Positions 1-64,000 of a DNA stretch of 64,000 bases are shown here, one piece after another. The notes under the pieces are model-generated. The model was not told where the DNA came from. It saw only the letters and a list, made by a program, of their open reading frames with translations, and did no database searches. The first letter of the stretch is position 1. Each line of letters opens with the position of its first letter. Source of the stretch: Neotamlana nanhaiensis. Its GTDB lineage: Bacteria > Bacteroidota > Bacteroidia > Flavobacteriales > Flavobacteriaceae. The DNA lies in the NCBI RefSeq assembly GCF_000943555.1, contig NZ_JTDV01000001.1, forward strand, positions 806,001 to 870,000. The letters run 5' to 3'. The position numbers and the translations under genes were made by a program.

Positions 1-306
1 ACTAAAATTTTCGGTGTTTGGTGTAGTATGCCATCCCCATTCCGATTGCGTTCCCAACGGTACGCCATTCGCATAAAACTCAGGAAAAGATTGCATACCC
101 GTAACATCAACGGTGTATGAAAATTTACCATTACCAACGTTTAACGAACCCAATGTGTCTATTGCAGTAATTTTAACATTATGGCGCGTTGCCACCGCTT
201 TTCGATCGATTTTATCTGCAATTTCTAGGGTTCCAGTTGGTTTTTCTTTGCATGACCATAAAAATACGATGCTTAATGCAAGTAAAATAATATTGATTTT
301 TTTCAT
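1..306 (-). CDS. Secreted lipoprotein, N-terminal part only (cut by window edge)
   Basis: The frame is open from an ATG at 306 down to base 1 (102 codons) and runs off the window. The first 18 residues form a lipoprotein signal ending in WSC, followed by KEK, so the product is probably anchored in a membrane facing the periplasm or surface. The readable part includes FSYTVDVTGMQSFPEFY and PLGTQSEWGWH. From memory this N-terminus resembles that of large uncharacterised secreted six-hairpin-type proteins in Bacteroidota polysaccharide loci, but I cannot prove the family from 102 residues. It starts 28 bp after the GH43-like gene stop on the same strand, so it is probably the last visible member of the operon that begins with GH28 at 8754. 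Confidence 0.8.
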   Translation of the reverse strand, partial: MKKINIILLALSIVFLWSCKEKPTGTLEIADKIDRKAVATRHNVKITAIDTLGSLNVGNGKFSYTVDVTGMQSFPEFYANGVPLGTQSEWGWHTTPNTENFS

Positions 307-334
307 TGTTATAGTTTTTAGTTGGTGTATGTTT

Positions 335-1414
335 TTATGATTGTATTTTAAAAATAAAACCTGAAGCTGTTTCATATTTTCCGCCTTGCGATGCAGTAAA
401 TAAATAGGTTGGCTTACCTTTTTGAAACAAAAGCTGCGGACGTTCTGCTCGTCCATATCGCTTTAAATGTTTTGGTGCTGGTGGTTGTTTTATATATTTA
501 TCGATTTGTTGATAGCCAATTTCGGGTTCTGTCCAATGTTTACCATCCTGAGATTCCATGTATAACCCTACATCAATGCCAAATACACCTAAATCTCTTG
601 CCAACATTTTAAATTTACCATTTTCATACCATACAAAAGCATCTTCACATTGCTGGTTATTTCCCATGTTATGATAATCAATAACTGGGTTACCATTATA
701 TTTTTTATAAGGGCCAAAAAGCGATTTAGATATGGCTAAACCATACTTTCTATTACCTCTAATTTTAAATTTTGGATTTACATAGCCATCAGTATCAAAC
801 GATTTATAGTACATCCAATAGTCGCCATTAGGATGTTTTAAAAACGACGGATTGGTTGTACAATGCTCGTCCCAAGCACCTTCTTCTCCTGGTTGTAACA
901 AAGGTTCTTCAGGGCGTTCCCAAGGCCCGAATAATGAATTTGAAACCGCCAAACCAATGCGCTGTGTGTTTAATTTGCCATTAGAATTTCCCATAAAAAA
1001 AAGGGCATATTTACCATCTACGTAATGTATACTTGGGTTATGACAAGTGGTTGCATCCCAATATCCGGTGCCTCGTGGTTCTAAAACAGTACTTACATAT
1101 TCATATGGACCTTCTGGTTTATTAGCAACTGCATGCGCAATTTCAGATGCGTGCGTCCATCCACTCATGCCTTTTGCTTTAGGCCAGCGCGAAAAAAACA
1201 CATGAATTTTGCCATCGGGTCCTGCAATTGGGCTGTTACACCACACATAATAATCTTCAAACTCCAGAGCTCTACCTACTGGTGATAACCGTTTTTCAAA
1301 ATCGGAAAGTTTTGGATTGTTAGCCTCTAATGACCATATTGACCCTGCATGTATTGGTAAACTGGCTGCTATTGATGCTAACAATGTTGTTGAAATAAAA
1401 TCTTTTCTTTTCAT
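335..1414 (-). CDS. GH43-like five-bladed propeller glycosidase
   Basis: This 359-residue protein has a Sec-type signal (MKRKDFISTTLLASIAASLPIHAG) and then repeated propeller-blade strands such as NSPIAGPDGKIHVFF, HNPSIHYVDGKYALFF, NPSFLKHPNGDYWMYY and FVWYENGKFKM. These are typical of the GH43/GH32/GH117 five-bladed fold. The acidic residues in blades 1 to 3 (AGPDGK, WDATTCHNPS, EDAFVW) could form the active site, but I cannot assign a subfamily or linkage. It begins 3 bp after the DUF4450 gene stop, so the two are co-transcribed. An arabinosidase, galactosidase or unsaturated-uronide-acting role would each fit a pectin locus. Confidence 0.75.
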   Translation of the reverse strand: MKRKDFISTTLLASIAASLPIHAGSIWSLEANNPKLSDFEKRLSPVGRALEFEDYYVWCNSPIAGPDGKIHVFFSRWPKAKGMSGWTHASEIAHAVANKPEGPYEYVSTVLEPRGTGYWDATTCHNPSIHYVDGKYALFFMGNSNGKLNTQRIGLAVSNSLFGPWERPEEPLLQPGEEGAWDEHCTTNPSFLKHPNGDYWMYYKSFDTDGYVNPKFKIRGNRKYGLAISKSLFGPYKKYNGNPVIDYHNMGNNQQCEDAFVWYENGKFKMLARDLGVFGIDVGLYMESQDGKHWTEPEIGYQQIDKYIKQPPAPKHLKRYGRAERPQLLFQKGKPTYLFTASQGGKYETASGFIFKIQS

Positions 1415-1417
1415 TTT

Positions 1418-4400
1418 TTATCTTAATAAGGTTGCACTCATTACCCCAATTACAACATCGTTTGCCACTGCTTTTATTGTTAAACTTTGTAATGTTTTGT
1501 TTGGGTTTAATGGTAAATCTAAAAGTGTTGCTGCACCGCCATCTACTCCATAGTTACTGAAACCTTTTATAGGTGTGAAATCTTTGAAATCTCTGGTAAT
1601 TTGTCCTGTTTTTAAATATACTCGGGGTGGTTTTGGCGCATTAGTGGTAAAAGCTAAACCATCAACAAAATAATCTTGCTCAATAGGCCACCAATTTTCG
1701 GGGTTTTTAAGTTGAAGAGTTTCAGTACTACCATCGCTATAAGTGACTATAATTTCACCATTTACAAACCGACTTTGCATTGGGTTTGTGGTTCCAGCCA
1801 TCATAAAATAAGCGTGTGACGCCTGTCCTGAAATTGGTATTTCCAAAGATTTAGGAAAATTATCCCACATACTTACAAAAGCTATATTTTGTTTCTGCGG
1901 ATTTGAAGGTGTTTTAAATGGTATGTTTTGCGGACTTACAATAGTATTTTTTTCTCCTGCTAATTTGCGCAAGCCTGAATCGTCCATTTTTGGTTTTACG
2001 TAAGGATAACACCAGTTGCCTATACCTTGTGTTGGTAATTGCAAGGTAGGTGAAGTTGGCCGAGGCGTGAGATAGTTTTGTTCAAATATTTCGGTGACTT
2101 TGCTATTGAAAACGCTTTCTAAATTGAGCATTTCAAAATTGGTATTTTCAGGTAATTGGTCGTCCCAGTTTTGGAATTTCGAGCTAATTTCTTCTTTTTT
2201 AATATGAATATGAAGCGGTTGCCACCAAATTGCATCGTTTTGTTTTAACTTTACAAATAGGGTTTTATCTCCTTCTGAAGCGGTAACCTTAAAATTGACC
2301 TTATTTTTTGATTGATTTACTACTGAAACTGCTTCTTGCGGATTGTAAATTTCTAAAATTTCTGATTGCGAAGTTGAAAACTGAATGTTCTCATTTAGCG
2401 TTGTTTCATATTGAAATTTAGTCGTTTCTATTGGATTGCCTTTCCATGTTATTTCTATGTTGTAATTTTCCGAATAAGGCGCTTCAACAATTAAATTAGG
2501 TGCACCAACAGCATTTTCATCATACTTATAATCACTAATCTTTCCGTTGATTTTTACTGCTTCAACCGCATCAAATTTTGCATCAATTTGCAGTTGTAAT
2601 GTCATTGGAATTTTAAATCGAGAAACGATAGTATAGTTTGAAACTTGCCCCACTTCCGCGAAAGCGATATCAATATCTGGAAGATGTAAAGACGCATTTT
2701 TCCAATCGGTTGGGAAACCTGGTTTTATATGTAACATTTTAGTTATGGCATCAGGATTAACACCAAATAAACCCTCAACCAGCGAGCGTGCTGCCATACC
2801 AATTGGGTCGGCAAAATCACGATACAACTCACCACGCACCGCATCGTAAAACGATAGTTGCTGAAAACCGCCTGGAGAAGCTCCCAAATACATGCTTTCT
2901 ATCAAGGCGTTATGCCACAATTTGTAGGCTTCTTCATTTCGGTTTCCTTGCCAGTAGGCCAACGCCATATGTAAATTTTCGGCGAGTGCTACATTGTTTA
3001 CAGACCATGTGTACGGTTGCCAGTTGCTCGTGGAAATGACTTGCAAATCATCAAAAGGCAAGCCCGTTGCTTTAACTGGAATGTGCGGGATTTGCGTATC
3101 GACATAGCGTAAAGCTTGGTAGGCTTGAAATGGACTTGAAACCGCTTCATCCAAGGCATGATAAACCGTCCAAATCCCAGGCTTTTCATGTAATAATTGA
3201 CTTCCTAACAAATCTTTGTATTCCGCATAAACACCATTTTTAGGCATCCACAACTGCTCTTCAATAGCATTTTTAATATGTTTTGCTTCTTTTAAGTACG
3301 GTTCTGTATTCTCGCCCAATATTTCGGCAATTTTAGCCGCTTTCAAATTGGCCGAATAATTATATGCCGAAGCATAGGTAACACCGCCACCCGAATATTG
3401 CAACGCATCGCTTGCCCAAATGGTAGCATAAGCATCGTAAAGTCCGTCGCCATCAGCATCAAAATTGCGTTTTTCCCAAGCCAAATGGCGTTTTATAACC
3501 GGCCACATTTGTTTGATAAAAGCCACATCGCCATCCCATTGAAAACCTCGCAATATCTGATTGATAAAGACTGAATTCATATCGTAATGATGCGCCTTCG
3601 TGTTGTTGTTTGGATGCCGACTAATATACCCTCGACTAAACATAGCCGTTCCTAAAACCTCTTTTTGGCGGGCAAAATTTCTGGAACTATCTAAAACCAC
3701 AGGTCCCGTTTCGGGTTCTAAAACCTGGGAATTACCGTAGCTTTTAAAATGCGTTTGCGCTCTATCATGCCAACCTAAAGGATGAGCGACATACGCACCA
3801 CGCCAAGCGTTTAAATACATTCTCCACGCTACGGCACCATGTAAATAGGCTGGATTTTCCCAAATGGCATCGGCGGCAGTAGCCAATGCACCACCCAAGG
3901 TATTCAAATACGGATCTGGTGTTTTTAAAACTACGCGGTTTTGAAGTGTTTCGGCTTTTGTAACGGCTTCATTAAATTCGTTTTCAAGTTGTTTTTGATT
4001 GGTTTTTACAACCTTTTGATTGTACTCAAGTTTCCAGAATTGTTTGGCACTTAATTTCGTTTCCCCAATGAAAATGGGTAAACTATCTAATTTTGAATTG
4101 TAAAGCTCTAGTGGCGATTTATCTAAATTTGCTTCAACTATTTTTGTTATTGAATTGGGAAAATAACCTAAAACTATTTTATTATTTCCTGTTTTTTGCT
4201 TGTTACTTTCCGACCCAAAATGCAATTGAAAATGATTTTTTTCAATCTCATAAACGTTATTTAAACAATAATTGGGATGCTGATAAAATACCGATTCAGG
4301 ATCGGCACCAATATCGCCATCACGATGAAACTTTTTACCTGTTGCTCCGCCAAATGCCCAAATTAAATTAATATCTTTTGAAATATTTTCGGCTTTAAGC

Positions 4401-4828
4401 TTCAAAATCAGAGCTTCATTATTAGCATGCGCCACTACTGAAACTTGCAAAGTACCAGAATTCAATATAGCGTCTTGAATAGTGTAGCTTACAATTCCTG
4501 GTGAATATACCGTTTTTATCGAGTCGCAATCGGTAATCCATTTGCTTTCATTATCTGTAGTAATGCCTAATTTTAAATTACCACCCATTCCTGGTAAATA
4601 CAAGGCAAACTCAGGTAAATCGCCTGCTTCTACTCGAAAACCAGTATTGGTCCCGTAAAGTGCTCTGTTAAATTTTCGGTTGCCATGTTTTAAAACAAAA
4701 CTTTGTCCGTTTGGTGTGTAGTGAATCTTTCTACTTTGTACGGTTTCTTCTTGTCCTAAGGCTTGAAAAGAAATAAAAAGCAGGCATAATCTAAAAATAT
4801 AAGTAGGCTTGTTTTTTGAAAATAGCAT
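1418..4828 (-). CDS. Large DUF4450 protein with six-hairpin glycosidase-like core
   Basis: This 1136-residue protein has a signal peptide ending near QALGQ. The N-terminal stretch with NRALYGTNTGFRVEAG and LYLPGMGGNLKLG (about residues 55-105) matches what I know of the DUF4450 family of Bacteroidota. Residues of roughly 310-740 are rich in helical repeats (YLHGAVAWRMYLNAWRG, GWHDRAQTHF, DADGDGLYDAYATIWASD, YTWSVNNVALAENLHMALAYW), as in (alpha/alpha)6 glycosidases of the rhamnosidase type. The C-terminal third is beta-rich. The proposed role is exo-acting removal of a terminal sugar in the periplasm; the substrate is unknown. It lies between DUF4861 (24 bp upstream) and GH43-like (3 bp downstream), so it belongs to the GH28-led operon. 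Confidence 0.75.
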   Translation of the reverse strand: MLFSKNKPTYIFRLCLLFISFQALGQEETVQSRKIHYTPNGQSFVLKHGNRKFNRALYGTNTGFRVEAGDLPEFALYLPGMGGNLKLGITTDNESKWITDCDSIKTVYSPGIVSYTIQDAILNSGTLQVSVVAHANNEALILKLKAENISKDINLIWAFGGATGKKFHRDGDIGADPESVFYQHPNYCLNNVYEIEKNHFQLHFGSESNKQKTGNNKIVLGYFPNSITKIVEANLDKSPLELYNSKLDSLPIFIGETKLSAKQFWKLEYNQKVVKTNQKQLENEFNEAVTKAETLQNRVVLKTPDPYLNTLGGALATAADAIWENPAYLHGAVAWRMYLNAWRGAYVAHPLGWHDRAQTHFKSYGNSQVLEPETGPVVLDSSRNFARQKEVLGTAMFSRGYISRHPNNNTKAHHYDMNSVFINQILRGFQWDGDVAFIKQMWPVIKRHLAWEKRNFDADGDGLYDAYATIWASDALQYSGGGVTYASAYNYSANLKAAKIAEILGENTEPYLKEAKHIKNAIEEQLWMPKNGVYAEYKDLLGSQLLHEKPGIWTVYHALDEAVSSPFQAYQALRYVDTQIPHIPVKATGLPFDDLQVISTSNWQPYTWSVNNVALAENLHMALAYWQGNRNEEAYKLWHNALIESMYLGASPGGFQQLSFYDAVRGELYRDFADPIGMAARSLVEGLFGVNPDAITKMLHIKPGFPTDWKNASLHLPDIDIAFAEVGQVSNYTIVSRFKIPMTLQLQIDAKFDAVEAVKINGKISDYKYDENAVGAPNLIVEAPYSENYNIEITWKGNPIETTKFQYETTLNENIQFSTSQSEILEIYNPQEAVSVVNQSKNKVNFKVTASEGDKTLFVKLKQNDAIWWQPLHIHIKKEEISSKFQNWDDQLPENTNFEMLNLESVFNSKVTEIFEQNYLTPRPTSPTLQLPTQGIGNWCYPYVKPKMDDSGLRKLAGEKNTIVSPQNIPFKTPSNPQKQNIAFVSMWDNFPKSLEIPISGQASHAYFMMAGTTNPMQSRFVNGEIIVTYSDGSTETLQLKNPENWWPIEQDYFVDGLAFTTNAPKPPRVYLKTGQITRDFKDFTPIKGFSNYGVDGGAATLLDLPLNPNKTLQSLTIKAVANDVVIGVMSATLLR

Positions 4829-4852
4829 TAATGTCTTATTTAGTTTAGTGAT

Positions 4853-6133
4853 TTATTTTACAATTTTAACATCTATTTCTGCCGATAACTGATTGGTTAA
4901 GTCTTTTACATAATTGGCAAAATAGGCTTCGTTTTTAAATTTTGGATCCTTTAACTCCCAGCAAGCAACGGCGTAATAGCTTATTGGTACATCATTTTCA
5001 ATATTTAGTCTTGCTAAAATGGTTTGCGTTAGTTGACCTGATTCTGGTGCTTCAACATTGTCAATGTATGCATCTTTTGGTAAAATAAGCGCCATTCCTA
5101 GCCACCATTCTTTATTATATGTTTGCTTGTCGTGTGTGTAAAGTGTTATGAATTTTTCGTTTTCATCGTACACAGAAAGCGGATTATCATTATTTATATC
5201 CACTAATCCCACAGCAAGTTTTTCATCTCCTTTTAAGTCTTTTAGAGTAACCGTGTTTTTATAAGCATACATCCCTGGCCAAATGGTTGTTTCTTCAGCA
5301 ACATTGTACGTTCTATCATCAGTTGCATTCCAATTTTTGTAATTGTAAGTCAATAAAGATTTTACCGGACCTTCATTTTGAATTTTAAATGTAGTTTTTT
5401 CAACATTATTAACCGAATCGTTCACGGTTACCCCAAGTCTGAACAACGCATCATCAGTAATTAATGCATAACCGCCCAAACCAACAGAATTACCAACTGC
5501 TAAAATATCTCTTCCCCAATCTTCCATGACGTGATAGTTATCCTCAACCTCACCTTTAGCATTAATGCCGACATCTTCGGGTGAGATTTCGGCAATCTTT
5601 TTACCGAATAAATCTTTCGAGTTTCTACCATCTAAATAATGACGAAATCCAACTTTATCATTTTCCCACGAAGGTCCATCGGTTTGATAACGCTGATACC
5701 CCAAACTTTTAGGTAAATCTTTCGCGATTAAAACCTCATCAGTCGCTGGTTCTACAGGCGAATCGATAGCAGAACGCTTCCCAAAACGTGCGCTGGTTCT
5801 TACCGTGTATTCTGGTTCTGCATCAACCCATTGCAAATCGATTGATTTTTCTTGGTTTGGCTCAAAATTTGTTACAAAAAATAGCTCATCCCAAATGCCA
5901 TCACCCGTTGTATCATTAATTTGAACTGGAATAGTATCATTCCCTGACATTAATAACGGATAGTTATTTAAGGTTTCGTAAACCGTTAAACTATCGCGAT
6001 GAATAGCAATGGCTTTATCGGTTAATTTAATGTTTGATGTATTGGATAACACAATGCTTTCACCTTTTTTTTCTGGTGATTTACAAGCTACACCTGCAAC
6101 TAATAAGGCGCTTAATGCTACTAATTTTCTCAT
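4853..6133 (-). CDS. DUF4861 family lipoprotein
   Basis: This 426-residue protein has a lipoprotein signal (VAGVACKSPEKKG). The body contains QINDTTGDGIWDELFF, GPSWENDKVGFRHYLDGR, YHVMEDWGRDILAVGNSVG and GGYALI, which I recognise as the DUF4861 family of Bacteroidota polysaccharide loci. The conserved histidine, tyrosine and tryptophan residues in these motifs are consistent with an enzyme on a carbohydrate, but I know of no firmly assigned activity to transfer. It starts 25 bp after the CBM9/PKD gene and ends 24 bp before DUF4450, in one operon. Its presence in a cluster otherwise full of RG-I enzymes makes a lyase or hydrolase on uronic acid-rhamnose oligosaccharides a reasonable guess. Confidence 0.75.
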   Translation of the reverse strand: MRKLVALSALLVAGVACKSPEKKGESIVLSNTSNIKLTDKAIAIHRDSLTVYETLNNYPLLMSGNDTIPVQINDTTGDGIWDELFFVTNFEPNQEKSIDLQWVDAEPEYTVRTSARFGKRSAIDSPVEPATDEVLIAKDLPKSLGYQRYQTDGPSWENDKVGFRHYLDGRNSKDLFGKKIAEISPEDVGINAKGEVEDNYHVMEDWGRDILAVGNSVGLGGYALITDDALFRLGVTVNDSVNNVEKTTFKIQNEGPVKSLLTYNYKNWNATDDRTYNVAEETTIWPGMYAYKNTVTLKDLKGDEKLAVGLVDINNDNPLSVYDENEKFITLYTHDKQTYNKEWWLGMALILPKDAYIDNVEAPESGQLTQTILARLNIENDVPISYYAVACWELKDPKFKNEAYFANYVKDLTNQLSAEIDVKIVK

Positions 6134-6158
6134 ATTAATTATTTGATTTTTTGTTCTT

Positions 6159-7289
6159 TTATTTTACCGCAACATCCCAAACCTTTGATAGTCTTGATGT
6201 TCCTTTGGGCCCTTTTACTGTTAAAACAACCACGTATTTACCTGCATCTTTATATTGATGTATCGGATTTTTTTCCTCGGAAGTTGTGCCATCTCCAAAA
6301 TCCCAATGCCATGACTTAACATCTCCTTCTGATCCATCTGAAAATGCCACTTTTCGTTCATCCATATTTAGAACCTTGAACGTCCACTTTGCTTCTATGT
6401 CATTTTTAAAATCTGCTTCAAGTGGCATCAATTTAAAAGGTAATAAATAGGATGCATTACCGTACATCGTATGCTCTTTTGATAAATTCCAGAACCCGTT
6501 ATTATTGGTATTTTCAACATCATCATAATCAATAATTGCCCAACAAAGTCCGATGTTTTTATTTTCAATCAATTGAGATTTTACAGTGCGTTCTGGTGTA
6601 TTTCCTGCATAATCGAACGGTGTAATCCAGAATTCCAACACCAATTTACCCGATTCGCCAGGTTTAAAATTATAGTTGTAAGCGGCATTCGCATACGGTA
6701 AATCTTTAATCCATGGTTGACTACCCCAAACCATCGTCCAATCTTTATCTTTTGCAGGTGTAAAAATGTGATAGTTTTGCGCATGCACGCCATGATAACT
6801 AAAATAGGCATCCATAATATCGAGCGATTTGTTGGGATGAAATCTATCGATAAATGTGCCTCCGGATTGGTCGGCATCCACAACCACCTCAAAGGTATCA
6901 TTATGAAGCCCTTCTTGCGAAAAATCCCAATAATCATCGTAAGCTTCATATAAAAAATACAATCGATTTAAGCCTTTTACCCAGCCCACTTTCACGCTTA
7001 CGGTTAAATTTTCAGGATTTATATTTTCGTGTTTTTTGCTATCGTCCCACAATTCTTCCATACCAACAGTATAACTTTCGGGCACTAAATCCCAATCAGA
7101 TGTATCGCCGTTAATCGTTGGTATTTTATCTTTTGGAAACTGAAAGACCTTAAAACTTCTGTCGTCTTGCGCTTGTGTAAAATGACACGTAAAAACACAG
7201 ATTAACACCGCTAAAAAACACTTAAATAGCTTTGAGTTTCTTATTAAAAATGAAAAATAAATTTGCATAAATCCAGGTAATTTACTCAT
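6159..7289 (-). CDS. CBM9-like plus PKD-domain secreted protein
   Basis: I chose the ATG at 7289 because it overlaps the GH28 stop as ATGAGTAA, a typical coupled junction. An ATG at 7268 is a good alternative and an ATG at 7319 would lie deeper inside GH28. After a signal peptide ending in FTQAQ comes a beta-sandwich like the CBM9/DOMON-type domain (INGDTSDWDLVPESY, LYFLYEAYDDYWDF, DTFEVVVDADQSGG). The C-terminus is a PKD domain (WHWDFGDGTTSEEKNPIHQY). No catalytic set is obvious, so it may be a glycan-binding protein. CBM9-like modules also occur in enzymes, so an unknown activity is possible. It is the second gene of the GH28-led operon. Confidence 0.75.
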   Translation of the reverse strand: MSKLPGFMQIYFSFLIRNSKLFKCFLAVLICVFTCHFTQAQDDRSFKVFQFPKDKIPTINGDTSDWDLVPESYTVGMEELWDDSKKHENINPENLTVSVKVGWVKGLNRLYFLYEAYDDYWDFSQEGLHNDTFEVVVDADQSGGTFIDRFHPNKSLDIMDAYFSYHGVHAQNYHIFTPAKDKDWTMVWGSQPWIKDLPYANAAYNYNFKPGESGKLVLEFWITPFDYAGNTPERTVKSQLIENKNIGLCWAIIDYDDVENTNNNGFWNLSKEHTMYGNASYLLPFKLMPLEADFKNDIEAKWTFKVLNMDERKVAFSDGSEGDVKSWHWDFGDGTTSEEKNPIHQYKDAGKYVVVLTVKGPKGTSRLSKVWDVAVK

Positions 7290-8754
7290 TATAAACGGTT
7301 TCTGTAAAGTTAACACCATTTGTATGTTCCAAGGTTACCCTTGTGCTATCTTTAGCATAAATTTTAACATTATTAAGTGTCCAGTCTTCACTAAAACTCA
7401 CTTGTCCCGCAGTTTCAGCTTCTATAGAAACGTTACTTAAAGACACATTTTTTATTACCGAAGCTTCTAAACCATTAACGTTTATAGCTGTTTGTGCACC
7501 TTTTATAGCAACGTTATTGACACTAATGTTTCTAAAAGTTGGAATGCCCTTTTCTGGCGTTACAATTTTCAGCATTTTTTTCCAATGTTCTGGTATCTCG
7601 TTTTCGTTAAATGCTTCTGGTAATTTGGAGTAGCTGTAGGCCGGATTCCAGTTCATGCCAACTTGCATAAAGGTTCTTACGGAATCCATTTTAATGTTTT
7701 CCATCACGATATCTTCAACCGTTCCTCCACGGTTTACAGCCGACTTAATATTGAGTCCATTTTTGGTTCCAAATCCTTTTATATTACTCACATAAACGTG
7801 CCTAATACTACCCGCAGTTTCGCTGCCAAGAGTAAATAACCCTGCACCACGGCGTGCAATACAATCTTTAATCACGACATATTCAGTTGGCTTGTTTACA
7901 CGTTGTCCATCCCAATCGCGACCAGCTTTCAAACAAAAATTATCGTCGTTACAATCAATATCACAATTTTGAACCAAAATATATCGCGAAGAATCAATAT
8001 CGATACCATCGGTACTTGGACCATGACCGCCAATATTATTTTTTATGGTCAAACCATCAACCGTTATAAATTGTGAATAAAGTACTTGAACCGTCCAAAA
8101 TCCAGCACGCTGAATGTTTAAATTTTTAAACGCAACATTTTCCGATTTTGAAATTAAAAAGGTTCTTGGGCGCTTCGCATCGTAATCTACAATCCACCGT
8201 AAACCACGCGGTTCGTAATCGTTTCGGCGCAAATCCCAATAATAATCCCAAAACACTTTGCCTTGTCCGTCCACCGTTCCATCGCCATCAATAATAACAT
8301 TGTTTTGGTTTCTTACATTTATTAAAGCCGCAGGCCATTTAATTTCAATGCCTGCAATTCTAGTATCAATTTCTTTGTAATCCTTAATATTTTCACTACC
8401 CAAAATAGTGACACCTTCGGGTACTAAAAATTTAATATTGCTTTTTATAAAAATAGAACCCGTTAAATACGTACCAGGTTTAAAAGTCACAACACCACCG
8501 CCAGCATCACTACAAGCATCAATGGTTTTTTGTATGGCATCGGTATTAATAGTGTTTTTATCACTAACGGCTCCATAATCATTCACAAAAAAGGTTTGAT
8601 TTGGTATGGTAATTGGTTTAGACCCTACACTGTCTTTCCAAGTGGTTTGCAGCGTTTTAGTTTCGGTTGGTTGGTTACTTTTTTTGCTTTTATTTTCCTT
8701 GCATGATGTGGTAACTACGGCTAATAAAAACAAAAAAATCAGGTGGTGTTTCAT
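7282..8754 (-). CDS. GH28 family polygalacturonase-type lipoprotein
   Basis: This 490-residue protein has a lipoprotein signal (LLAVVTTSCKEN). The right-handed beta-helix pattern of GH28 is clear: DYGAVSDKNTINTDAIQKTI near the start, STDGIDIDSS around residue 248 and NDDNFCLKAGRDWDG around 270 (the GH28 aspartate cluster), then LFTLGSETAGS. The usual NTDG is STDG here and the GHG motif is not obvious, which suggests an exo-type or rhamnogalacturonan-directed member rather than a classic endo-polygalacturonase. It is the first gene of a minus-strand operon. The direct-repeat promoter element at 8778-8822 lies just upstream, and a divergent copy drives the CE12 operon. Confidence 0.85.
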   Translation of the reverse strand: MKHHLIFLFLLAVVTTSCKENKSKKSNQPTETKTLQTTWKDSVGSKPITIPNQTFFVNDYGAVSDKNTINTDAIQKTIDACSDAGGGVVTFKPGTYLTGSIFIKSNIKFLVPEGVTILGSENIKDYKEIDTRIAGIEIKWPAALINVRNQNNVIIDGDGTVDGQGKVFWDYYWDLRRNDYEPRGLRWIVDYDAKRPRTFLISKSENVAFKNLNIQRAGFWTVQVLYSQFITVDGLTIKNNIGGHGPSTDGIDIDSSRYILVQNCDIDCNDDNFCLKAGRDWDGQRVNKPTEYVVIKDCIARRGAGLFTLGSETAGSIRHVYVSNIKGFGTKNGLNIKSAVNRGGTVEDIVMENIKMDSVRTFMQVGMNWNPAYSYSKLPEAFNENEIPEHWKKMLKIVTPEKGIPTFRNISVNNVAIKGAQTAINVNGLEASVIKNVSLSNVSIEAETAGQVSFSEDWTLNNVKIYAKDSTRVTLEHTNGVNFTETVYNE

Positions 8755-8777
8755 ATTTTAAAATTATATTGTAGTGC

Positions 8778-8822
8778 TAAAAATACACCATTAATTTTCC
8801 CGAAGTATCCTGTACAAACAGG
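8778..8822 (-). promoter_or_regulatory. Regulon promoter element A-minus (direct repeat plus -7 box)
   Basis: Read on the minus strand, 8822-8805 gives CCTGTTTGTACAGGATAC. The second half-site is canonical and the first is degenerate. After exactly 19 bp the -7 box TATTTTTA occupies 8785-8778. The GH28 start codon is 23 bp further on. The arrangement matches nine other promoters in the window. Confidence 0.7.
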
Positions 8823-8860
8823 TAATTCGTTAATTTTTAAATGAAATAGTTTCTGGCAAT

Positions 8861-8905
8861 CATCATAGTACAGGATACGTATTCTATTTTAAGTAGATAT
8901 TTTAG
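8861..8905 (+). promoter_or_regulatory. Regulon promoter element A-plus
   Basis: 8861-8878 reads CATCATAGTACAGGATAC, a weak first half-site and a canonical second one. The -7 box TATTTTAG starts at 8898, with its TTTA one base closer to the repeat than in most copies. It drives the CE12/GH2/CE12 operon starting at 8921, divergently from element A-minus. Confidence 0.65.
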
Positions 8906-8920
8906 TATAAAATATATTTC

Positions 8921-10219
8921 ATGCACTCCAAAAACCAGACATTTTTTTTCTTTTTTAGCATCCTACTTTCTCTAGGATTAAGCGCTCAAAACGCAACGAC
9001 TAAACAGTTTTTCTTCGGAAAAAAAACCAACACCACAGGCACAAGTATTAACAATGTAAACAAATACACTGATGCTATTGGCTACGGATTTGATTACGAC
9101 ACCGCTGAAAAAATAGCTTTCAAAAAAAATTACTTAAAAGCTGAAGGATCGGTTTATTTTTCGGTAAAACTTCCTGAAGGCAATTATAAAATTGAAGTTG
9201 TTTTAGGCGGAAAACCATGTTCTACAACAACTATAAAAGCAGAATCGAGGCGTTTAATGCTTCAAGAATTAGCCCTAGATAAAAAGGAAACCAGCACACA
9301 AACCTTTACCGTAAACGTTAGAACTCCTAAAATTAACGAGGATAGAAGCATAAAAGTTAAAAGCAGAGACAAACATCAACTTAACTGGGACAATAAATTA
9401 ACTCTAGAATTTTTAGGAACACCGGTAATTCAAAGTATAAAAATTGAACCTGCCGATGTTACCACAGTATTTTTAGCTGGCGATAGCACGGTAACCGACC
9501 AAGATGTTGAGCCTTGGGCTTCATGGGGGCAATTTATTACCAACTACTTTAACGATAATATTGCCATTGCAAATTACGCCGAATCTGGTTCTTCTTTACC
9601 TGCGTTTAAAGGCGCGCTTCGTTTAGAAAAGATATTATCGGTTATGAAACCAAACGATTATTTAATTGTTGAATTTGGCCACAACGACGAAAAAATTAAA
9701 GGTGAAGGCAATGGCGCTTGGGGGCTTTATAGCAATCTTCTAAAAGAATACATCACAGCATTTAGAGATCAAGGTGGTAAAGTCATTTTATCAACACCAA
9801 CCGAAAGACGTCACTTTGATAGCGACGGTAACCTAAAACGTACACACGGCGATTTTCCTGCTGCTATGAAAAAAGTGGCAGAAGAATTGAATGTTCCTCT
9901 TATCGATTTAACCGAAAAAACACGCTTAATGTACCAAAGTTGGGGTGTAAACGACTCCAAATATGCTTTTGTACATTATCCTGAAAACACGTTTCCTAAT
10001 CAAACAAAAAAATTAGAAGACAATACGCATTTTAATGGTTTTGGCGCTAACGAAATCGCAAAAGCTGTAGCCACAGGTATACAAGGATTAAACTTAGATT
10101 TATCAAAATATTTAAAAACAAGCTTACTAAACTATAACCCGAAACATCCAAACAAATTCAAGGATTGGACGCTCCCTATGAGCACCCGATTCGAAATCAC
10201 AAAACCAGACGGTAATTAA
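8921..10219 (+). CDS. CE12 rhamnogalacturonan acetylesterase-type SGNH hydrolase
   Basis: This 432-residue protein has a signal peptide ending near LSAQ. An N-terminal beta-sandwich (about 30-175) precedes an SGNH esterase domain. The nucleophile motif is GDST (Ser189), the oxyanion-hole block is FGHND (253-256) and the catalytic pair is in DNTH (Asp367, His370). This is the CE12 pattern. In that family the reaction is removal of acetyl groups from the galacturonate of rhamnogalacturonan, which opens the backbone to lyases and hydrolases. It is first in a plus-strand operon and GH2 starts 8 bp after its stop. Confidence 0.87.
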   Translation: MHSKNQTFFFFFSILLSLGLSAQNATTKQFFFGKKTNTTGTSINNVNKYTDAIGYGFDYDTAEKIAFKKNYLKAEGSVYFSVKLPEGNYKIEVVLGGKPCSTTTIKAESRRLMLQELALDKKETSTQTFTVNVRTPKINEDRSIKVKSRDKHQLNWDNKLTLEFLGTPVIQSIKIEPADVTTVFLAGDSTVTDQDVEPWASWGQFITNYFNDNIAIANYAESGSSLPAFKGALRLEKILSVMKPNDYLIVEFGHNDEKIKGEGNGAWGLYSNLLKEYITAFRDQGGKVILSTPTERRHFDSDGNLKRTHGDFPAAMKKVAEELNVPLIDLTEKTRLMYQSWGVNDSKYAFVHYPENTFPNQTKKLEDNTHFNGFGANEIAKAVATGIQGLNLDLSKYLKTSLLNYNPKHPNKFKDWTLPMSTRFEITKPDGN

Positions 10220-10227
10220 TTATTTTT

Positions 10228-13089
10228 ATGAGACAAAATACCACTAAAAATCTACTAAAATTATCATTTTTTTTACTTTTTTATGCTGTAGTATCCGCTC
10301 AGGAAACCAAAAAAGTATATCTATCGGGAATAGATTTTAAAAATCCTGTACCATGGGAATTTATGTGTACAGACGGCAACAACAGTAACACATGGAGTAC
10401 CATTAACGTGCCATCAAACTGGGAACTTGAAGGCTTTGGCGAATACACCTACGGGCGTTGGTACAAAGAGTTAAACCAGAAAGAACCGAGTAAAGAAGAA
10501 GGTTTCTACAAATATACGTTTAACGTACCAGAAAGCTACAAAGGACAAAACGTAACCATTGTTTTTGGTGCTGCCATGACCGACACTGAAGTGAAAATTA
10601 ACGGTAAATTGGCTGGCGAGATTCACCAAGGTGGATTTTATGAATTCCGATATGATATTTCATCATTATTAAAATATGGAGAAGATAACCTGCTTGAAGT
10701 TCATGTTTCGAAACACTCAAGCAATAACAGCGTTAATGCGGCCGAACGTAAAACCGACTGGTGGCTTTTTGGAGGGATTTATCGTCCGGTTTGGTTAGAG
10801 GTTTCTCCTAAAACATTCATTGAGCATGTAGCTGTTGATGCCAAAATGGATGGTACTTTAACTGCCGATTTAAACATTGAAAACCCGCAAAAAAACACGG
10901 TAATTGAAGCTAACATTTCACCAATTGGAAGCGACGAAACTTTTAAAACCGTCATTATTTCGCTTAACAAAAAATCCAACAAACAGCGTATTACCGCAAA
11001 CTGGAAAGATGTTAAAACTTGGGATCCTGAATCGCCAAACCTTTACAATTTAACCCTTACCTTAAAAAACAAAAAAGGAACGATTCTCCATAGCAAAACC
11101 ACAACAATTGGTTTTAGAACGTTGGAATTCCTTAAAAAAGATGGTATTTACCTTAATGGTAAAAAAATAGTAATGAAAGGGATTAACCGTCATTCTATTT
11201 GGCCAGAATCTGGTAGAAGCACCAGTAAAGACATCAGTATTTTAGATGTGAATTTAATAAAAGACATGAACATGAACGCGGTTCGTTTTCATTATCCAGT
11301 CGATACGCATTTCTTAAATGTATGTGATTCCTTGGGGCTTTTTGTACTTAACGAAGTTGCAGGTTGGCAAAATGGCTACGACACCAAAGTTGGAGAAAAA
11401 ATTATAAAAGAAACCATTCAACGTGATGTTAACCATCCATCTGTAATTATCTGGGATCATGGTAACGAAGGTGGTTGGAACTACGAAAACGATTATTTAT
11501 TCGAGAAATACGATCCGCAAAATAGAATTGTTATTCACCCGTGGTCCGATTTTAATGGTTGGGACACGCACCACTACCCGACTTATTTAACGGGTATGCA
11601 TCGTTTTAATAATGGTGAAAATGTATTTTTCCCAACGGAATTTATGCACGGTACTTACGATAACGGTATTGGCGCTGGTTTAGAAGATTTCTGGACGCGC
11701 TACAAACAGAGTCCGTTATTTGCTGGCGGATTTATTTGGGCACTTTTAGATGAAGCCGTTTTACGCACCGATTGGACTGGTGAAGAAAAATACGACTCTA
11801 AAGGAAACCTCGCTGCCGATGGCGTTTTAGGGCCTCATCGCGAAAAAGAAGGAAGCTTTTTTACAGTTAAGGAAGTATGGTCGCCAATTCAGTTTAAACC
11901 TAAAATGATTACTTCAACTTTTGATGGTACATTTTTAATTAGCAACGAATATATTTTTACCGATTTAAACACCTGTAAACTTGAATATCGTGTTTTAAAA
12001 ACTGATGCCGATGCTATCTATACTAATAATTCAACATCGGTAATTGCATCAAAAAATATTGATATCAAAAGCATTAAACCTGGAGAAACACAAACCATTA
12101 GTTTTGATGTTCCAGATAACTTTTTTGATGGCGATTGGTTAGAAATCACAGCTACCGATAAACACGGTAGAGAAATTTACACATGGTCGTGGCCTATACA
12201 CCGTGCGCCTTATTTTGCCGATAAATTTATTGCAAAAGACACCAATAAACAAAAAGCAACCGCTACCAAAACGGAATCTACTGTAGTCTTAGAAAGTAGT
12301 TCTGTTTCGGTAAAATTAAACACCAAAACAGGAGAAATAATTAGCATCTCCAACAGCGAAGGCAATGTACCGTTTAACAATGGTCCAAAACCTATTGGTA
12401 TGAAAGCTGAAGTTGAAAAAGTAAGTCTTACAAACACCAACGATGCTGCCATTTGTAAAATTGATTATAACGGTGGAATTGATTCGGCGACTTGGACACT
12501 CTTTAACGATGGACGTTTAAAATTACATCTTATTTTACTGAAAAATGCAGGACGAAATAGCGGGTTTGATGGTGCATTTTTTGAAGGTGCTATTGATAAA
12601 TTTGGTGTAACCTTCGATTTTCCTGAAGCAGGCGTAGAAAGCTTCAAATGGATTGGTAACGGGCCATATCACGTTTGGAAAAACCGAATTAAAGGAACCG
12701 AATTAGGACTTTGGGAGAAAGACTACAACCAAACTATTACAGGTGAAAGTTTTGAAAACTTAGTATATCCAGAATTTAAAGGCTATCACGCGAACTTTTT
12801 GGCAGGTAATTTAAAAACATCAAAAACCGATGTAAAATTCTTTAGTGAATCTGATAAATTATTCTTTAGATTATTCACACCAGATTTACCTAAAAAAGCA
12901 GTTTCTAAAACGTTTCCTCAGCCAGAATTTCCAGAAGGCAACATTTCATTTTTATATGAAATTCCGGGTATGCGCGCCTTTAAACCTTTAGAGCACCAAG
13001 GTCCGGAAAGTCAACCAACCAACATCAGAATTAAAAGTGGCGACGACGGTATACCAATGACGCTTTGGTTCGACTTCAGAAATAACTAA
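10228..13089 (+). CDS. GH2 beta-galactosidase-like enzyme
   Basis: This 953-residue protein has a signal peptide ending in VVSAQ. The GH2 layout is complete: a sugar-binding jelly roll (about 40-195, with WWLFGGIYRPVWLE), an immunoglobulin-like domain, a TIM barrel (about 300-590) and a C-terminal supersandwich like the small chain of LacZ-type enzymes (about 690-950). The acid/base glutamate is E414 in DHGNEGG and the probable nucleophile is E471 in FFPTEFMHG. Periplasmic release of beta-linked galactose, or of a related sugar, from pectin side chains is the likely role. It sits between two CE12 genes (8 and 24 bp gaps) in one operon. It is not the close relative of the GH2 tail relic at 14724. 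Confidence 0.88.
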   Translation: MRQNTTKNLLKLSFFLLFYAVVSAQETKKVYLSGIDFKNPVPWEFMCTDGNNSNTWSTINVPSNWELEGFGEYTYGRWYKELNQKEPSKEEGFYKYTFNVPESYKGQNVTIVFGAAMTDTEVKINGKLAGEIHQGGFYEFRYDISSLLKYGEDNLLEVHVSKHSSNNSVNAAERKTDWWLFGGIYRPVWLEVSPKTFIEHVAVDAKMDGTLTADLNIENPQKNTVIEANISPIGSDETFKTVIISLNKKSNKQRITANWKDVKTWDPESPNLYNLTLTLKNKKGTILHSKTTTIGFRTLEFLKKDGIYLNGKKIVMKGINRHSIWPESGRSTSKDISILDVNLIKDMNMNAVRFHYPVDTHFLNVCDSLGLFVLNEVAGWQNGYDTKVGEKIIKETIQRDVNHPSVIIWDHGNEGGWNYENDYLFEKYDPQNRIVIHPWSDFNGWDTHHYPTYLTGMHRFNNGENVFFPTEFMHGTYDNGIGAGLEDFWTRYKQSPLFAGGFIWALLDEAVLRTDWTGEEKYDSKGNLAADGVLGPHREKEGSFFTVKEVWSPIQFKPKMITSTFDGTFLISNEYIFTDLNTCKLEYRVLKTDADAIYTNNSTSVIASKNIDIKSIKPGETQTISFDVPDNFFDGDWLEITATDKHGREIYTWSWPIHRAPYFADKFIAKDTNKQKATATKTESTVVLESSSVSVKLNTKTGEIISISNSEGNVPFNNGPKPIGMKAEVEKVSLTNTNDAAICKIDYNGGIDSATWTLFNDGRLKLHLILLKNAGRNSGFDGAFFEGAIDKFGVTFDFPEAGVESFKWIGNGPYHVWKNRIKGTELGLWEKDYNQTITGESFENLVYPEFKGYHANFLAGNLKTSKTDVKFFSESDKLFFRLFTPDLPKKAVSKTFPQPEFPEGNISFLYEIPGMRAFKPLEHQGPESQPTNIRIKSGDDGIPMTLWFDFRNN

Positions 13090-13113
13090 TCATCATCATC
13101 AAAAAAACTTAAA

Positions 13114-14616
13114 ATGAAATCTTTATATATTCTTTTCACGGCATGTTTACTAACATTATGCTCGTGCAATTCTCAAAAACAACAAATAAAACCAACTATT
13201 TATACGGTTGGCGATTCTACCGTTAAAAATGGTCGTGGCGATGGCGGCGGCGGTCTTTGGGGCTGGGGCGATTTTCTTGGTCAGTTTTTAGATAGCATCA
13301 AAGTCAACATTGAAAATCATGCCCTTGGCGGCACCAGTAGTCGTACTTATCAAAACTTAGGTTTGTGGGATACTGTAAATAATAAATTGAATAAAGGTGA
13401 TTATGTTTTAATTCAATTTGGACATAACGATAATGGCCCAATAAACGATAATCACAGAGCTCGCGGAACTATTAAAGGTATTGGAGACGAAACCGAGGAA
13501 ATCGACAACATCCTAACCAAAAAACACGAAATTGTACACAGTTACGGTTGGTACATCGAAAAAATTGTAAAAAATACGTTAGAAAAAGGTGGTATTCCAA
13601 TCATTATGTCTCCTATTCCGCGTAACGATTGGGAAGATGGCAATGTACCAAGAAACAACCAGTCTTACGGATTGTGGGCAAAACAAATTGCCGATAGAAA
13701 CAACATCACTTTTATCGATTTGAACGATAAAATGGCTTCAGAGCTTGAAAAACACGGCGAAGAAAATGTTACTGGCACATATTTTTATAAGCGCGACCAT
13801 ACGCATACTTCGGCTAAAGGAGCGGCTCTAGCAGCTTCAATAATTGTTGATGAACTTAAAAACACCTCTAATTCCATAAAAAATTATTTTGTTGAAAATC
13901 CAGAAATCAGCTTACCTAAAAAGAAAAACATCTTTTTAATAGGCGATTCTACTATGGCGAGCAGCAGCAACCCGAATACTATTGGTTGGGGCGTGCCGTT
14001 TCCGCAGTTTTGCGATACCATGCAAGTCAATGTTATCAATAAGGCTCGTGGCGGACGTAGCACCAGAACTTTCATGTACGAAGGTCTTTGGGATAGCGCT
14101 AAGGCGGAATTTGAAGCTGGTGATTACGTTATTATTCAGTTCGGACATAATGATGCCGGAAATATTGATAAGAAAAAATACCGCGGTTCTTTGAAAGGTA
14201 TTGGCGACGAAGTACAAGACGTGGTTCGTGATAGCATTACTGAAACAGTGCACACCTACGGTTGGTATTTAACCAAAATGATAAACGATACCAAAACCGC
14301 TGGTGCAACACCTATAATTTTAAGCTTAACGCCGCGTAATGAATGGCCAAATGGAAAAGCCGAAAGACGTACCGATAGCTACGTAAAATGGGCTAAAGAA
14401 GTTGCCGAAGCCGAAGATGTAATCTTTTTTGACATCAACGATATTGTTGCGACCAAATATGAAGAAATTGGTAAAGAAAACGTAAAACCGTTTTTTCCGC
14501 AAGATCACACACATACTAACATAGACGGTGCAACCTTTACCGCAAAAGCTGTAGCTGAAGTTTTAAAAAGTGATAAAAAACTAGGGATGCGTGGGTTTAT
14601 TTATTTGGAGGAATAA
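13114..14616 (+). CDS. Tandem double CE12-type esterase (two SGNH domains)
   Basis: This 500-residue lipoprotein (signal LLTLCSCNSQ) contains two full esterase domains. The first has GDST (Ser35), FGHND (103-106) and DHTH (228-231). The second has GDST (Ser279), FGHND (344-347) and DHTH (464-467). Both keep every catalytic residue and share long blocks such as KGIGDE and TYGWY/SYGWY, so the protein arose by duplication and fusion. The probable job is deacetylation of rhamnogalacturonan at two positions or on two substrates. It is last in the operon with the single CE12 and GH2, and a strong hairpin follows 46 bp downstream. Confidence 0.87.
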   Translation: MKSLYILFTACLLTLCSCNSQKQQIKPTIYTVGDSTVKNGRGDGGGGLWGWGDFLGQFLDSIKVNIENHALGGTSSRTYQNLGLWDTVNNKLNKGDYVLIQFGHNDNGPINDNHRARGTIKGIGDETEEIDNILTKKHEIVHSYGWYIEKIVKNTLEKGGIPIIMSPIPRNDWEDGNVPRNNQSYGLWAKQIADRNNITFIDLNDKMASELEKHGEENVTGTYFYKRDHTHTSAKGAALAASIIVDELKNTSNSIKNYFVENPEISLPKKKNIFLIGDSTMASSSNPNTIGWGVPFPQFCDTMQVNVINKARGGRSTRTFMYEGLWDSAKAEFEAGDYVIIQFGHNDAGNIDKKKYRGSLKGIGDEVQDVVRDSITETVHTYGWYLTKMINDTKTAGATPIILSLTPRNEWPNGKAERRTDSYVKWAKEVAEAEDVIFFDINDIVATKYEEIGKENVKPFFPQDHTHTNIDGATFTAKAVAEVLKSDKKLGMRGFIYLEE

Positions 14617-14662
14617 ATCATTCTCCTCATTCAAATTAAAACTATTTTCTGTAAACCTAAAA

Positions 14663-14700
14663 AAATGAGAGTTATGATATTAAATCCATAACTCTCATTT
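14663..14700 (+). terminator. Terminator hairpin after the CE12/GH2/CE12 operon
   Basis: The arms AAATGAGAGTTATG (14663-14676) and CATAACTCTCATTT (14687-14700) are perfect complements of 14 bp with a 10-base loop. An A-rich run precedes it and a short T-run follows, so it could act in both directions. Confidence 0.75.
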
Positions 14701-14723
14701 GTTTATAAACTGAATCAATAAAT

Positions 14724-14849
14724 TTATTCCACAGATTGTATCGTCACTTTTCCTGATTTTAAACCACTTCCTTTCACGCTTAATTCAATATCGCCTGCGG
14801 TTTTAGATGATTGCACGAGAACCACTAATTGCCCGCTAAAAAGTTTATT
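14724..14849 (-). pseudogene. 3' remnant of a second GH2 gene
   Basis: Read on the minus strand this encodes the last 38 residues and stop of a GH2 enzyme (KLFSGQLVVLVQ through to TIQSVE). It matches the 3' end of the intact GH2 gene at 32641 with 5 differences in 117 bp, counted by eye. All five differences are third-position and silent. Upstream of the leucine the similarity fades and stops appear within about 45 bp. It is a gene tail left after deletion of a GH2 paralogue, not a functional gene. Confidence 0.85.
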
Positions 14850-14914
14850 GTATAGTTTACAACACTCTTTTTAATAAAAAGTAAGCTACTTCTATTTTTT
14901 AAAAAATAGTCTAT

Positions 14915-14959
14915 CAGGATTGGACAGGATAGACTATTTATAAGAATTATCTATATTTA
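14915..14959 (+). promoter_or_regulatory. Regulon promoter element B, upstream of PL1
   Basis: 14915-14932 reads CAGGATTGGACAGGATAG, two nearly identical half-sites with a 10-bp period. Exactly 19 bp later the box TATATTTA occupies 14952-14959. The element is also flanked by a perfect inverted repeat (arms 14904-14915 and 14928-14939), unlike the other copies. The PL1 start lies 110 bp further on, which gives it the longest leader of the ten. Confidence 0.75.
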
Positions 14960-15069
14960 AAATATTGATTTTTCTTAAATCACCACTAATTTAAATAGAA
15001 ACTAAAATACTAGCTACTAAAAAAAAGAAATATTAGGTTTTAATACCACAAAACAATTATTCTAAACTT

Positions 15070-18069
15070 ATGAAACAATACTTTCAATTATTTGAAAACA
15101 AATTACAAGTGCATTTTAAAAGTATTTTTATTATGGCATTATCAATCTCCACGATAGTCCAAGGACAAACACTAGCATTTCCAGAAGCAACAGGTTTTGG
15201 AAAGTACACAACAGGAGCTAGAGGCCATATCAATCCAGAAATCTATTTGGTAACAAATTTAAACGATAGTGGCCCAGGATCGTTTCGAGATGCCATTAGT
15301 CAAGAAGGGCGTTTTATATTGTTTAAAGTTGGTGGCATTATAAATGTAGAATCAGACATGGTGATTCCCAAAAACACAACAATCGCTGGGCAAACTGCTC
15401 CAGGAGAAGGCATTGTATTATACGGGCAACGCGTCATGTTTTCTGGAGCAAGTAATACCATTGCCCGTTATTTAAGAATTCGTTTTGGTGGCGCAGCAAA
15501 AAACAAAGATGCTTCGGGAGCTTCAAACGGTGCAAATATGATTTTTGATCACATGACCTTCACTTGGGGAACAGATGAAGTATTCTCAATAAATTGGGAT
15601 AATAAAGGAACTAGCCCCGATAATATTACTATTCAAAACTCAATTATTGGTCACGGTTTACATAGACACAATCACTCGGCTGGTGGTCTTATGCAGCCTG
15701 CCGATGGTAAAATTAGCTTAATTGGCAATCTGTACATTAGCAATAAAACTCGTAACCCAAAGGTAAAAGGCATCAATGAGTTTGTGAATAATGTGGTTTA
15801 CAACTGGGGGAATTATGGAAATTCCTATGGTCATACAGAATCTGGAGACGCTTACATAATGGGAGGAGATTCTGCTGGAAATTCCAATGTAAATATTATC
15901 AATAATTATTTTATTAGTGGGCCACACACCGGAAACAGTGTTATTACACCTTTCAACAGAGGAAACTCTAACTTCCATCTTTATGGTTCGGGTAATTATT
16001 TTGACAGTAATAAGAATGGGGTATTAGATGGAAATTTAGTTTCTGAAGATTTAACAGGTTACCCAACAGGAGACGAGAACAGTTTGCAATCAGAGCCATA
16101 CGATTACCCTGTAAAGAATGCGCCCTTAACGGCTCAGCAAGCTTTTGAGAAAGTAGTATTGAATGTTGGTGCTTCTTACCCAAAAAGAGACCAAGTAGAC
16201 AGTTTGATGATTGCCGATTTATCCTCTAAAGGAACTGAAGCATTTTACGTTTACCGCGAAACAGATTTACCTTTTGAAAATGGAGGTATTGGTCATGTTT
16301 ACGGTGCTCCAGCCCCACAGGACTCTGATAACGATGGCATGCCAGACGATTGGGAAGACTTTAATAACTTAGATAAAAACGACCCTACCGATGCCTTAGC
16401 TGTAAGCACATCTAACTCACCATACTTAAACATTGAGGTGTATATTAATAGTATGATTAACGAAACACCTCCATACTTTATTATTCCACCTTCAAATGTA
16501 AATTTTACCAACGCAATATCGATTGAAACACCACCAAGTAGCTCTTTAACTGTAAACTGGAATGACAATTCAAATAACGAAAATAATTACGTTATTGAAC
16601 GTTCAGAAGATGGAAATTTATTTAGCATAGTTGCCCAAGTTGATGCTAATAAAACATCTTACAACGATTCCAATTTGGCACCTAACACGCAATATCACTA
16701 CCGCATTAAAGCTATTAAAACTAATGAATCATCAGTTTATAGTGCTGTAGCTTCTATAATTACTCCTGCAATTCCTTCAGCTCCCGACAAACCCATTTCA
16801 CCCTCTCCTACTAATGGTTTCAACTTTGTAGAATTGTTAGAAGGTAATTTAACTTTAAAATGGAATGGAAGCGAAAATACAGAACGCTTTGATATTTATT
16901 TTGGCGAACAACCATCAAGCCTTTTAAAGGTCTCAGAGGTAGCGTATTCTACCTTCCCATCGTTTCAAATTTTCGGATTAAATGCTGAAACTAATTATTA
17001 TTGGAGAATTGATGCTGTAAACGCTAAAGGGGTTGTAACTGGCGATGTTTGGGCTTTTAGAACCATTGCAGATATTCCTGCTGAAATGGTAGGTTACTGG
17101 TCTTTTAATGAATTTCCGCTTGACGGAGGAGAAATACTAGACGAATCTTCTTATGAAAATCATGGGGTCTTGGATGTGAATTATGACAATTCGAGTGTTA
17201 GGGTTTCTGGCAAAGAAAATAACGGATTAGATTTTTTAACGGCTCCTAACGAAACATTTATAGTAAATATTCCTAACCAAGACCAAATCTATTTAAACAA
17301 CAGTTCTTTTACTATATCTTTTTGGATGAAAGCCTCATCCAGCTTAATGCCCACAGGCTCGAACAGCGCTTACTTATTATGTAAGGGGTCTTTTTCTTTA
17401 AACGGCTCTACTGGATCAACAGGTAAGCGTTATAATATTGAGTTTAAAAATAGTGAGTTTCGTTTCGCTATTGATGACAATAACACCAAAAAAGAACTTT
17501 CAACTAGTGCTGTTCCGTTTTTTTCAGGAGATTGGAACCATGTTGTTGTGATGAGAGACATTGAAGCACATAAACTAAGAATATATAGTAATGGTAACTA
17601 CATAACCGATTTGGACGAGACTGGAGTTGGAGGCATTGGTGAAGTAAGCGACTTAATTCTTGGAAATATAGGTGAACTGGAATTGCTTAATGGTAGCGCT
17701 CCTGCCCCTTACCATGGTAAGCTGGACGAGCTCAAAATATTCAATTATGCTTTAAGCGAACAACAGGTTTCAAGTTTGTACCAAAATAACATTTTAAGCA
17801 ATACTAAATTTAGTTATAATGATAATATTAAAGTGTTTCCTAACCCTGTAAATAATACAATTAATATTAAAATAGATGCTTATAATGGAGCAAAACTATC
17901 TGTAGTTCTCAAAGATATCAATGGTAAAATCATTCTTAAAAAAAATCTTGAATTGATTGATGAAGGACATTTTATATTGAATACTACCAACAAAAAACTT
18001 TTAGGTATGTATATTTTAAATATTATTGGTAATAATTTAAATGAAAACATAAAAATTGTTATTAAATAG
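15070..18069 (+). CDS. Secreted PL1 pectate lyase with FN3, LamG-like and T9SS domains
   Basis: This 999-residue protein is the only one here with a clear type IX secretion tail (FPNPVNNTINIKI, about 919-999), so it should be exported to the surface or medium. After a long signal region ending near QGQ, the PL1 beta-helix (about 35-410) shows SGPGSFRDAIS, TIAGQTAPGEGI, HMTFTWGTDE and NKTRNPKVKGINEFVNNVVYN. A calcium-type linker DSDNDGMPDDWED follows at about 418. Then come one or two fibronectin-III domains (about 478-670) and a LamG/concanavalin-like domain (YWSFNEFPLDGG, about 673-890). It should cut polygalacturonate by beta-elimination, supplying unsaturated ends for PL22 and GH105. An internal start at 15133 is possible. 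Confidence 0.88.
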   Translation: MKQYFQLFENKLQVHFKSIFIMALSISTIVQGQTLAFPEATGFGKYTTGARGHINPEIYLVTNLNDSGPGSFRDAISQEGRFILFKVGGIINVESDMVIPKNTTIAGQTAPGEGIVLYGQRVMFSGASNTIARYLRIRFGGAAKNKDASGASNGANMIFDHMTFTWGTDEVFSINWDNKGTSPDNITIQNSIIGHGLHRHNHSAGGLMQPADGKISLIGNLYISNKTRNPKVKGINEFVNNVVYNWGNYGNSYGHTESGDAYIMGGDSAGNSNVNIINNYFISGPHTGNSVITPFNRGNSNFHLYGSGNYFDSNKNGVLDGNLVSEDLTGYPTGDENSLQSEPYDYPVKNAPLTAQQAFEKVVLNVGASYPKRDQVDSLMIADLSSKGTEAFYVYRETDLPFENGGIGHVYGAPAPQDSDNDGMPDDWEDFNNLDKNDPTDALAVSTSNSPYLNIEVYINSMINETPPYFIIPPSNVNFTNAISIETPPSSSLTVNWNDNSNNENNYVIERSEDGNLFSIVAQVDANKTSYNDSNLAPNTQYHYRIKAIKTNESSVYSAVASIITPAIPSAPDKPISPSPTNGFNFVELLEGNLTLKWNGSENTERFDIYFGEQPSSLLKVSEVAYSTFPSFQIFGLNAETNYYWRIDAVNAKGVVTGDVWAFRTIADIPAEMVGYWSFNEFPLDGGEILDESSYENHGVLDVNYDNSSVRVSGKENNGLDFLTAPNETFIVNIPNQDQIYLNNSSFTISFWMKASSSLMPTGSNSAYLLCKGSFSLNGSTGSTGKRYNIEFKNSEFRFAIDDNNTKKELSTSAVPFFSGDWNHVVVMRDIEAHKLRIYSNGNYITDLDETGVGGIGEVSDLILGNIGELELLNGSAPAPYHGKLDELKIFNYALSEQQVSSLYQNNILSNTKFSYNDNIKVFPNPVNNTINIKIDAYNGAKLSVVLKDINGKIILKKNLELIDEGHFILNTTNKKLLGMYILNIIGNNLNENIKIVIK

Positions 18070-18088
18070 TTTTTATTCTTAGAGTTTT

Positions 18089-18124
18089 AATAAACGAATT
18101 CTGTCTTTTCTGAATCCGTTTATT
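18089..18124 (+). terminator. Probable terminator after PL1
   Basis: AATAAACGAATTC (18089-18101) and GAATCCGTTTATT (18112-18124) pair at 12 of 13 positions with a 10-base loop and are followed by T-rich sequence, 20 bp after the PL1 stop. Confidence 0.55.
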
Positions 18125-18246
18125 TTATGTGTATGTTTATAATATGTCAAGAATCACTAAACTGTACGTAAACAATAAACCAAAACATATAACACTAATT
18201 ATTTTTTAATATTTAATTAGTTACTTTAACAATAACTTTACTTAAC

Positions 18247-21200
18247 ATGAAACACTTTTGGCTATACTCTTTTTTTCTTTTATTTCACATAAGTGTATCC
18301 CAAAATATTCAAATTGAAAAACTCGATATTAAAAATGGTTTACCAGATAATTCGGTAAGAGATATCATTCAAGATAAACATGGTTATTTATGGTTTGGCA
18401 CACTAAATGGATTAAGCAGATATAACGGAAATAGCTTTAAAAATTACAACACTATTCCTGGCGATACTACTAGCCTAACTAACAGCAGAATGATTAAAAT
18501 TCTTGAAGATAAAAGAGGGTTTATTTGGTGTTGGTCAAGAGATAATAATTTACAGCGTGTAAACCCTGCTACCAACGAAGTTTTCGATTTAAATAGTTAT
18601 GTTTTACACAATCAAATAGCAATTCAAGATTTCAAAATTATTTCAAATGGAGATATTTGGGTTTGGGGAGATAATGGGTGCGCAAGAATACAATATCAAG
18701 GGAATGCTAATAGTTTAAAAGCCAAAATTTTTAACCAAATAAACGGTATTAAAAACATAAAAGTTCATTTTGTTTTTGAAGACCTAAACAAGAATATTTG
18801 GATTGGTACAGAAAAAGGGCTCATTAATTTAAACTCATCTGATGATAAGGCAAACATAAAAGTACATTATCCCAACATAAACTTTATAAGTTATAATATA
18901 TTTAATAATCAAATTTGGTTAGGAACAAAACGTCAAGGTGTTTTTAATTTTTCGAAAGAAAAAAACAGTTTTTCCCCCTCAAAGTTTCTTAATACCAAAC
19001 TCGGTTTTAACTCTGTATTATCTATAAATCAGTACGATTCAGAAACTTTACTTTTAGGACTTGAAAATGTTTTGGTAAAATTTAATCTGGTAAGTCATAA
19101 AGTCACAAAAGTACACCATAAGTTATTTAATGGTATTTCTAGGTTTTACAACGATTCTTTTAAAAACACTTGGCTAATTGCTCAAAAACGGGGCGTTTTT
19201 AAATACGACATTAATAATAACAAAGTAACTTATTACGATTTAAACGCACCAGAACGTGAATTTTTAGGTGGATCGGATAAAGTAGTAATTCTTGAAGACA
19301 GTAATAAGAACCTATGGCTTGGAGTGCATAGTGGCGGACTTTTTTTATACAATCGGGAACAGAATGAATTTAAAAATTATTCATATAATGAAGAAAAGCA
19401 AGGAGGCTTGTCATCTGATATAATATTAAGTTTATACGAAGACGCCTCCAAAAACCTTTGGGTAGGCACTATGTATGGAGGTGTCAACAAAATCAATTTA
19501 TCAAAAGATTATTTTACATGGTATAATCCGGTAGAAAAACCTAAAAATATATTTTCAAACGAAATACGAGCTGCCGTTCAAGACCGTAATTCTACTGTTT
19601 GGCTCGGCAGTAAAGGCGGAAATATTTTTGGTTATAAAAACGATTCATTAAACTATACTTTTCCTGATGATCTTTCCAAAAATAGTAAACACCTATTTAA
19701 GAATGTTAATGTTTACTGTTTATACATAGACCACCAAGACAACCTATGGATCGGCACCAAAGGAAAAGGCTTGTTCATTGTTAAAAATATAACAAACGAA
19801 ACCAAAGACAAGTTTGAAATTATTCATTTTAACAATAATAAATCTAAAGCATTAAACGATGTTTATTCTATTGTACAAGATAAAACAAACAGCTATTGGA
19901 TTGGTTCTCACGGTTATGGCTTAGCGCATTTAACTTCGCCTTTTTCTTCACCAAAAATAGAAACGTTTAATACAGAAAATAAACACCTCATTAGTAATTA
20001 CATCCGATATTTGTTTTTAGATATAGATAATAACCTTTGGATAGCAACATCCGATGGTATAAATTTTTTAAATTCTGAACACTTAACTTTAAAAGAAAAA
20101 AAATTTTTAGCTATAAAAAATATAAAAGACGAAATAACTTCACTAAGTTTTAATTCTGTAGACCATATATACCAATCGGTTGACAAAACCGTATATATAG
20201 CAACAATGGGTGGAGGCGTAGATATAATAACTCATAATAATATAGCTAAACGAAATTTCCAGTTTAAGCATTTAAGTACGTCCAATGGTTTATCTTCAAA
20301 CAAAATATTTGCTATTCAGGAAGATATTTATCAAAATATTTGGTTTAGCACCAGTTTGGGATTAAATAAATATTACCCTAGAAACGGTAAATTTGAACAC
20401 TTCTTTATCGAAAAAAATCATGGCCTTAATTACTTTTCAGAAGGTTGTGTTTCAAAATTAAGTAATGGAGATTTTTTATTTGGCCACCATCGGGGGTTTC
20501 TATCTTTTAATCCTAAAGATATAACCAAAGACACCACGCATTTCCCTTTGGTCTTTTCAAAACTTTTTATCAATGGTAATGAGCAAAGACCCAGACAATC
20601 TGATATTTTAAGCAAAAATATTGAATATGAAAATGAGCTCAACTTATCTCATAACCAAAACACGATCCAACTTGATTTTTCAGTGTTAGACTACAAGAGA
20701 CCAGAAAAGATTCAATACACTTATAAATTAGACAATTTTGATGCTGACTGGAGTGTACCGCTAACTCAAAATACAGCAATTTACCAAAATTTACCACACG
20801 GCAGTTATACTTTTTTATTAAAAGCAACTAATAGTGATGGAGTTGAATTAGCAGGTATGCAAAAAATTAAAATTAATATAAAGCCACCTTTTTTAAAATC
20901 TAATCTTGGTTATTTAATAACCTTTTTGATTTTCGGTTTCATATTTTTCTGCTTTTTGTATTTGTACAAAAAGCAAATTTCTGCAAAACAAGAAGTTATT
21001 TTTACTGATAAGCTTAATGAGAAAAAGATAGTTTATTACACTAACATATCACATGAATTTAAAACTCCTCTTTCACTCATTTCATGTCACTTAGAAGATA
21101 TTATAGACGAAGATAGTTTATCTGAAACTTCTAAAACAAGTATAAAAAAAATTCAGAAAAGTACAAGCTATCTTCTTAATTTAGTGGAACAAATTCTTGA

Positions 21201-22578
21201 TTTCAGAAAAATCAGAGAAGAAAAAAAGAAATTACAACTCGTTAACACAAACATTTTCAATACAATAAAAGATATTCACAATCAATTTTCTCCCTTGGCC
21301 ACAAAGGAAAACATAGAACTTATTTTTAATTATGATAGTAAAAATCTCCTTGGCTATATTGATGTTAATATTGTAAAAAAAATTGTTTATAACCTTTTGT
21401 CAAATGCTATTAAATTTACACCTGCTAATAAATTAATTAAAATTTCCGTAAAACGGATAAAGAATAATGAATTTGTAAAGATTAAAATAAAGGATCAAGG
21501 AAAGGGCATATCAAAAGAAGACCAAGAGCACCTATTTGAACGTTTTGGAAAAAGCGAAAATAGTTCTGGCATCGGACTTTTTTATGTTAAAGAACTGGTT
21601 AACTGTCACAAAGGTGCTATTAGTGTAAAAAGCGAATTAAAAAAAGGCACCTGCTTTATTATTACCTTACCCATTAATAAAAAATATTATCCAGAAGTAA
21701 CTTTTGAAAAAGAAAATGTGATAGTTAATGACAGTAATTTTTATGAACAAAAAATTGAATTTAACAATAATGAAATAGATGAAAATGATGTAAAAAAATC
21801 AAAATCCATTTTAATTATTGATGATAATAATGATATTCGCGACTATCTAAAAAGTAAATTCTCAAAACACTTTAGTGTATTAACAGCTGAAAATGGTAAA
21901 GTTGGGTTAGATGTTGCTATTAAAAAGCTACCAGATATTATAATTTGCGATTTAATGATGCCTGTGCTAGACGGTTTAAATACAGTTAAATTATTACGTG
22001 AAAATTTTAACACTTGTCATATCCCCATAATCTTACTAACCGCTAATGCCTCTGAGTATAAAAAAATTGAAGGCATAAAAATTGGAGCTGATGATTATAT
22101 TACCAAACCTTTTAATTTTAAATATTTGAAATTAAAAGTAGATTCGGTAATAGAGCAACGCGATAAAATGATAAAAAGTTTTAGTAAAAATCCAACGCTA
22201 TCCTCATCCATTTTAACCCAATCAAATGAAGACAAAACCTTTGTAGATAAAGTAAAAAACATTGTAGAAAATAGTATTGGAGAACCTAATTTTGGTATTA
22301 ATTTTATTTTAGAAAAACTAGGATTAAGTCGAACTGTTTTTTATAAAAAAATGAAGGAAATAACAGGTGAAACCCCTCATGAGTTTATTAGTACGATACA
22401 AATGAAAAAAGCTGCTTTATTACTAAAGAGTACTAATTATACCATCTCCGAGATTAGTCAAATCTGTGGGTTTAATGATGCCAATTATTTTTCTAAAATT
22501 TTTAAAAAATACTTTGGTCAAACACCTAAATCCTTTCAGTTAAAACACAAAAGCAATAAAAAAACAATGGCTTCATAA
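18247..22578 (+). CDS. Hybrid two-component system regulator (one-protein sensor/AraC)
   Basis: This 1443-residue protein has the full HTCS layout. A signal is followed by a two-component propeller sensor (about 20-770, repeated WFGT/WIGT/WVGT blade motifs), a Y_Y_Y domain (about 790-880), one membrane helix (about 887-908) and a histidine kinase with ISHEFKTPLSLI (His near 936). Next come an ATPase domain with GSGIGL-like SSGIGLFYVKELV, a receiver with IIDDNNDI and the phospho-acceptor in CDLMMPVLDG (near 1235), and a C-terminal AraC-type DNA-binding domain (GFNDANYFSKIFKKYFGQTP). Such proteins sense oligosaccharides in the periplasm and activate nearby glycan operons. It lies between PL1 and the GH31 locus and has no copy of the regulon element before it. 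It is a prime candidate to bind that element, because AraC-type proteins often use direct repeats. Confidence 0.93.
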   Translation: MKHFWLYSFFLLFHISVSQNIQIEKLDIKNGLPDNSVRDIIQDKHGYLWFGTLNGLSRYNGNSFKNYNTIPGDTTSLTNSRMIKILEDKRGFIWCWSRDNNLQRVNPATNEVFDLNSYVLHNQIAIQDFKIISNGDIWVWGDNGCARIQYQGNANSLKAKIFNQINGIKNIKVHFVFEDLNKNIWIGTEKGLINLNSSDDKANIKVHYPNINFISYNIFNNQIWLGTKRQGVFNFSKEKNSFSPSKFLNTKLGFNSVLSINQYDSETLLLGLENVLVKFNLVSHKVTKVHHKLFNGISRFYNDSFKNTWLIAQKRGVFKYDINNNKVTYYDLNAPEREFLGGSDKVVILEDSNKNLWLGVHSGGLFLYNREQNEFKNYSYNEEKQGGLSSDIILSLYEDASKNLWVGTMYGGVNKINLSKDYFTWYNPVEKPKNIFSNEIRAAVQDRNSTVWLGSKGGNIFGYKNDSLNYTFPDDLSKNSKHLFKNVNVYCLYIDHQDNLWIGTKGKGLFIVKNITNETKDKFEIIHFNNNKSKALNDVYSIVQDKTNSYWIGSHGYGLAHLTSPFSSPKIETFNTENKHLISNYIRYLFLDIDNNLWIATSDGINFLNSEHLTLKEKKFLAIKNIKDEITSLSFNSVDHIYQSVDKTVYIATMGGGVDIITHNNIAKRNFQFKHLSTSNGLSSNKIFAIQEDIYQNIWFSTSLGLNKYYPRNGKFEHFFIEKNHGLNYFSEGCVSKLSNGDFLFGHHRGFLSFNPKDITKDTTHFPLVFSKLFINGNEQRPRQSDILSKNIEYENELNLSHNQNTIQLDFSVLDYKRPEKIQYTYKLDNFDADWSVPLTQNTAIYQNLPHGSYTFLLKATNSDGVELAGMQKIKINIKPPFLKSNLGYLITFLIFGFIFFCFLYLYKKQISAKQEVIFTDKLNEKKIVYYTNISHEFKTPLSLISCHLEDIIDEDSLSETSKTSIKKIQKSTSYLLNLVEQILDFRKIREEKKKLQLVNTNIFNTIKDIHNQFSPLATKENIELIFNYDSKNLLGYIDVNIVKKIVYNLLSNAIKFTPANKLIKISVKRIKNNEFVKIKIKDQGKGISKEDQEHLFERFGKSENSSGIGLFYVKELVNCHKGAISVKSELKKGTCFIITLPINKKYYPEVTFEKENVIVNDSNFYEQKIEFNNNEIDENDVKKSKSILIIDDNNDIRDYLKSKFSKHFSVLTAENGKVGLDVAIKKLPDIIICDLMMPVLDGLNTVKLLRENFNTCHIPIILLTANASEYKKIEGIKIGADDYITKPFNFKYLKLKVDSVIEQRDKMIKSFSKNPTLSSSILTQSNEDKTFVDKVKNIVENSIGEPNFGINFILEKLGLSRTVFYKKMKEITGETPHEFISTIQMKKAALLLKSTNYTISEISQICGFNDANYFSKIFKKYFGQTPKSFQLKHKSNKKTMAS

Positions 22579-22623
22579 AAGAATAAAACCATTGTTACTA
22601 ACAACTAATTAATAGAAAACTAA

Positions 22624-25059
22624 CTAAATTATAATAATCGATATAACTTCTTTGTTTGATATTTCTGGTGAAACGCTTAAAATGCCGTCTTTAAAACTAA
22701 CCTGCTCGGTTTCGTTTATGTGGTACTTTTTATTGTTTATCTTAACATGATCCGGTTGTTCTTTTAGGTGAAATTTCGCCGTATATGTTTTTTCTTCACT
22801 TTTAAAATCACCTTTAGGCATTTCAATGTCTAACTTGATATTTTCTTCAGCTACTTGAAGAGTTATAGCCGTAATATTAAAATCTCCTTTTTGGTATTTC
22901 AAACTTTTGCCATCATCATTGTATAAACTGAAAGTACTCGAGGCAGTAGGGTAAACATCAAGGGTTAAGTGATCAATAGGCTTCTCGCCAACATAGTTTA
23001 CTGGAACTTGGGTAGGAATTATGGCGCCTTCTTTTACAAAAATGGGCATTTGGTCAATGGGGGAAAGTACATTATAATGCTTTTTACCCTCGTAAATTTT
23101 TCCTGTCCAATAATCTGTCCATTGCCCTTCTGGAAGGTAAACTACTCGGGTTTTCGCCCCTTTTTGGGTCACTGGACAAATCATTAAACTTTCTCCCAAC
23201 ATATATTGGTCGGTGATGCTATAAACATTCACATCGTTTTGATACGGAATTACCAAAGCACGCATTAGAGGAATGCCGGTTGTGTACATTTGGTACGAGT
23301 GACTATATAAATAGGGAATTAAACTATAACGTAACCTGTCATATTGCTTGAAAATTTGCAAAGCTTCATCGCCGTAGCTCCAAGGTTCTTTATAATTAGG
23401 GTGCTCCATCCCGAATAAATGGGCTATGGGGCTTAGCAATCCAAATTGGCACCAACGGATATAAAGTTCGGGGTCTGCGATATGTTCAAAGCCTCCCATA
23501 CAGTGAGCCCAATTACCAACACCGGAAAGCCCAATATTAAGCCCCGCTTTTATAACGGGTTCAAAATACTGCCATTCGCTAGGCCAATCGCCTGCAAAAA
23601 TAAAAGGATAGCGCTGTATGCCCGCATAACCTTCCCTGGTGTGGTTCATACCGCGAATGCCATTATATTCTTGAAATTTCTCGTATGGTGCTTTGGCATA
23701 GGCAATGGGAAATAGATTGTGCAAAGCTTTAACGCCTTCGCCTTGAGGGCCTACTTTATTGCTTTCGTTTGCTTTTCTTCCAAAGGCACTGCCTTCGTCG
23801 GTTTTTAAAAACATCGCACCTTGGTCGGCAATGGTTTTCACGCCGTTTTTCCACCACCAATCAACAGCCTTTTCATCAAAGAAATTAACGAATTCGCCTA
23901 AACTGTTTTCTTCTGGATATACATGTCCTTTCTCACGGGCTTGATCTAGAAGATTTAAGGTTTTCCCATTGTCAAACCTGGGGCGTAAATGCAGGCCAAC
24001 CATGTTTAAATTTAAGTCGTATAAATCTGAAAACATCTGGTCTGGGTTGTCAAAAGTGTTGCGCCACTCAAAGGTTGTAGCGCCTTTGCCACCGCTTTTC
24101 CCAAAAATGCGCCATGTAGAATCTAAATGCAGTATATCTAACGGAATTTCTAATGCTCTGAACTTTTTAGCGAGGTTAACAACATAGTCGGTAGAGGTGT
24201 GTTTTTCATGTCCCCAGGTTCCGCCGCTGTAAGTACCCACATGCAAGCCTAAAGCAAATTTGGGTAACAGGGGAGACTTCCCAGTTAAGGAAGTGTAGCC
24301 ATCTAAAATATTTGAAAAAGTGGGACCGTAAATAAAGTAATAATCCAATTCACCGCCATCAGCATAAAAACTGTATCGGTTGTTGGAATCGGCACCCATA
24401 TTCCAAGTTGTAGGGTATGCTGTGTGGAAAAACAAACCATAGCCTGCGGTGCTCATAAAAAACGGTATGGGGCTGTAATTGGCTTCCAGTACATTATAGG
24501 CTCCGGTAATGTGCGGCCTACCAAGTCCTCGTCCAACGTTAAGTTCAACTTTTTTGCCACGACGGTCTAAAAAGTCCATGCGCTCTCCAAACCCAAAAAA
24601 ATGCTCGTTTGCTTTTAAATGTTTGGTACTTCCAACTTTACTTTCGTTTTTAAAACCGCCATAGTTTTGGCCTTTATTGGTTTCAGATGAAAGCAAGGTG
24701 TTGTCTTTATCAAAAAACTGAATACTAAACGGGGTTTTGTTTATCTCTACTTTTAAGTGCTCGGTATGGATTTTAATGGAGGTATCTGTTTCAGTAAGTT
24801 TATGAGGGACATTATGCCAATTGTAATTTGAAACCATCCAATTTTCGTTATCCAAAAAAGTATGGTTCCAACTTGTGCGTACCCTTATAATTGATGGTGT
24901 ACAAAGTTCAACTATAACGGTAGCTTTAGTTGTTTTAAGTTTTATTTCGTTGCTGTTCTTTTGTAGTATTTTTTCAAAATTGCCGGTGTTTGTTTGGGCG
25001 TCAATGGAAATAATGGTGAGTAATAAAATATAAATACAGGCTAAAGTTTTGTATTTCAT
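22624..25059 (-). CDS. GH31 alpha-glycosidase
   Basis: This 811-residue protein has a signal peptide ending in SIDAQ. It has the GH31 N-terminal beta-sandwich with FGFGERMDFLDRRGK and YGLFFHTAYPTTWNMG, a TIM barrel with ILHLDSTWRIFG, the nucleophile in FLKTDEGSAFG (Asp near 420) and the acid/base in FAGDWPSEW (Asp near 491). A C-terminal domain carries a typical NDDGKSL. The family includes alpha-glucosidases, alpha-xylosidases and alpha-galactosidases, and I cannot pick one. It follows the SusC/SusD lipoprotein operon on the same strand after 148 bp and is convergent with the HTCS gene. It lacks the regulon element. Confidence 0.9.
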   Translation of the reverse strand: MKYKTLACIYILLLTIISIDAQTNTGNFEKILQKNSNEIKLKTTKATVIVELCTPSIIRVRTSWNHTFLDNENWMVSNYNWHNVPHKLTETDTSIKIHTEHLKVEINKTPFSIQFFDKDNTLLSSETNKGQNYGGFKNESKVGSTKHLKANEHFFGFGERMDFLDRRGKKVELNVGRGLGRPHITGAYNVLEANYSPIPFFMSTAGYGLFFHTAYPTTWNMGADSNNRYSFYADGGELDYYFIYGPTFSNILDGYTSLTGKSPLLPKFALGLHVGTYSGGTWGHEKHTSTDYVVNLAKKFRALEIPLDILHLDSTWRIFGKSGGKGATTFEWRNTFDNPDQMFSDLYDLNLNMVGLHLRPRFDNGKTLNLLDQAREKGHVYPEENSLGEFVNFFDEKAVDWWWKNGVKTIADQGAMFLKTDEGSAFGRKANESNKVGPQGEGVKALHNLFPIAYAKAPYEKFQEYNGIRGMNHTREGYAGIQRYPFIFAGDWPSEWQYFEPVIKAGLNIGLSGVGNWAHCMGGFEHIADPELYIRWCQFGLLSPIAHLFGMEHPNYKEPWSYGDEALQIFKQYDRLRYSLIPYLYSHSYQMYTTGIPLMRALVIPYQNDVNVYSITDQYMLGESLMICPVTQKGAKTRVVYLPEGQWTDYWTGKIYEGKKHYNVLSPIDQMPIFVKEGAIIPTQVPVNYVGEKPIDHLTLDVYPTASSTFSLYNDDGKSLKYQKGDFNITAITLQVAEENIKLDIEMPKGDFKSEEKTYTAKFHLKEQPDHVKINNKKYHINETEQVSFKDGILSVSPEISNKEVISIIII

Positions 25060-25112
25060 GGTTTTGTGTTAGAATTTGCTTGTGTTTTTGCTGTTTTATC
25101 TAAGTAGTATGG

Positions 25113-25189
25113 TATTGATTGGAGGTCTGGGTGCAACACAAAATCTCTCAACCCTTTGTCTTACATCCCAAACCTCTATCAAATCAATA
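25113..25189. repeat. Imperfect inverted repeat before GH31
   Basis: The arms at 25113-25131 (TATTGATTGGAGGTCTGGG) and 25167-25189 pair apart from a 4-base bulge and two mismatches. There is no T-run on the minus-strand 3' side, so a structured leader or weak attenuator fits better than a plain terminator. Confidence 0.45.
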
Positions 25190-25207
25190 GCAAACTAGAT
25201 TAAACGG

Positions 25208-25885
25208 TTACTCAATGTTTTCCCACGTGGTTATAAACGTATCTATACTCGAGCTGTCTGGTAAAAAAACCGTAGCAAATTCACCACCTGATTTATAACC
25301 TTCAATGGTTATGGAGTTTTCTTCAGCCAATAGATTTGTGGTTGCTTCAATGTCGGATGTGTTGATGTATTTTATTTGAGTTTCAACAGCACCATTTGAA
25401 ATATCGGCATCGCTAAAGCTTAGGCTAAGTGTTCTGGTTATGGAGTCTATATTGGAGGATAGCAAGGTTCTGTTTGAAATGAGCTTTGCATAATTATCTC
25501 CGTAAGATGTTCCAAAAACTTCAACAGGAATCGATATATTACCATAGGTATCGTAGGTTTTTATGATGAACGAATAGCTGTCTTCCGGCAAATTATCCAG
25601 CATAATTTCCTGTAAGGTGTTGGTTTGCTCTACCGGAACCGAAATAGAATCTGCATAAAAATTCCAAAACACCCGGGCTTCGTTCACAGCAGGGTCTCCA
25701 GGGGTTAATACTTCTATTTTTACTCTATTTTTTCCTGAAAAGGAAACCGGTTCAAGTACTTTTCCAGGATAGTTTCTATCTGAAAATTGATTTACAAAAT
25801 CTTCGTAAATTTCAGTTTGGTCTTGGCAGGATATGGTGCTTACAATAAGCGCAGATACTGCCATATATATAAATATATTTTTCAT
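25208..25885 (-). CDS. DUF4998-type surface lipoprotein
   Basis: This 225-residue protein has a lipoprotein signal (IVSTISCQDQTEIYEDF) and a body with YPGKVLEPVSFSGKNRVKI and ARVFWNFYADSISVPV. It resembles the DUF4998 lipoproteins that accompany SusC/SusD pairs in Bacteroidota. No enzymatic motif is seen. A surface glycan-binding or accessory role is inferred from position: 22 bp after the DUF4959/DUF5000 gene and before GH31. Confidence 0.72.
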   Translation of the reverse strand: MKNIFIYMAVSALIVSTISCQDQTEIYEDFVNQFSDRNYPGKVLEPVSFSGKNRVKIEVLTPGDPAVNEARVFWNFYADSISVPVEQTNTLQEIMLDNLPEDSYSFIIKTYDTYGNISIPVEVFGTSYGDNYAKLISNRTLLSSNIDSITRTLSLSFSDADISNGAVETQIKYINTSDIEATTNLLAEENSITIEGYKSGGEFATVFLPDSSSIDTFITTWENIE

Positions 25886-25907
25886 GTTTAATGCTTCTTA
25901 ATTTCAA

Positions 25908-27101
25908 TTATTCTTCTACTTTACCCCAGAATGACATCTCGGTGATGATTATAAAAGCACCGCCTCCGGTGGTTTCATTAAACTTGAATCTGTAAAAACG
26001 ATAACCGTCGGGAATGTTTATAAACTCGTAGTCAATACCTTGTCTGGCATAATCGATGTCCTCTTGTGTATTTTGTTTATGGGGTTGTCCTGAGGGTTTG
26101 TAAGGCTCGTCAAAATGATGCAAAAAAGTCCAGCTATCCCAAGAGCCATCAGGATTAGGATCGTTAGATCCATAAATGTCCCAATCGGTAGGAAAATTAC
26201 CGTCTTGATACTCTCTGTCTCCTCTAAACCAAAGTTTAAGTCGGCTTAACTTATATTTTGTACCAAAATCCAGTGATATCCATTTAGGCATAGGATCTTG
26301 GTTTTGATCTGAGGCCCAGAAATTACTATATGAAATAACATCATCCCATAAATGGGTAATTGGGTTTTTAGATCGTAGCGACCTAGAATCGGTTGGCAAT
26401 CGTAAATCGGCAAAACCATCTTTAGGAATTAGAATTTCAAAAAGTGGCGTTACTGTGGCTTCAATCATTTCGGTTTTATTCCCAAAAGGATCACTAACCG
26501 TAACCGCAAAATTTGATTCTACTGCATCAAAACCACGTAATACCCAACGACCATCTATTAGCTTAGTGTATAATTTGTCGTAAGGGATGTACTCAGTTTT
26601 GGTACCTAAAGTGTCTACCAATATCTCTAAGATAATGTTTGCTTCAGTTGGGTTGTCGTATAGCACTTCAATGCCTCCAAAAACAGCTTTGATATCAATA
26701 GTTTTAGCTACTTCGAAAATAGAAGGCGTTAAAGGATTAAAACTTTTTTCAACAGCATCGGACTGTTTGGTGTTTCTGCCAATACTGTAAAACTTAACAT
26801 TATGGGAATTGGTGTCGCCATAGCCTTCTAAAATCAATTCATTGTCGTATTTTGATGATTTAGCCTCTCTTGGAACGCCAGCGGGAGCCTCGTAAACGGC
26901 TTTGGCGTAGAGGTAGTTTTCATCGTTTGGAATATCGTAATTGACAATAGCGCCTCCCGGTGTGGGTGTAATTTCAATATTGGTAATTATACCCGGCGAG
27001 CTTCCGGATTGATCTATTAAATCCTCACGTCCTTCTTCTTGGCAAGCTATAAAGCCTGCAAACAATACAAGTCCTGCTATGTATTTAAATTTATTTTTCA
27101 T
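25908..27101 (-). CDS. DUF4959/DUF5000-type surface glycan-binding lipoprotein
   Basis: I start it at the ATG at 27101 because that gives a clean lipoprotein signal (MKNKFKYIAGLVLFAGFIACQ). A longer form from 27128 would overlap the SusD stop. Residues of about 40-130 resemble DUF4959 (IEITPTPGGAIVNYDIP). The C-terminal 150 residues form a discoidin-like domain (WISLDFGTKYKLSRLKLWF, FPTDWDIYGSNDP, RFYRFKFNETTGGG), as in DUF5000 proteins. It probably sits on the cell surface beside SusC/SusD and helps hold the glycan. It is third in that operon. Confidence 0.75.
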   Translation of the reverse strand: MKNKFKYIAGLVLFAGFIACQEEGREDLIDQSGSSPGIITNIEITPTPGGAIVNYDIPNDENYLYAKAVYEAPAGVPREAKSSKYDNELILEGYGDTNSHNVKFYSIGRNTKQSDAVEKSFNPLTPSIFEVAKTIDIKAVFGGIEVLYDNPTEANIILEILVDTLGTKTEYIPYDKLYTKLIDGRWVLRGFDAVESNFAVTVSDPFGNKTEMIEATVTPLFEILIPKDGFADLRLPTDSRSLRSKNPITHLWDDVISYSNFWASDQNQDPMPKWISLDFGTKYKLSRLKLWFRGDREYQDGNFPTDWDIYGSNDPNPDGSWDSWTFLHHFDEPYKPSGQPHKQNTQEDIDYARQGIDYEFINIPDGYRFYRFKFNETTGGGAFIIITEMSFWGKVEE

Positions 27102-27121
27102 GATTTGTTTTTTTAGTTGAT

Positions 27122-29002
27122 TTACCATCCAAGGTTCTGTACCAAGTTTCTGTTGCGAATAATGTAATTGTCTTTAATGGGTAGAAAATAATCTTTAAGT
27201 CCGAACTTTTGGGTGAAAAGTACTCTTGGTTTGCTGTACAATTCTGAAGATTCTTTGGTTTGATCCCATCCCAAAACGTCGTCGTTCAATTGAGTTGGAG
27301 CGGTTTTCCAACGGCGTAAATCCCAATAGCGACTGCCTTCAAAAGCTAATTCTATACCGCGTTCTTGACGAATGATGGATCGCAAACCTTCTTTGCTTTG
27401 TGGTTTTGATGGGTTTGTTGAAAAATTAGCCCAAGATTCATCCACTCCTAGCAATCCCGCTCGGTCTCTAATGGCGTCGATATATGATTTTACTTCTGGC
27501 GATGGCCCACTAGCTTCGTTTAACGTTTCGGCATACAACAAGTATAAATCGGCCAAGCGGATTACTGGAAACGGATAAGCGTTTACCGAATAGGTGATTG
27601 GTGGTGTTTGTACATTTTCATAATGTATGTACTTCTTAATATAACTTCCCGTGGAATTATTGTTATTGGGTTGCTTATACTTTGTACGAAGGAAAAATAA
27701 ATCGTCTTCATCATATTTGCCTTGGCCGTACCAAACGCCACCATCAAAACCTATATTGGCGTAATACCTGTTTTCTCTGTCGAAATGATAGTTGGTAGTT
27801 TCATAATTGGTTTCAATGTTTGGATAATCGGCTTCTTCGGCCACTTGGGTGCTGAATCTTCCGTTGTAATCCCAGGTATTATCCTCTTCAATAGGCACAC
27901 CATTTTCAGTATAGTATAAATCTAAAATTTTAATAGGCACACCTAATTCGTGTCTTGTACCTTGGTTTTCGGTATTGGTATCATCTACGTACGGTGCCGC
28001 ATAATTTTGCAAACCACTCACCATGCTTTGCGTGTTGCCCCAAATAATTTCGGTGTTCCATTTTTCGGTAATGGCCGTTCTTAAACTTAGCTGGGTAATG
28101 GTAGCATCCGAAAGCGGTTTACCAATAACGTTAAGGTATTCATGTAGTTTGGCGCCGTAGCTTTCGCAGGCATCAATTGCAGCTTTACAGGCGTCTGCGG
28201 CAGTTTGCCATCTCGTTTCGTCATAAACTTGATTAAACAGTTGTGTACCATCGTTGTTTTGTAATGCAGCAAAATCGGTATTGCCATTAAACAACGGACT
28301 AGCATGATAGGTTAGTATTTTTGCTTTAACCGATAGAGCTATGGATTGTGTTACTCTACCTAATGCGCTTACCGGATCGGTGATTTCTTCTGGTAAATCG
28401 TTAACGGCATCATCAATCAATTCAACAGCGAAATTAAAGCAATCGTCTACTGGCTGACGCGATACACGTACCTCATCAATACTGGCATCAATGGGTAAGC
28501 TTTCGTCGATGATAGGAATAGGGCCGTAGTGCTTTACCAAATTAAAATGATAATAGGCTTTTAAAAACTTCACTTCGGCAATCCATTGTCTTTTTTCCAA
28601 TTCGTCCATATCTGGAACTACATCAATATTCGCTAAAAAAATATTACAGTCGCGAATAGCTTTGTACATATTATCCCAAATTTCGTTTCCTATGGGATCT
28701 ATTTTATTTTGTCCGCCTTTTGCTGTATCGAAAATACGATGTTCAAAGTTTTTTGATGCGCCTGGAGCTGAATTAAAAGCCCAAATTTCATCGGCACCTA
28801 ATAACCCAAAATTACCAGCAGGATCGGCTTGATTAGGCATATACGAATAGCATGTAAACAAATACTTTTCGGCATTAACACGTAAGCTAAAAGCATCGTC
28901 TATTGTTGCTAAATTATCTGGTACAACATCGAGGTAACTTTCGCATGAACATAGCGAAAGACATGCGACTACCAGTAAATTCCATATTTTATTTCGTTTC
29001 AT
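27122..29002 (-). CDS. SusD/RagB-like glycan-binding lipoprotein (GH31 locus)
   Basis: The start at 29002 gives the signal MKRNKIWNLLVVACLSLCSC and then ESYLDVVPDNLATIDDAF, the standard SusD mature start. The frame could extend to 29035 but that only adds a charged leader. The tetratricopeptide-like body (AEVKFLKAYYHFNLVKHYGPIPI) and the C-terminal IRQERGIELAFEGSRYWDLRRWK motif are diagnostic. It caps the partner SusC porin at the outer membrane, 37 bp upstream in the operon. It is quite different in sequence from the two other SusD proteins in the window, so this system imports a different glycan. Confidence 0.92.
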   Translation of the reverse strand: MKRNKIWNLLVVACLSLCSCESYLDVVPDNLATIDDAFSLRVNAEKYLFTCYSYMPNQADPAGNFGLLGADEIWAFNSAPGASKNFEHRIFDTAKGGQNKIDPIGNEIWDNMYKAIRDCNIFLANIDVVPDMDELEKRQWIAEVKFLKAYYHFNLVKHYGPIPIIDESLPIDASIDEVRVSRQPVDDCFNFAVELIDDAVNDLPEEITDPVSALGRVTQSIALSVKAKILTYHASPLFNGNTDFAALQNNDGTQLFNQVYDETRWQTAADACKAAIDACESYGAKLHEYLNVIGKPLSDATITQLSLRTAITEKWNTEIIWGNTQSMVSGLQNYAAPYVDDTNTENQGTRHELGVPIKILDLYYTENGVPIEEDNTWDYNGRFSTQVAEEADYPNIETNYETTNYHFDRENRYYANIGFDGGVWYGQGKYDEDDLFFLRTKYKQPNNNNSTGSYIKKYIHYENVQTPPITYSVNAYPFPVIRLADLYLLYAETLNEASGPSPEVKSYIDAIRDRAGLLGVDESWANFSTNPSKPQSKEGLRSIIRQERGIELAFEGSRYWDLRRWKTAPTQLNDDVLGWDQTKESSELYSKPRVLFTQKFGLKDYFLPIKDNYIIRNRNLVQNLGW

Positions 29003-29039
29003 TGTTTTTCTTTTAAATTTTAAAACCATCATCATTCAG

Positions 29040-32000
29040 TTAATTAAAACTGATATTCATACCTACATTAACAGTACGTTGTACAGGGTAACCTAAACCA
29101 TTACCTCCCATTTCAACATCCCATTTTTTAAACTTACTAAAGGTTAACAAATTGGATGCGTTTAAGTAAACCCTAAACGTCGTCATACCAAGAGTTTCGC
29201 GAAGTTTTTCTGGCATATTATAACCTACTTCTACCTGTTTAAGTCTTAAAAAAGAGCCATCGCGCATAAACCATGTACTGGTTTGCGTATTGTTTTCATT
29301 AAGTTCGGTATCTAATCGTGGCCAAAATGCATAAACATCTCTATTGCTTTCAGACCAATAACTGTCTGCCACAACTTGTAATACTTGGTTTTCGCCACCA
29401 CCTGATCGAACAAAAGGTGCGATAGCCTTTGGATCTATCCAAAACGACTCGTTAGTTAAACCTTGAAAAAATGCCGATACATCAAAGTTCTTATACCCGA
29501 AAGATAAACCAAAACCATAAACAATTTCTGGTAAAGTTGGGTTACCAATCGCTACCATATCGGCTTCGGTAATTTCGCCATCTTCATTTACATCGGTATA
29601 CTTTATATCCCCTCCACCAACAGGGTTGCCTCCAAAGTTTTGTGTTGGCGAGTTTTGCGCTTCTTCATCATCAACAAATAAACGTTCTGCTATATAACCG
29701 TAGGTTTGCTGAATAGATTTCCCTACGCGCGAACGCCAGTACTCGTCGTATTCTGGTTCTTCATAAACTTCAAATTTATTGGTGGCATAAGTAAAATTAC
29801 CACGAGCCGAAATCCAAGTACCATCGCTCCAATTATGACGAAAATCGGCAGCTAAATCGATACCACTTCCAGAAGCTTCTCCTAAATTGGCTTTTATAGA
29901 TGTTTGTAAACCCATTGTACTCGGTATCGCCTCACGTTCCATTAAAATATTTGTACGGCGTTCTCTAAAATAATCGGCTTGTAACGTAAACTTGTTAAAC
30001 AAACCTAACTCTAAAGCAATGTTGGTTTTACGGGCAATTTCCCAAGTAATGTCTGGGTTTGCATAGCGGCTTACGCGCACACCATTTCTGGTATACCCAT
30101 TATCGCGACCAAACGTTGCAGAACGACCACTATCGTTTAAATTGACTTCGGACAAATAAAAGAAACGATCGGAAGCCGAACCAATACCATCGTTACCAAC
30201 AATACCGTAAGAAGCTCTTAAGCGGAAATTATTAACCGCCTCTTTAAAAGGTTCCCAAAAGGTTTCGTTTGAAATGGTCCAAGCGGCACCCACCGAAGGA
30301 AAAAATCCGTAACGTTGCGATTCATGAAAACGTTCAGAACCATTGTATCCAAAATTAAATTCTACAAAATATCTGTCGTCGTAACCATAAGTACCACGTC
30401 CCGACAAGCCTAAATTTCTAAAAGGAAGCGACGTTTGTAAACTTGTAAAATCGCTATCTATGGTTTCGTTCATTCTAAACACTAACAAACCACCCACCTG
30501 ATGCTTTTCATTAAATTTGCGGTTATACACTAACTGGCTTTGTAAGAAAAACGTTGAACTTACTGTTTTTCCGCCACCTTGAGGATCGCCTAAAGTCTCT
30601 GTTCCCGTATCTGGATTTAACTGTTGTAACGTATAACTGTTTTCTAATGCATTATAATTAGCAACTTGATAATAAAACGGATTATAAGAACGACTTACAT
30701 CAAAATATGAATTGCGATTTGTATTCACAAAAGTGTTAAACTTTAAGCCCTGAGTTAAGGCGGATAAATCTTGGTTAACCTCAAATTGTGCTAACATTCT
30801 TGATCTTGAATAATCTTTATATCCTCTAACCATTTCTGCGTAAGGATTTAAATAATTTGCATCGACACCGTAATTCCCAAATAAAATATGTTTAACATAT
30901 TTATGGTCTTCGTCTACAGGAAAATAGGCTGGAAATAAAACAGGGTTTGAACGTACCGCCATTTTATAAACATCAGATCCACCATTAAGAGGTCCTGTAT
31001 AATCATCAAACACCCCATTTAAACGCACCACCAATTCTGTTGAAGGCGATATATTAATGTTTATATTAGAGCGTAACGAATAGGTGTTTAATTTAATATT
31101 ACTATTAAAGTTATTGCGTTTATGGGTTTTTAAAATACCATTATCGGTATTATACCCTCCAGACACATAATATCTGGCTACTTTACCACCACCACTTACG
31201 TTCAAGTTCATACGTCTATTATTAGTATGGTTTTTAAAAAGTAAAGCATTCCAATCGTTAGTCGGAAAAACATAAGGATTGGTACCATTTATTGTGTTTT
31301 CTATTTTTTGTGGAGAATACAAGGTTTGCCCTAGCGGATCTCTAGTTATAACGGCTTCATTATGCATTTGCATAAAAGTTACAGGATCTGCAAACTCTAC
31401 ATTTCGGGTTGGTGATGAAGTTGAATTTTCAATACGAAGCGATATTTTTGCAGGTCCTTCAACCCCTTGTTTGGTTTGTACTAAAATGACACCGTTAGCA
31501 CCACGTGCCCCATATAATGAAGTTGCCGTAGCATCTTTTAGCACCGAAAAACTGGCTATATTGTCTTTTTGTAAACGTGCTAAATCGGTCGTTGTAAGTT
31601 CAATACCGTCTATTAAAATAAGTGGACTTCTATTAGCTTGTGTTCCAAAGGTTGTTACACCTCGCACAAAAAAGTCGGCATTATCTTCACCAGGTTCGCC
31701 ACTACGTTGATAAGCTATAACTCCAGCCACTTGGCCTGCAAGTGCCGTAGTTAAGTTACTTGTTGAAATTTTTTGTAAATCTTTAGTATTAATGGTTGAA
31801 ACAGCACCAATCATATCGGTTTTTTTCTGTTCTCCAAACGCTACAACAACAACTTCTTCAAGAGCTTCTGTGTCTTCTAATAACACAATATTTATAGTCG
31901 ATTTTCCTTCTATTTTAATTTCTTGCTTAAGCATCCCAACGTACGATACAACAAGTGCTTTAGCATCGTCTGGAATTAAAAAATCATACTTTCCGTCAAA

Positions 32001-32171
32001 ATCGGTTGTTGTTCCTATGGCGCTGCCTTTAACTACAATGGTCACTCCAGGCAAGGGCATTCCGCCTTTATCTGTAACCACTCCAGAAACATTGATCTTA
32101 TTTTGCCCCAAAATGGGTAAGCTTAACAAGAATGCCAATATAAAGAGGACTTGTTTTGTTTTTATTTTCAT
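29040..32171 (-). CDS. SusC-like TonB-dependent outer-membrane transporter (GH31 locus)
   Basis: This 1043-residue protein has a signal peptide ending in PILGQ, a carboxypeptidase-D-like regulatory domain (VSGVVTDKGGMPLPGVTIVVKG, TTTDFDGKYDF), a TonB-box-like EEVVVVAFGEQKK, a plug domain (VRGVTTFGTQANRSPLILIDGIE) and a beta-barrel of about 800 residues. It imports oligosaccharides with the SusD encoded 37 bp downstream. No regulon element precedes it. Confidence 0.93.
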   Translation of the reverse strand: MKIKTKQVLFILAFLLSLPILGQNKINVSGVVTDKGGMPLPGVTIVVKGSAIGTTTDFDGKYDFLIPDDAKALVVSYVGMLKQEIKIEGKSTINIVLLEDTEALEEVVVVAFGEQKKTDMIGAVSTINTKDLQKISTSNLTTALAGQVAGVIAYQRSGEPGEDNADFFVRGVTTFGTQANRSPLILIDGIELTTTDLARLQKDNIASFSVLKDATATSLYGARGANGVILVQTKQGVEGPAKISLRIENSTSSPTRNVEFADPVTFMQMHNEAVITRDPLGQTLYSPQKIENTINGTNPYVFPTNDWNALLFKNHTNNRRMNLNVSGGGKVARYYVSGGYNTDNGILKTHKRNNFNSNIKLNTYSLRSNININISPSTELVVRLNGVFDDYTGPLNGGSDVYKMAVRSNPVLFPAYFPVDEDHKYVKHILFGNYGVDANYLNPYAEMVRGYKDYSRSRMLAQFEVNQDLSALTQGLKFNTFVNTNRNSYFDVSRSYNPFYYQVANYNALENSYTLQQLNPDTGTETLGDPQGGGKTVSSTFFLQSQLVYNRKFNEKHQVGGLLVFRMNETIDSDFTSLQTSLPFRNLGLSGRGTYGYDDRYFVEFNFGYNGSERFHESQRYGFFPSVGAAWTISNETFWEPFKEAVNNFRLRASYGIVGNDGIGSASDRFFYLSEVNLNDSGRSATFGRDNGYTRNGVRVSRYANPDITWEIARKTNIALELGLFNKFTLQADYFRERRTNILMEREAIPSTMGLQTSIKANLGEASGSGIDLAADFRHNWSDGTWISARGNFTYATNKFEVYEEPEYDEYWRSRVGKSIQQTYGYIAERLFVDDEEAQNSPTQNFGGNPVGGGDIKYTDVNEDGEITEADMVAIGNPTLPEIVYGFGLSFGYKNFDVSAFFQGLTNESFWIDPKAIAPFVRSGGGENQVLQVVADSYWSESNRDVYAFWPRLDTELNENNTQTSTWFMRDGSFLRLKQVEVGYNMPEKLRETLGMTTFRVYLNASNLLTFSKFKKWDVEMGGNGLGYPVQRTVNVGMNISFN

Positions 32172-32640
32172 GCCTTATTTGTTTGGTTATTTTTTTAGTT
32201 GGTAAGTAATGACTGTTGAATTAAAAATGTGGTTAGCATTTTTCTCTTTAACATAATAATCATGTTTAAAAAAAAGAGAATTCAAAAGTTACCAAATCAT
32301 TTGTTTTTTGCTTCATACGTATTTTTTATTAGTTAATAATTAAGTGTTTGGTGTTGAGCAAATAAACTTGATTATGTCTTTTTTCATAGAGAATATTGTA
32401 CTTAAAAAACAAGAAAAATGTACAAAACCCCAATAAACAAGGACATTATAAATGTATTGATCAAAATATATATACTTTTAAAATGTCTACTTTTCATTCT
32501 TTCATAAAACTAAAACAAAAAAAGTCATACAACACTAAAGAAAAAGTTTTAGAACTTTTTTTAGAGCTATACAACTTTATTAAAAGATAATGTCTTATCT
32601 GATTTAAGACATTAATAAATTATTATTTAAATAAATAAAT
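32172..32640. other. 469-bp gap upstream of the GH31-locus SusC
   Basis: This very AT-rich stretch separates the SusC start (32171) from the stop of GH2 (32641), both on the minus strand. It should contain the promoter of the SusC operon, but I cannot fix its boxes. A small hairpin (AAAAATG, 7-base loop, CATTTTT; 32223-32243) and the GH2 terminator (32588-32614) are visible. The 64-codon plus-strand frame at 32396-32590 has no support. The regulon direct repeat is absent. Confidence 0.7.
32588..32614 (-). terminator. Hairpin after the GH105-to-GH2 operon
   Basis: TAATGTCTTA (32588-32597) pairs perfectly with TAAGACATTA (32605-32614) across a 7-base loop, 26 bp past the GH2 stop on the minus strand. 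The following T-run is weak. Confidence 0.55.
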
Positions 32641-35064
32641 TTATTCCACCGATTGTATCGTCACTTTTCCAGATTTTAAACCACTTCCTTTCACGCTTAA
32701 TTCAATATCGCCTGCAGTTTTAGATGATTGCACGAGAACCACCAATTGTCCGCTAAACAATTTCATAGTTGGGTTATGAAACACCTCAAGCGACGTAGCA
32801 TCTCCGTTACAGGCGGCTCTAAACGAACCATTCCCTTTTACCTTAAATTTAAGCTGATTGGTTGCCGTTGGGCATGGTATACCGTTTTTATCAACTACCG
32901 AAACACGCACAAAAGCTAAATCGTCACCATTAGCTTTTACTGTTTTATTCTCTAGAGTTAAAACAATTTTATAAGGTTTTCCGGCTGTTTTTATTTCCTT
33001 TTCAGCAGCGGTGTTACCTTCTTTATCAAAAGCAACTACTTTAACGGTTCCGGGTTCGTATTTTACGTCCATCCACATTAATCGGTAACGATTTTGTTTC
33101 GTACTGTCATTCTTTTTCTGGATGCCCATACTTTTACCATTTACAAATAATTCGGCACTATCGTAACTGGTGTAAACAAACACCGGCGTGGTTTCGCCTT
33201 CGCGACCTTCCCAATTCCAGTGTGGTAAAATGTGTAAGGTTTCATCTTCGGTATTCCAGCGGCTGCGATACAGATAAAATCTATCCTTTGGTAAACCTGC
33301 CAAATCATTAATTCCGAAATACGAACTTCTTGATGGCCATTTATCGTCGTAAGGTGTTGGCTCTCCTAAATAATCGAAACCTGTCCAAACAAACTCGCCA
33401 ATAACCCAAGGTTTATCGTCTTGCAACACAAAATCATCATCTGGTAAATTAGACCAGCTACAATACTCTAAATCGTAAGACGAACATTGGTAATCGTCGT
33501 ATTGCTTCATCGAAGCCTTTTCCACAGGAAATTTATAAATACCGCGAGAACTTACAGTTGAAGCCGTCTCAGATCCTAATATAAATCCTTGCGGAAATTT
33601 CTCCTGAGCTTCTTCATATAAATGCACACGATAATTAAGTCCCGGAATATCTAACAAAGCACCAAAACCCGATTTCATGGTATTTCCCACTTGATCCATA
33701 CCAACCGTTACAGGACGTGTTGGGTCTTCACGATGAAAAATATCTTGCAAGCGTTTGGCACGCTTTACACCTTCTGCACCCCATTGATCTGGCACTTCGT
33801 TACCCGAACTCCACATCACTATGGAAGGGTGATTTCTGGTAGCGTGAATTAAATTGATTAAATCTTTTTCTACATCTTCTTCAAAAAACAAATGATAGCC
33901 ATTATCAACTTTTGGTTTCGCCCATTCGTCAAAACTCTCCGCTAAAAACATGATACCCATTTCGTCGCACAACTCCAATTGCTCTAGTGATGGCATGTTG
34001 TGCGCACTTCTTACAGCATCGGCGCCCATATCTTTTAATATTTGAAGCTGACGGCGTAACGCAGATTTGTTCAACGCCGAACCAATAGGCCCTAAATCGT
34101 GATGCAAACAAACCCCTTTAAACTTGCGGATTTCACCATTTAAACTAAAGCCTTTACCAGCTTCGTATTTAATATCTCGAATTCCAAATATGGTGGTTAC
34201 AGCATCTAAAAGCGTTCCGTTTTTATAAACTTCAGACTTTGCCTTGTACAAATAAGGCATTTCAGGACTCCACAAATTAGGATTATTTACTGCTAAAATC
34301 TGCTCAAACTGATTGTTAAAATTTGTAGTTGTTGTATTCGAAGCAACCTCGTTTCCCTCAGCGTTCAAAATAGTTGTTTTAAGTTCTAAATTGCTTCCTG
34401 TAACTTCGGTTTTCACATTTACTTTGGCAATGTTCTTACTCACTAAAGGCGTGGTAATGTAAGTTCCCCAATGATTGATGCTTTCCTTGTTTTTTACAAT
34501 TAATTGCACCTTGCGATATAAACCTGCCCCTGGATACCAACGCGACGATTTATCGCGGTTCGTTAAATGTACTGCCAGCACATTGGTATCCTCTAAATAT
34601 TCGGTAATATCGAAGTAAAAATAATTATAACCGTAGTTCCACGAGCCTACTTTTTTACCATTTAAATAGACTTGTGGTTCGCTCATAGCACCATCAAAAG
34701 TTAATAATACTTTTTCGTTTTGCGCAACATCAGTCAGTTTAAAAGTATGTCTATACCAACCTTCGCCAATATAAGGCAATGCCCCTGTACGACCTGTTTT
34801 TTCCGTTGGTGTTTTCTCGCCATTTTGCAAAATGGCAACGGTTTGTTTATCAATTTCCTTATCGAATGGCCCGTAAATAGCCCAATCGTGAGGGACGGAT
34901 ACAGTTTCCCATTTTGTGTCATTGAAGTTTTTTTGGTAAGCATCATTGTAGCTGCCTTTTGCAAATTTCCAATTTTCTTTTAAGTCTATTATCTGCCTTG
35001 TTTGAGCAGCAATAGTTAACGAAAACAGAAAACAAACAAAAAAAATAGATGTTGTAGTTCTCAT
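32641..35064 (-). CDS. GH2 beta-galactosidase-like enzyme
   Basis: This 807-residue protein has a signal peptide ending in TIAAQ. The order is sugar-binding domain (NDTKWETVSVPHDWAI, SSRWYPGAGLYRKVQL), immunoglobulin-like domain, TIM barrel (FKGVCLHHDLGPIG, DAVRSAHNMPS) and C-terminal DUF4982/Ig-like modules. The acid/base is in MWSSGNEVPD (Glu near 422) and the nucleophile in LGSETAS (Glu near 498). It should remove beta-linked galactose or a related sugar. It ends the operon GH105-sulfatase-GH43-mutarotase-GH2, 15 bp after the mutarotase. Its last 117 bp recur, with silent changes only, as the relic at 14724. Confidence 0.9.
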   Translation of the reverse strand: MRTTTSIFFVCFLFSLTIAAQTRQIIDLKENWKFAKGSYNDAYQKNFNDTKWETVSVPHDWAIYGPFDKEIDKQTVAILQNGEKTPTEKTGRTGALPYIGEGWYRHTFKLTDVAQNEKVLLTFDGAMSEPQVYLNGKKVGSWNYGYNYFYFDITEYLEDTNVLAVHLTNRDKSSRWYPGAGLYRKVQLIVKNKESINHWGTYITTPLVSKNIAKVNVKTEVTGSNLELKTTILNAEGNEVASNTTTTNFNNQFEQILAVNNPNLWSPEMPYLYKAKSEVYKNGTLLDAVTTIFGIRDIKYEAGKGFSLNGEIRKFKGVCLHHDLGPIGSALNKSALRRQLQILKDMGADAVRSAHNMPSLEQLELCDEMGIMFLAESFDEWAKPKVDNGYHLFFEEDVEKDLINLIHATRNHPSIVMWSSGNEVPDQWGAEGVKRAKRLQDIFHREDPTRPVTVGMDQVGNTMKSGFGALLDIPGLNYRVHLYEEAQEKFPQGFILGSETASTVSSRGIYKFPVEKASMKQYDDYQCSSYDLEYCSWSNLPDDDFVLQDDKPWVIGEFVWTGFDYLGEPTPYDDKWPSRSSYFGINDLAGLPKDRFYLYRSRWNTEDETLHILPHWNWEGREGETTPVFVYTSYDSAELFVNGKSMGIQKKNDSTKQNRYRLMWMDVKYEPGTVKVVAFDKEGNTAAEKEIKTAGKPYKIVLTLENKTVKANGDDLAFVRVSVVDKNGIPCPTATNQLKFKVKGNGSFRAACNGDATSLEVFHNPTMKLFSGQLVVLVQSSKTAGDIELSVKGSGLKSGKVTIQSVE

Positions 35065-35079
35065 TTAGTTATTTTTTTG

Positions 35080-35403
35080 CTAATCTAAATGAAAAACTTC
35101 TTTTAGAGGCTTTTCAACTGGAGAATTATCAGGATTTGTATCCATGATATCTGCCATATACGCCCACCATTTCTTTACAATTGGGTGATTTGGTAGGTAG
35201 TTAACATCAAAATCGGCACTAATTTTTTGAACAGCAAAAAGGATTAATGTTTCTTCGTCAAGAAAAATACTGTAATCTTGAATGCCCGTTTCTGAAAGTA
35301 ACTCAGACAGTTCTGGCCAAATTTCGTCATGTCGCTTTTTATATTCCGCTTCAAAACCAGGTTTAAGTTTCATTTTAAAGGCATTGCGTATGGTATTGCT
35401 CAT
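35080..35403 (-). CDS. rhaM: L-rhamnose mutarotase
   Basis: This 107-residue cytoplasmic protein has the RhaM family pattern: FKMKLKPGFEAEYKKRHDEIWPEL at the N-terminus (including the catalytic-type His and Tyr), DYSIFLDEETLILFAV, and PIVKKWWAYMADIMDTNPDNSP. It interconverts the alpha and beta anomers of L-rhamnose to feed rhamnose isomerase. Its start overlaps the GH43-like stop by one base (TAATG), so translation is coupled. Its place among periplasmic glycanases links this operon directly to the rhamnose pathway at 59232 onward. Confidence 0.93.
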   Translation of the reverse strand: MSNTIRNAFKMKLKPGFEAEYKKRHDEIWPELSELLSETGIQDYSIFLDEETLILFAVQKISADFDVNYLPNHPIVKKWWAYMADIMDTNPDNSPVEKPLKEVFHLD

Positions 35404-36410
35404 TATTTTGGAGATTTTAAATTAATATAAGTTGGCTTATTTCTGTTGCAAATTAAACTTCCGTTTTCATATTCTAATTCTGCAACTTGTATAGTTGTTC
35501 GGCGGGTTTCGTAAGTATCTTTACCTTCATTTTCTGGTGTTCTTCCGGGATGTGTAAAGTAAAACACGTAGGCTTTATCGGTGTTAATCACAATATCAGG
35601 ATGTCCGCCTTTTACGCGATCGTCCTCACCCGTTCCTGGAGTTTCTAAAATATTTTCAGGTTGACGTTGCCAGTTTTCAAAATCGGTTGAGCTATACACA
35701 CCCAAACCACGCCAAGCATCGTTAACCATCCAGTTTTTATCCTTCCAACGGAATACATTTGGGCCTTCTCCACGATCTTTCACTACTTTTTTACCACTGT
35801 CTTCCCAAGTGTATAAATCTTTGCTATCAGCATAATAAATAGACTTTCCATCGTTTTCATTATTGTAATACATACGCCAAGTGCCGTTTGGAAGCTGAAA
35901 CACATCAGCATCAATACAACGCTCTGAAGCCAATTTTAATTGCGATTGAAACTTCCAATCCACAAGATTATCACTAGTTAAATGAATGATATATCTTGGG
36001 TGATACCAATCGTTAAAAATTCCTGGAACAATGGTTAAATACATGTGATACGTGCCATTATGCTCTAAAACATCGGGCGCCCAATAAGTAACATCTTCAA
36101 GATTGTATTCAATATTGCAAGTACCTTTATAGTTCCATTTTGCACCGTTTTGGGAAGTTGCAATGCCAATTTTAGTACCATGCACCCAACTTACACCGTT
36201 TGCTGTAGTATCGCTGGCGCGCCTGTTGGTGTAAAACATAAACCATTCTTTTTCTTTGTTATTCCATTGAATGGAAGGATCTGCGGCACCATCAAAAACA
36301 GGATCGCGAAACAAAGGTTTATCGGCAATTTGTAGTTTAGGTGCGCAGGATATTGCTATCAAATTGATGCACACCATTAAAAAAGTGTTTTTAAAGTTGA
36401 TTTTGAACAT
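35403..36410 (-). CDS. GH43-like five-bladed propeller lipoprotein
   Basis: This 335-residue protein has a lipoprotein signal (MVCINLIAISCAPK). Propeller blades show the GH43-type acids: FDGAADPSIQW near the start, VTYWAPDVLEHNGTYHMYL in the middle, and CIDADVFQLPNGTWRMYY. A further block EGPNVFRWKDKNWMV follows. The linkage is unknown; arabinose, galactose or an unsaturated uronide are candidates in pectin. It lies 6 bp after the sulfatase and overlaps rhaM by one base. Confidence 0.82.
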   Translation of the reverse strand: MFKINFKNTFLMVCINLIAISCAPKLQIADKPLFRDPVFDGAADPSIQWNNKEKEWFMFYTNRRASDTTANGVSWVHGTKIGIATSQNGAKWNYKGTCNIEYNLEDVTYWAPDVLEHNGTYHMYLTIVPGIFNDWYHPRYIIHLTSDNLVDWKFQSQLKLASERCIDADVFQLPNGTWRMYYNNENDGKSIYYADSKDLYTWEDSGKKVVKDRGEGPNVFRWKDKNWMVNDAWRGLGVYSSTDFENWQRQPENILETPGTGEDDRVKGGHPDIVINTDKAYVFYFTHPGRTPENEGKDTYETRRTTIQVAELEYENGSLICNRNKPTYINLKSPK

Positions 36411-36416
36411 GATTTT

Positions 36417-37781
36417 CTATTTCAAAGGTACATTTACGGTTTTATCATCTTTTGAAAAATGATATTCTAAACGTTGTTTTAACAAGTCTAAAACAACAGT
36501 ATTCTCTTCTGCTAGATTATGCTTTTCTTCCGGATCTTCATCTATATTATATAGTTGATAGGTTGATGGTGAATTATCGGCATGACGATTTCTAATAATT
36601 TTCCATGGCCATCCAATTAAACATTCTTGAACATGACCGCGTATGTAAATTTCGTGATTGGTAATTTCGTTTGAATCTGTGATACTTTTCCAAACGTTAA
36701 TACCTTCCACATACTGCGGAATTTCTGCTTTGATTAAGGATAGAATAGTCGGCATCACATCGGAAACCGACATATAATTCGCATTTGTAAATGCCTTTAA
36801 ATGATTTTTCCAATACACAATAGCCGGCACGCGAATAGCGCCTTCGTAGTTTGAAGCTTTCCAATCGCGCAGCGGTGTATTGCTCCCCAACACAGGATTT
36901 GGACCATGTACACCATTATACTGCGTTGTTGGAAACCAATGTTCCATGGCGCCGTTATCACTTAGAAAAATAACAATGGTATTTTCGTCCAATTTGTTTT
37001 CTTCCAAGGTTTTTAAAACTTTACCAATGCTATTATCCATGTGTGTCATGGCTGCGGCAAAATCTACGCGTGAACTATCTTTTATGGTTACATAATATGG
37101 CGCTTTCCATTGTTCTTCTTCTTGCAAAGGAAAATGAGGCGCACTATAGGCCAACTGCACATAAAACGATTTTGAAGTATCGCGTTTTTTGGTTAACCAC
37201 TCGATAGTTTCTTTGGTAAGTAAATCGGTTGTATGACCTTCTTCCTCAATCATCTTATCGTTTCTGTACCAACTGGCATCGCCGTTTTTGTATCGATGTG
37301 TGTATTGATCGATTTGACCATGTAAAAAACCGTAAGAATAATCGAAACCAAAAGCATTCGGGCCATTACTAATATCTAAACCTAAATGCCACTTACCGAA
37401 TAAAGCATTTTCATAATTATGTTTTTTTAAAACCTGAGGTAACGTGGTAATGGAATCTGGCAACGTCTTATTACTTTTTCCACTGATTGGCGCAACTACA
37501 CCTATTCGGCTAGCAGGCATACCCGTTAACAACGACACGCGTGATGGTGAACAGGTTGGATTTGCGTAAAATCGATTGAGTTGTACGCCATTTTTTGCCA
37601 AGGAATCGATGTTTGGTGTACTAATTTCTGATCCGTTGTACCCCACGTCGTTCCAACCAGCATCATCTGCAATTATTACCAGAATATTTGGATTATCGGA
37701 TTTAACAATGACATCATTTTGTTGCTTACAGCTTAAAATGGAAAGGGAAATTAAAAAGAAGCTACCGAGTTTTTTTATCAT
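36417..37781 (-). CDS. Type I (S1) sulfatase lipoprotein
   Basis: This 454-residue protein has a lipoprotein signal (ISLSILSCKQQ). The metal site begins with VIIADDAGWNDVGYNG, and the activation motif CSPSRVSLLTG places the formylglycine cysteine at 77 followed by Arg81. GKWHLG and FLSDNGAMEHW complete the S1 sulfatase set. It removes a sulfate ester from a sugar, presumably in the periplasm, and needs a formylglycine-generating or anaerobic maturase encoded elsewhere. It is the only sulfatase in the window and lies 5 bp after GH105. Its presence suggests that the natural glycan is partly sulfated, as in marine polysaccharides. Confidence 0.92.
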   Translation of the reverse strand: MIKKLGSFFLISLSILSCKQQNDVIVKSDNPNILVIIADDAGWNDVGYNGSEISTPNIDSLAKNGVQLNRFYANPTCSPSRVSLLTGMPASRIGVVAPISGKSNKTLPDSITTLPQVLKKHNYENALFGKWHLGLDISNGPNAFGFDYSYGFLHGQIDQYTHRYKNGDASWYRNDKMIEEEGHTTDLLTKETIEWLTKKRDTSKSFYVQLAYSAPHFPLQEEEQWKAPYYVTIKDSSRVDFAAAMTHMDNSIGKVLKTLEENKLDENTIVIFLSDNGAMEHWFPTTQYNGVHGPNPVLGSNTPLRDWKASNYEGAIRVPAIVYWKNHLKAFTNANYMSVSDVMPTILSLIKAEIPQYVEGINVWKSITDSNEITNHEIYIRGHVQECLIGWPWKIIRNRHADNSPSTYQLYNIDEDPEEKHNLAEENTVVLDLLKQRLEYHFSKDDKTVNVPLK

Positions 37782-37786
37782 AAAAA

Positions 37787-39166
37787 TTAATTATTGACTT
37801 TTAATTGTAATGAACTATCGTTAATTTCAAAAGTATTGCTTTTTAATAGTTTTATAACCTCTGCACCTGCTAATAAAACAGGTCCGTAGCCATGTGCCGC
37901 ATAAATATTGATTGGGCGATAGTAATAAAATGCAGGATCGAATCCCATTCCTGTTCCTACGCACGTTCCTTCAACATGCCCTTTTTCATTCACTTTAGTT
38001 GAAACGGCGTTCCAAGCTAATAATACTGCTGGTGAATATGCCATTTTATCGATATAACCATTATTGATCGCTTTCGCCATAGCGTAGGTGTAAATAGCCG
38101 TGGCTGAAGTTTCTAAATAGGTTTCATTTTTATCAATTAACTGGTGCCAAAAACCCGTACCATCTTGATATTTTAATAAACCTTTTATGTGCTTTTGCAA
38201 TTGGGTTAACACCGTATTGTAACCTGCATGCGATTCTGGTAACACATCTAAAAGCTCAACTAGAGTCATAACTGCCCAACCATTAGCACGTGCCCAATGA
38301 AACTGAGGGTGGTCTTCCATGGCCATCACCCAACCGTGCATGTAGAGATTATTTTCAGCATTAAACATACGCTCTGAAAATTGGGTGATTTGCTTAACGG
38401 CATCGTCAAAATATTTGTTGTCGCCTGTTAATTTTCCCATTTGCGCTAATGCAGGAACACTCATAAATAAATCGTCTAACCACAAGGTATTAGGTTGCGG
38501 TCTGTTTCTAGCCAAAGTACCATCCTCTAAACGAAATTGCTTATTGCTAATGTAGTCTATAAAGTTATCAATAAGTGGTCGCAAATCGGCATCTAATCCA
38601 GCGCGTTTTGCTTTTATCATGGCAGCACAAACGGCTCCGGCATCATCTAAAGCATGTGGTTTTAGTGACTGTTTTATTGGCGACGGATAATTTTTATCCA
38701 CTTTCATTTTTTTGTTGTAAAATGGCGCTATATCTGCAAATATTTGCAAACGCTTGTTGGTATAATCGGCATATTTTTCATCGCCTGTAGCTTCGGTTAA
38801 ATGCAGCATACCTGCATAAGTAACGCCCCACTCGTAACTTGTTAAACGAAAAGCGCCCGGTGAAAACACGGTGTTTTCATCTAACTTTTTATAATTGGTA
38901 ATTTCTGTATGCGTTTTAGAATCGATTAATTTTGATGCTGTTTCCGATTCTAGAAAATCATAAACCCGATCTACTGTTAGCACAATATCTTCTATAGATT
39001 GTGCGCCATAAGGTGTAGGGTAATTAGCCTGTAATAAATGTAGTGGTGTGGTAACATCGTTGGCTGGTTCTTGCGAAAATCCGATAAGGGAAGCTCCAAA
39101 CATTACTGTAAAAACACTTAAACGCTTTAAGATTTTGGCGCAATTGGTCTGTTTTAAATCATTCAT
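37787..39166 (-). CDS. GH105 unsaturated rhamnogalacturonyl hydrolase
   Basis: This 459-residue protein has a signal peptide ending in IGFSQ. The (alpha/alpha)6 barrel motifs of GH105 are present: SYEWGVTYAGMLHLTEATGD, NTLWLDDLFMSVPALAQMG with the probable catalytic Asp231, and HWARANGWAVMTLVELLDVLP. It takes off the 4,5-unsaturated uronic acid left at the non-reducing end by polysaccharide lyases. It is first of a five-gene operon under element C and follows a hairpin after SusD. Confidence 0.88.
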   Translation of the reverse strand: MNDLKQTNCAKILKRLSVFTVMFGASLIGFSQEPANDVTTPLHLLQANYPTPYGAQSIEDIVLTVDRVYDFLESETASKLIDSKTHTEITNYKKLDENTVFSPGAFRLTSYEWGVTYAGMLHLTEATGDEKYADYTNKRLQIFADIAPFYNKKMKVDKNYPSPIKQSLKPHALDDAGAVCAAMIKAKRAGLDADLRPLIDNFIDYISNKQFRLEDGTLARNRPQPNTLWLDDLFMSVPALAQMGKLTGDNKYFDDAVKQITQFSERMFNAENNLYMHGWVMAMEDHPQFHWARANGWAVMTLVELLDVLPESHAGYNTVLTQLQKHIKGLLKYQDGTGFWHQLIDKNETYLETSATAIYTYAMAKAINNGYIDKMAYSPAVLLAWNAVSTKVNEKGHVEGTCVGTGMGFDPAFYYYRPINIYAAHGYGPVLLAGAEVIKLLKSNTFEINDSSLQLKVNN

Positions 39167-39194
39167 TTTAAATATATAGTTTAGTTGTAAGTTC

Positions 39195-39239
39195 TAAATA
39201 TATATATTTATGATGTGGTGAGTATCCTGCGCTATACTG
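39195..39239 (-). promoter_or_regulatory. Regulon promoter element C, upstream of GH105
   Basis: On the minus strand 39239-39222 reads CAGTATAGCGCAGGATAC (10-bp period). Exactly 19 bp on, TATATTTA occupies 39202-39195. The GH105 start is 28 bp further. Confidence 0.75.
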
Positions 39240-39249
39240 TTAAAAAAGA

Positions 39250-39281
39250 AAAAGTGCTGAGATAGAAACCTCAGCACTTTT
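39250..39281 (-). terminator. Terminator hairpin after SusC/SusD
   Basis: AAAAGTGCTGAG (39250-39261) pairs perfectly with CTCAGCACTTTT (39270-39281) over an 8-base loop, 24 bp after the SusD stop. Its stem closely resembles the hairpin after the truncated SusD at 44842-44871. Confidence 0.75.
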
Positions 39282-39305
39282 AATACTTCACTTAAAAAAT
39301 ATTTG

Positions 39306-41402
39306 CTAGTAGCCAGGGTTTTGCCACTCAGCTTTTTGAGCATCGGTTAAGTTTGTACCGTCGTCGTTTAATAAACCATCTATAAACGATTGTGGTATTG
39401 GTCTTAACTCATGCTTATTTTCTGTAATTCCTGTTGATGCTTCAGGATTAAAAGCTCTTGCTCTACTAATTAAAGTTCCTGTGCGAGATAACGTTTCCCA
39501 ACGTTGCCACTCACCTAACAACTCTCTAGTGCGCTCATTAAGAATAAAGTGTAACGCTCTTTCGTAATCGCTACCAGCACCAACTGCTGTTAAAATAGCT
39601 TCATCTTCGGCAGGTAAGTTTCCAGGAAAAGACGTAAGCATTAAATCTGATGCATCTGTAGTCACCGCGATATCTGGATTAGATAAATAATAGGTATTCA
39701 TATTTAAATTTGAATACACATAATTATCGGCTGCTGTTCCTGTATTCAATGCATTATTTTCGAAGGCCTGTGAACCATCGCTATAGAATGAACGGTTTTC
39801 ACCAGCTTTCCACTGCGCACGCTCACGCACCACATTAATATCGTTAAGTGCATTTCCATATTGCTCTAAACGCACGTAACACTCGGCGCGTAATAAATAT
39901 GTTTCTCCAAGACGCGCCATAGTAACATCACGGTGTGCATCACCTTTTTCAGCAAAACGAGAGCCATCATCTGTTTTATTTATACCTGCAAAGAAGTTAC
40001 AAATAGGCTGACTTTTAAAGTTTGGTGCTACATATTCCCCATTTTGATATAATACTGATACATTTGGTACATATTGACCAGGTGTACTTGTTAATGTTCC
40101 TGCTGTTTCTGTTTGACGAGAACCTTCTTCCCATTCTGGTAAGCGACCATTAACATCAACCCAATCAGGATTTTGAACATAAGCTCCAAAGTTGTATCCA
40201 TCGTAAGTGTTATCATTTTGAGAGTTTAATATCATTACAATACCAGGATCGCCAGATTCTAAACCTAAGTTATTATCGGCAATGTTATTTATGCCATAAA
40301 CGGTTTTAAAGGTTTTCCACATACGTGCATCGTTAACATGATCGTAAACCGCATAAGCGTATTCTGTTGGGCGACAACGTTGAAAATCCATTCCACCAAT
40401 CCAAACACCACGACGTACCCAACCGCCAGAGAAGTTAGAAAATTGTGGTGTAAAATAATTATAAGTACGGTTACCAAAACGACCTGTTGTAGCACCATCG
40501 GCATTATGTCCTGCCGCCATTAAAATTTCATCAAGTTGCTCAATTTCACAATCAACTCCTGTCCAATTGGCATATAAATCACTATAGTTATTGGTTAATG
40601 TTCCTCTAGCACCAATGGCATAAGAACAAGCATCTATGGCCTCTTGTAAATCACTTTGAATATAAGCACTATTCCAGTCGCTATTTCTTTCAGAAGATCT
40701 AAATAATAAAGCTTTTGCTAAGAAATGTGCTGCAGTAGCTTTGGTCCATGTAATTCCTTTTCCATAGGTAAAAACCTCCCCTGCAAAAAGGTTGTAGGCA
40801 TTACGAAAATCTGAAATTACTTGCTCCCAAGATTCCTCCTCTGTTGAACGTTCGAAATTACGAACTACACCAACCGCGGGTTCTGTTTGTAAAACTACAC
40901 CACCATATTGAGCTGTTAAACGGTAATAGTTATAACCACGTAAAAAATAGGCATGAGCCAAACATCGATTTTTTATTTCTTCGTTATCTATTATATCTGC
41001 ATTTGCAATGATAGTATTAGCAGAAGAAATGCCATAATACATTTCATCCCATAATGCAGCTGGGGATGTTGCGTTCCAGTTAGCTGCACCAGTTGAAGGC
41101 GTTGCTCCTAAGGGTCCTAAACGACTGTCGTAAGTATTCCACATTTCGTTGGTTAAATCGTTTGCATTTGTAAACTCATCGGTTCCGTATAGTGTTAAAC
41201 CGTAAGCCCATTCGTAACCAAAATGCCAACGTATGTTTCCGTAAAGCGACACTGTTAATGCTTCTAAACCTTCTGCAGTTTCAAAATACTCTGTTGAATA
41301 TTGAGTTGTTAGCTCCTCATCAAGAAAGTCTTTTGAACAAGAAGTAAGTGACAATATTGCTATTATCACAAATGATATGTTTAATTTTTTAATCTTATTC
41401 AT
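39306..41402 (-). CDS. SusD/RagB-like glycan-binding lipoprotein (pectin locus)
   Basis: This 698-residue protein has a lipoprotein signal (IAILSLTSCSKDFLDEELT), a SusD body (YFLRGYNYYRLTAQYGGVVL, RLGETYLLRAECYVRLEQ) and the closing ILNERTRELLGEWQRWETLSRTG and QNPGY. It binds oligosaccharide at the cell surface with SusC encoded 45 bp upstream. The protein from 44898 is a clear paralogue of it along the whole preserved length. Confidence 0.92.
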   Translation of the reverse strand: MNKIKKLNISFVIIAILSLTSCSKDFLDEELTTQYSTEYFETAEGLEALTVSLYGNIRWHFGYEWAYGLTLYGTDEFTNANDLTNEMWNTYDSRLGPLGATPSTGAANWNATSPAALWDEMYYGISSANTIIANADIIDNEEIKNRCLAHAYFLRGYNYYRLTAQYGGVVLQTEPAVGVVRNFERSTEEESWEQVISDFRNAYNLFAGEVFTYGKGITWTKATAAHFLAKALLFRSSERNSDWNSAYIQSDLQEAIDACSYAIGARGTLTNNYSDLYANWTGVDCEIEQLDEILMAAGHNADGATTGRFGNRTYNYFTPQFSNFSGGWVRRGVWIGGMDFQRCRPTEYAYAVYDHVNDARMWKTFKTVYGINNIADNNLGLESGDPGIVMILNSQNDNTYDGYNFGAYVQNPDWVDVNGRLPEWEEGSRQTETAGTLTSTPGQYVPNVSVLYQNGEYVAPNFKSQPICNFFAGINKTDDGSRFAEKGDAHRDVTMARLGETYLLRAECYVRLEQYGNALNDINVVRERAQWKAGENRSFYSDGSQAFENNALNTGTAADNYVYSNLNMNTYYLSNPDIAVTTDASDLMLTSFPGNLPAEDEAILTAVGAGSDYERALHFILNERTRELLGEWQRWETLSRTGTLISRARAFNPEASTGITENKHELRPIPQSFIDGLLNDDGTNLTDAQKAEWQNPGY

Positions 41403-41447
41403 TTTTATAAATATTTTAGTTTAATGATGTTAAAAACAATTTTAATC

Positions 41448-44400
41448 TTAAATTCCTATATCTATACCTAACGTAAAACTACGATTGAATATAGTAGAGC
41501 TAACATCAAAATCATACCAGTCTACAGATTGGTAAATGCTTCCAGGATTAATTGCTTGTGCATAAATTTTAAAATTGCTTATCCCATTTTTAGTACAAAA
41601 CTCTTTTGGAAAATTATACCCTAAAGAAATATTTCTAATTTTTATAAAACCAGCATTTTTGTATCCTAACAGACTAGAAAAATCATCTTGCGATCCAGAA
41701 GTTGCTTGACCAAGTATTGGTTTTTGAAATTCTGCATCAGTATTATCGGGTGTCCAGTAATCTGTTTCCATTTGATTACTATGAGAAGTTAAAGCTTGAC
41801 CTCCTAAGTTTGCCGTATAACCAAAACGCGAATAGGTTTGAATACCTAATTCTATCCCCTTAAACGAAAAGGTATTATTCCATCCCATAGTCCATCTTGG
41901 ATTTCTATTACCTAAAATAACGCGGTCTTCAGTGGTCATATCGTAGTCTCCATTTTGATCTTTTGGTCTTACATTTCCCGGAGAAAAGTCATATCCATTA
42001 GCATTCCAAAGCGCCATTTCAGCTTGATCTTCAGGTGTATCTTGCCATATACCTTCATTATCGTAACCATAATAAACACTTATAGATTCTCCTATAAACC
42101 AAGAGTTGTCTACCATATCATTCTTTCCGTATGCTAACTCTTCAATTTCATCTTTTTGCCATGCAACATTAACATTAGTATCCCATGCGAAACCAGACTC
42201 TAATTCTATTGGTGTTGCATTTAACGTTAGCTCTAAACCTTGGTTATTTGTTTTACCAATATTTGCATAAGTTGACGGGAAACCAGTTAAGGTAGGAATA
42301 TCTACAGACATTAATAAATCGTTTGTAAAAGAACGGTAAGCATCTAAACTACCTGAGATACGATTTCGTAAGAAACCAAAATCGATACCAATGTTATACT
42401 GTGTTGTTTTTTCCCACCCTAACTCTGGATTAGCCATAGATAACTGATCCCTTGAATAATAAGGCTCATTTGTGGTATAACCGATTTGATTTGACATGTC
42501 GTTAAACGGCAAATAAATGGCTGCAATATCTCCTTTTGTAGCATATGGACTTACAGCAGAATTACCTGTAGTACCAACACCTAAACGAAGTTTTAATTGG
42601 TTAATCCAGTTTACATCTTGCATGAAACTTTCTTTATCTATTCTCCATCCTAACGCCGCACTAGGGAAAAAATCCCATTTGTGACCATCAGCTAATTGCG
42701 AAGCACCATCCCAACGACCAGAAACAGTTAATAAATACTTATCATCAAAACCATAGTTTAAACGAATCATATAAGAACTTAATTGTCGCTCTGACAAGCC
42801 TGAACCAATTGAAACATTATTATCTGAATTTGTAACATCTATAGAATTAAAAGCATTCCATAAATAGGAAGGTTTAGGTATATTGTTGGCAGACATTGAA
42901 GAGTTCTCAATATTCCAAGATGATGCTGTTTGAAGCAAGGTAACACCAACATTATGTATATCTTTAAAGGTTCGATTGTAAATTAACATATTATCTAAAG
43001 TCCAAGAAAAATCACGCCTATTACTTAAACGAGCATAATTTGTTCCTACGCTTCCATCAGAATTAATTCTATGAGACGAAGTGCCATCTATATAAACACC
43101 TTCTCTCCAATGACGAAAATCTGGACCAAAAGTTATTTTATAGGTTAATCCTTCAACCGAATCCCAAAGAGCTCCTAAATCAAAAGTTCCAGAAAAACTT
43201 CCTAAAAATCTCATAGTTTGAGATTGTTGCGTACTTTTCTCCCACTCATTCATAATAGTATAAATCCCAGATTCTCCACCAGGATTTATAACTAAGTTTC
43301 CTTCGCTATCATAAGGAACAGCCATGTTGTAAATAGATTTTGCTGCACCGTAAATAGCATTAGGTACCGAACCACTTCTACCTCCTAGAGTAGACATTCC
43401 GTAATCTTGCTCGCTCCAAGAAGTATTTAAGTTAGCGTCTAATGTAAACCAATCTGTAGCCTGTATACTAGTACTAAATTTTGCGGTATATCTTTCGTAA
43501 AACTGTCCTTTTTGAGTGCCTTCATTATTTAAATACCCTATAGAACCATAAGCTTTCATTTTCTCTGTACCTCCACTCGCACTAATAGTATGCTCATTTG
43601 TTAATGCCGTTTGGGTTACATAGTCTGTCCAATCGGTATTAGTTACTTTTGATGGATCCCAAGTACCATTTTCCCATCCTTTTAACACATTATCTCTAGA
43701 TGTTTGACCATCAAGAGCACTATCGAAAATTACCATATCGTTTGCTAATGTTGGGCTATCTGGATGCGCATAAGTATCAGAATCTAGATTGTAAGCAGCC
43801 CAACGACGTAGTTGTATAAAATCGGCTGCACTCATAGACGGAGATCGATCAACTATATTTGACGTTGTGACACTACCTGAATAGTTTAAAGTAAAACGCC
43901 CAGATTTACCTTGCTTTGTTGTTACAATAATAACCCCATTAGCACCACGAGAACCATAAATAGCAGTGGATGAAGCATCTTTTAAAACATCAATAGACTC
44001 AATATCTCTTGGGTTTAAAGTTTCTATTGCTGAGGCCGATAACAAAGGAACACCATCAACCACATACAATGGGTCATTACTAGCCGTTAAAGAACGTGTT
44101 CCTCTAATTCGTATTGAACCCACTGTTCCTGGTCTTTGGCTTGATGTAATATCTACACCAGCTGCCTTACCCTGCAAAGCTTCGAATGCATTGTTTACAG
44201 GTTGGGTCATGAGTTCTTCTGAGCCTACATTTACCATTGCACCTGTAACGTCCGATTTTTTTTGCGTACCATAACCAACTACTACAATTTCATCTAATTG
44301 TGCATTGTCTGTTTCCATAGAAACGTTATAAACACTAGCTTCACCAACTACAATTTCTGATGTTTTAAAGCCTAAATAAGAGAAAACTAAAGTTTCTCCT

Positions 44401-44603
44401 GGAGCTACAGATATACTGTAAAGTCCATCAAAATTAGTACTAACTCCTTTAGTTGTACCTTTTACAATAACATTTACTCCAGGAAGCGGAAAACTTGTAT
44501 CGTCTGTAATAGTTCCTGTTACTGTTTTTTCTTGAGCATGCCCAGTAGTGTACATTAAAGTAAACACCAAAAAGCATAAAAATGCTGTGATTTTGTTTTT
44601 CAT
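41448..44603 (-). CDS. SusC-like TonB-dependent transporter (pectin locus)
   Basis: This 1051-residue protein has a signal peptide ending in TTGHAQ, a carboxypeptidase-like domain (VTGTITDDTSFPLPGVNVIVKG), the box DEIVVVGYGTQKKSDVTGA, a plug (IRGTRSLTASNDPLYVVDGVPL) and a large beta-barrel. It imports rhamnogalacturonan-type oligosaccharides with the SusD at 39306. Element D lies before it. It is the only intact SusC that carries the regulon element, so it is probably the main pectin oligosaccharide importer. Confidence 0.93.
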   Translation of the reverse strand: MKNKITAFLCFLVFTLMYTTGHAQEKTVTGTITDDTSFPLPGVNVIVKGTTKGVSTNFDGLYSISVAPGETLVFSYLGFKTSEIVVGEASVYNVSMETDNAQLDEIVVVGYGTQKKSDVTGAMVNVGSEELMTQPVNNAFEALQGKAAGVDITSSQRPGTVGSIRIRGTRSLTASNDPLYVVDGVPLLSASAIETLNPRDIESIDVLKDASSTAIYGSRGANGVIIVTTKQGKSGRFTLNYSGSVTTSNIVDRSPSMSAADFIQLRRWAAYNLDSDTYAHPDSPTLANDMVIFDSALDGQTSRDNVLKGWENGTWDPSKVTNTDWTDYVTQTALTNEHTISASGGTEKMKAYGSIGYLNNEGTQKGQFYERYTAKFSTSIQATDWFTLDANLNTSWSEQDYGMSTLGGRSGSVPNAIYGAAKSIYNMAVPYDSEGNLVINPGGESGIYTIMNEWEKSTQQSQTMRFLGSFSGTFDLGALWDSVEGLTYKITFGPDFRHWREGVYIDGTSSHRINSDGSVGTNYARLSNRRDFSWTLDNMLIYNRTFKDIHNVGVTLLQTASSWNIENSSMSANNIPKPSYLWNAFNSIDVTNSDNNVSIGSGLSERQLSSYMIRLNYGFDDKYLLTVSGRWDGASQLADGHKWDFFPSAALGWRIDKESFMQDVNWINQLKLRLGVGTTGNSAVSPYATKGDIAAIYLPFNDMSNQIGYTTNEPYYSRDQLSMANPELGWEKTTQYNIGIDFGFLRNRISGSLDAYRSFTNDLLMSVDIPTLTGFPSTYANIGKTNNQGLELTLNATPIELESGFAWDTNVNVAWQKDEIEELAYGKNDMVDNSWFIGESISVYYGYDNEGIWQDTPEDQAEMALWNANGYDFSPGNVRPKDQNGDYDMTTEDRVILGNRNPRWTMGWNNTFSFKGIELGIQTYSRFGYTANLGGQALTSHSNQMETDYWTPDNTDAEFQKPILGQATSGSQDDFSSLLGYKNAGFIKIRNISLGYNFPKEFCTKNGISNFKIYAQAINPGSIYQSVDWYDFDVSSTIFNRSFTLGIDIGI

Positions 44604-44676
44604 GTAGAAAATAGTTTAGTTTATTATTTACTTTAAAGTAGCGCTAAAAATGAAGTGATTTTAGCCTACTTTAGTT

Positions 44677-44721
44677 CAAAGAACAGATTAAAATAAAGTA
44701 TTGCTATCCTGCACTCTCCTG
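44677..44721 (-). promoter_or_regulatory. Regulon promoter element D, upstream of SusC
   Basis: On the minus strand 44721-44704 reads CAGGAGAGTGCAGGATAG. After 19 bp the box GTTCTTTG (44684-44677) keeps the TTTG but not the leading TA. The start codon is 73 bp on. Confidence 0.7.
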
Positions 44722-44841
44722 TTTAAGTCTAACTTTAACATGCACTCAAGCCAAAAGCTATATTTTTTAACATGGTTTTAACTTTGTTTTCACATTTAAA
44801 ACTGATTAGTCTTAATTTTTAACTTAACCTAATCAAAATAA

Positions 44842-44871
44842 AAAGTGCTAAGATTAACATCTTAGCACTTT
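44842..44871 (-). terminator. Terminator hairpin after the truncated SusD
   Basis: AAAGTGCTAAGAT (44842-44854) and ATCTTAGCACTTT (44859-44871) form a perfect 13-bp stem with a 4-base loop. An A-rich run on the plus strand gives a U-run in the minus-strand transcript. Confidence 0.78.
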
Positions 44872-44897
44872 AAAAAACTAACTCAAAATATTCCAGA

Positions 44898-46721
44898 TTA
44901 ATAACCTGGATTTTGTAACGCCTGTTTTTGCGAAGCATCTAGCGGGCTTCCATTGGCATAAATACCATCAAGAAAAGTTTGTGGAATAGGTCTCAAATTG
45001 TGGAAATCTTGAATATTTGGCGCAGCCTCTGGGTTATAAGCTCTTGCGCGCTCTACAAGAGTTTGGGTTCGACTTAAATCTTCCCAACGATGCCACTCAC
45101 CACACAACTCTCTTGTACGCTCATTTAAAATTAAGCATAACATTCTATCATATTCTGAAGAATATCCTAACGTACTAATAATAGCCTCATCTTCATCTGG
45201 AAGAACTGCTGTACTAACTATAGTTAAATCTGTCGCAGCTGTAGTAACAGGAATATTATTAGACTCGTAATATGAGTTTTCATTCATATAAGAATTAGAC
45301 TCAAATGGTTGCGAAAACGTAGATGTTGGGTACGATTCTGCGCCATCCTCATAATAAGCTCTATCCTCTCCACTTTTATAGGTTGCACGCTCACGCACGG
45401 CATTTATGTAAGGTAAAGCATCAGCATATGAACCTGTCCCCATAGCTGCTTGTTTTATTTTTGCCTCAGCTGCCATTAAATATGTTTCGGCAGAACGCGC
45501 TAAAAACTCATCACGCATCCCTCTGTTATCGTTGATTGCCGTTCTATCTGATTCAAAATGCTTTGATAATGATGGCCATCTTGGGTTAGCCATTAAACCA
45601 ACCCCATCGGCTGCATAAGCAACAAATACATGTGGAATAGTCTTTCCTGTTGCACTGTATAAAATACTAGGGTCGTTATTATTTATAGTACTTGCAAACC
45701 TAGTATCGTCAGCAGAATTAATAACATACATAATTCCTAAATCTACCCCTGGCGTATACGAAACACCACCAAACTCACCACCACTATTTACGCGGTGTTT
45801 TGTTCTGAATACTTTCCAGAAACGCGAATCGTTAACATGATCGAAAACGTCATAGGTAAAGTAGGTTGCAGCCATACGACTATAAGGACGCATTCCGGTA
45901 AGATCACGTTTCATCATTGGTAAATCGTCATAACGCGCTGTAAAGTGTGTATGCTGATGATTATAGGTTTCGAGAGCAGCATCTCTACCAAATGAGGCTG
46001 ACAAAATTAATTCTGGTAAAAATTCGTTTGCTCCATCTGGTTGTGTATATCTCCATAATTCTTGATAATTACTTGCTAATGGATGATTACCAATAACCTC
46101 ATCAGATAATGCAACTACTTGAGCTAAGTCTGCAGATTTTGTTGAAGAATTCCAATCATCATTAATTTCACTAGCACGAGTTAAATAAGCTTTGGCTAAA
46201 TAATGTGCTGCGGCATCTTTACTTATACGATGAGGCTGTTGACCTGAGTTATTTAATAGATTATATGCTTGGGTAAAATCGTCTATTACTTGAGCTAAAA
46301 CTTCCTCTGCTGAAGCTCTTGTAAACTCTAACTCTACCGTATTACTAGGTTCTAACTTTAAAGGAACGCCTCCATATTGACGTACTAATTTTAAGTAATT
46401 GTAAGCTCTAAAGAAATACCCCTCACCTAAAGCTATATTTTTAATTTCTGGATTTGAAGATTCAATATTAGTAGCCGATTGAATTAACTGATTGGCTAAA
46501 CCTATACCAATATATTTATCGTCCCATGGCTCTTCAGCAGTGGTTCTTATTGTTGTTATTATTGAACCAAATCTTGAATCGTAGTTATTCCATTGGCTAT
46601 TAGTATCATCACCTCCAACATGAAACTCATCGGTACCATATTGTGTAGTACCAAATTGATATTCCGTTCTAAAAGAATGAGTTAATACACGATAATAGGC
46701 TCCAATAGCTAATTCTTGCAA
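44898..46721 (-). pseudogene. N-terminally truncated SusD paralogue
   Basis: The readable frame encodes 607 residues that match the SusD at 39306 from about its residue 46 to the end (YGTDEF, NNYDSRFG, NERTRELCGEWHRWEDLSRT, QNPGY). There is no ATG or GTG start. The first usable codon is TTG at 46721, a stop lies in frame at 46761-46763, and no signal peptide or lipobox exists in any frame before it. Only 161 bp separate it from the PL22-like gene and these hold promoter element E. About 45 N-terminal residues, including the export signal, are therefore gone, together with the expected upstream SusC. If translated it would stay in the cytoplasm. The body has no internal stop, so the loss is recent or the frame is still under some constraint. 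Confidence 0.78.
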
Positions 46722-46775
46722 TGTGTAATTCGCTATTTTTTGAAATTGGAGTATTTTAGTTTAGTTTTATGTTAG

Positions 46776-46820
46776 TGAAAGTATTGTTAATCTTTTGTCA
46801 AACCGTCCTGCACTTACCTG
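46776..46820 (-). promoter_or_regulatory. Regulon promoter element E, upstream of the truncated SusD
   Basis: On the minus strand 46820-46803 reads CAGGTAAGTGCAGGACGG, the most diverged second half-site of the ten. The box TACTTTCA lies 19 bp on at 46783-46776. It sits 54 bp before the TTG and probably once served a now-lost SusC gene. Confidence 0.65.
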
Positions 46821-46882
46821 CTTAATGCAAAAAATGATAGCTCTTATTTTAATAATATCTTATTATATATGAGTTTTAATGC

Positions 46883-48157
46883 TTATTTCGTATTTTTAAA
46901 ATTTCCCATTAATGGTACCAGCATGATATCGTTACTGGTTAAATAACTGGAATTAAACAACACCCATTTACCATCTGGACTAATAGATTGATGCAAATGT
47001 GCTTCTTTAGAAAATGGACTTACACTCAACAGGCGATGACCTTGGGTAAGTAACACGGTGTCGTCTGGATTTTCGGCATTAATTCTAAATAACTTACCAT
47101 CAAAGGTATCACCTGCAATCCATTTGCCATCGGGTGTTGCATTACAATGCCAGTAGCCGCCATCAACATGAGATTGCCCATGAAAGGTTAATTTACTAGT
47201 TCTTAAATCAATAGAATAAATACCTGTTTGATTAACCTTCAGCCTATCCAAATGTCCCATTAAATGAAACAAAACTTTGTCCTTACCCATAAACACTTCA
47301 TGCGTAACCCAATCGGTTGCTCGTTCTTCGTATAATGATCGGTTTGTAACCGTTCCATTTTCATCAATAGACAATAACCACATACGTTGTGGTGAATCGC
47401 CTCCCGTTTCCCAACAATACATCAGTTCGCCAGAAACATAAGGATTGTTCTGTAAATGCCCTATTCGAAAAGGAACAGTTACTAGTTTTGTAGTTTTTCC
47501 TGTTTTAAATTCGGTTTTATAAATGGCTTGCTCTTCGTCGTTTATTTTAGATGAAAAATATGCCGCTGTTTCGTTGGCATCAATCCCCAATCCTGAAGGT
47601 TTTATAGTTGAAGGCACTTTAGCCAAAACCTTTTCGTAAGCTTCAGGAGTTTTTACTTTGTTATGGTCAACATCTTTTAAAATAGCTTCAATATCTATTT
47701 CAATTAAAGTATTATTTTTAAATCTGTAGGCTACATTTTTATGCCAACCTAAATGAAAATCGCGCGCACCTTTACCTGTTGTTATTTGAGTGATTTCGAA
47801 TGTTTTGGTAGAAATAGCATAATATTGCCTATCCCAACTGCCTTCTTTTGCTGTTCTATTCGATGAAAAAATGATGTATTCGCCATTGGCCAACCATTGC
47901 GGATGTGTTTGATACATTTTAGAATTACTATGTCTCGACGTGGTTAAGGCATTAACTGTTACTCCTGTAATTTTGTCCTTGTAGGTAAAATTTTCTGAAG
48001 GAAAACGTTGTCCAAAGATATCGTCTCCCGCCATATCGAAGGTATGATCTACTTCAGAAAGTGAAGTATAATCCTTACCTTCAACAACCTGAGCAGTTGC
48101 CGTTTGTAATAGTAAAAACAATAAAAAAACGGATAAAAAGTATTTAGTGGTGGTCAT
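46883..48157 (-). CDS. PL22-like oligogalacturonate lyase (propeller)
   Basis: I use the ATG at 48157 because it gives a clean signal peptide (MTTTKYFLSVFLLFLLLQTATAQ), and because starts further up would run into regulon element F. The 424-residue product is a beta-propeller with TolB/OGL-like blades (HPQWLANGEYIIFSSNRT, HLHQSISPDGKWVLFNSSYLTSND) and histidine-rich loops (DWVTHEVFMG, LFHLMGHLDR, GYWHCNATPDGKW) that could bind the metal used by PL22 enzymes. PL22 splits short oligogalacturonides by beta-elimination. A rhamnogalacturonan- or other uronide-specific relative is possible. It is a single-gene unit, divergent from GH106. Confidence 0.78.
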   Translation of the reverse strand: MTTTKYFLSVFLLFLLLQTATAQVVEGKDYTSLSEVDHTFDMAGDDIFGQRFPSENFTYKDKITGVTVNALTTSRHSNSKMYQTHPQWLANGEYIIFSSNRTAKEGSWDRQYYAISTKTFEITQITTGKGARDFHLGWHKNVAYRFKNNTLIEIDIEAILKDVDHNKVKTPEAYEKVLAKVPSTIKPSGLGIDANETAAYFSSKINDEEQAIYKTEFKTGKTTKLVTVPFRIGHLQNNPYVSGELMYCWETGGDSPQRMWLLSIDENGTVTNRSLYEERATDWVTHEVFMGKDKVLFHLMGHLDRLKVNQTGIYSIDLRTSKLTFHGQSHVDGGYWHCNATPDGKWIAGDTFDGKLFRINAENPDDTVLLTQGHRLLSVSPFSKEAHLHQSISPDGKWVLFNSSYLTSNDIMLVPLMGNFKNTK

Positions 48158-48189
48158 AAATTTAGTTGACTTGTGGTTTATGTATTCTT

Positions 48190-48233
48190 TAAATTTAGCC
48201 ATAGAGCACAGCAATTCTATCCTGTGCTATCTG
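48190..48233 (-). promoter_or_regulatory. Regulon promoter element F, upstream of the PL22-like gene
   Basis: On the minus strand 48233-48217 reads CAGATAGCACAGGATAG. The repeat period is 9 rather than 10, so the first half has lost one base. TAAATTTA follows at exactly 19 bp (48197-48190). The start codon is 32 bp on. Confidence 0.72.
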
Positions 48234-48340
48234 TTAAATTATCATTTATTTACTTTAACAACTTGCGCATTCCAGTATTTTATTGGTATAACTTTTGATG
48301 CCTTAAATTCTGTTAAAAAAGACTTAACAAAGCATTTTAA

Positions 48341-48385
48341 CAGGATGCTACAGGATAGCATATCTGCCAATAGCACATATATTTA
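48341..48385 (+). promoter_or_regulatory. Regulon promoter element G, upstream of GH106
   Basis: 48341-48358 reads CAGGATGCTACAGGATAG, a nearly perfect repeat, and TATATTTA follows at exactly 19 bp (48378-48385). GH106 starts 29 bp on. It is divergent from element F with about 107 bp between the repeats. Confidence 0.8.
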
Positions 48386-48414
48386 CTAACCATAAAACGC
48401 CTTAATTAAACTAA

Positions 48415-51153
48415 ATGCAAAAAATAAAAATTATAGTATCTTGTTTAACAGTACTTTTATTTATCAATTGCGATAAAAAACAAGATGCTAGCACCACAGA
48501 AAATAGCATTATTCCCGAAATAACGAACTTGCAAAAGCCTTGGACACGCTGGTGGTGGATGGGTAGCGCGGTAGATTCCACCAACATAAAGCAAAACCTA
48601 ATCGATTTACACAAAGTAGGTATTGGCGGTGTAGAAATTGCACCAATTTACGGTGCTAAAGGTGAAGAAGACAACTTTATAGATTACTTATCGCCCAAAT
48701 GGATGAACATGTTAAGCTATACCACTAAAATAGCCGACAGTTTAAACATGCAAGTCGATTTAACTTTAGGTACCGGTTGGCCTTACGGCGGACCCCAAGT
48801 AACACCCAAATTTGCAGCCACAAAACTTATTACTGAAACATATGCTGTTAAAAAAGGCGAAACTTTTAAAAACACTATTGAAGTTTCAAACGAAAAAGAC
48901 AAAAAACTAGCCAGTTTTAATTACTTATTAGCTTATGGTGATAACGGTGAGTTTATCGATTTAACCAGTCAAGTTAAAGACAACACTATCAACTGGACCG
49001 CAGAAAACGCCAATTACAATATTATAGCTGTTTTTACAGGAAAAACAAGACAACAAGTTAAACGTGCCGCTCCAGGCGGAAGTGGTTACACGTTAGACCA
49101 CTACTCTACCGAGGCACTTAACCAATACGTTGTGCCTTTTGATGACGCATTAAATGGATTTGATGGGAATATCCGTTCTATATTTAATGATAGTTACGAG
49201 GTTTATGGCACCGATTTTACGCCGAATTTCTTTGAAGCTTTTAAAACCTTACGTGGTTACGATTTAAAACCGCATTTACAATTATTATTAAGTACCGAAG
49301 ATGATGACGAAGCTAACCGCATAAAGAGCGATTACCGCGAAACATTATCTGATTTACTTTTACATGATTTTGATGAACCTTGGACAACTTGGGCCAACAA
49401 ACACAACTTTAAGTCGCGTTTACAAGCTCATGGTTCACCAGGAAATTTATTAGATTTATATGCCGCTGCCGATATTCCAGAATGTGAAACCTTTGGTTCT
49501 ATGCCATACGATATTCCTGGTTTACGTCGTGAGCAAGAAGATATTCGCGAAGGCGATGCCGACCCAGTAATGTTGAAGTTTTCGTCGTCTGCAGCACATG
49601 TTGCAGGTAAGCCGTTAACCTCATCGGAAACCTTTACTTGGCTACGCGATCATTTTAAAGTGGCTTTATCACAAACCAAACCAGAGGTTGAAGACTTATT
49701 TTTAAACGGTGTTAACCATGTGTTTTTACACGGTACAACCTATTCGCCAAAACGTGCCACATGGCCAGGGTGGAAATTTTACGCATCGGTAAACTTTAAT
49801 CCTAATTTAGCGATTGGCGAAGATGAAAATCAGTTATTTAACTATATTGCCAATTGTCAAGCCTTACTTCAAGAAGGAAAACCCGATAACGACGTATTGC
49901 TATACTATCCTATTTACGATACTTGGGGAAGTCAATTAAAGAATCAATTATTTTTTCAGTTTAAAATACATTCTTTAAAAGAATGGCTGCACGACACGCC
50001 TTTTTACAATACTGGAAAATTATTAATGAATACGGGTTATGGTGTTGATTTCCTTTCGGATAATTACTTAAGTAAAGCGACTTTTGCCAACGGAAAAATT
50101 GAAGTTCCGGGTGGCGCATATAAAGCTATTGTTGTTCCTAATTGCGATAAAATGTCGCTTGAAACCTTAAAGCAGCTTATTGCTCTTAAAAAAGAAGGTG
50201 CAACTATTATTTTTGAAGGATTACCAAGCACAATTCCAGGATTTAACAACTACGAAGCACGCACTACGGAATTGAAAAAACTGTTAGCTGATAACGCAAA
50301 TATTACTGATGCTAGCGATGTTATTTCTAGTTTACTAGCTGCTAACATTGCTCCTGAAACTTTAGTAAATTCAGGGTTAAAATTTATAAAACGTGATGTT
50401 GATGGTAACAAAACGTATTATTTGGTAAATCATACTAATAAGGCCATTTCGGAGTTTATTCCTATTAACGGCATATACGACCACGTTGCTATTATCAACC
50501 CAAATACAGGTGCATTTGGAAATGGTAGCACGAAAATTGAAAACGGCAAAACATTAGTTCAAGTTTCAATTAAACCTGGTGAAGCGTTGTTCTTAAAAAC
50601 AATAGCATCGGCAACAGAAACGAATTGGGAATATTTTAATGCTTCAAGCGATGCGGTTGCTTTAAATGAACCATGGGAAGTATCATTTTTACGCGGTGGC
50701 CCAAGTTTACCTGAAACTAAAACGATTGATAGTTTACAATCTTGGACAACCTTCAACGAAGCATCAGCACATTTTTCGGGTACTGCTCAATACACCACCA
50801 CCATTACTATTTCTGATGAAAATACAGATAATTGGCTTTTAAAACTTGGTGATGTCCGCGAAAGCGCAAAAATTTGGGTAAATGATGAATTTATCGGTGC
50901 GCTATGGTCTAATCCTTTTGAAATTGAATTAGGAAAACTTAAACAAGGTGAAAACACGTTAAAAGTAGAAGTTACAAACCTATCTGCTAACCGCATTCGT
51001 GCAAAAGAACTTCGTGGTGAAGAATGGAAAATTTTCTACGAAATAAACATGGTAAACAAAGATTATCAAAAATTCGATGCTACACTATGGCAGCCTATGC
51101 TTTCTGGTATTTTAGGACCTGTAACCCTTACGTCTCTACAAAAAATAAACTAA
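48415..51153 (+). CDS. GH106 alpha-L-rhamnosidase lipoprotein
   Basis: This 912-residue protein has a lipoprotein signal (VLLFINCDKKQD). The start of the mature domain has the GH106 signature PWTRWWWMGSAVD followed by GVEIAPIYG and VDLTLGTGWPYGGPQV. The barrel continues with FNDSYEVYGTDFTPNFFEAF, RLQAHGSPGNLLDLYAAADIPECE and SSETFTW, and the C-terminus is a jelly roll (WLLKLGDVRESAKIWVNDEFIGALW). The enzyme releases terminal alpha-L-rhamnose, supplying the rhamnose pathway. It forms an operon with GH105 12 bp downstream and is driven by element G. Confidence 0.92.
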   Translation: MQKIKIIVSCLTVLLFINCDKKQDASTTENSIIPEITNLQKPWTRWWWMGSAVDSTNIKQNLIDLHKVGIGGVEIAPIYGAKGEEDNFIDYLSPKWMNMLSYTTKIADSLNMQVDLTLGTGWPYGGPQVTPKFAATKLITETYAVKKGETFKNTIEVSNEKDKKLASFNYLLAYGDNGEFIDLTSQVKDNTINWTAENANYNIIAVFTGKTRQQVKRAAPGGSGYTLDHYSTEALNQYVVPFDDALNGFDGNIRSIFNDSYEVYGTDFTPNFFEAFKTLRGYDLKPHLQLLLSTEDDDEANRIKSDYRETLSDLLLHDFDEPWTTWANKHNFKSRLQAHGSPGNLLDLYAAADIPECETFGSMPYDIPGLRREQEDIREGDADPVMLKFSSSAAHVAGKPLTSSETFTWLRDHFKVALSQTKPEVEDLFLNGVNHVFLHGTTYSPKRATWPGWKFYASVNFNPNLAIGEDENQLFNYIANCQALLQEGKPDNDVLLYYPIYDTWGSQLKNQLFFQFKIHSLKEWLHDTPFYNTGKLLMNTGYGVDFLSDNYLSKATFANGKIEVPGGAYKAIVVPNCDKMSLETLKQLIALKKEGATIIFEGLPSTIPGFNNYEARTTELKKLLADNANITDASDVISSLLAANIAPETLVNSGLKFIKRDVDGNKTYYLVNHTNKAISEFIPINGIYDHVAIINPNTGAFGNGSTKIENGKTLVQVSIKPGEALFLKTIASATETNWEYFNASSDAVALNEPWEVSFLRGGPSLPETKTIDSLQSWTTFNEASAHFSGTAQYTTTITISDENTDNWLLKLGDVRESAKIWVNDEFIGALWSNPFEIELGKLKQGENTLKVEVTNLSANRIRAKELRGEEWKIFYEINMVNKDYQKFDATLWQPMLSGILGPVTLTSLQKIN

Positions 51154-51164
51154 ATTATTATACA

Positions 51165-52289
51165 ATGAAAAAAATCAATCTGCTTTTAATTTTAAGCATC
51201 TTAATAACTAATATTTCATTAGCGCAACAGCCTTTTGATAAAGCCGAAATATTGAAAAACATGCAATTAGCAAATCAATATTTTATGAATAAATGGCAAG
51301 ATGTTGGCAAAACTATCGTAACAAATAAAGAGCGCCCTAGTAATATTTGGACGCGTGGTGTGTATTACGAAGGGCTAATGGCATTGTATGAAATTTATCC
51401 AAAAGAGGAATATTACAAATATGCATACGATTGGGCAGAATTCCATGATTGGGGATTCCGTTACGGCAGTGCAAACCGAAATGCAGACGATTATTGTGCT
51501 GCGCAAACTTACATCGATTTATACAACCTTGAACCGGATTCTAAAAAACTTAAAAATACCAAGGCTTGTATTAATATGCATTTAAACACACCACAACTAG
51601 ATGATTGGTCGTGGATTGATGCCATACAAATGGGGATGCCGGTATTTGCAAAGCTTGGAGTTCTTGAAAATGACGAACGCTACTTCGAAAAAATGTATGA
51701 TATGTACATGTACAGCCGCGATAAGCACGGTGACAATGGGTTATATAACCCGAAAGACGGATTATGGTGGCGTGATGCCGATTTCGATCCGCCATACAAA
51801 GAACCAAACGGCGAAGATTGTTACTGGAGCCGTGGTAATGGTTGGGTAATTGCCGCCTTAGCAAAGGTATTAACTATTATTCCAGAAGATGCACCACACA
51901 GAGAGCAATACATTATGGATTTAAAATCTATGGCGCAAGCTTTAGTGCCTATTCAGCGTAAAGATGGTTTCTGGAACGTGAGTTTACACGACCCTACAAA
52001 CTACGGCGGTAAAGAAACCTCTGGAACGGCTTTATTTATCTACGGAATTGCTTACGGAATAAACAACGGTATTTTAGATAAAGAAACGTATTTACCTGTT
52101 ATTGAAAAAGCTTGGAATGCCATTGTAAAAGATGCCCTACACAAAGATGGTTTCTTAGGATGGTTACAATCTACTGGAAAAGAACCAAAAGATGGTCAGC
52201 CACTTTCATACAAAAAAGTACCTGATTTTGAAGATTACGGCTTAGGATGTTTCCTTTTAGCAGGAGCAGAACTATACCGATTACAATAA
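51165..52289 (+). CDS. GH105 unsaturated rhamnogalacturonyl hydrolase
   Basis: The ATG at 51165 gives a 374-residue protein with a signal peptide ending in ISLAQ. The longer frame back to 51024 only overlaps GH106 and adds no sensible sequence. Motifs are TRGVYYEGLMALYEIYP, DWGFRYGSANRNADDYCAAQTY, WSWIDAIQMGMPVFAKLG with the probable catalytic Asp152, and YWSRGNGWVIAALAKVL. It removes unsaturated uronic acid from lyase products. It differs in sequence from the GH105 at 37787, so the two may split substrates, for example rhamnose-linked and galacturonate-linked ends. It is co-transcribed with GH106. Confidence 0.9.
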   Translation: MKKINLLLILSILITNISLAQQPFDKAEILKNMQLANQYFMNKWQDVGKTIVTNKERPSNIWTRGVYYEGLMALYEIYPKEEYYKYAYDWAEFHDWGFRYGSANRNADDYCAAQTYIDLYNLEPDSKKLKNTKACINMHLNTPQLDDWSWIDAIQMGMPVFAKLGVLENDERYFEKMYDMYMYSRDKHGDNGLYNPKDGLWWRDADFDPPYKEPNGEDCYWSRGNGWVIAALAKVLTIIPEDAPHREQYIMDLKSMAQALVPIQRKDGFWNVSLHDPTNYGGKETSGTALFIYGIAYGINNGILDKETYLPVIEKAWNAIVKDALHKDGFLGWLQSTGKEPKDGQPLSYKKVPDFEDYGLGCFLLAGAELYRLQ

Positions 52290-52304
52290 TTATCATCTAA
52301 AAAA

Positions 52305-52337
52305 TACAACCTGCCAACACGCAGGTTGTATTTTTTT
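52305..52337 (+). terminator. Terminator hairpin between GH105 and GH28
   Basis: TACAACCTGC (52305-52314) and GCAGGTTGTA (52321-52330) form a perfect 10-bp stem with a 6-base loop followed by seven Ts. GH28 begins only 33 bp later with no regulon element, so partial read-through probably sets its level. Confidence 0.8.
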
Positions 52338-52370
52338 ATTAAAATTCTTTCTTTTAAAATTTTCACCTAA

Positions 52371-53747
52371 ATGAAAAACATTAGCTTACTCGCTTTAATT
52401 ACTTTAATTGGTTTTGTTGGATGTAAATCCAAAGAAAAACCAGCAATAACTTATAACACTACAAAAGTTGAAGCGCCGTTTGACATGCCGGAAATTAAAA
52501 CGCCTAATTTCACTAATTGCGATACTTTAAATATTGTTGATTTTGGCGCGGTAGCTAGTGATAAAAACAAAACGAGTTTAGCTATTGAAAAAGCTATAAC
52601 CCAAGCCAACGAAAATGGATGCGGCGTTGTTTTAATACCTAAAGGTGAATGGTTAACTAAAAAATTACACTTTAAAAGCAATATAAACCTGCATCTTAGC
52701 GAAGGTGCAGTATTATTATTTTCTGAAAATCCTGAAGATTATTTACCTGCAGTACATACCACTTGGGAAGGTATGGAATGTTACAACTACTCGCCATTAA
52801 TTTATGCTTACAATTGTGAAAACATTGCCATTACAGGTAAAGGTGAATTAAAAGCTAAAATGGATGTTTGGAAAACTTGGTTTTCTCGCCCAAGACCACA
52901 CATGAATAGCTTGAAACACCTATACAATCTATCGGCTAAGAACCCAGACGTTAAAGCACGCCAAATGGTAAATGACAGCGCACATTTGCGTCCACAGTTT
53001 ATTCAGTTTAATCGCTCTAAGCACATTTTACTGGAAGATGTAAAGATTACTAATAGTCCGTTTTGGACCATCCATCCTTATCTTTCAAAAGACATCATCA
53101 TTAGAAACTTAAACGTATATGCACACGGACACAACAACGATGGCGTAGATCCTGAAATGTCGCAAAACATGCTGATTGAAAATTGCTTTTTCGATCAAGG
53201 TGATGACGCTATTGCCGTAAAATCTGGAAGAAACCAAGACGCATGGCGATTAAACACGCCAACTAAAAACTTGGTTATTAAAAATTCTACTGTAAAAAAC
53301 GGACATCAGTTACTTGCCATAGGAAGCGAACTTTCTGGCGGTGTCGAAAATGTTTATATGGATAATTGCGAGGTTTTAGATGGCGCAAAATTATTCCATT
53401 TAGTGTTCATTAAGACTAACGAACGCCGTGGCGGTTATGTAAAAAATATTTTTGTAAAAAACATAACTTCGGGTAAAATAGACAAAGGCATTCTAGGTAT
53501 TGAAACCGATGTGCTTTACCAGTGGCGCGATTTAGTGCCAACCTACGAAACCCGTTTAACACCAATTAGCAATGTGTATTTAGAAAACTTTAACGCTGGT
53601 AATGTTGAGTTTGTATCTCGAATTTTAGCCCAAGAAGCGCTACCTGCAAAAACTATTTCGTTAAAAAACATTGCTTGCGATACCATTCAAGGCGAACCAT
53701 ACATTCATGAAAATGTGGTTGATTTCACATCTACCAACACACCTTAA
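52371..53747 (+). CDS. GH28 family polygalacturonase-type lipoprotein
   Basis: This 458-residue protein has a lipoprotein signal (ITLIGFVGCKSKEK). Beta-helix and GH28 motifs are DFGAVASDKNKTSLAIEKAI, NNDGVDPEMSQNMLIENC (near 255), QGDDAIAVKSGRNQD (near 276) and HQLLAIGSELSGGVENVY. It probably hydrolyses galacturonic acid linkages from chain ends. It resembles the GH28 at 7282 only in overall fold and motifs. It follows the GH105 terminator and is the last glycanase before the redox gene group. Confidence 0.88.
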   Translation: MKNISLLALITLIGFVGCKSKEKPAITYNTTKVEAPFDMPEIKTPNFTNCDTLNIVDFGAVASDKNKTSLAIEKAITQANENGCGVVLIPKGEWLTKKLHFKSNINLHLSEGAVLLFSENPEDYLPAVHTTWEGMECYNYSPLIYAYNCENIAITGKGELKAKMDVWKTWFSRPRPHMNSLKHLYNLSAKNPDVKARQMVNDSAHLRPQFIQFNRSKHILLEDVKITNSPFWTIHPYLSKDIIIRNLNVYAHGHNNDGVDPEMSQNMLIENCFFDQGDDAIAVKSGRNQDAWRLNTPTKNLVIKNSTVKNGHQLLAIGSELSGGVENVYMDNCEVLDGAKLFHLVFIKTNERRGGYVKNIFVKNITSGKIDKGILGIETDVLYQWRDLVPTYETRLTPISNVYLENFNAGNVEFVSRILAQEALPAKTISLKNIACDTIQGEPYIHENVVDFTSTNTP

Positions 53748-53766
53748 CTTATAACAGTCCTTTAAG

Positions 53767-53796
53767 TTTGTCAATACATTAAATTCATTAATTTTG
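53767..53796 (+). promoter_or_regulatory. Housekeeping-type promoter of the Crp/Fnr gene
   Basis: TTTG at 53767-53770 and TAATTTTG at 53789-53796, separated by 18 bp, match the Bacteroidota -33/-7 pattern. The Crp/Fnr start lies 34 bp downstream. There is no CAGGATAG element, so this gene group is outside the pectin regulon. Confidence 0.6.
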
Positions 53797-53830
53797 CTTC
53801 AATAATTTAGCATCGAAGCATCATTATATT

Positions 53831-54388
53831 TTGAGTTTAGCATTAAAAAATCATATTGAAAAAATTGTATCTTTAACAGATGAAGAGTTTAAGTATGTGC
53901 TTTCTTTCTTCACTAAAAAAAAGCTTCAAAAACATCAATTTTTAATCGCAAGCGGTGCCCCTGTACAAACCGATCATTTTGTATTGAAAGGTTTACTAAA
54001 AGCCACTTACACCAATGATGAAGGCAAGCAACACATCTTACAATTTGCTATGGAAGACTGGTGGGTTACCGATTATCAAGCCTACTTTTTACAAACCAAT
54101 GCTACATTAAATATTGACTGTCTCGAAAATAGTGAAGTACTTTGTCTCACGCTAGAAAACAGAGAAAAACTATGTCGCGAACTTCAAAAAATCGAGCATT
54201 TTTTCCGCATAAAAACCAGTATGGGTTTTGTAGCTCAGCAACAACGCATTTTATCGTTATTAAACAAAGATGCCAAAGGACGCTACAATCAATTACTTGA
54301 ACAATATCCGCAACTCTTGCAGCGTGTTCCTAAAACTATATTAGCAGCTTATTTAGGGGTTACAAGAGAAACTTTAAGCAGGTTGTAA
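53831..54388 (+). CDS. Crp/Fnr-family transcriptional regulator
   Basis: This 185-residue protein starts with TTG; no in-frame ATG lies between the GH28 stop and that position. Residues of about 10-120 form a cyclic-nucleotide-binding-type beta-roll (HQFLIASGAPVQTDHFVLKGLLKATY, QFAMEDWW). The helix-turn-helix VPKTILAAYLGVTRETLSRL ends the protein. No cysteine cluster for an iron-sulfur site is seen, so it is more CRP- than FNR-like, and the effector is unknown. A CRP-type palindrome lies between it and the next gene (54399-54414), suggesting that it controls MdaB and perhaps itself. Confidence 0.88.
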   Translation: MSLALKNHIEKIVSLTDEEFKYVLSFFTKKKLQKHQFLIASGAPVQTDHFVLKGLLKATYTNDEGKQHILQFAMEDWWVTDYQAYFLQTNATLNIDCLENSEVLCLTLENREKLCRELQKIEHFFRIKTSMGFVAQQQRILSLLNKDAKGRYNQLLEQYPQLLQRVPKTILAAYLGVTRETLSRL

Positions 54389-54398
54389 TACTTGTAAA

Positions 54399-54414
54399 TG
54401 TGATATACATCACA
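54399..54414 (+). promoter_or_regulatory. CRP-type operator palindrome
   Basis: TGTGATATACATCACA is TGTGA, six bases, TCACA, the classic CRP/FNR-family half-site pair. A second, degenerate half-site (TGTGATATATG) begins at 54422. It lies 75 bp before the MdaB start and 10 bp after the regulator stop. Confidence 0.65.
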
Positions 54415-54488
54415 ATAAATATGTGATATATGTCCTTAACCTAAACCTTACTTTCTTCCGAAATTTGCCTAATAAATAAAGGCAATAC

Positions 54489-55088
54489 ATGAAGAATATT
54501 TTTGTAATAAATGGCGGCAAAAAGTTTGCCCATTCGGGAGGAAAATTTAATCAGACGATAGTTGATGTTGATACTGATTTTTTCACTACCAAAAACGGTT
54601 TCAATTTAAAAATAACCGACATAAATCAACCTTACAATCTAACAGAAGAAATAGAAAAATTCATTTGGGCAGATGTAATTATTTACCACTTTCCAGCTTG
54701 GTGGATGGGTATGCCTTATGCCTTAAAAGAATATTTCGATAAGGTTTTAACTGCTGGTCACCAAAAAGGTTTATACCGAAGCGATGGCAGAAAAGCAGAA
54801 AACCCTGCTATAAATTACGGCACCGGAGGATTACTAAAAGGTAAAACATACATGGTTACCACAACTTGGAATGCTCCTGAAACAGCATTTACATTACCTG
54901 ATGAGTTTTTTAAAGAAACTTCTGTAGACGATGGTATCCTTTTCGGGTTTCATAGAATGAATGCTTTTTTAGCGCTAGAACCTCTTAAAAGTATCCATTT
55001 TCATGATGTTGAAAAAAACAATGGAAACGAACAGGTACAAACTCATATGACGAATTACTTAACACATTTAAAATCGATTTTTAAATAA
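54489..55088 (+). CDS. MdaB-like NAD(P)H quinone reductase (flavodoxin fold)
   Basis: This 199-residue cytoplasmic protein begins MKNIFVINGGKKFAHSGG and has ADVIIYHFPAWWMGMPYALKEYFDKVL, the MdaB/YhdA-type flavodoxin-fold pattern, then GLLKGKTYMVTTTWNAP and FHRMNAFLALEPL. It should reduce quinones by two electrons with FAD. It starts 100 bp after the Crp/Fnr stop, beyond the CRP-type operator. A DJ-1 gene follows after 2 bp. Confidence 0.88.
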   Translation: MKNIFVINGGKKFAHSGGKFNQTIVDVDTDFFTTKNGFNLKITDINQPYNLTEEIEKFIWADVIIYHFPAWWMGMPYALKEYFDKVLTAGHQKGLYRSDGRKAENPAINYGTGGLLKGKTYMVTTTWNAPETAFTLPDEFFKETSVDDGILFGFHRMNAFLALEPLKSIHFHDVEKNNGNEQVQTHMTNYLTHLKSIFK

Positions 55089-55090
55089 AT

Positions 55091-55852
55091 ATGATACGAA
55101 AACAATTATTAATAGCGCTTTGCGCATTGGTTGCTTTAAAAAACTATGCGCAGATTAAAAACTCAAACAACATGGATAAAAAAATATTAATTGTACTTAC
55201 AAGCCACAGTGAAAAGGGAAATACTGGCAAAAAAACTGGTTTTTATTTAAGTGAAGTGTCTCATCCTTGGGACGTATTTAACAATGCGGGGTACACCGTA
55301 GATTTTGTTAGCCCAAAAGGCGGAAAAGCACCCGTTGATGGTTTTGATTTAGATGACCCAATCAATAAAAAATTCTGGGAAAACGAATTATATCATCATA
55401 AGATTGAAAACACAAATACACCTGCTCAAATTAACCCTGATGAATATGCTGCTATATTTTATGCAGGTGGACATGGTACCATGTGGGATTTTCCAGAAAA
55501 TGAAGCACTAGCCACTCTTGCTCAAAAAATTTATGAAAACAATGGAGTGATTAGTGCCGTTTGCCACGGACCAGCAGGTTTGGTAAACATAAAACTGAGC
55601 AACGGTAAGTATTTGGTTGATGGCAAAAAAATAAATGCCTTTACAAACGAGGAAGAAAGCGCCGTTAAATTAGAAAAAATAGTACCGTTTTTACTTGAAA
55701 GTAAACTTATTGAACGTGGTGCCATTTTTGAAAAATCGGCACCATGGCAAGTGCATGTTACTGTAGATAGTCGTGTGGTAACTGGCCAAAATCCACAATC
55801 GGCACATCAAGTAGGTGAAGCTACACTCAAAGAAATTGAAAAACTAAAATAA
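55091..55852 (+). CDS. DJ-1/PfpI (Hsp31-type) protein with signal peptide
   Basis: This 253-residue protein has the class I glutamine-amidotransferase-like fold: ILIVLTSHSEKG, FYAGGHGTMWDFPEN and the nucleophile elbow AVCHGPAG (Cys158, His159), as in Hsp31/HchA-type chaperone-glyoxalases. The first 21 residues (MIRKQLLIALCALVALKNYAQ) look like a signal peptide, which would put it in the periplasm. A start at Met28 (55172) would make it cytoplasmic. It is co-transcribed with the quinone reductase and ends at a strong terminator. Protection against aldehydes such as methylglyoxal or lactaldehyde is a guess. Confidence 0.85.
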   Translation: MIRKQLLIALCALVALKNYAQIKNSNNMDKKILIVLTSHSEKGNTGKKTGFYLSEVSHPWDVFNNAGYTVDFVSPKGGKAPVDGFDLDDPINKKFWENELYHHKIENTNTPAQINPDEYAAIFYAGGHGTMWDFPENEALATLAQKIYENNGVISAVCHGPAGLVNIKLSNGKYLVDGKKINAFTNEEESAVKLEKIVPFLLESKLIERGAIFEKSAPWQVHVTVDSRVVTGQNPQSAHQVGEATLKEIEKLK

Positions 55853-55861
55853 GTTTTTAGC

Positions 55862-55911
55862 CAAAAGACTGATGAATAAAACGCAATTAATCATCAGTCT
55901 TTTGTTTTTTT
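55862..55911 (+). terminator. Terminator hairpin after the DJ-1 gene
   Basis: CAAAAGACTGATGA (55862-55875) and TCATCAGTCTTTTG (55891-55904) are perfect 14-bp complements followed by a run of Ts. It insulates the redox genes from element H, which begins 2 bp later. Confidence 0.8.
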
Positions 55912-55912
55912 A

Positions 55913-55957
55913 CAGGATGCCACAGGATAGAAATACAGGAGTTAAGGAGTAGTTTTA
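55913..55957 (+). promoter_or_regulatory. Regulon promoter element H, upstream of the esterase-GH43 fusion
   Basis: 55913-55930 reads CAGGATGCCACAGGATAG, a nearly perfect 10-bp direct repeat. The box TAGTTTTA lies at exactly 19 bp (55950-55957). The start codon is 53 bp further. Confidence 0.78.
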
Positions 55958-56010
55958 TTTTTATATGTATTTTTACTAGCAATTACATATAATAAGACAA
56001 AACGCCTAAC

Positions 56011-57810
56011 ATGATAAAGCAACTAAAACAATTACTTTTAGCATCCACCATCCTTTTCGGAATTAACGCCACAAACGCACAACAACAAGAAGAAGTTGAG
56101 TTGTGGGAGAAAGTTCCAAACTCTATTGAAAACAAAGATTACCAAGAGCATTTCCGTACAAACTCAAAAGGAGAAGCCACTGGTATTTTGAAAGTTACAA
56201 ATCCGAGATTAAAAGTATTTTTAGCTGATAATAACGCTAATAGTAATGCGGCAGTTATTATTTGCCCTGGTGGCGGTTATGGTGTTTTATCGCACGATAA
56301 AGAAGGTGATAAAGTGGCCGAATGGCTTAATAGCATTGGTATTTCTGCATTCGTATTAAAATACCGTTTGCCTAGTGATATCATCATGAAAAACAAGACT
56401 ATCGGTCCGCTTCAAGATGTTCAAGAAGCTATTAGAACCGTAAGACGTAATGCCACAACTTGGAATATAAACCCAGAAAAAGTAGGCATTATTGGCTTTT
56501 CGGCTGGCGGCCATTTGGCTTCAACAGCTTCCACACATTATAATGATGATGTTTACAAACACGATAACATGAGTGCACGACCAGATTTTTCAATGTTGAT
56601 TTATCCAGTAATCTCAATGGAAGACGGTATAACTCACAATGGATCGAAAGTAAATCTTTTAGGCAAAAAGGTTTCAAAAGCATTAATTGAAAGCTACTCT
56701 AACGAAAAACAAGTTGATGCCAACACACCGCCTACAATTCTAATTCATGCCACCGATGATCACGCTGTTCCTGTAGAAAATTCAATTAATTACTATTTGG
56801 CTTTAAAAGAACATAAAGTTCCTGCCGAAATGCATATTTACGAAGATGGTGGCCATGGCTTTGGTTTAGGCAGAACAGGCACGCACACGAATTGGCCAAA
56901 AGCTTGCGAGCAATGGCTTATTGCTAATCATGTTATTCCAGAACCATCTGTTTATATGTTTTCGTACTTTAAAGGCAATGGGGAAGATGGATTACATTTT
57001 GCCTACAGCTTTGATGGTTATAAATTTACTACACTAAAAAACGACCAATCGTTTTTAACGCCAATGGTTGGGAAAGATAAATTAATGCGCGACCCTTGTA
57101 TTATTAAAGGCGGTGACGATTACTACCACATGGTTTGGACCGTAAGTTGGACCGATAAAGGTATTGGTTATGCCAAATCGAAAGACTTAATACATTGGTC
57201 GGAGCAAAAATTTATTCCAGTGATGGCACACGAACCAAATGCCAGAAATACTTGGGCGCCTGAGGTTACTTACAATCCTGAGACGAAAGACTATATTATT
57301 TACTGGGCAACTACTATTACTGGAAAATTCCCTGAAACTCAAATTGAAGACGATGCTGGATACAACCACAGAATGTATTACACCGTAACCAAAGATTTTG
57401 AAACCTTTAGCGACACTAAATTATTTTACGAACCAGGATTTAATGTGATTGATGCTACAATTCAAAAAGAAGGCGAAAAGTTTATTATGTTTTTAAAAGA
57501 TGAAACTAAAAAACCCGTTAGAAAAAATTTAAAATTGGCGTTTAGTGACAAATTAGAAGGTCCATACTCTAAAGCTAGTGAGCAAATTACTGGTAAATAT
57601 TGGGCAGAAGGACCAACAGCTATTAAGGTTGATGGTAAATGGACGGTTTACTTTGATAAATACACCGATCATAAATACGGTGCGGTACAATCGGCAGATT
57701 TAGAACATTGGGAAGATATTTCAGATAAAATTGAATTTCCAAAAGGCACCAGACACGGTACTATTTTTAAAGTACCTTTTTCGGTTTTTAAAGCCTTGGA
57801 AAGGCTATAA
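56011..57810 (+). CDS. Esterase-GH43 fusion enzyme
   Basis: This 599-residue protein has a signal peptide ending in ATNAQ and two enzyme domains. Residues of about 30-305 are an alpha/beta hydrolase: the oxyanion-hole CPGGGYG, the nucleophile GFSAGGHLAS (Ser164), the acid in ATDDHAVP (near 250) and the His in GGHGFG (near 280). Residues of about 312-590 are a GH43-like propeller (LMRDPCIIKGGDDYYHMVW, NTWAPEVTYNPETKDYIIYW, VIDATIQKEGEKFIMF, WAEGPTAIKVDGKWTVYF). The pair probably removes an acyl group and the adjacent sugar from a side chain, in the style of acetylxylan esterase/feruloyl esterase plus GH43 fusions; the bonds are unknown. It forms its own unit under element H. Confidence 0.87.
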   Translation: MIKQLKQLLLASTILFGINATNAQQQEEVELWEKVPNSIENKDYQEHFRTNSKGEATGILKVTNPRLKVFLADNNANSNAAVIICPGGGYGVLSHDKEGDKVAEWLNSIGISAFVLKYRLPSDIIMKNKTIGPLQDVQEAIRTVRRNATTWNINPEKVGIIGFSAGGHLASTASTHYNDDVYKHDNMSARPDFSMLIYPVISMEDGITHNGSKVNLLGKKVSKALIESYSNEKQVDANTPPTILIHATDDHAVPVENSINYYLALKEHKVPAEMHIYEDGGHGFGLGRTGTHTNWPKACEQWLIANHVIPEPSVYMFSYFKGNGEDGLHFAYSFDGYKFTTLKNDQSFLTPMVGKDKLMRDPCIIKGGDDYYHMVWTVSWTDKGIGYAKSKDLIHWSEQKFIPVMAHEPNARNTWAPEVTYNPETKDYIIYWATTITGKFPETQIEDDAGYNHRMYYTVTKDFETFSDTKLFYEPGFNVIDATIQKEGEKFIMFLKDETKKPVRKNLKLAFSDKLEGPYSKASEQITGKYWAEGPTAIKVDGKWTVYFDKYTDHKYGAVQSADLEHWEDISDKIEFPKGTRHGTIFKVPFSVFKALERL

Positions 57811-57837
57811 AATAAAACTTTAACTCTCATAAAGAAG

Positions 57838-57925
57838 CTGTCTAAAAAGTCGTTTTTTGTCAATCTGAACTTGTTTCAGATTCTGAAATAAATTCAGAAT
57901 GACAGATTTCACATTTTTTAGACAG
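57838..57925. repeat. Nested palindromic repeat (REP-like), possible terminator
   Basis: The outer arms CTGTCTAAAAA (57838-57848) and TTTTTAGACAG (57915-57925) enclose inner arms TGTCAATCTGAA (57858-57869) and TTCAGAATGACA (57893-57904), which in turn enclose TTTCAGA/TTCTGAAA (57874-57888). The inner part resembles intergenic repeats I recall from flavobacterial genomes. It sits between convergent genes, so it may also stop transcription from both sides. Confidence 0.6.
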
Positions 57926-57963
57926 TCTAATTTTTTATATACTCAAAAACACAGCCTTTCCTT

Positions 57964-59010
57964 TTAAATAGAGTTTCTATCAATAAAATTAAAATCTACT
58001 TTAACTTTTCCTTTCTTTTTATTTAAAATCATAGACGCGGCGGTTTCACCCATCATTTTAAAATCGGTTGAAATTACTGTAATCCCCAATAAATCTTTTA
58101 AAGGTGTATCATTATACGAAATAATACCAATTTCCTTTCCTAAAACAAATTCATCTTCACGCACTTGTTTTACGAGGTTTACTAAATCTGATTCTTCAAT
58201 AGTGATAAATAAATCTCCCTTTTTCAAAATGATATCGTCGTAAACTTCATTTAAAATTTCAAAATCTAAATTAAATTCACTGCAAAACTTTCTAAATCCA
58301 TGTAAAATTCGTCTCGGATACGGATATACCGAACTATCTGGATAAACCAAAAACAGTTTTTCGTATTTTTTAATTTTTTCGGCGCCTTCTTTTAAAGCAT
58401 TGTAAATATCATTTTCAAAATCTTGAGACACTTCAATAAATTTTCCATCAATATTTAATTTGGTATTATCTAAAATTACCAACCTATCCCTTGGCACATT
58501 TTTTATGGCTGCCAAAACTTTATCGGTAAAACTTACGTGACGTAAATCTTCGGTTTTAAAATGCGGCATAATCACATAATAATCGTAAGCCGATTTGTTT
58601 TTATCCATTAAATTTAAAAACAACGACTCGTCACAATGGTAAATATGTAACTCGGTATGCGAATTGGCACCTATACTATCAATAAACGAGTTATAAATAC
58701 GCATTTTATATGAACTCAGCTTATTTACTAAAAATAAAATATTGACTTTTGATATTAATTTGGTTCGCGTAATGTAATAGCCTTTACCTCGAATTGACGA
58801 AATGATATTGCGTTCTTTTAAAATGTTATACGCTTTTTCTACCGTATCACGCGATAAATAAAACTCTTCACTTAGCATATTTATCGATGGTATTTTTTGG
58901 TCGATGGTTAAGTTACCAACCGAAATATTATGAATTATAGAATCTACAATTTGTTGATATTTAGGAATTCTTGAATTTTCGTCAATTAATATAAACTTCA
59001 TTACTTCCAT
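57964..59010 (-). CDS. GntR-type regulator with sugar-binding C-domain, probable rhamnose regulator
   Basis: This 348-residue protein (a start at Met4, 59001, is equally likely) has an N-terminal winged helix of the GntR class: IPKYQQIVDSIIHNISVGNL, IPSINMLSEEFYLSRDTVEKAY, NIISSIRGKGYYI. From about residue 85 it has a LacI-type periplasmic-binding-protein domain (NILFLVNKLSSYKMRIYNSF, DYYVIMPHF, IGIISYNDTPLKDLLGITVIST). This AraR-like layout senses a sugar in the cytoplasm. It lies divergently next to the rhamnose catabolic operon, so rhamnose or a rhamnose phosphate is the likely ligand. GntR operators are usually palindromes, unlike the direct repeat at 59165, so its own target is unclear. 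Confidence 0.87.
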   Translation of the reverse strand: MEVMKFILIDENSRIPKYQQIVDSIIHNISVGNLTIDQKIPSINMLSEEFYLSRDTVEKAYNILKERNIISSIRGKGYYITRTKLISKVNILFLVNKLSSYKMRIYNSFIDSIGANSHTELHIYHCDESLFLNLMDKNKSAYDYYVIMPHFKTEDLRHVSFTDKVLAAIKNVPRDRLVILDNTKLNIDGKFIEVSQDFENDIYNALKEGAEKIKKYEKLFLVYPDSSVYPYPRRILHGFRKFCSEFNLDFEILNEVYDDIILKKGDLFITIEESDLVNLVKQVREDEFVLGKEIGIISYNDTPLKDLLGITVISTDFKMMGETAASMILNKKKGKVKVDFNFIDRNSI

Positions 59011-59164
59011 AATTCTTGGAGATGTTTTTAGATTTAAAACTTACACGAACGCAATGTTTTTCAACATTTAATATTCAAATAAACGGTCTTAAAATTAGTA
59101 TTCAAAATAAAAGTAAAATGAAATTTGACACATTTTTAACAATCTACATTAAATTTTAGTTAAA

Positions 59165-59209
59165 CGGGATAGTACAGGATAGAAACTTTTAATTGATAAC
59201 TTAATTTAG
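59165..59209 (+). promoter_or_regulatory. Regulon promoter element I, upstream of the rhamnose operon
   Basis: 59165-59182 reads CGGGATAGTACAGGATAG. The box TAATTTAG begins at 59202, with its TTTA one base nearer than in most copies. The start codon is 22 bp further. It ties sugar catabolism to the same control as the glycanases. Confidence 0.75.
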
Positions 59210-59231
59210 CTACACAAAATTTAAACAACTA

Positions 59232-61337
59232 ATGGACACACTAACAGAAAATTTTAAATACGTTGATTATTTATGGGACGATAAAAAAGCGGAAGCTTTA
59301 GGAGACGACCAAGTTGCTCTATTTTTATATCGTTCTAATATACTTGGAGCCGATTTAAGAATTACCAATTACGGCGGTGGTAATACCAGCTGTAAAACCA
59401 TAGAAAAAGATCCTTTAACAAACGAAGATGTTGAAGTAATGTGGGTAAAAGGTTCTGGTGGAGACATTGGTACTCTAACACGTTCTGGAATTGCGGGTTT
59501 ATACACAAACCGTTTACGCGATTTAAAAAATGTTTATGGCGGTTTAGATGATGAAGACAGAATGGTTGGTTTATTTAACCACTGTATTTACGATTTAGAT
59601 AGTAAAGCACCTTCTATTGATACACCTTTACACGGACTTTTACCTTTTAAACACATAGACCACTTACACCCAGATGCACTTATTGCCGTTGCTGCTGCAA
59701 AAGATAGCGAAAAAGTTACCAAAGAAATTTGGGGAGACACTATGGGATGGGTGCCATGGCAACGTCCTGGTTTCGATTTAGGTTTACAGTTAGAAAAATG
59801 CTTAAACGACAACCCTGGTATTCGTGGTATTGTTTTAGGTAGCCACGGGTTATTTACTTGGGGTGATACGTCGTATGAATGTTATATGAATAGTTTAGAA
59901 GTTATAGAAATGGCTTCAGACTATATCAACAAGAAAATTGAAGCTCAAGGCGAGGTTTTTGGCGGACAAAAAGTACAAAGTTTACCAAAAGAGGAGCGTT
60001 TAGAAAAAGCAGCGCAATTAATGCCTTTATTAAGAGGTTTATGTTCATCAGAAAACCGTATGATTGGTCATTTTTCTGATAGTGATGTGGTGATGCAATA
60101 CATTAATAGCAACGACCTTGAGCGTTTAGCGCCAATGGGAACGTCTTGTCCAGACCACTTTTTACGCACAAAAATTCAACCATTAGTACTAACACTTGAT
60201 GCTAACGAAGATTTAAGCAACGGTGCCGAAGTTTTAAAGAAATTAGAACCAGCATTCGAGCAATACAGACAAGAATACGCCGATTATTACAACACGTGCA
60301 AGCGTGATAATAGTCCTGCAATGCGTGATCCTAACCCGGTAATTATTATTTATCCAGGTGTTGGTATGTTTAGTTTTGCAAAAAACAAACAAACAACTCG
60401 TGTGGCTAGCGAATTTTACATCAACGCAATTAATGTAATGCGCGGTGCAGAGGCGATTACAGAATATACGTCTTTACCAAGACAAGAAGCTTTCGATATT
60501 GAATATTGGTTATTAGAAGAAGCTAAATTACAACGTATGCCAAAAGAGCAACCATTATCGCGTAAAGTAGCATTAGTTACTGGTGCTGGTGGTGGTATTG
60601 GTAAGGCTATTGCCGATAAACTAGCTGCCGAAGGTGCTAACGTTGTTTTAACTGATATTAACGAAGATGCACTTAAAGAAGCTAATGGAACGTACAAACG
60701 CGATGTTTCAACTTATGCTATTTGTGATGTAACTAACTACGAATCGATTGTAAACGCATACAAAAAAGCTTGTGTTGAGTTTGGTGGTGTAGATATTATA
60801 GTACACAGTGCTGGTTTAGCTATTTCTAAGCCAATTGAAGAAACTACTCAAAAAGACTGGGATATTTTACAAAATGTATTAGTAAAAGGTCAGTTCGAGC
60901 TAGCAAAAGCTGGTGTAGAAGTTATGCGTAAGCAAAACTTAGGTGGAAACTTTATAAGTATAGCAAGTAAAAACGGATTAGTTTCTGGTCCAAATAACGT
61001 AGGCTACGGTACTGCAAAAGCTGCACAACAACATATGTCGCGTTTATTAGCTGCCGAACTTGCTCCAGACAAAATACGTGTAAACGTAGTAAACCCAGAC
61101 GGTGTTATTGTTGGTAGTAAAATTTGGGAAGGCGCTTGGGCCGAAGGTCGCGCTAAAGCTTACGGTATTACTGTTGAAGAATTACCTGCACACTACGCAA
61201 AAAGAAATTTATTAAACGAAATTATTTATCCAGACGATATAGCTAACGGTGTTTTCTCATTAGTTGCTATATTAGACAAAACTACTGGAAATATTGTAAA
61301 TGTTGATGGTGGTATGGCCAATGCATTTGTAAGATAA
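59232..61337 (+). CDS. Bifunctional rhamnulose-1-phosphate aldolase/lactaldehyde dehydrogenase
   Basis: This 701-residue cytoplasmic protein is a fusion. The N-terminal part (about 20-400) is a class II aldolase (LRITNYGGGNTSCK, TPLHGLLPFKHIDHLHPDALIA, GIVLGSHGLFTWG; histidines for the metal). The C-terminal part (about 435-700) is a short-chain dehydrogenase with the nucleotide loop VTGAGGGIGKA (near 449), an active-site YGTAK and the closing GNIVNVDGGMANAF. This layout is known for the rhamnose pathway enzyme that splits L-rhamnulose-1-phosphate to dihydroxyacetone phosphate and L-lactaldehyde and oxidises the latter to lactate (RhaEW/YuxG type). It is first of the rha operon under element I. 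Confidence 0.92.
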   Translation: MDTLTENFKYVDYLWDDKKAEALGDDQVALFLYRSNILGADLRITNYGGGNTSCKTIEKDPLTNEDVEVMWVKGSGGDIGTLTRSGIAGLYTNRLRDLKNVYGGLDDEDRMVGLFNHCIYDLDSKAPSIDTPLHGLLPFKHIDHLHPDALIAVAAAKDSEKVTKEIWGDTMGWVPWQRPGFDLGLQLEKCLNDNPGIRGIVLGSHGLFTWGDTSYECYMNSLEVIEMASDYINKKIEAQGEVFGGQKVQSLPKEERLEKAAQLMPLLRGLCSSENRMIGHFSDSDVVMQYINSNDLERLAPMGTSCPDHFLRTKIQPLVLTLDANEDLSNGAEVLKKLEPAFEQYRQEYADYYNTCKRDNSPAMRDPNPVIIIYPGVGMFSFAKNKQTTRVASEFYINAINVMRGAEAITEYTSLPRQEAFDIEYWLLEEAKLQRMPKEQPLSRKVALVTGAGGGIGKAIADKLAAEGANVVLTDINEDALKEANGTYKRDVSTYAICDVTNYESIVNAYKKACVEFGGVDIIVHSAGLAISKPIEETTQKDWDILQNVLVKGQFELAKAGVEVMRKQNLGGNFISIASKNGLVSGPNNVGYGTAKAAQQHMSRLLAAELAPDKIRVNVVNPDGVIVGSKIWEGAWAEGRAKAYGITVEELPAHYAKRNLLNEIIYPDDIANGVFSLVAILDKTTGNIVNVDGGMANAFVR

Positions 61338-61364
61338 TATTAAAATTTAGTTTGTTTAGTTATA

Positions 61365-61406
61365 AAAACTTCCATAGCATAATTTTATATATGGGAGTTT
61401 TTTTTT
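61365..61406 (+). terminator. Hairpin between the aldolase and isomerase genes
   Basis: AAAACTTCCATA (61365-61376) pairs with TATGGGAGTTTT (61390-61401, one G-T pair) and is followed by Ts. It lies inside the rha operon, so it may lower expression of the isomerase and kinase relative to the aldolase. Confidence 0.65.
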
Positions 61407-61418
61407 AAAAATTCACCA

Positions 61419-62699
61419 ATGAAATTAAATAAAACACAAATACACGATATAAATCAAAAGGATTTAAAATCGCACGAGAGTGATTTTAACTATTTATCCG
61501 ATAAATTAACAAACAAAGGTCTTGATGTTAACAGCATTGTTTCTAAACTAAAAGATTTTCAAGTAGCTATTCCTAGTTGGGCTTTAGGTGCTGGAGGAAC
61601 ACGCTTTGGGCGCTTTTCGTTTTATGGAGAACCTTCTAGTTTAGAGCAAAAAATTGATGATATTGGCGTTATTCATGCATTAACGCAAACAGCTGGAGCT
61701 GTATCGCTTCATATTCCTTGGGATATTCCTTCAGATTATAACGCTATTAAAGAAAAAGCCGATGCGTTAAACATAAAGTTCGATGCCGTAAACTCGAATA
61801 CGTTTCAAGATCAAAAAGGTGCTCAAGAAACATACAAATACGGTTCGTTAAGTAATACGAGTAAAGCGGTTAGAGAACAAGCTATTCAGCATAATTTAGA
61901 TGTTATAAACATTGGAAACAAACTAGGTTCTAAAGCCTTAACCGTTTGGTTAGCCGATGGTTCTTGTTTTCCTGGACAAAATAATTTTCAAACAGCATTT
62001 CAAAACACACAAGATAGCTTAATTGATATTTACAAAGGATTACCAGACGACTGGAAAATGCTTGTAGAATACAAACCATACGAACCTAACTTCTACAGCA
62101 CCGTAATACAAGATTGGGGAGCTTCCTTAATGTTAGCTAATGGTTGTGGCGATAAAGCTTATACTTTGGTTGATTTAGGACACCATTTACCAAACTCTAA
62201 TATCGAGCAAATTGTTTCTATTCTTCAATTAAAAGGAAAATTAGGTGGTTTCCACTTTAACGATAGCAAATATGGCGACGACGATTTAACTGTTGGAAGC
62301 ATTAAACCTTATGCCCTATTCTTAATTTTTAACGAATTGGTTTACGGTATGGAAAACAACCCGCAAAACCCAGATTTAGCGTGGATGATTGATGCAAGCC
62401 ATAATGTAAAAGATCCGTTAGAAGATTTAATTCAATCCCTTGAAGCAATACAAGAAGCTTACGCGAAGGCGCTTTTAATTAATCAAGCCGATTTAAAAGC
62501 AGCCCAATTGCATCATGACGTTGTTAAGTGTCAAGAAATTTTACAAGATGCTTACCGTACCGATGTTCGTGCCTTATTACAACAAGCTCGGTTAGATGCT
62601 GGTGGCGCTTTAAGTCCTATTAACGCTTACCGCAACTTAAATGTAAGAAACGAACTTATAACAGAACGCGGTAAAAACACTGTTGCAACAGGTTTATAA
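61419..62699 (+). CDS. rhaI: L-rhamnose isomerase (RhaI type)
   Basis: This 426-residue cytoplasmic TIM-barrel isomerase is of the Pseudomonas stutzeri/RhaI type rather than the E. coli RhaA type. It shows VAIPSWALGAGGTRFGRF near the N-terminus, and the metal-ligand blocks LVEYKPYEPNFY, LVDLGHHLPN, GGFHFNDSKYGDDDL and WMIDASHNVKDPLEDLI. It converts L-rhamnose to L-rhamnulose. It follows the aldolase after 81 bp containing a hairpin and has no regulon element of its own. The kinase follows after 8 bp. Confidence 0.92.
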   Translation: MKLNKTQIHDINQKDLKSHESDFNYLSDKLTNKGLDVNSIVSKLKDFQVAIPSWALGAGGTRFGRFSFYGEPSSLEQKIDDIGVIHALTQTAGAVSLHIPWDIPSDYNAIKEKADALNIKFDAVNSNTFQDQKGAQETYKYGSLSNTSKAVREQAIQHNLDVINIGNKLGSKALTVWLADGSCFPGQNNFQTAFQNTQDSLIDIYKGLPDDWKMLVEYKPYEPNFYSTVIQDWGASLMLANGCGDKAYTLVDLGHHLPNSNIEQIVSILQLKGKLGGFHFNDSKYGDDDLTVGSIKPYALFLIFNELVYGMENNPQNPDLAWMIDASHNVKDPLEDLIQSLEAIQEAYAKALLINQADLKAAQLHHDVVKCQEILQDAYRTDVRALLQQARLDAGGALSPINAYRNLNVRNELITERGKNTVATGL

Positions 62700-62707
62700 T
62701 TATTTAT

Positions 62708-64000
62708 ATGATTGATGTAACTGCAGTTTTTGATATAGGTAAAACCAATAAAAAGTTTTTTCTGTTCGATAAAGACTTTAAAGAGGTTTACAAAGAATAC
62801 ATTTCGTTTGATGAAATTGAAGATGAAGACGGCCATCCAACCGAAAATTTATCCGAGTTGCAAAAATGGTTAAAAGGCGTTTTCGAAAACATTTTAAATG
62901 CTTCAGAATACAATATTAAAGCCATAAACTTTTCAACTTATGGTGCTAGTTTTGTGCATTTAGATGAAAACGGCGAAGCATTAACACCACTTTACAATTA
63001 CACCAAACCCTTAGATGAAGGTATTGTAAAATCTTTTATTGAAAAATATGGTCCAAAAGAAGATTTTCTAAAAAAAACAGGCTGTTTCGATTTAAGTTTG
63101 CTAAACTCTGGTTTACAACTATATTGGCTTAAACATAGCAAACCAGAAATCTTCAAGAAAATAAAATATTCGTTGCATTTGCCACAATATTTAAGCTATA
63201 TTTTTACAGGTATTCCGTTAAGCGAATACACCAGTATTGGTTGCCATACCGCCTTATGGGATTACACTAAAAAAGATTATCACCCATGGGTTTATAAGGA
63301 AGAATTACATAAAATTTTACCTCCAATAGTGTCAACCGAAACTAGCATTAACATGAACTATAACGGGAAACGCATTAAAATTGGTGTTGGTATTCACGAT
63401 AGTTCTTCAGCCTTATTGCCTTATGTGCGCAGCATAAAGAAAAAGTTTGTATTGGTGTCAACAGGTACTTGGAGTATTTCTCTAAATCCGTTTACCGAAA
63501 AGCCCATTTCCGAAAATGGTGAATCGATAAACTATATGCGAATTAACGGCAAACCAGTTAAAGCTACTCGTTTATTTTTAGGTAACGAATACAAAATTCA
63601 AGTTAAAAAATTAGATGAAAAATTTGGTGTAAAAGACAATTATCACAGAAGTGTAAAGTTCGATTACGATATTTATACAAAAATCAATAAAGACTTTAAA
63701 AACAGGTTTAAATGGGAAGGCTTTTCAACTGCAGATATGCCTACTGAAACGAGCATTCCACAAGAAACCTACGAAGAAGCTTACCATCAACTTATGACGG
63801 AATTGGTACTGCTTCAAATTAAAAGTATAAAAGATGTTATTGGCGACGATGCCATAAAACGCCTTTATGTTGATGGCGGATTTAGCGATAACGACCTGTA
63901 CATTAAACTATTATCACATCATTTTAGAGATAAAAAATTACGCACCACCGATTCTTCTTTAGGTTCGGCATTAGGTGCTGCAATTTCAATTTCAGACACG
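62708..64000 (+). CDS. Rhamnulokinase-type FGGY sugar kinase (cut by window end)
   Basis: The frame is open from the ATG at 62708 to the last base (431 codons) and continues beyond the window. It begins MIDVTAVFDIGKTNKKFFLFD, the phosphate-binding start of FGGY kinases, and has INFSTYGASFVHLDENG, GVGIHDSSSALLPYV, LVSTGTWSISLNPF and a second ATP-binding block LYVDGGFSDNDLYIKLL. Following rhamnose isomerase by 8 bp, it should phosphorylate L-rhamnulose at C1. Confidence 0.88.
   Translation, partial: MIDVTAVFDIGKTNKKFFLFDKDFKEVYKEYISFDEIEDEDGHPTENLSELQKWLKGVFENILNASEYNIKAINFSTYGASFVHLDENGEALTPLYNYTKPLDEGIVKSFIEKYGPKEDFLKKTGCFDLSLLNSGLQLYWLKHSKPEIFKKIKYSLHLPQYLSYIFTGIPLSEYTSIGCHTALWDYTKKDYHPWVYKEELHKILPPIVSTETSINMNYNGKRIKIGVGIHDSSSALLPYVRSIKKKFVLVSTGTWSISLNPFTEKPISENGESINYMRINGKPVKATRLFLGNEYKIQVKKLDEKFGVKDNYHRSVKFDYDIYTKINKDFKNRFKWEGFSTADMPTETSIPQETYEEAYHQLMTELVLLQIKSIKDVIGDDAIKRLYVDGGFSDNDLYIKLLSHHFRDKKLRTTDSSLGSALGAAISISDT

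Follow-up and report, generated by a model that had tools for sequence, protein, structure and literature searches.

The control by which marine flavobacteria time their production of enzymes against ulvan and pectin is poorly assigned; a local membrane sensor at each polysaccharide locus is what one would usually expect. A 64,000-nucleotide stretch of the Neotamlana nanhaiensis genome (the window) poses the question in concrete form: one promoter element occurs ten times across its pectin and rhamnose genes, and which protein reads it? We conclude that the ten elements are most likely sites of one sugar-sensing GntR-type regulator common to many marine flavobacteria; this regulator seems to turn on genes for using rhamnose-containing plant and seaweed polysaccharides. 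The build and placement of the sites are unusual for a regulator of this type.

The consensus of the element is CAGGATAG-nA-CAGGATAG, then 19 nt, then TAnnTTTR (Table 1). The places and orientations given for the ten sites in the initial annotation were borne out by a check of the sequence and by an independent matrix. Built from 63 sites of other genomes only, this matrix ranked the same ten sites at the top of the window with 17.4–40.6 bits; rank 11 scored 8.5 bits, and the best of 60 windows simulated with the window's dinucleotide frequencies reached 11.6 bits, none attaining 12. The second half-site is indeed CAGGATAG or CAGGATAC in nine of ten cases, the exception being 46820(-) with CAGGACGG, a site that scored 17.6 bits by matrix and 10.4 bits in a covariance-model scan of the window and is absent from the 20 matches of the own-genome scan. 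The 10-bp period likewise holds, with one 9-bp case at 48234(-) (CAGATAG-CA-CAGGATAG). At 8822(-) the first half, CCTGTTTG, matches at only 4 of 8 positions. The box lies 19 nt past the repeat, in the strict form TAnnTTT at six sites and as TAnnTT at nine, the SusC site having GTTCTTTG. The one-base shift claimed for 8898 and 59202 disappears if the box is read as TAnnTTAG at an unchanged 19 nt; rhamnose-operon promoters of relatives have that box form too.

Table 1 Candidate operator sites and neighbouring genes in the window
Feature	Position	Strand	Context or basis
Operator CCTGTTTGTACAGGATAC + N19 + TATTTTTA	8778..8822	-	before GH28 gene; first half weak
Operator CATCATAGTACAGGATAC + N19 + TATTTTAG	8861..8905	+	before GDSL/SGNH esterase (CE12 in the initial annotation)
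Operator CAGGATTGGACAGGATAG + N19 + TATATTTA	14915..14959	+	before secreted protein weakly like pectate lyase PelZ
Hybrid two-component sensor/AraC regulator	18247..22578	+	rejected as binder of the sites
Operator CAGTATAGCGCAGGATAC + N19 + TATATTTA	39195..39239	-	before GH105, sulfatase and GH43 genes
Operator CAGGAGAGTGCAGGATAG + N19 + GTTCTTTG (no TA)	44677..44721	-	before SusC
Operator CAGGTAAGTGCAGGACGG + N19 + TACTTTCA	46776..46820	-	before SusD-like gene; among the two weakest
Operator with 9-bp period + N19 + TAAATTTA	48190..48234	-	before PL22-like lyase gene
Operator CAGGATGCTACAGGATAG + N19 + TATATTTA	48341..48385	+	before GH106
Operator CAGGATGCCACAGGATAG + N19 + TAGTTTTA	55913..55957	+	before esterase-arabinosidase-type gene
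Proposed regulator, GntR winged helix + LacI-type domain (AraR-like architecture)	57964..59010	-	domains, fold, phyletic match
Operator CGGGATAGTACAGGATAG + N19 + TAATTTAG	59165..59209	+	before rhamnose operon
Bifunctional rhamnulose-1-phosphate aldolase/short-chain dehydrogenase + L-rhamnose-isomerase-like protein	59232..62699	+	profile matches
FGGY kinase, perhaps rhamnulokinase	62708..64000	+	extends past window end

Two of the gene assignments are approximate: the PelZ-like protein scores 118 bits, below the model cutoff of 840, and the L-rhamnose-isomerase-like protein matches isomerase models at 410–500 bits, below their cutoffs. Another gene of the window (53831–54388) codes for a small cNMP-binding protein.

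The half-sites repeat in direct orientation, with a mean of 6.02 of 8 matches at lag 10 and a 5-bp sub-period (4.8 of 8 at lag 5). We rejected an inverted-repeat reading because the half-site, read from the sequence, is not self-complementary. Arrays of three to six half-sites extend upstream, the last half-site staying 19 nt from the box. As a rule, arrays of three or more were rejected, a third half-site (at least 6 matches at -10) being present in only 3 of 93 box-bearing sites. Our literature search gave no operator of this form among the matches listed.

The constant distance to the box had been taken as the mark of an activator operator that replaces the -33 element. Among 125 sites picked without regard to the promoter box, drawn from relatives too, 68 have TAnnTTT exactly 19 nt from the repeat, and every other offset accounts for 0–6. 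TTG ends 19 or 20 nt upstream of TAnnTTTG in 13 and 10 of 204 intergenic boxes of the DNA analysed, against a mean of 3.6 at other offsets (10 to 31); this peak marks the position of -33 with only moderate support, because the control triplet GTT also peaks in these boxes (14 at offset 17, 9 at offset 20). The repeat ends where -33 would lie, and TTG is found there in only 3 of 93 element promoters. T occupies the middle base in 3/93 of both proximal and distal half-sites, the proximal copy being no more TTG-like. Both traits of activator-dependent Bacteroidetes promoters, a site fixed relative to the -7 box and lack of a -33 element, are therefore found, with the -33 position taken from a TTG peak where GTT peaks as well. 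The computed spacing and the missing TTG support the predicted replacement of -33, and the geometry of the sites argues for activation, as far as sequence can indicate.

The likely regulator is a GntR-type protein that adjoins the rhamnose operon and is divergent from it, not the window's hybrid two-component system. Its N terminus is a GntR winged helix (PF00392, 44.6 bits against a cutoff of 27), and among PDB sequences the DNA-binding domain matches AraR best (4egy, E 7.2e-8). Its C-terminal domain gave no Pfam match at 1e-5; Peripla_BP_3 was found in two close orthologs, and the predicted structure (mean pLDDT 91.7) has its top fold matches among LacI-family structures. The protein resembles AraR of Bacillus subtilis in fusing a GntR DNA-binding domain to a LacI-type domain and in its link to sugar catabolism. 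AraR binds palindromic operators and is a repressor by name, whereas the element here is a tandem direct repeat at -33; the palindrome expected of AraR-like regulators is replaced by direct repeats at lag 10. GntR regulation of genes for algal polysaccharides is reportedly not new to flavobacteria: Dudek et al. 2020, judging by its title, is said to concern a GntR repressor of alginate genes in Zobellia, which differs in substrate and, by that title, in sign.

At no more than 2 mismatches, the element occurs in 39 of the 42 genomes that have a close GntR ortholog and in 26 of 157 others (p = 1.7e-20), with 175 and 36 matches respectively, compared with 9 and 17 for the reversed pattern. By matrix it was present in 41 of 41 other close-GntR genomes and in 2 of 34 controls; 29 of the 41 contributed rows to the matrix, and the 12 non-contributors all have matches (1–12 each). 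Matches per genome reach 20. Of the 41 testable close-GntR genomes, 40 carry the element ahead of the rhamnose aldolase gene (1–5 of 17 mismatches), including, at 3–4 mismatches, the three genomes missed at the stricter threshold; in the 41st, G127, it precedes the RhaT gene, one gene ahead of the aldolase gene. Site counts across relatives are not independent, owing to shared ancestry, and since GntR and the rhamnose operon occur together, co-occurrence does not tell GntR apart from a different rhamnose-linked factor. Across the class, a GntR match at E 1e-100 is present in 4 of 295 genomes, N. nanhaiensis itself among them. Of the four, only G219 lies outside the family; the 1.5 kb around its GntR are free of the element, which does occur (E 5.6e-4) at a distance of about 8 kb. 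One ulvan degrader has the element in front of ulvan lyases, which suggests that rhamnose rather than pectin defines the regulon and that it serves rhamnose-containing glycans, ulvan included.

In N. nanhaiensis itself, 14 matches at up to 3 mismatches occur in 4.02 Mb, eight of them in the window, which makes up 1.6% of the genome; the reversed control pattern gives four. Of the six off-window matches, at least two fall within genes and look like chance. The own-genome scan with its 20 matches placed two off-window sites at E < 0.05, before a rhamnogalacturonan lyase with family 11 domains and before a DUF4998/DUF5013 protein, a third (E 0.15) before a LacI-type gene, and eight weaker ones at E 0.27–8. 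A genome-wide scan had been proposed as a way to refute the activator-operator reading, which survived it.

We also compared recognition helices with half-sites. The sequence SR[DN]T[VI]EKAY is present in 45 of 45 close-ortholog proteins. Among diverged orthologs (41–44% identity), the two that keep E (G064, G020) have CAGGAT-type sites, CAGGAAGG at the rhamnose operon of G064 and CAGGAT in only one half-site of G020, and the two with V (G108 and G037, the latter's site found through a search for the expected pattern) have CAGAACAG-like sites; no site was obtained for G024. The half-site follows the recognition helix in these four diverged orthologs, a few cases. Of 22 paralogs with F, 17 have ACCAGAACAGAACAGAACGG-like sites at their own promoters, two have no site and three have CAGGATAG-type sites upstream, which we read as targets of the rhamnose regulator. 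Operators of galactose-type paralogs, CTAGTAGGGTCTAGTAGG and its flipped form, have a 10-bp period and a self-palindromic ACTAGT core, and because of that core they lend no support to direct repeats.

The same GntR protein could instead be a rhamnose-relieved repressor covering the -33 region, a reading we think unlikely. GntR regulators mostly repress, and the PDB entry of AraR names it a repressor. In 13 of 17 F-type paralogs the operator begins 3 nt downstream of the -7 box of the gene itself, and in galactose-type paralogs it lies at variable distance, mostly 10–23 nt before the box. A repressor's operator, however, needs no fixed phase with the box, yet more than half of the box-blind sites keep exactly 19 nt, and the scarcity of TTG at -33, with a proximal half-site no more TTG-like than the distal one, does not fit this reading. 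We hold it to be quite improbable that the binder is an unlinked regulator of another family, be it an OmpR-type protein or an AraC-type RhaR like that of Bacteroides. OmpR/PhoB-type proteins do bind 10–11-bp direct repeats that replace -35, and Bacteroides RhaR is AraC-type, but this leaves unexplained why half-sites track the GntR helix and why tandem operators occur at GntR paralogs; in the available part of PMC3870299, moreover, novel AraC-type rhamnose regulator motifs have a 21-bp period.

The same partial source gives DeoR-type RhaR motifs as direct repeats of 10–11-bp period, but we rejected a DeoR-family binder, which is barely conceivable: 16 of 42 close-GntR genomes have no DeoRC domain at E 1e-5, and four of these (G163, G002, G132, G169) carry 18–20 matrix matches each. 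The RhaR/RhaS/RhiR regulons (AraC, DeoR and LacI families) also control rhamnose catabolism, in some lineages with rhamnogalacturonan genes, but mostly span one to several operons, compared with up to 20 matches per genome here; the part of PMC3870299 available mentions neither GntR nor Flavobacteri. The hybrid two-component regulator lies within the cluster, and the accessible part of PMC3878776 describes HTCS_Rgu regulons of Bacteroides thetaiotaomicron, in which rhamnogalacturonan loci fall under one regulator with a predicted direct-repeat motif; in Wenyingzhuangia gilva a 66% ortholog is accompanied by a 4-mismatch site ahead of the esterase gene. HTCS_Rgu is nevertheless a sensor-kinase hybrid of another protein family, unlike the one-component GntR, and its predicted spacing is about 21 bp, whereas lag 21 here gives a mean of 1.77 of 8 matches against the 6.02 at lag 10. 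A search of the 198 other sampled genomes, with two candidates scored per genome, gave matches in 18 of them at E 1e-150, 30–36% identical at best, and thus no close ortholog, although 41 of the 198 carry the element and a close GntR. We therefore rejected this regulator, whose binding of the sites is very unlikely. NanR, NagQ, FarR and the MocR group place a GntR domain on direct repeats but have other effector domains, and the available parts of PMC4494728 and PMC5320631 describe no 10-bp tandem array at -33.

Returning to the adjoining GntR protein, we consider it probable that the element is the operator of this GntR/LacI-hybrid activator, rhamnose-responsive and sitting head-to-tail on 10-bp repeats that replace -33. 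The sites, their spacing, the genes that follow, GntR co-occurrence and, in a few cases, helix-matched half-sites are computed; from these we infer physical binding, ligand and activation. L-rhamnose or an early catabolite would occupy the LacI-type domain, and the loaded protein would bind tandem CAGGATAG half-sites one helical turn apart. The final half-site stops 19 nt short of the -7 box, a position from which the protein could recruit RNA polymerase and stand in for the absent -33 element, and rhamnose catabolism, enzymes and SusC/D transporters for rhamnose polysaccharides would be turned on jointly (rhamnogalacturonan here, ulvan in relatives). We know of no such head-to-tail assembly on 10-bp tandem repeats at -33 for AraR-like GntR proteins.

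We lean slightly towards a wider proposal, in which the use of ulvan and rhamnogalacturonan across Flavobacteriaceae is under a single master activator, a cytoplasmic rhamnose-sensing GntR/LacI hybrid that acts at up to about 20 promoters per genome through two to six repeat copies replacing -33 and also reaches a uronate operon in ulvan degraders. If true, the readable operator of one monosaccharide regulator would allow the scattered loci of a rhamnose regulon to be predicted from sequence alone, and distant genes, for example the family-11 rhamnogalacturonan lyase of N. nanhaiensis, would be among them. The pairs of helix and half-site (E with CAGGATAG, V or F with CAGAACAG) amount to a testable candidate code of specificity in a family of regulators whose paralogs include galactose-linked and other types.

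The initial annotation described one promoter element at ten sites, and all ten were found in the window. A matrix built from 63 sites, all from other genomes and none from the host genome (4.02 Mb, 37 contigs), ranked exactly these ten highest in the window (17.4–40.6 bits); the eleventh-ranked place scored 8.5 bits and the best among 60 simulated windows 11.6 bits with the same matrix. The consensus of 93 sites is C-A-G-G/T-A-T/C-A-G-n-A-C-A-G-G-A-T-A-G/C, followed by 19 nearly information-free nt and TAnnTTT(G/A). Spacing was measured on 125 unique sites, almost all drawn from genomes that carry a close ortholog of the window's GntR protein, which were selected at ≤3 mismatches over the two half-sites with the promoter box not a criterion. 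TAnnTTT lay at an offset of exactly 19 in 68 of the 125, at 17 in 5, at 18 in 1, at 20 in none and at 29 in 6, the last of which fit sites bearing one more half-site. One sampled genome carries six consecutive half-sites ahead of a SusC-type gene, the last of them 19 nt before TATTTTTG. Among 94 sites chosen by second half and box only, upstream DNA at lag 10 matched CAGGATAG at a mean of 6.02 of 8 positions (at least 6 in 71 sites). Lag 5 gave a mean of 4.8, a weaker 5-bp sub-period for which we have no explanation, and the remaining lags between 4 and 25 gave means ≤2.85.

Two candidate regulators lie within the window, the GntR protein and a hybrid two-component sensor/AraC regulator (HTCS). 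The HTCS was rejected, having no close ortholog in the 198 other sampled genomes (best matches 30–36%); its nearest named relative found, from Wenyingzhuangia gilva, matches at 66%. HTCS motifs predicted in Bacteroides also differ, with a spacing of ~21 bp in the accessible text of PMC3878776. Close GntR orthologs (≥430 bits) occur in 42 of 199 genomes, own genome included, and all 42 are among the 47 genomes with a rhamnose aldolase-dehydrogenase. At ≤2 mismatches the element was present in 39 of these 42 genomes versus 26 of the 157 others (p = 1.7e-20), with 175 versus 36 matches in total and 9 versus 17 for the reversed pattern; the three genomes missed have sites with 3–4 mismatches upstream of the rhamnose aldolase gene. 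Matrix matches at E 0.01 were detected in all 41 other close-GntR genomes (1–20 apiece), including the 12 that gave no rows to the matrix (1–12 apiece in these), to which the remaining 29 contributed, in one of five genomes with a diverged GntR ortholog, and in 2 of 34 controls, with one borderline match apiece. Scanning 450 nt upstream of the rhamnose aldolase gene in the 41 close-GntR genomes with upstream DNA (in G002 the contig begins at that gene) placed the best match, with 1–5 of 17 mismatches, 60–117 nt ahead of the gene start in 40; the one exception, G127, has the element ahead of the neighbouring upstream gene, RhaT.

The recognition helix reads SR[DN]T[VI]EKAY in 45 close-ortholog proteins. 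Of the diverged orthologs that keep E, G064 differs between its sites, CAGGATAGGGCAGGATAG beside the GntR gene itself and CAGTAAAGTGCAGGAAGG ahead of the rhamnose operon, and G020 has CAGGATAC in one half-site. Where E is replaced by V, the rhamnose operon of G108 carries CTTAACAGTACAGAACAC and a neighbouring SusC-like gene is preceded by CAGAACAGTACAGAACGG, each 19 nt from a box, and G037 has CGGAACAGTACAGAATAG, at a site located by searching for the expected pattern. No site was found for the fifth, G024. Among 22 paralogs with F at this position, the gene's own promoter holds a ACCAGAACAGAACAGAACGG-like site in 17, as grouped by best match with up to 6 mismatches; 3 others have CAGGATAG-type sites upstream and 2 have none. 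In 13 of the 17 the site begins 3 nt past the -7 box of the paralog's own gene, which looks like autorepression. Though small in numbers, this helix covariation links the half-site more closely to the GntR protein than co-occurrence can by itself. Galactose-type GntR paralogs have CTAGTAGGGTCTAGTAGG or its flipped form upstream of GntR genes (L163–L179), at no fixed distance from the -7 box and in either orientation depending on the genome; one such locus (L171) holds galK, galT and an SSF transporter.

The window's GntR protein combines a winged helix of GntR type, whose nearest PDB sequence match is the AraR DNA-binding domain, with a C-terminal part of LacI-type fold. It would bind rhamnose or an early catabolite, sit head-to-tail on the repeats and activate from the -33 position. 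The repeat's end coincides with the expected TTG end, and TTG stands there in just 3 of 93 element promoters, in which the proximal half-site is no more like TTG than the distal one. Among 204 intergenic TAnnTTTG boxes of the sampled DNA, TTG ends 19 or 20 nt ahead in 13 and 10 (mean elsewhere 3.6); this support for the -33 place is only moderate because GTT, the triplet used as control, peaks as well (14 at 17, 9 at 20). Repression instead of activation stays the main rival, because GntR-family proteins are repressors for the most part and repression seems to act on the F-type paralogs at their own promoters.

In the accessible text of PMC3870299, rhamnose regulons belong to AraC, DeoR and LacI families, with direct repeats of 10–11 bp for the DeoR type, and GntR and Flavobacteri are not mentioned. 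A DeoR regulator was rejected here, since 16 of the 42 close-GntR genomes show no DeoRC domain at E 1e-5. GntR sites are mostly palindromes, with direct repeats for NanR, NagQ, FarR and MocR, in the accessible parts of PMC4494728 and PMC5320631. Among the matches listed from the open literature, none reports an operator of this form or a GntR rhamnose regulator in flavobacteria.

Features discussed, with window coordinates unless a contig (C) or locus (L) is named
Position	Feature	Observation
57964-59010 (-)	GntR protein	Proposed regulator
18247-22578 (+)	HTCS	
18247-35064	HTCS with GH31, DUF4998, DUF5000, SusC/D and GH2 genes	Lacks all ten elements; likely a distinct regulon
44898-46721	SusD-like gene	Own weak element; no SusC gene directly upstream
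46820 (-)	Element	10.4 bits in one other scan, absent from another's list
53831-55852	cNMP-binding, flavodoxin-fold and DJ-1/PfpI cassette	Between GH28 and esterase gene; no evident link to polysaccharide use
C19:317352	Matrix match, E 6e-6	Ahead of DUF4998/DUF5013 protein
C5:72987	Matrix match, E 0.019	Ahead of rhamnogalacturonan lyase family 11 protein
C7:136748	Weaker matrix match, E 0.15	Ahead of LacI-type gene
G000:C7:140681-140698	ACCAGAACAGAACAGAACGG paralog promoter	5-bp period; 16 more among L189 and L197-L216
C2:8517, C2:197412	Far-apart pattern matches (G000; L011, L012)	Identical flanks over ~200 nt shown; a duplicated stretch, not an operator
L064:450-11166 (G163), L071:9541-10697 (G044)	Element	Ahead of another GntR/LacI-type gene

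Directly ahead of the operon adjoining the GntR/LacI-type gene, G044 carries a three-copy element, and a comparable operon in G163 has genes for UxaC, UxuA, dehydrogenases and a DctP-type binding protein. The rhamnose switch might therefore extend to uronate catabolism.

Nine of the ten sites are followed by genes for GH28, a GDSL esterase, a PelZ-like protein, GH105–sulfatase–GH43, SusC, SusD, a PL22-like lyase, GH106 and an esterase that carries an arabinosidase-type domain; the remaining one stands before the rhamnose operon. Besides the matches tabulated outside the window, the own genome has eight weaker candidates (E 0.27 to 8). In relatives the element precedes the rhamnose operon and sulfatase-rich loci with SusC/D, GH106-like and GH105-like genes; the ten post-site genes scanned in G163 include one with an endo-ulvan-lyase domain, one with both PL28 and endo-ulvan-lyase domains, and one with GH78-type rhamnosidase domains. 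The theme common to the element's downstream genes is rhamnose rather than pectin.
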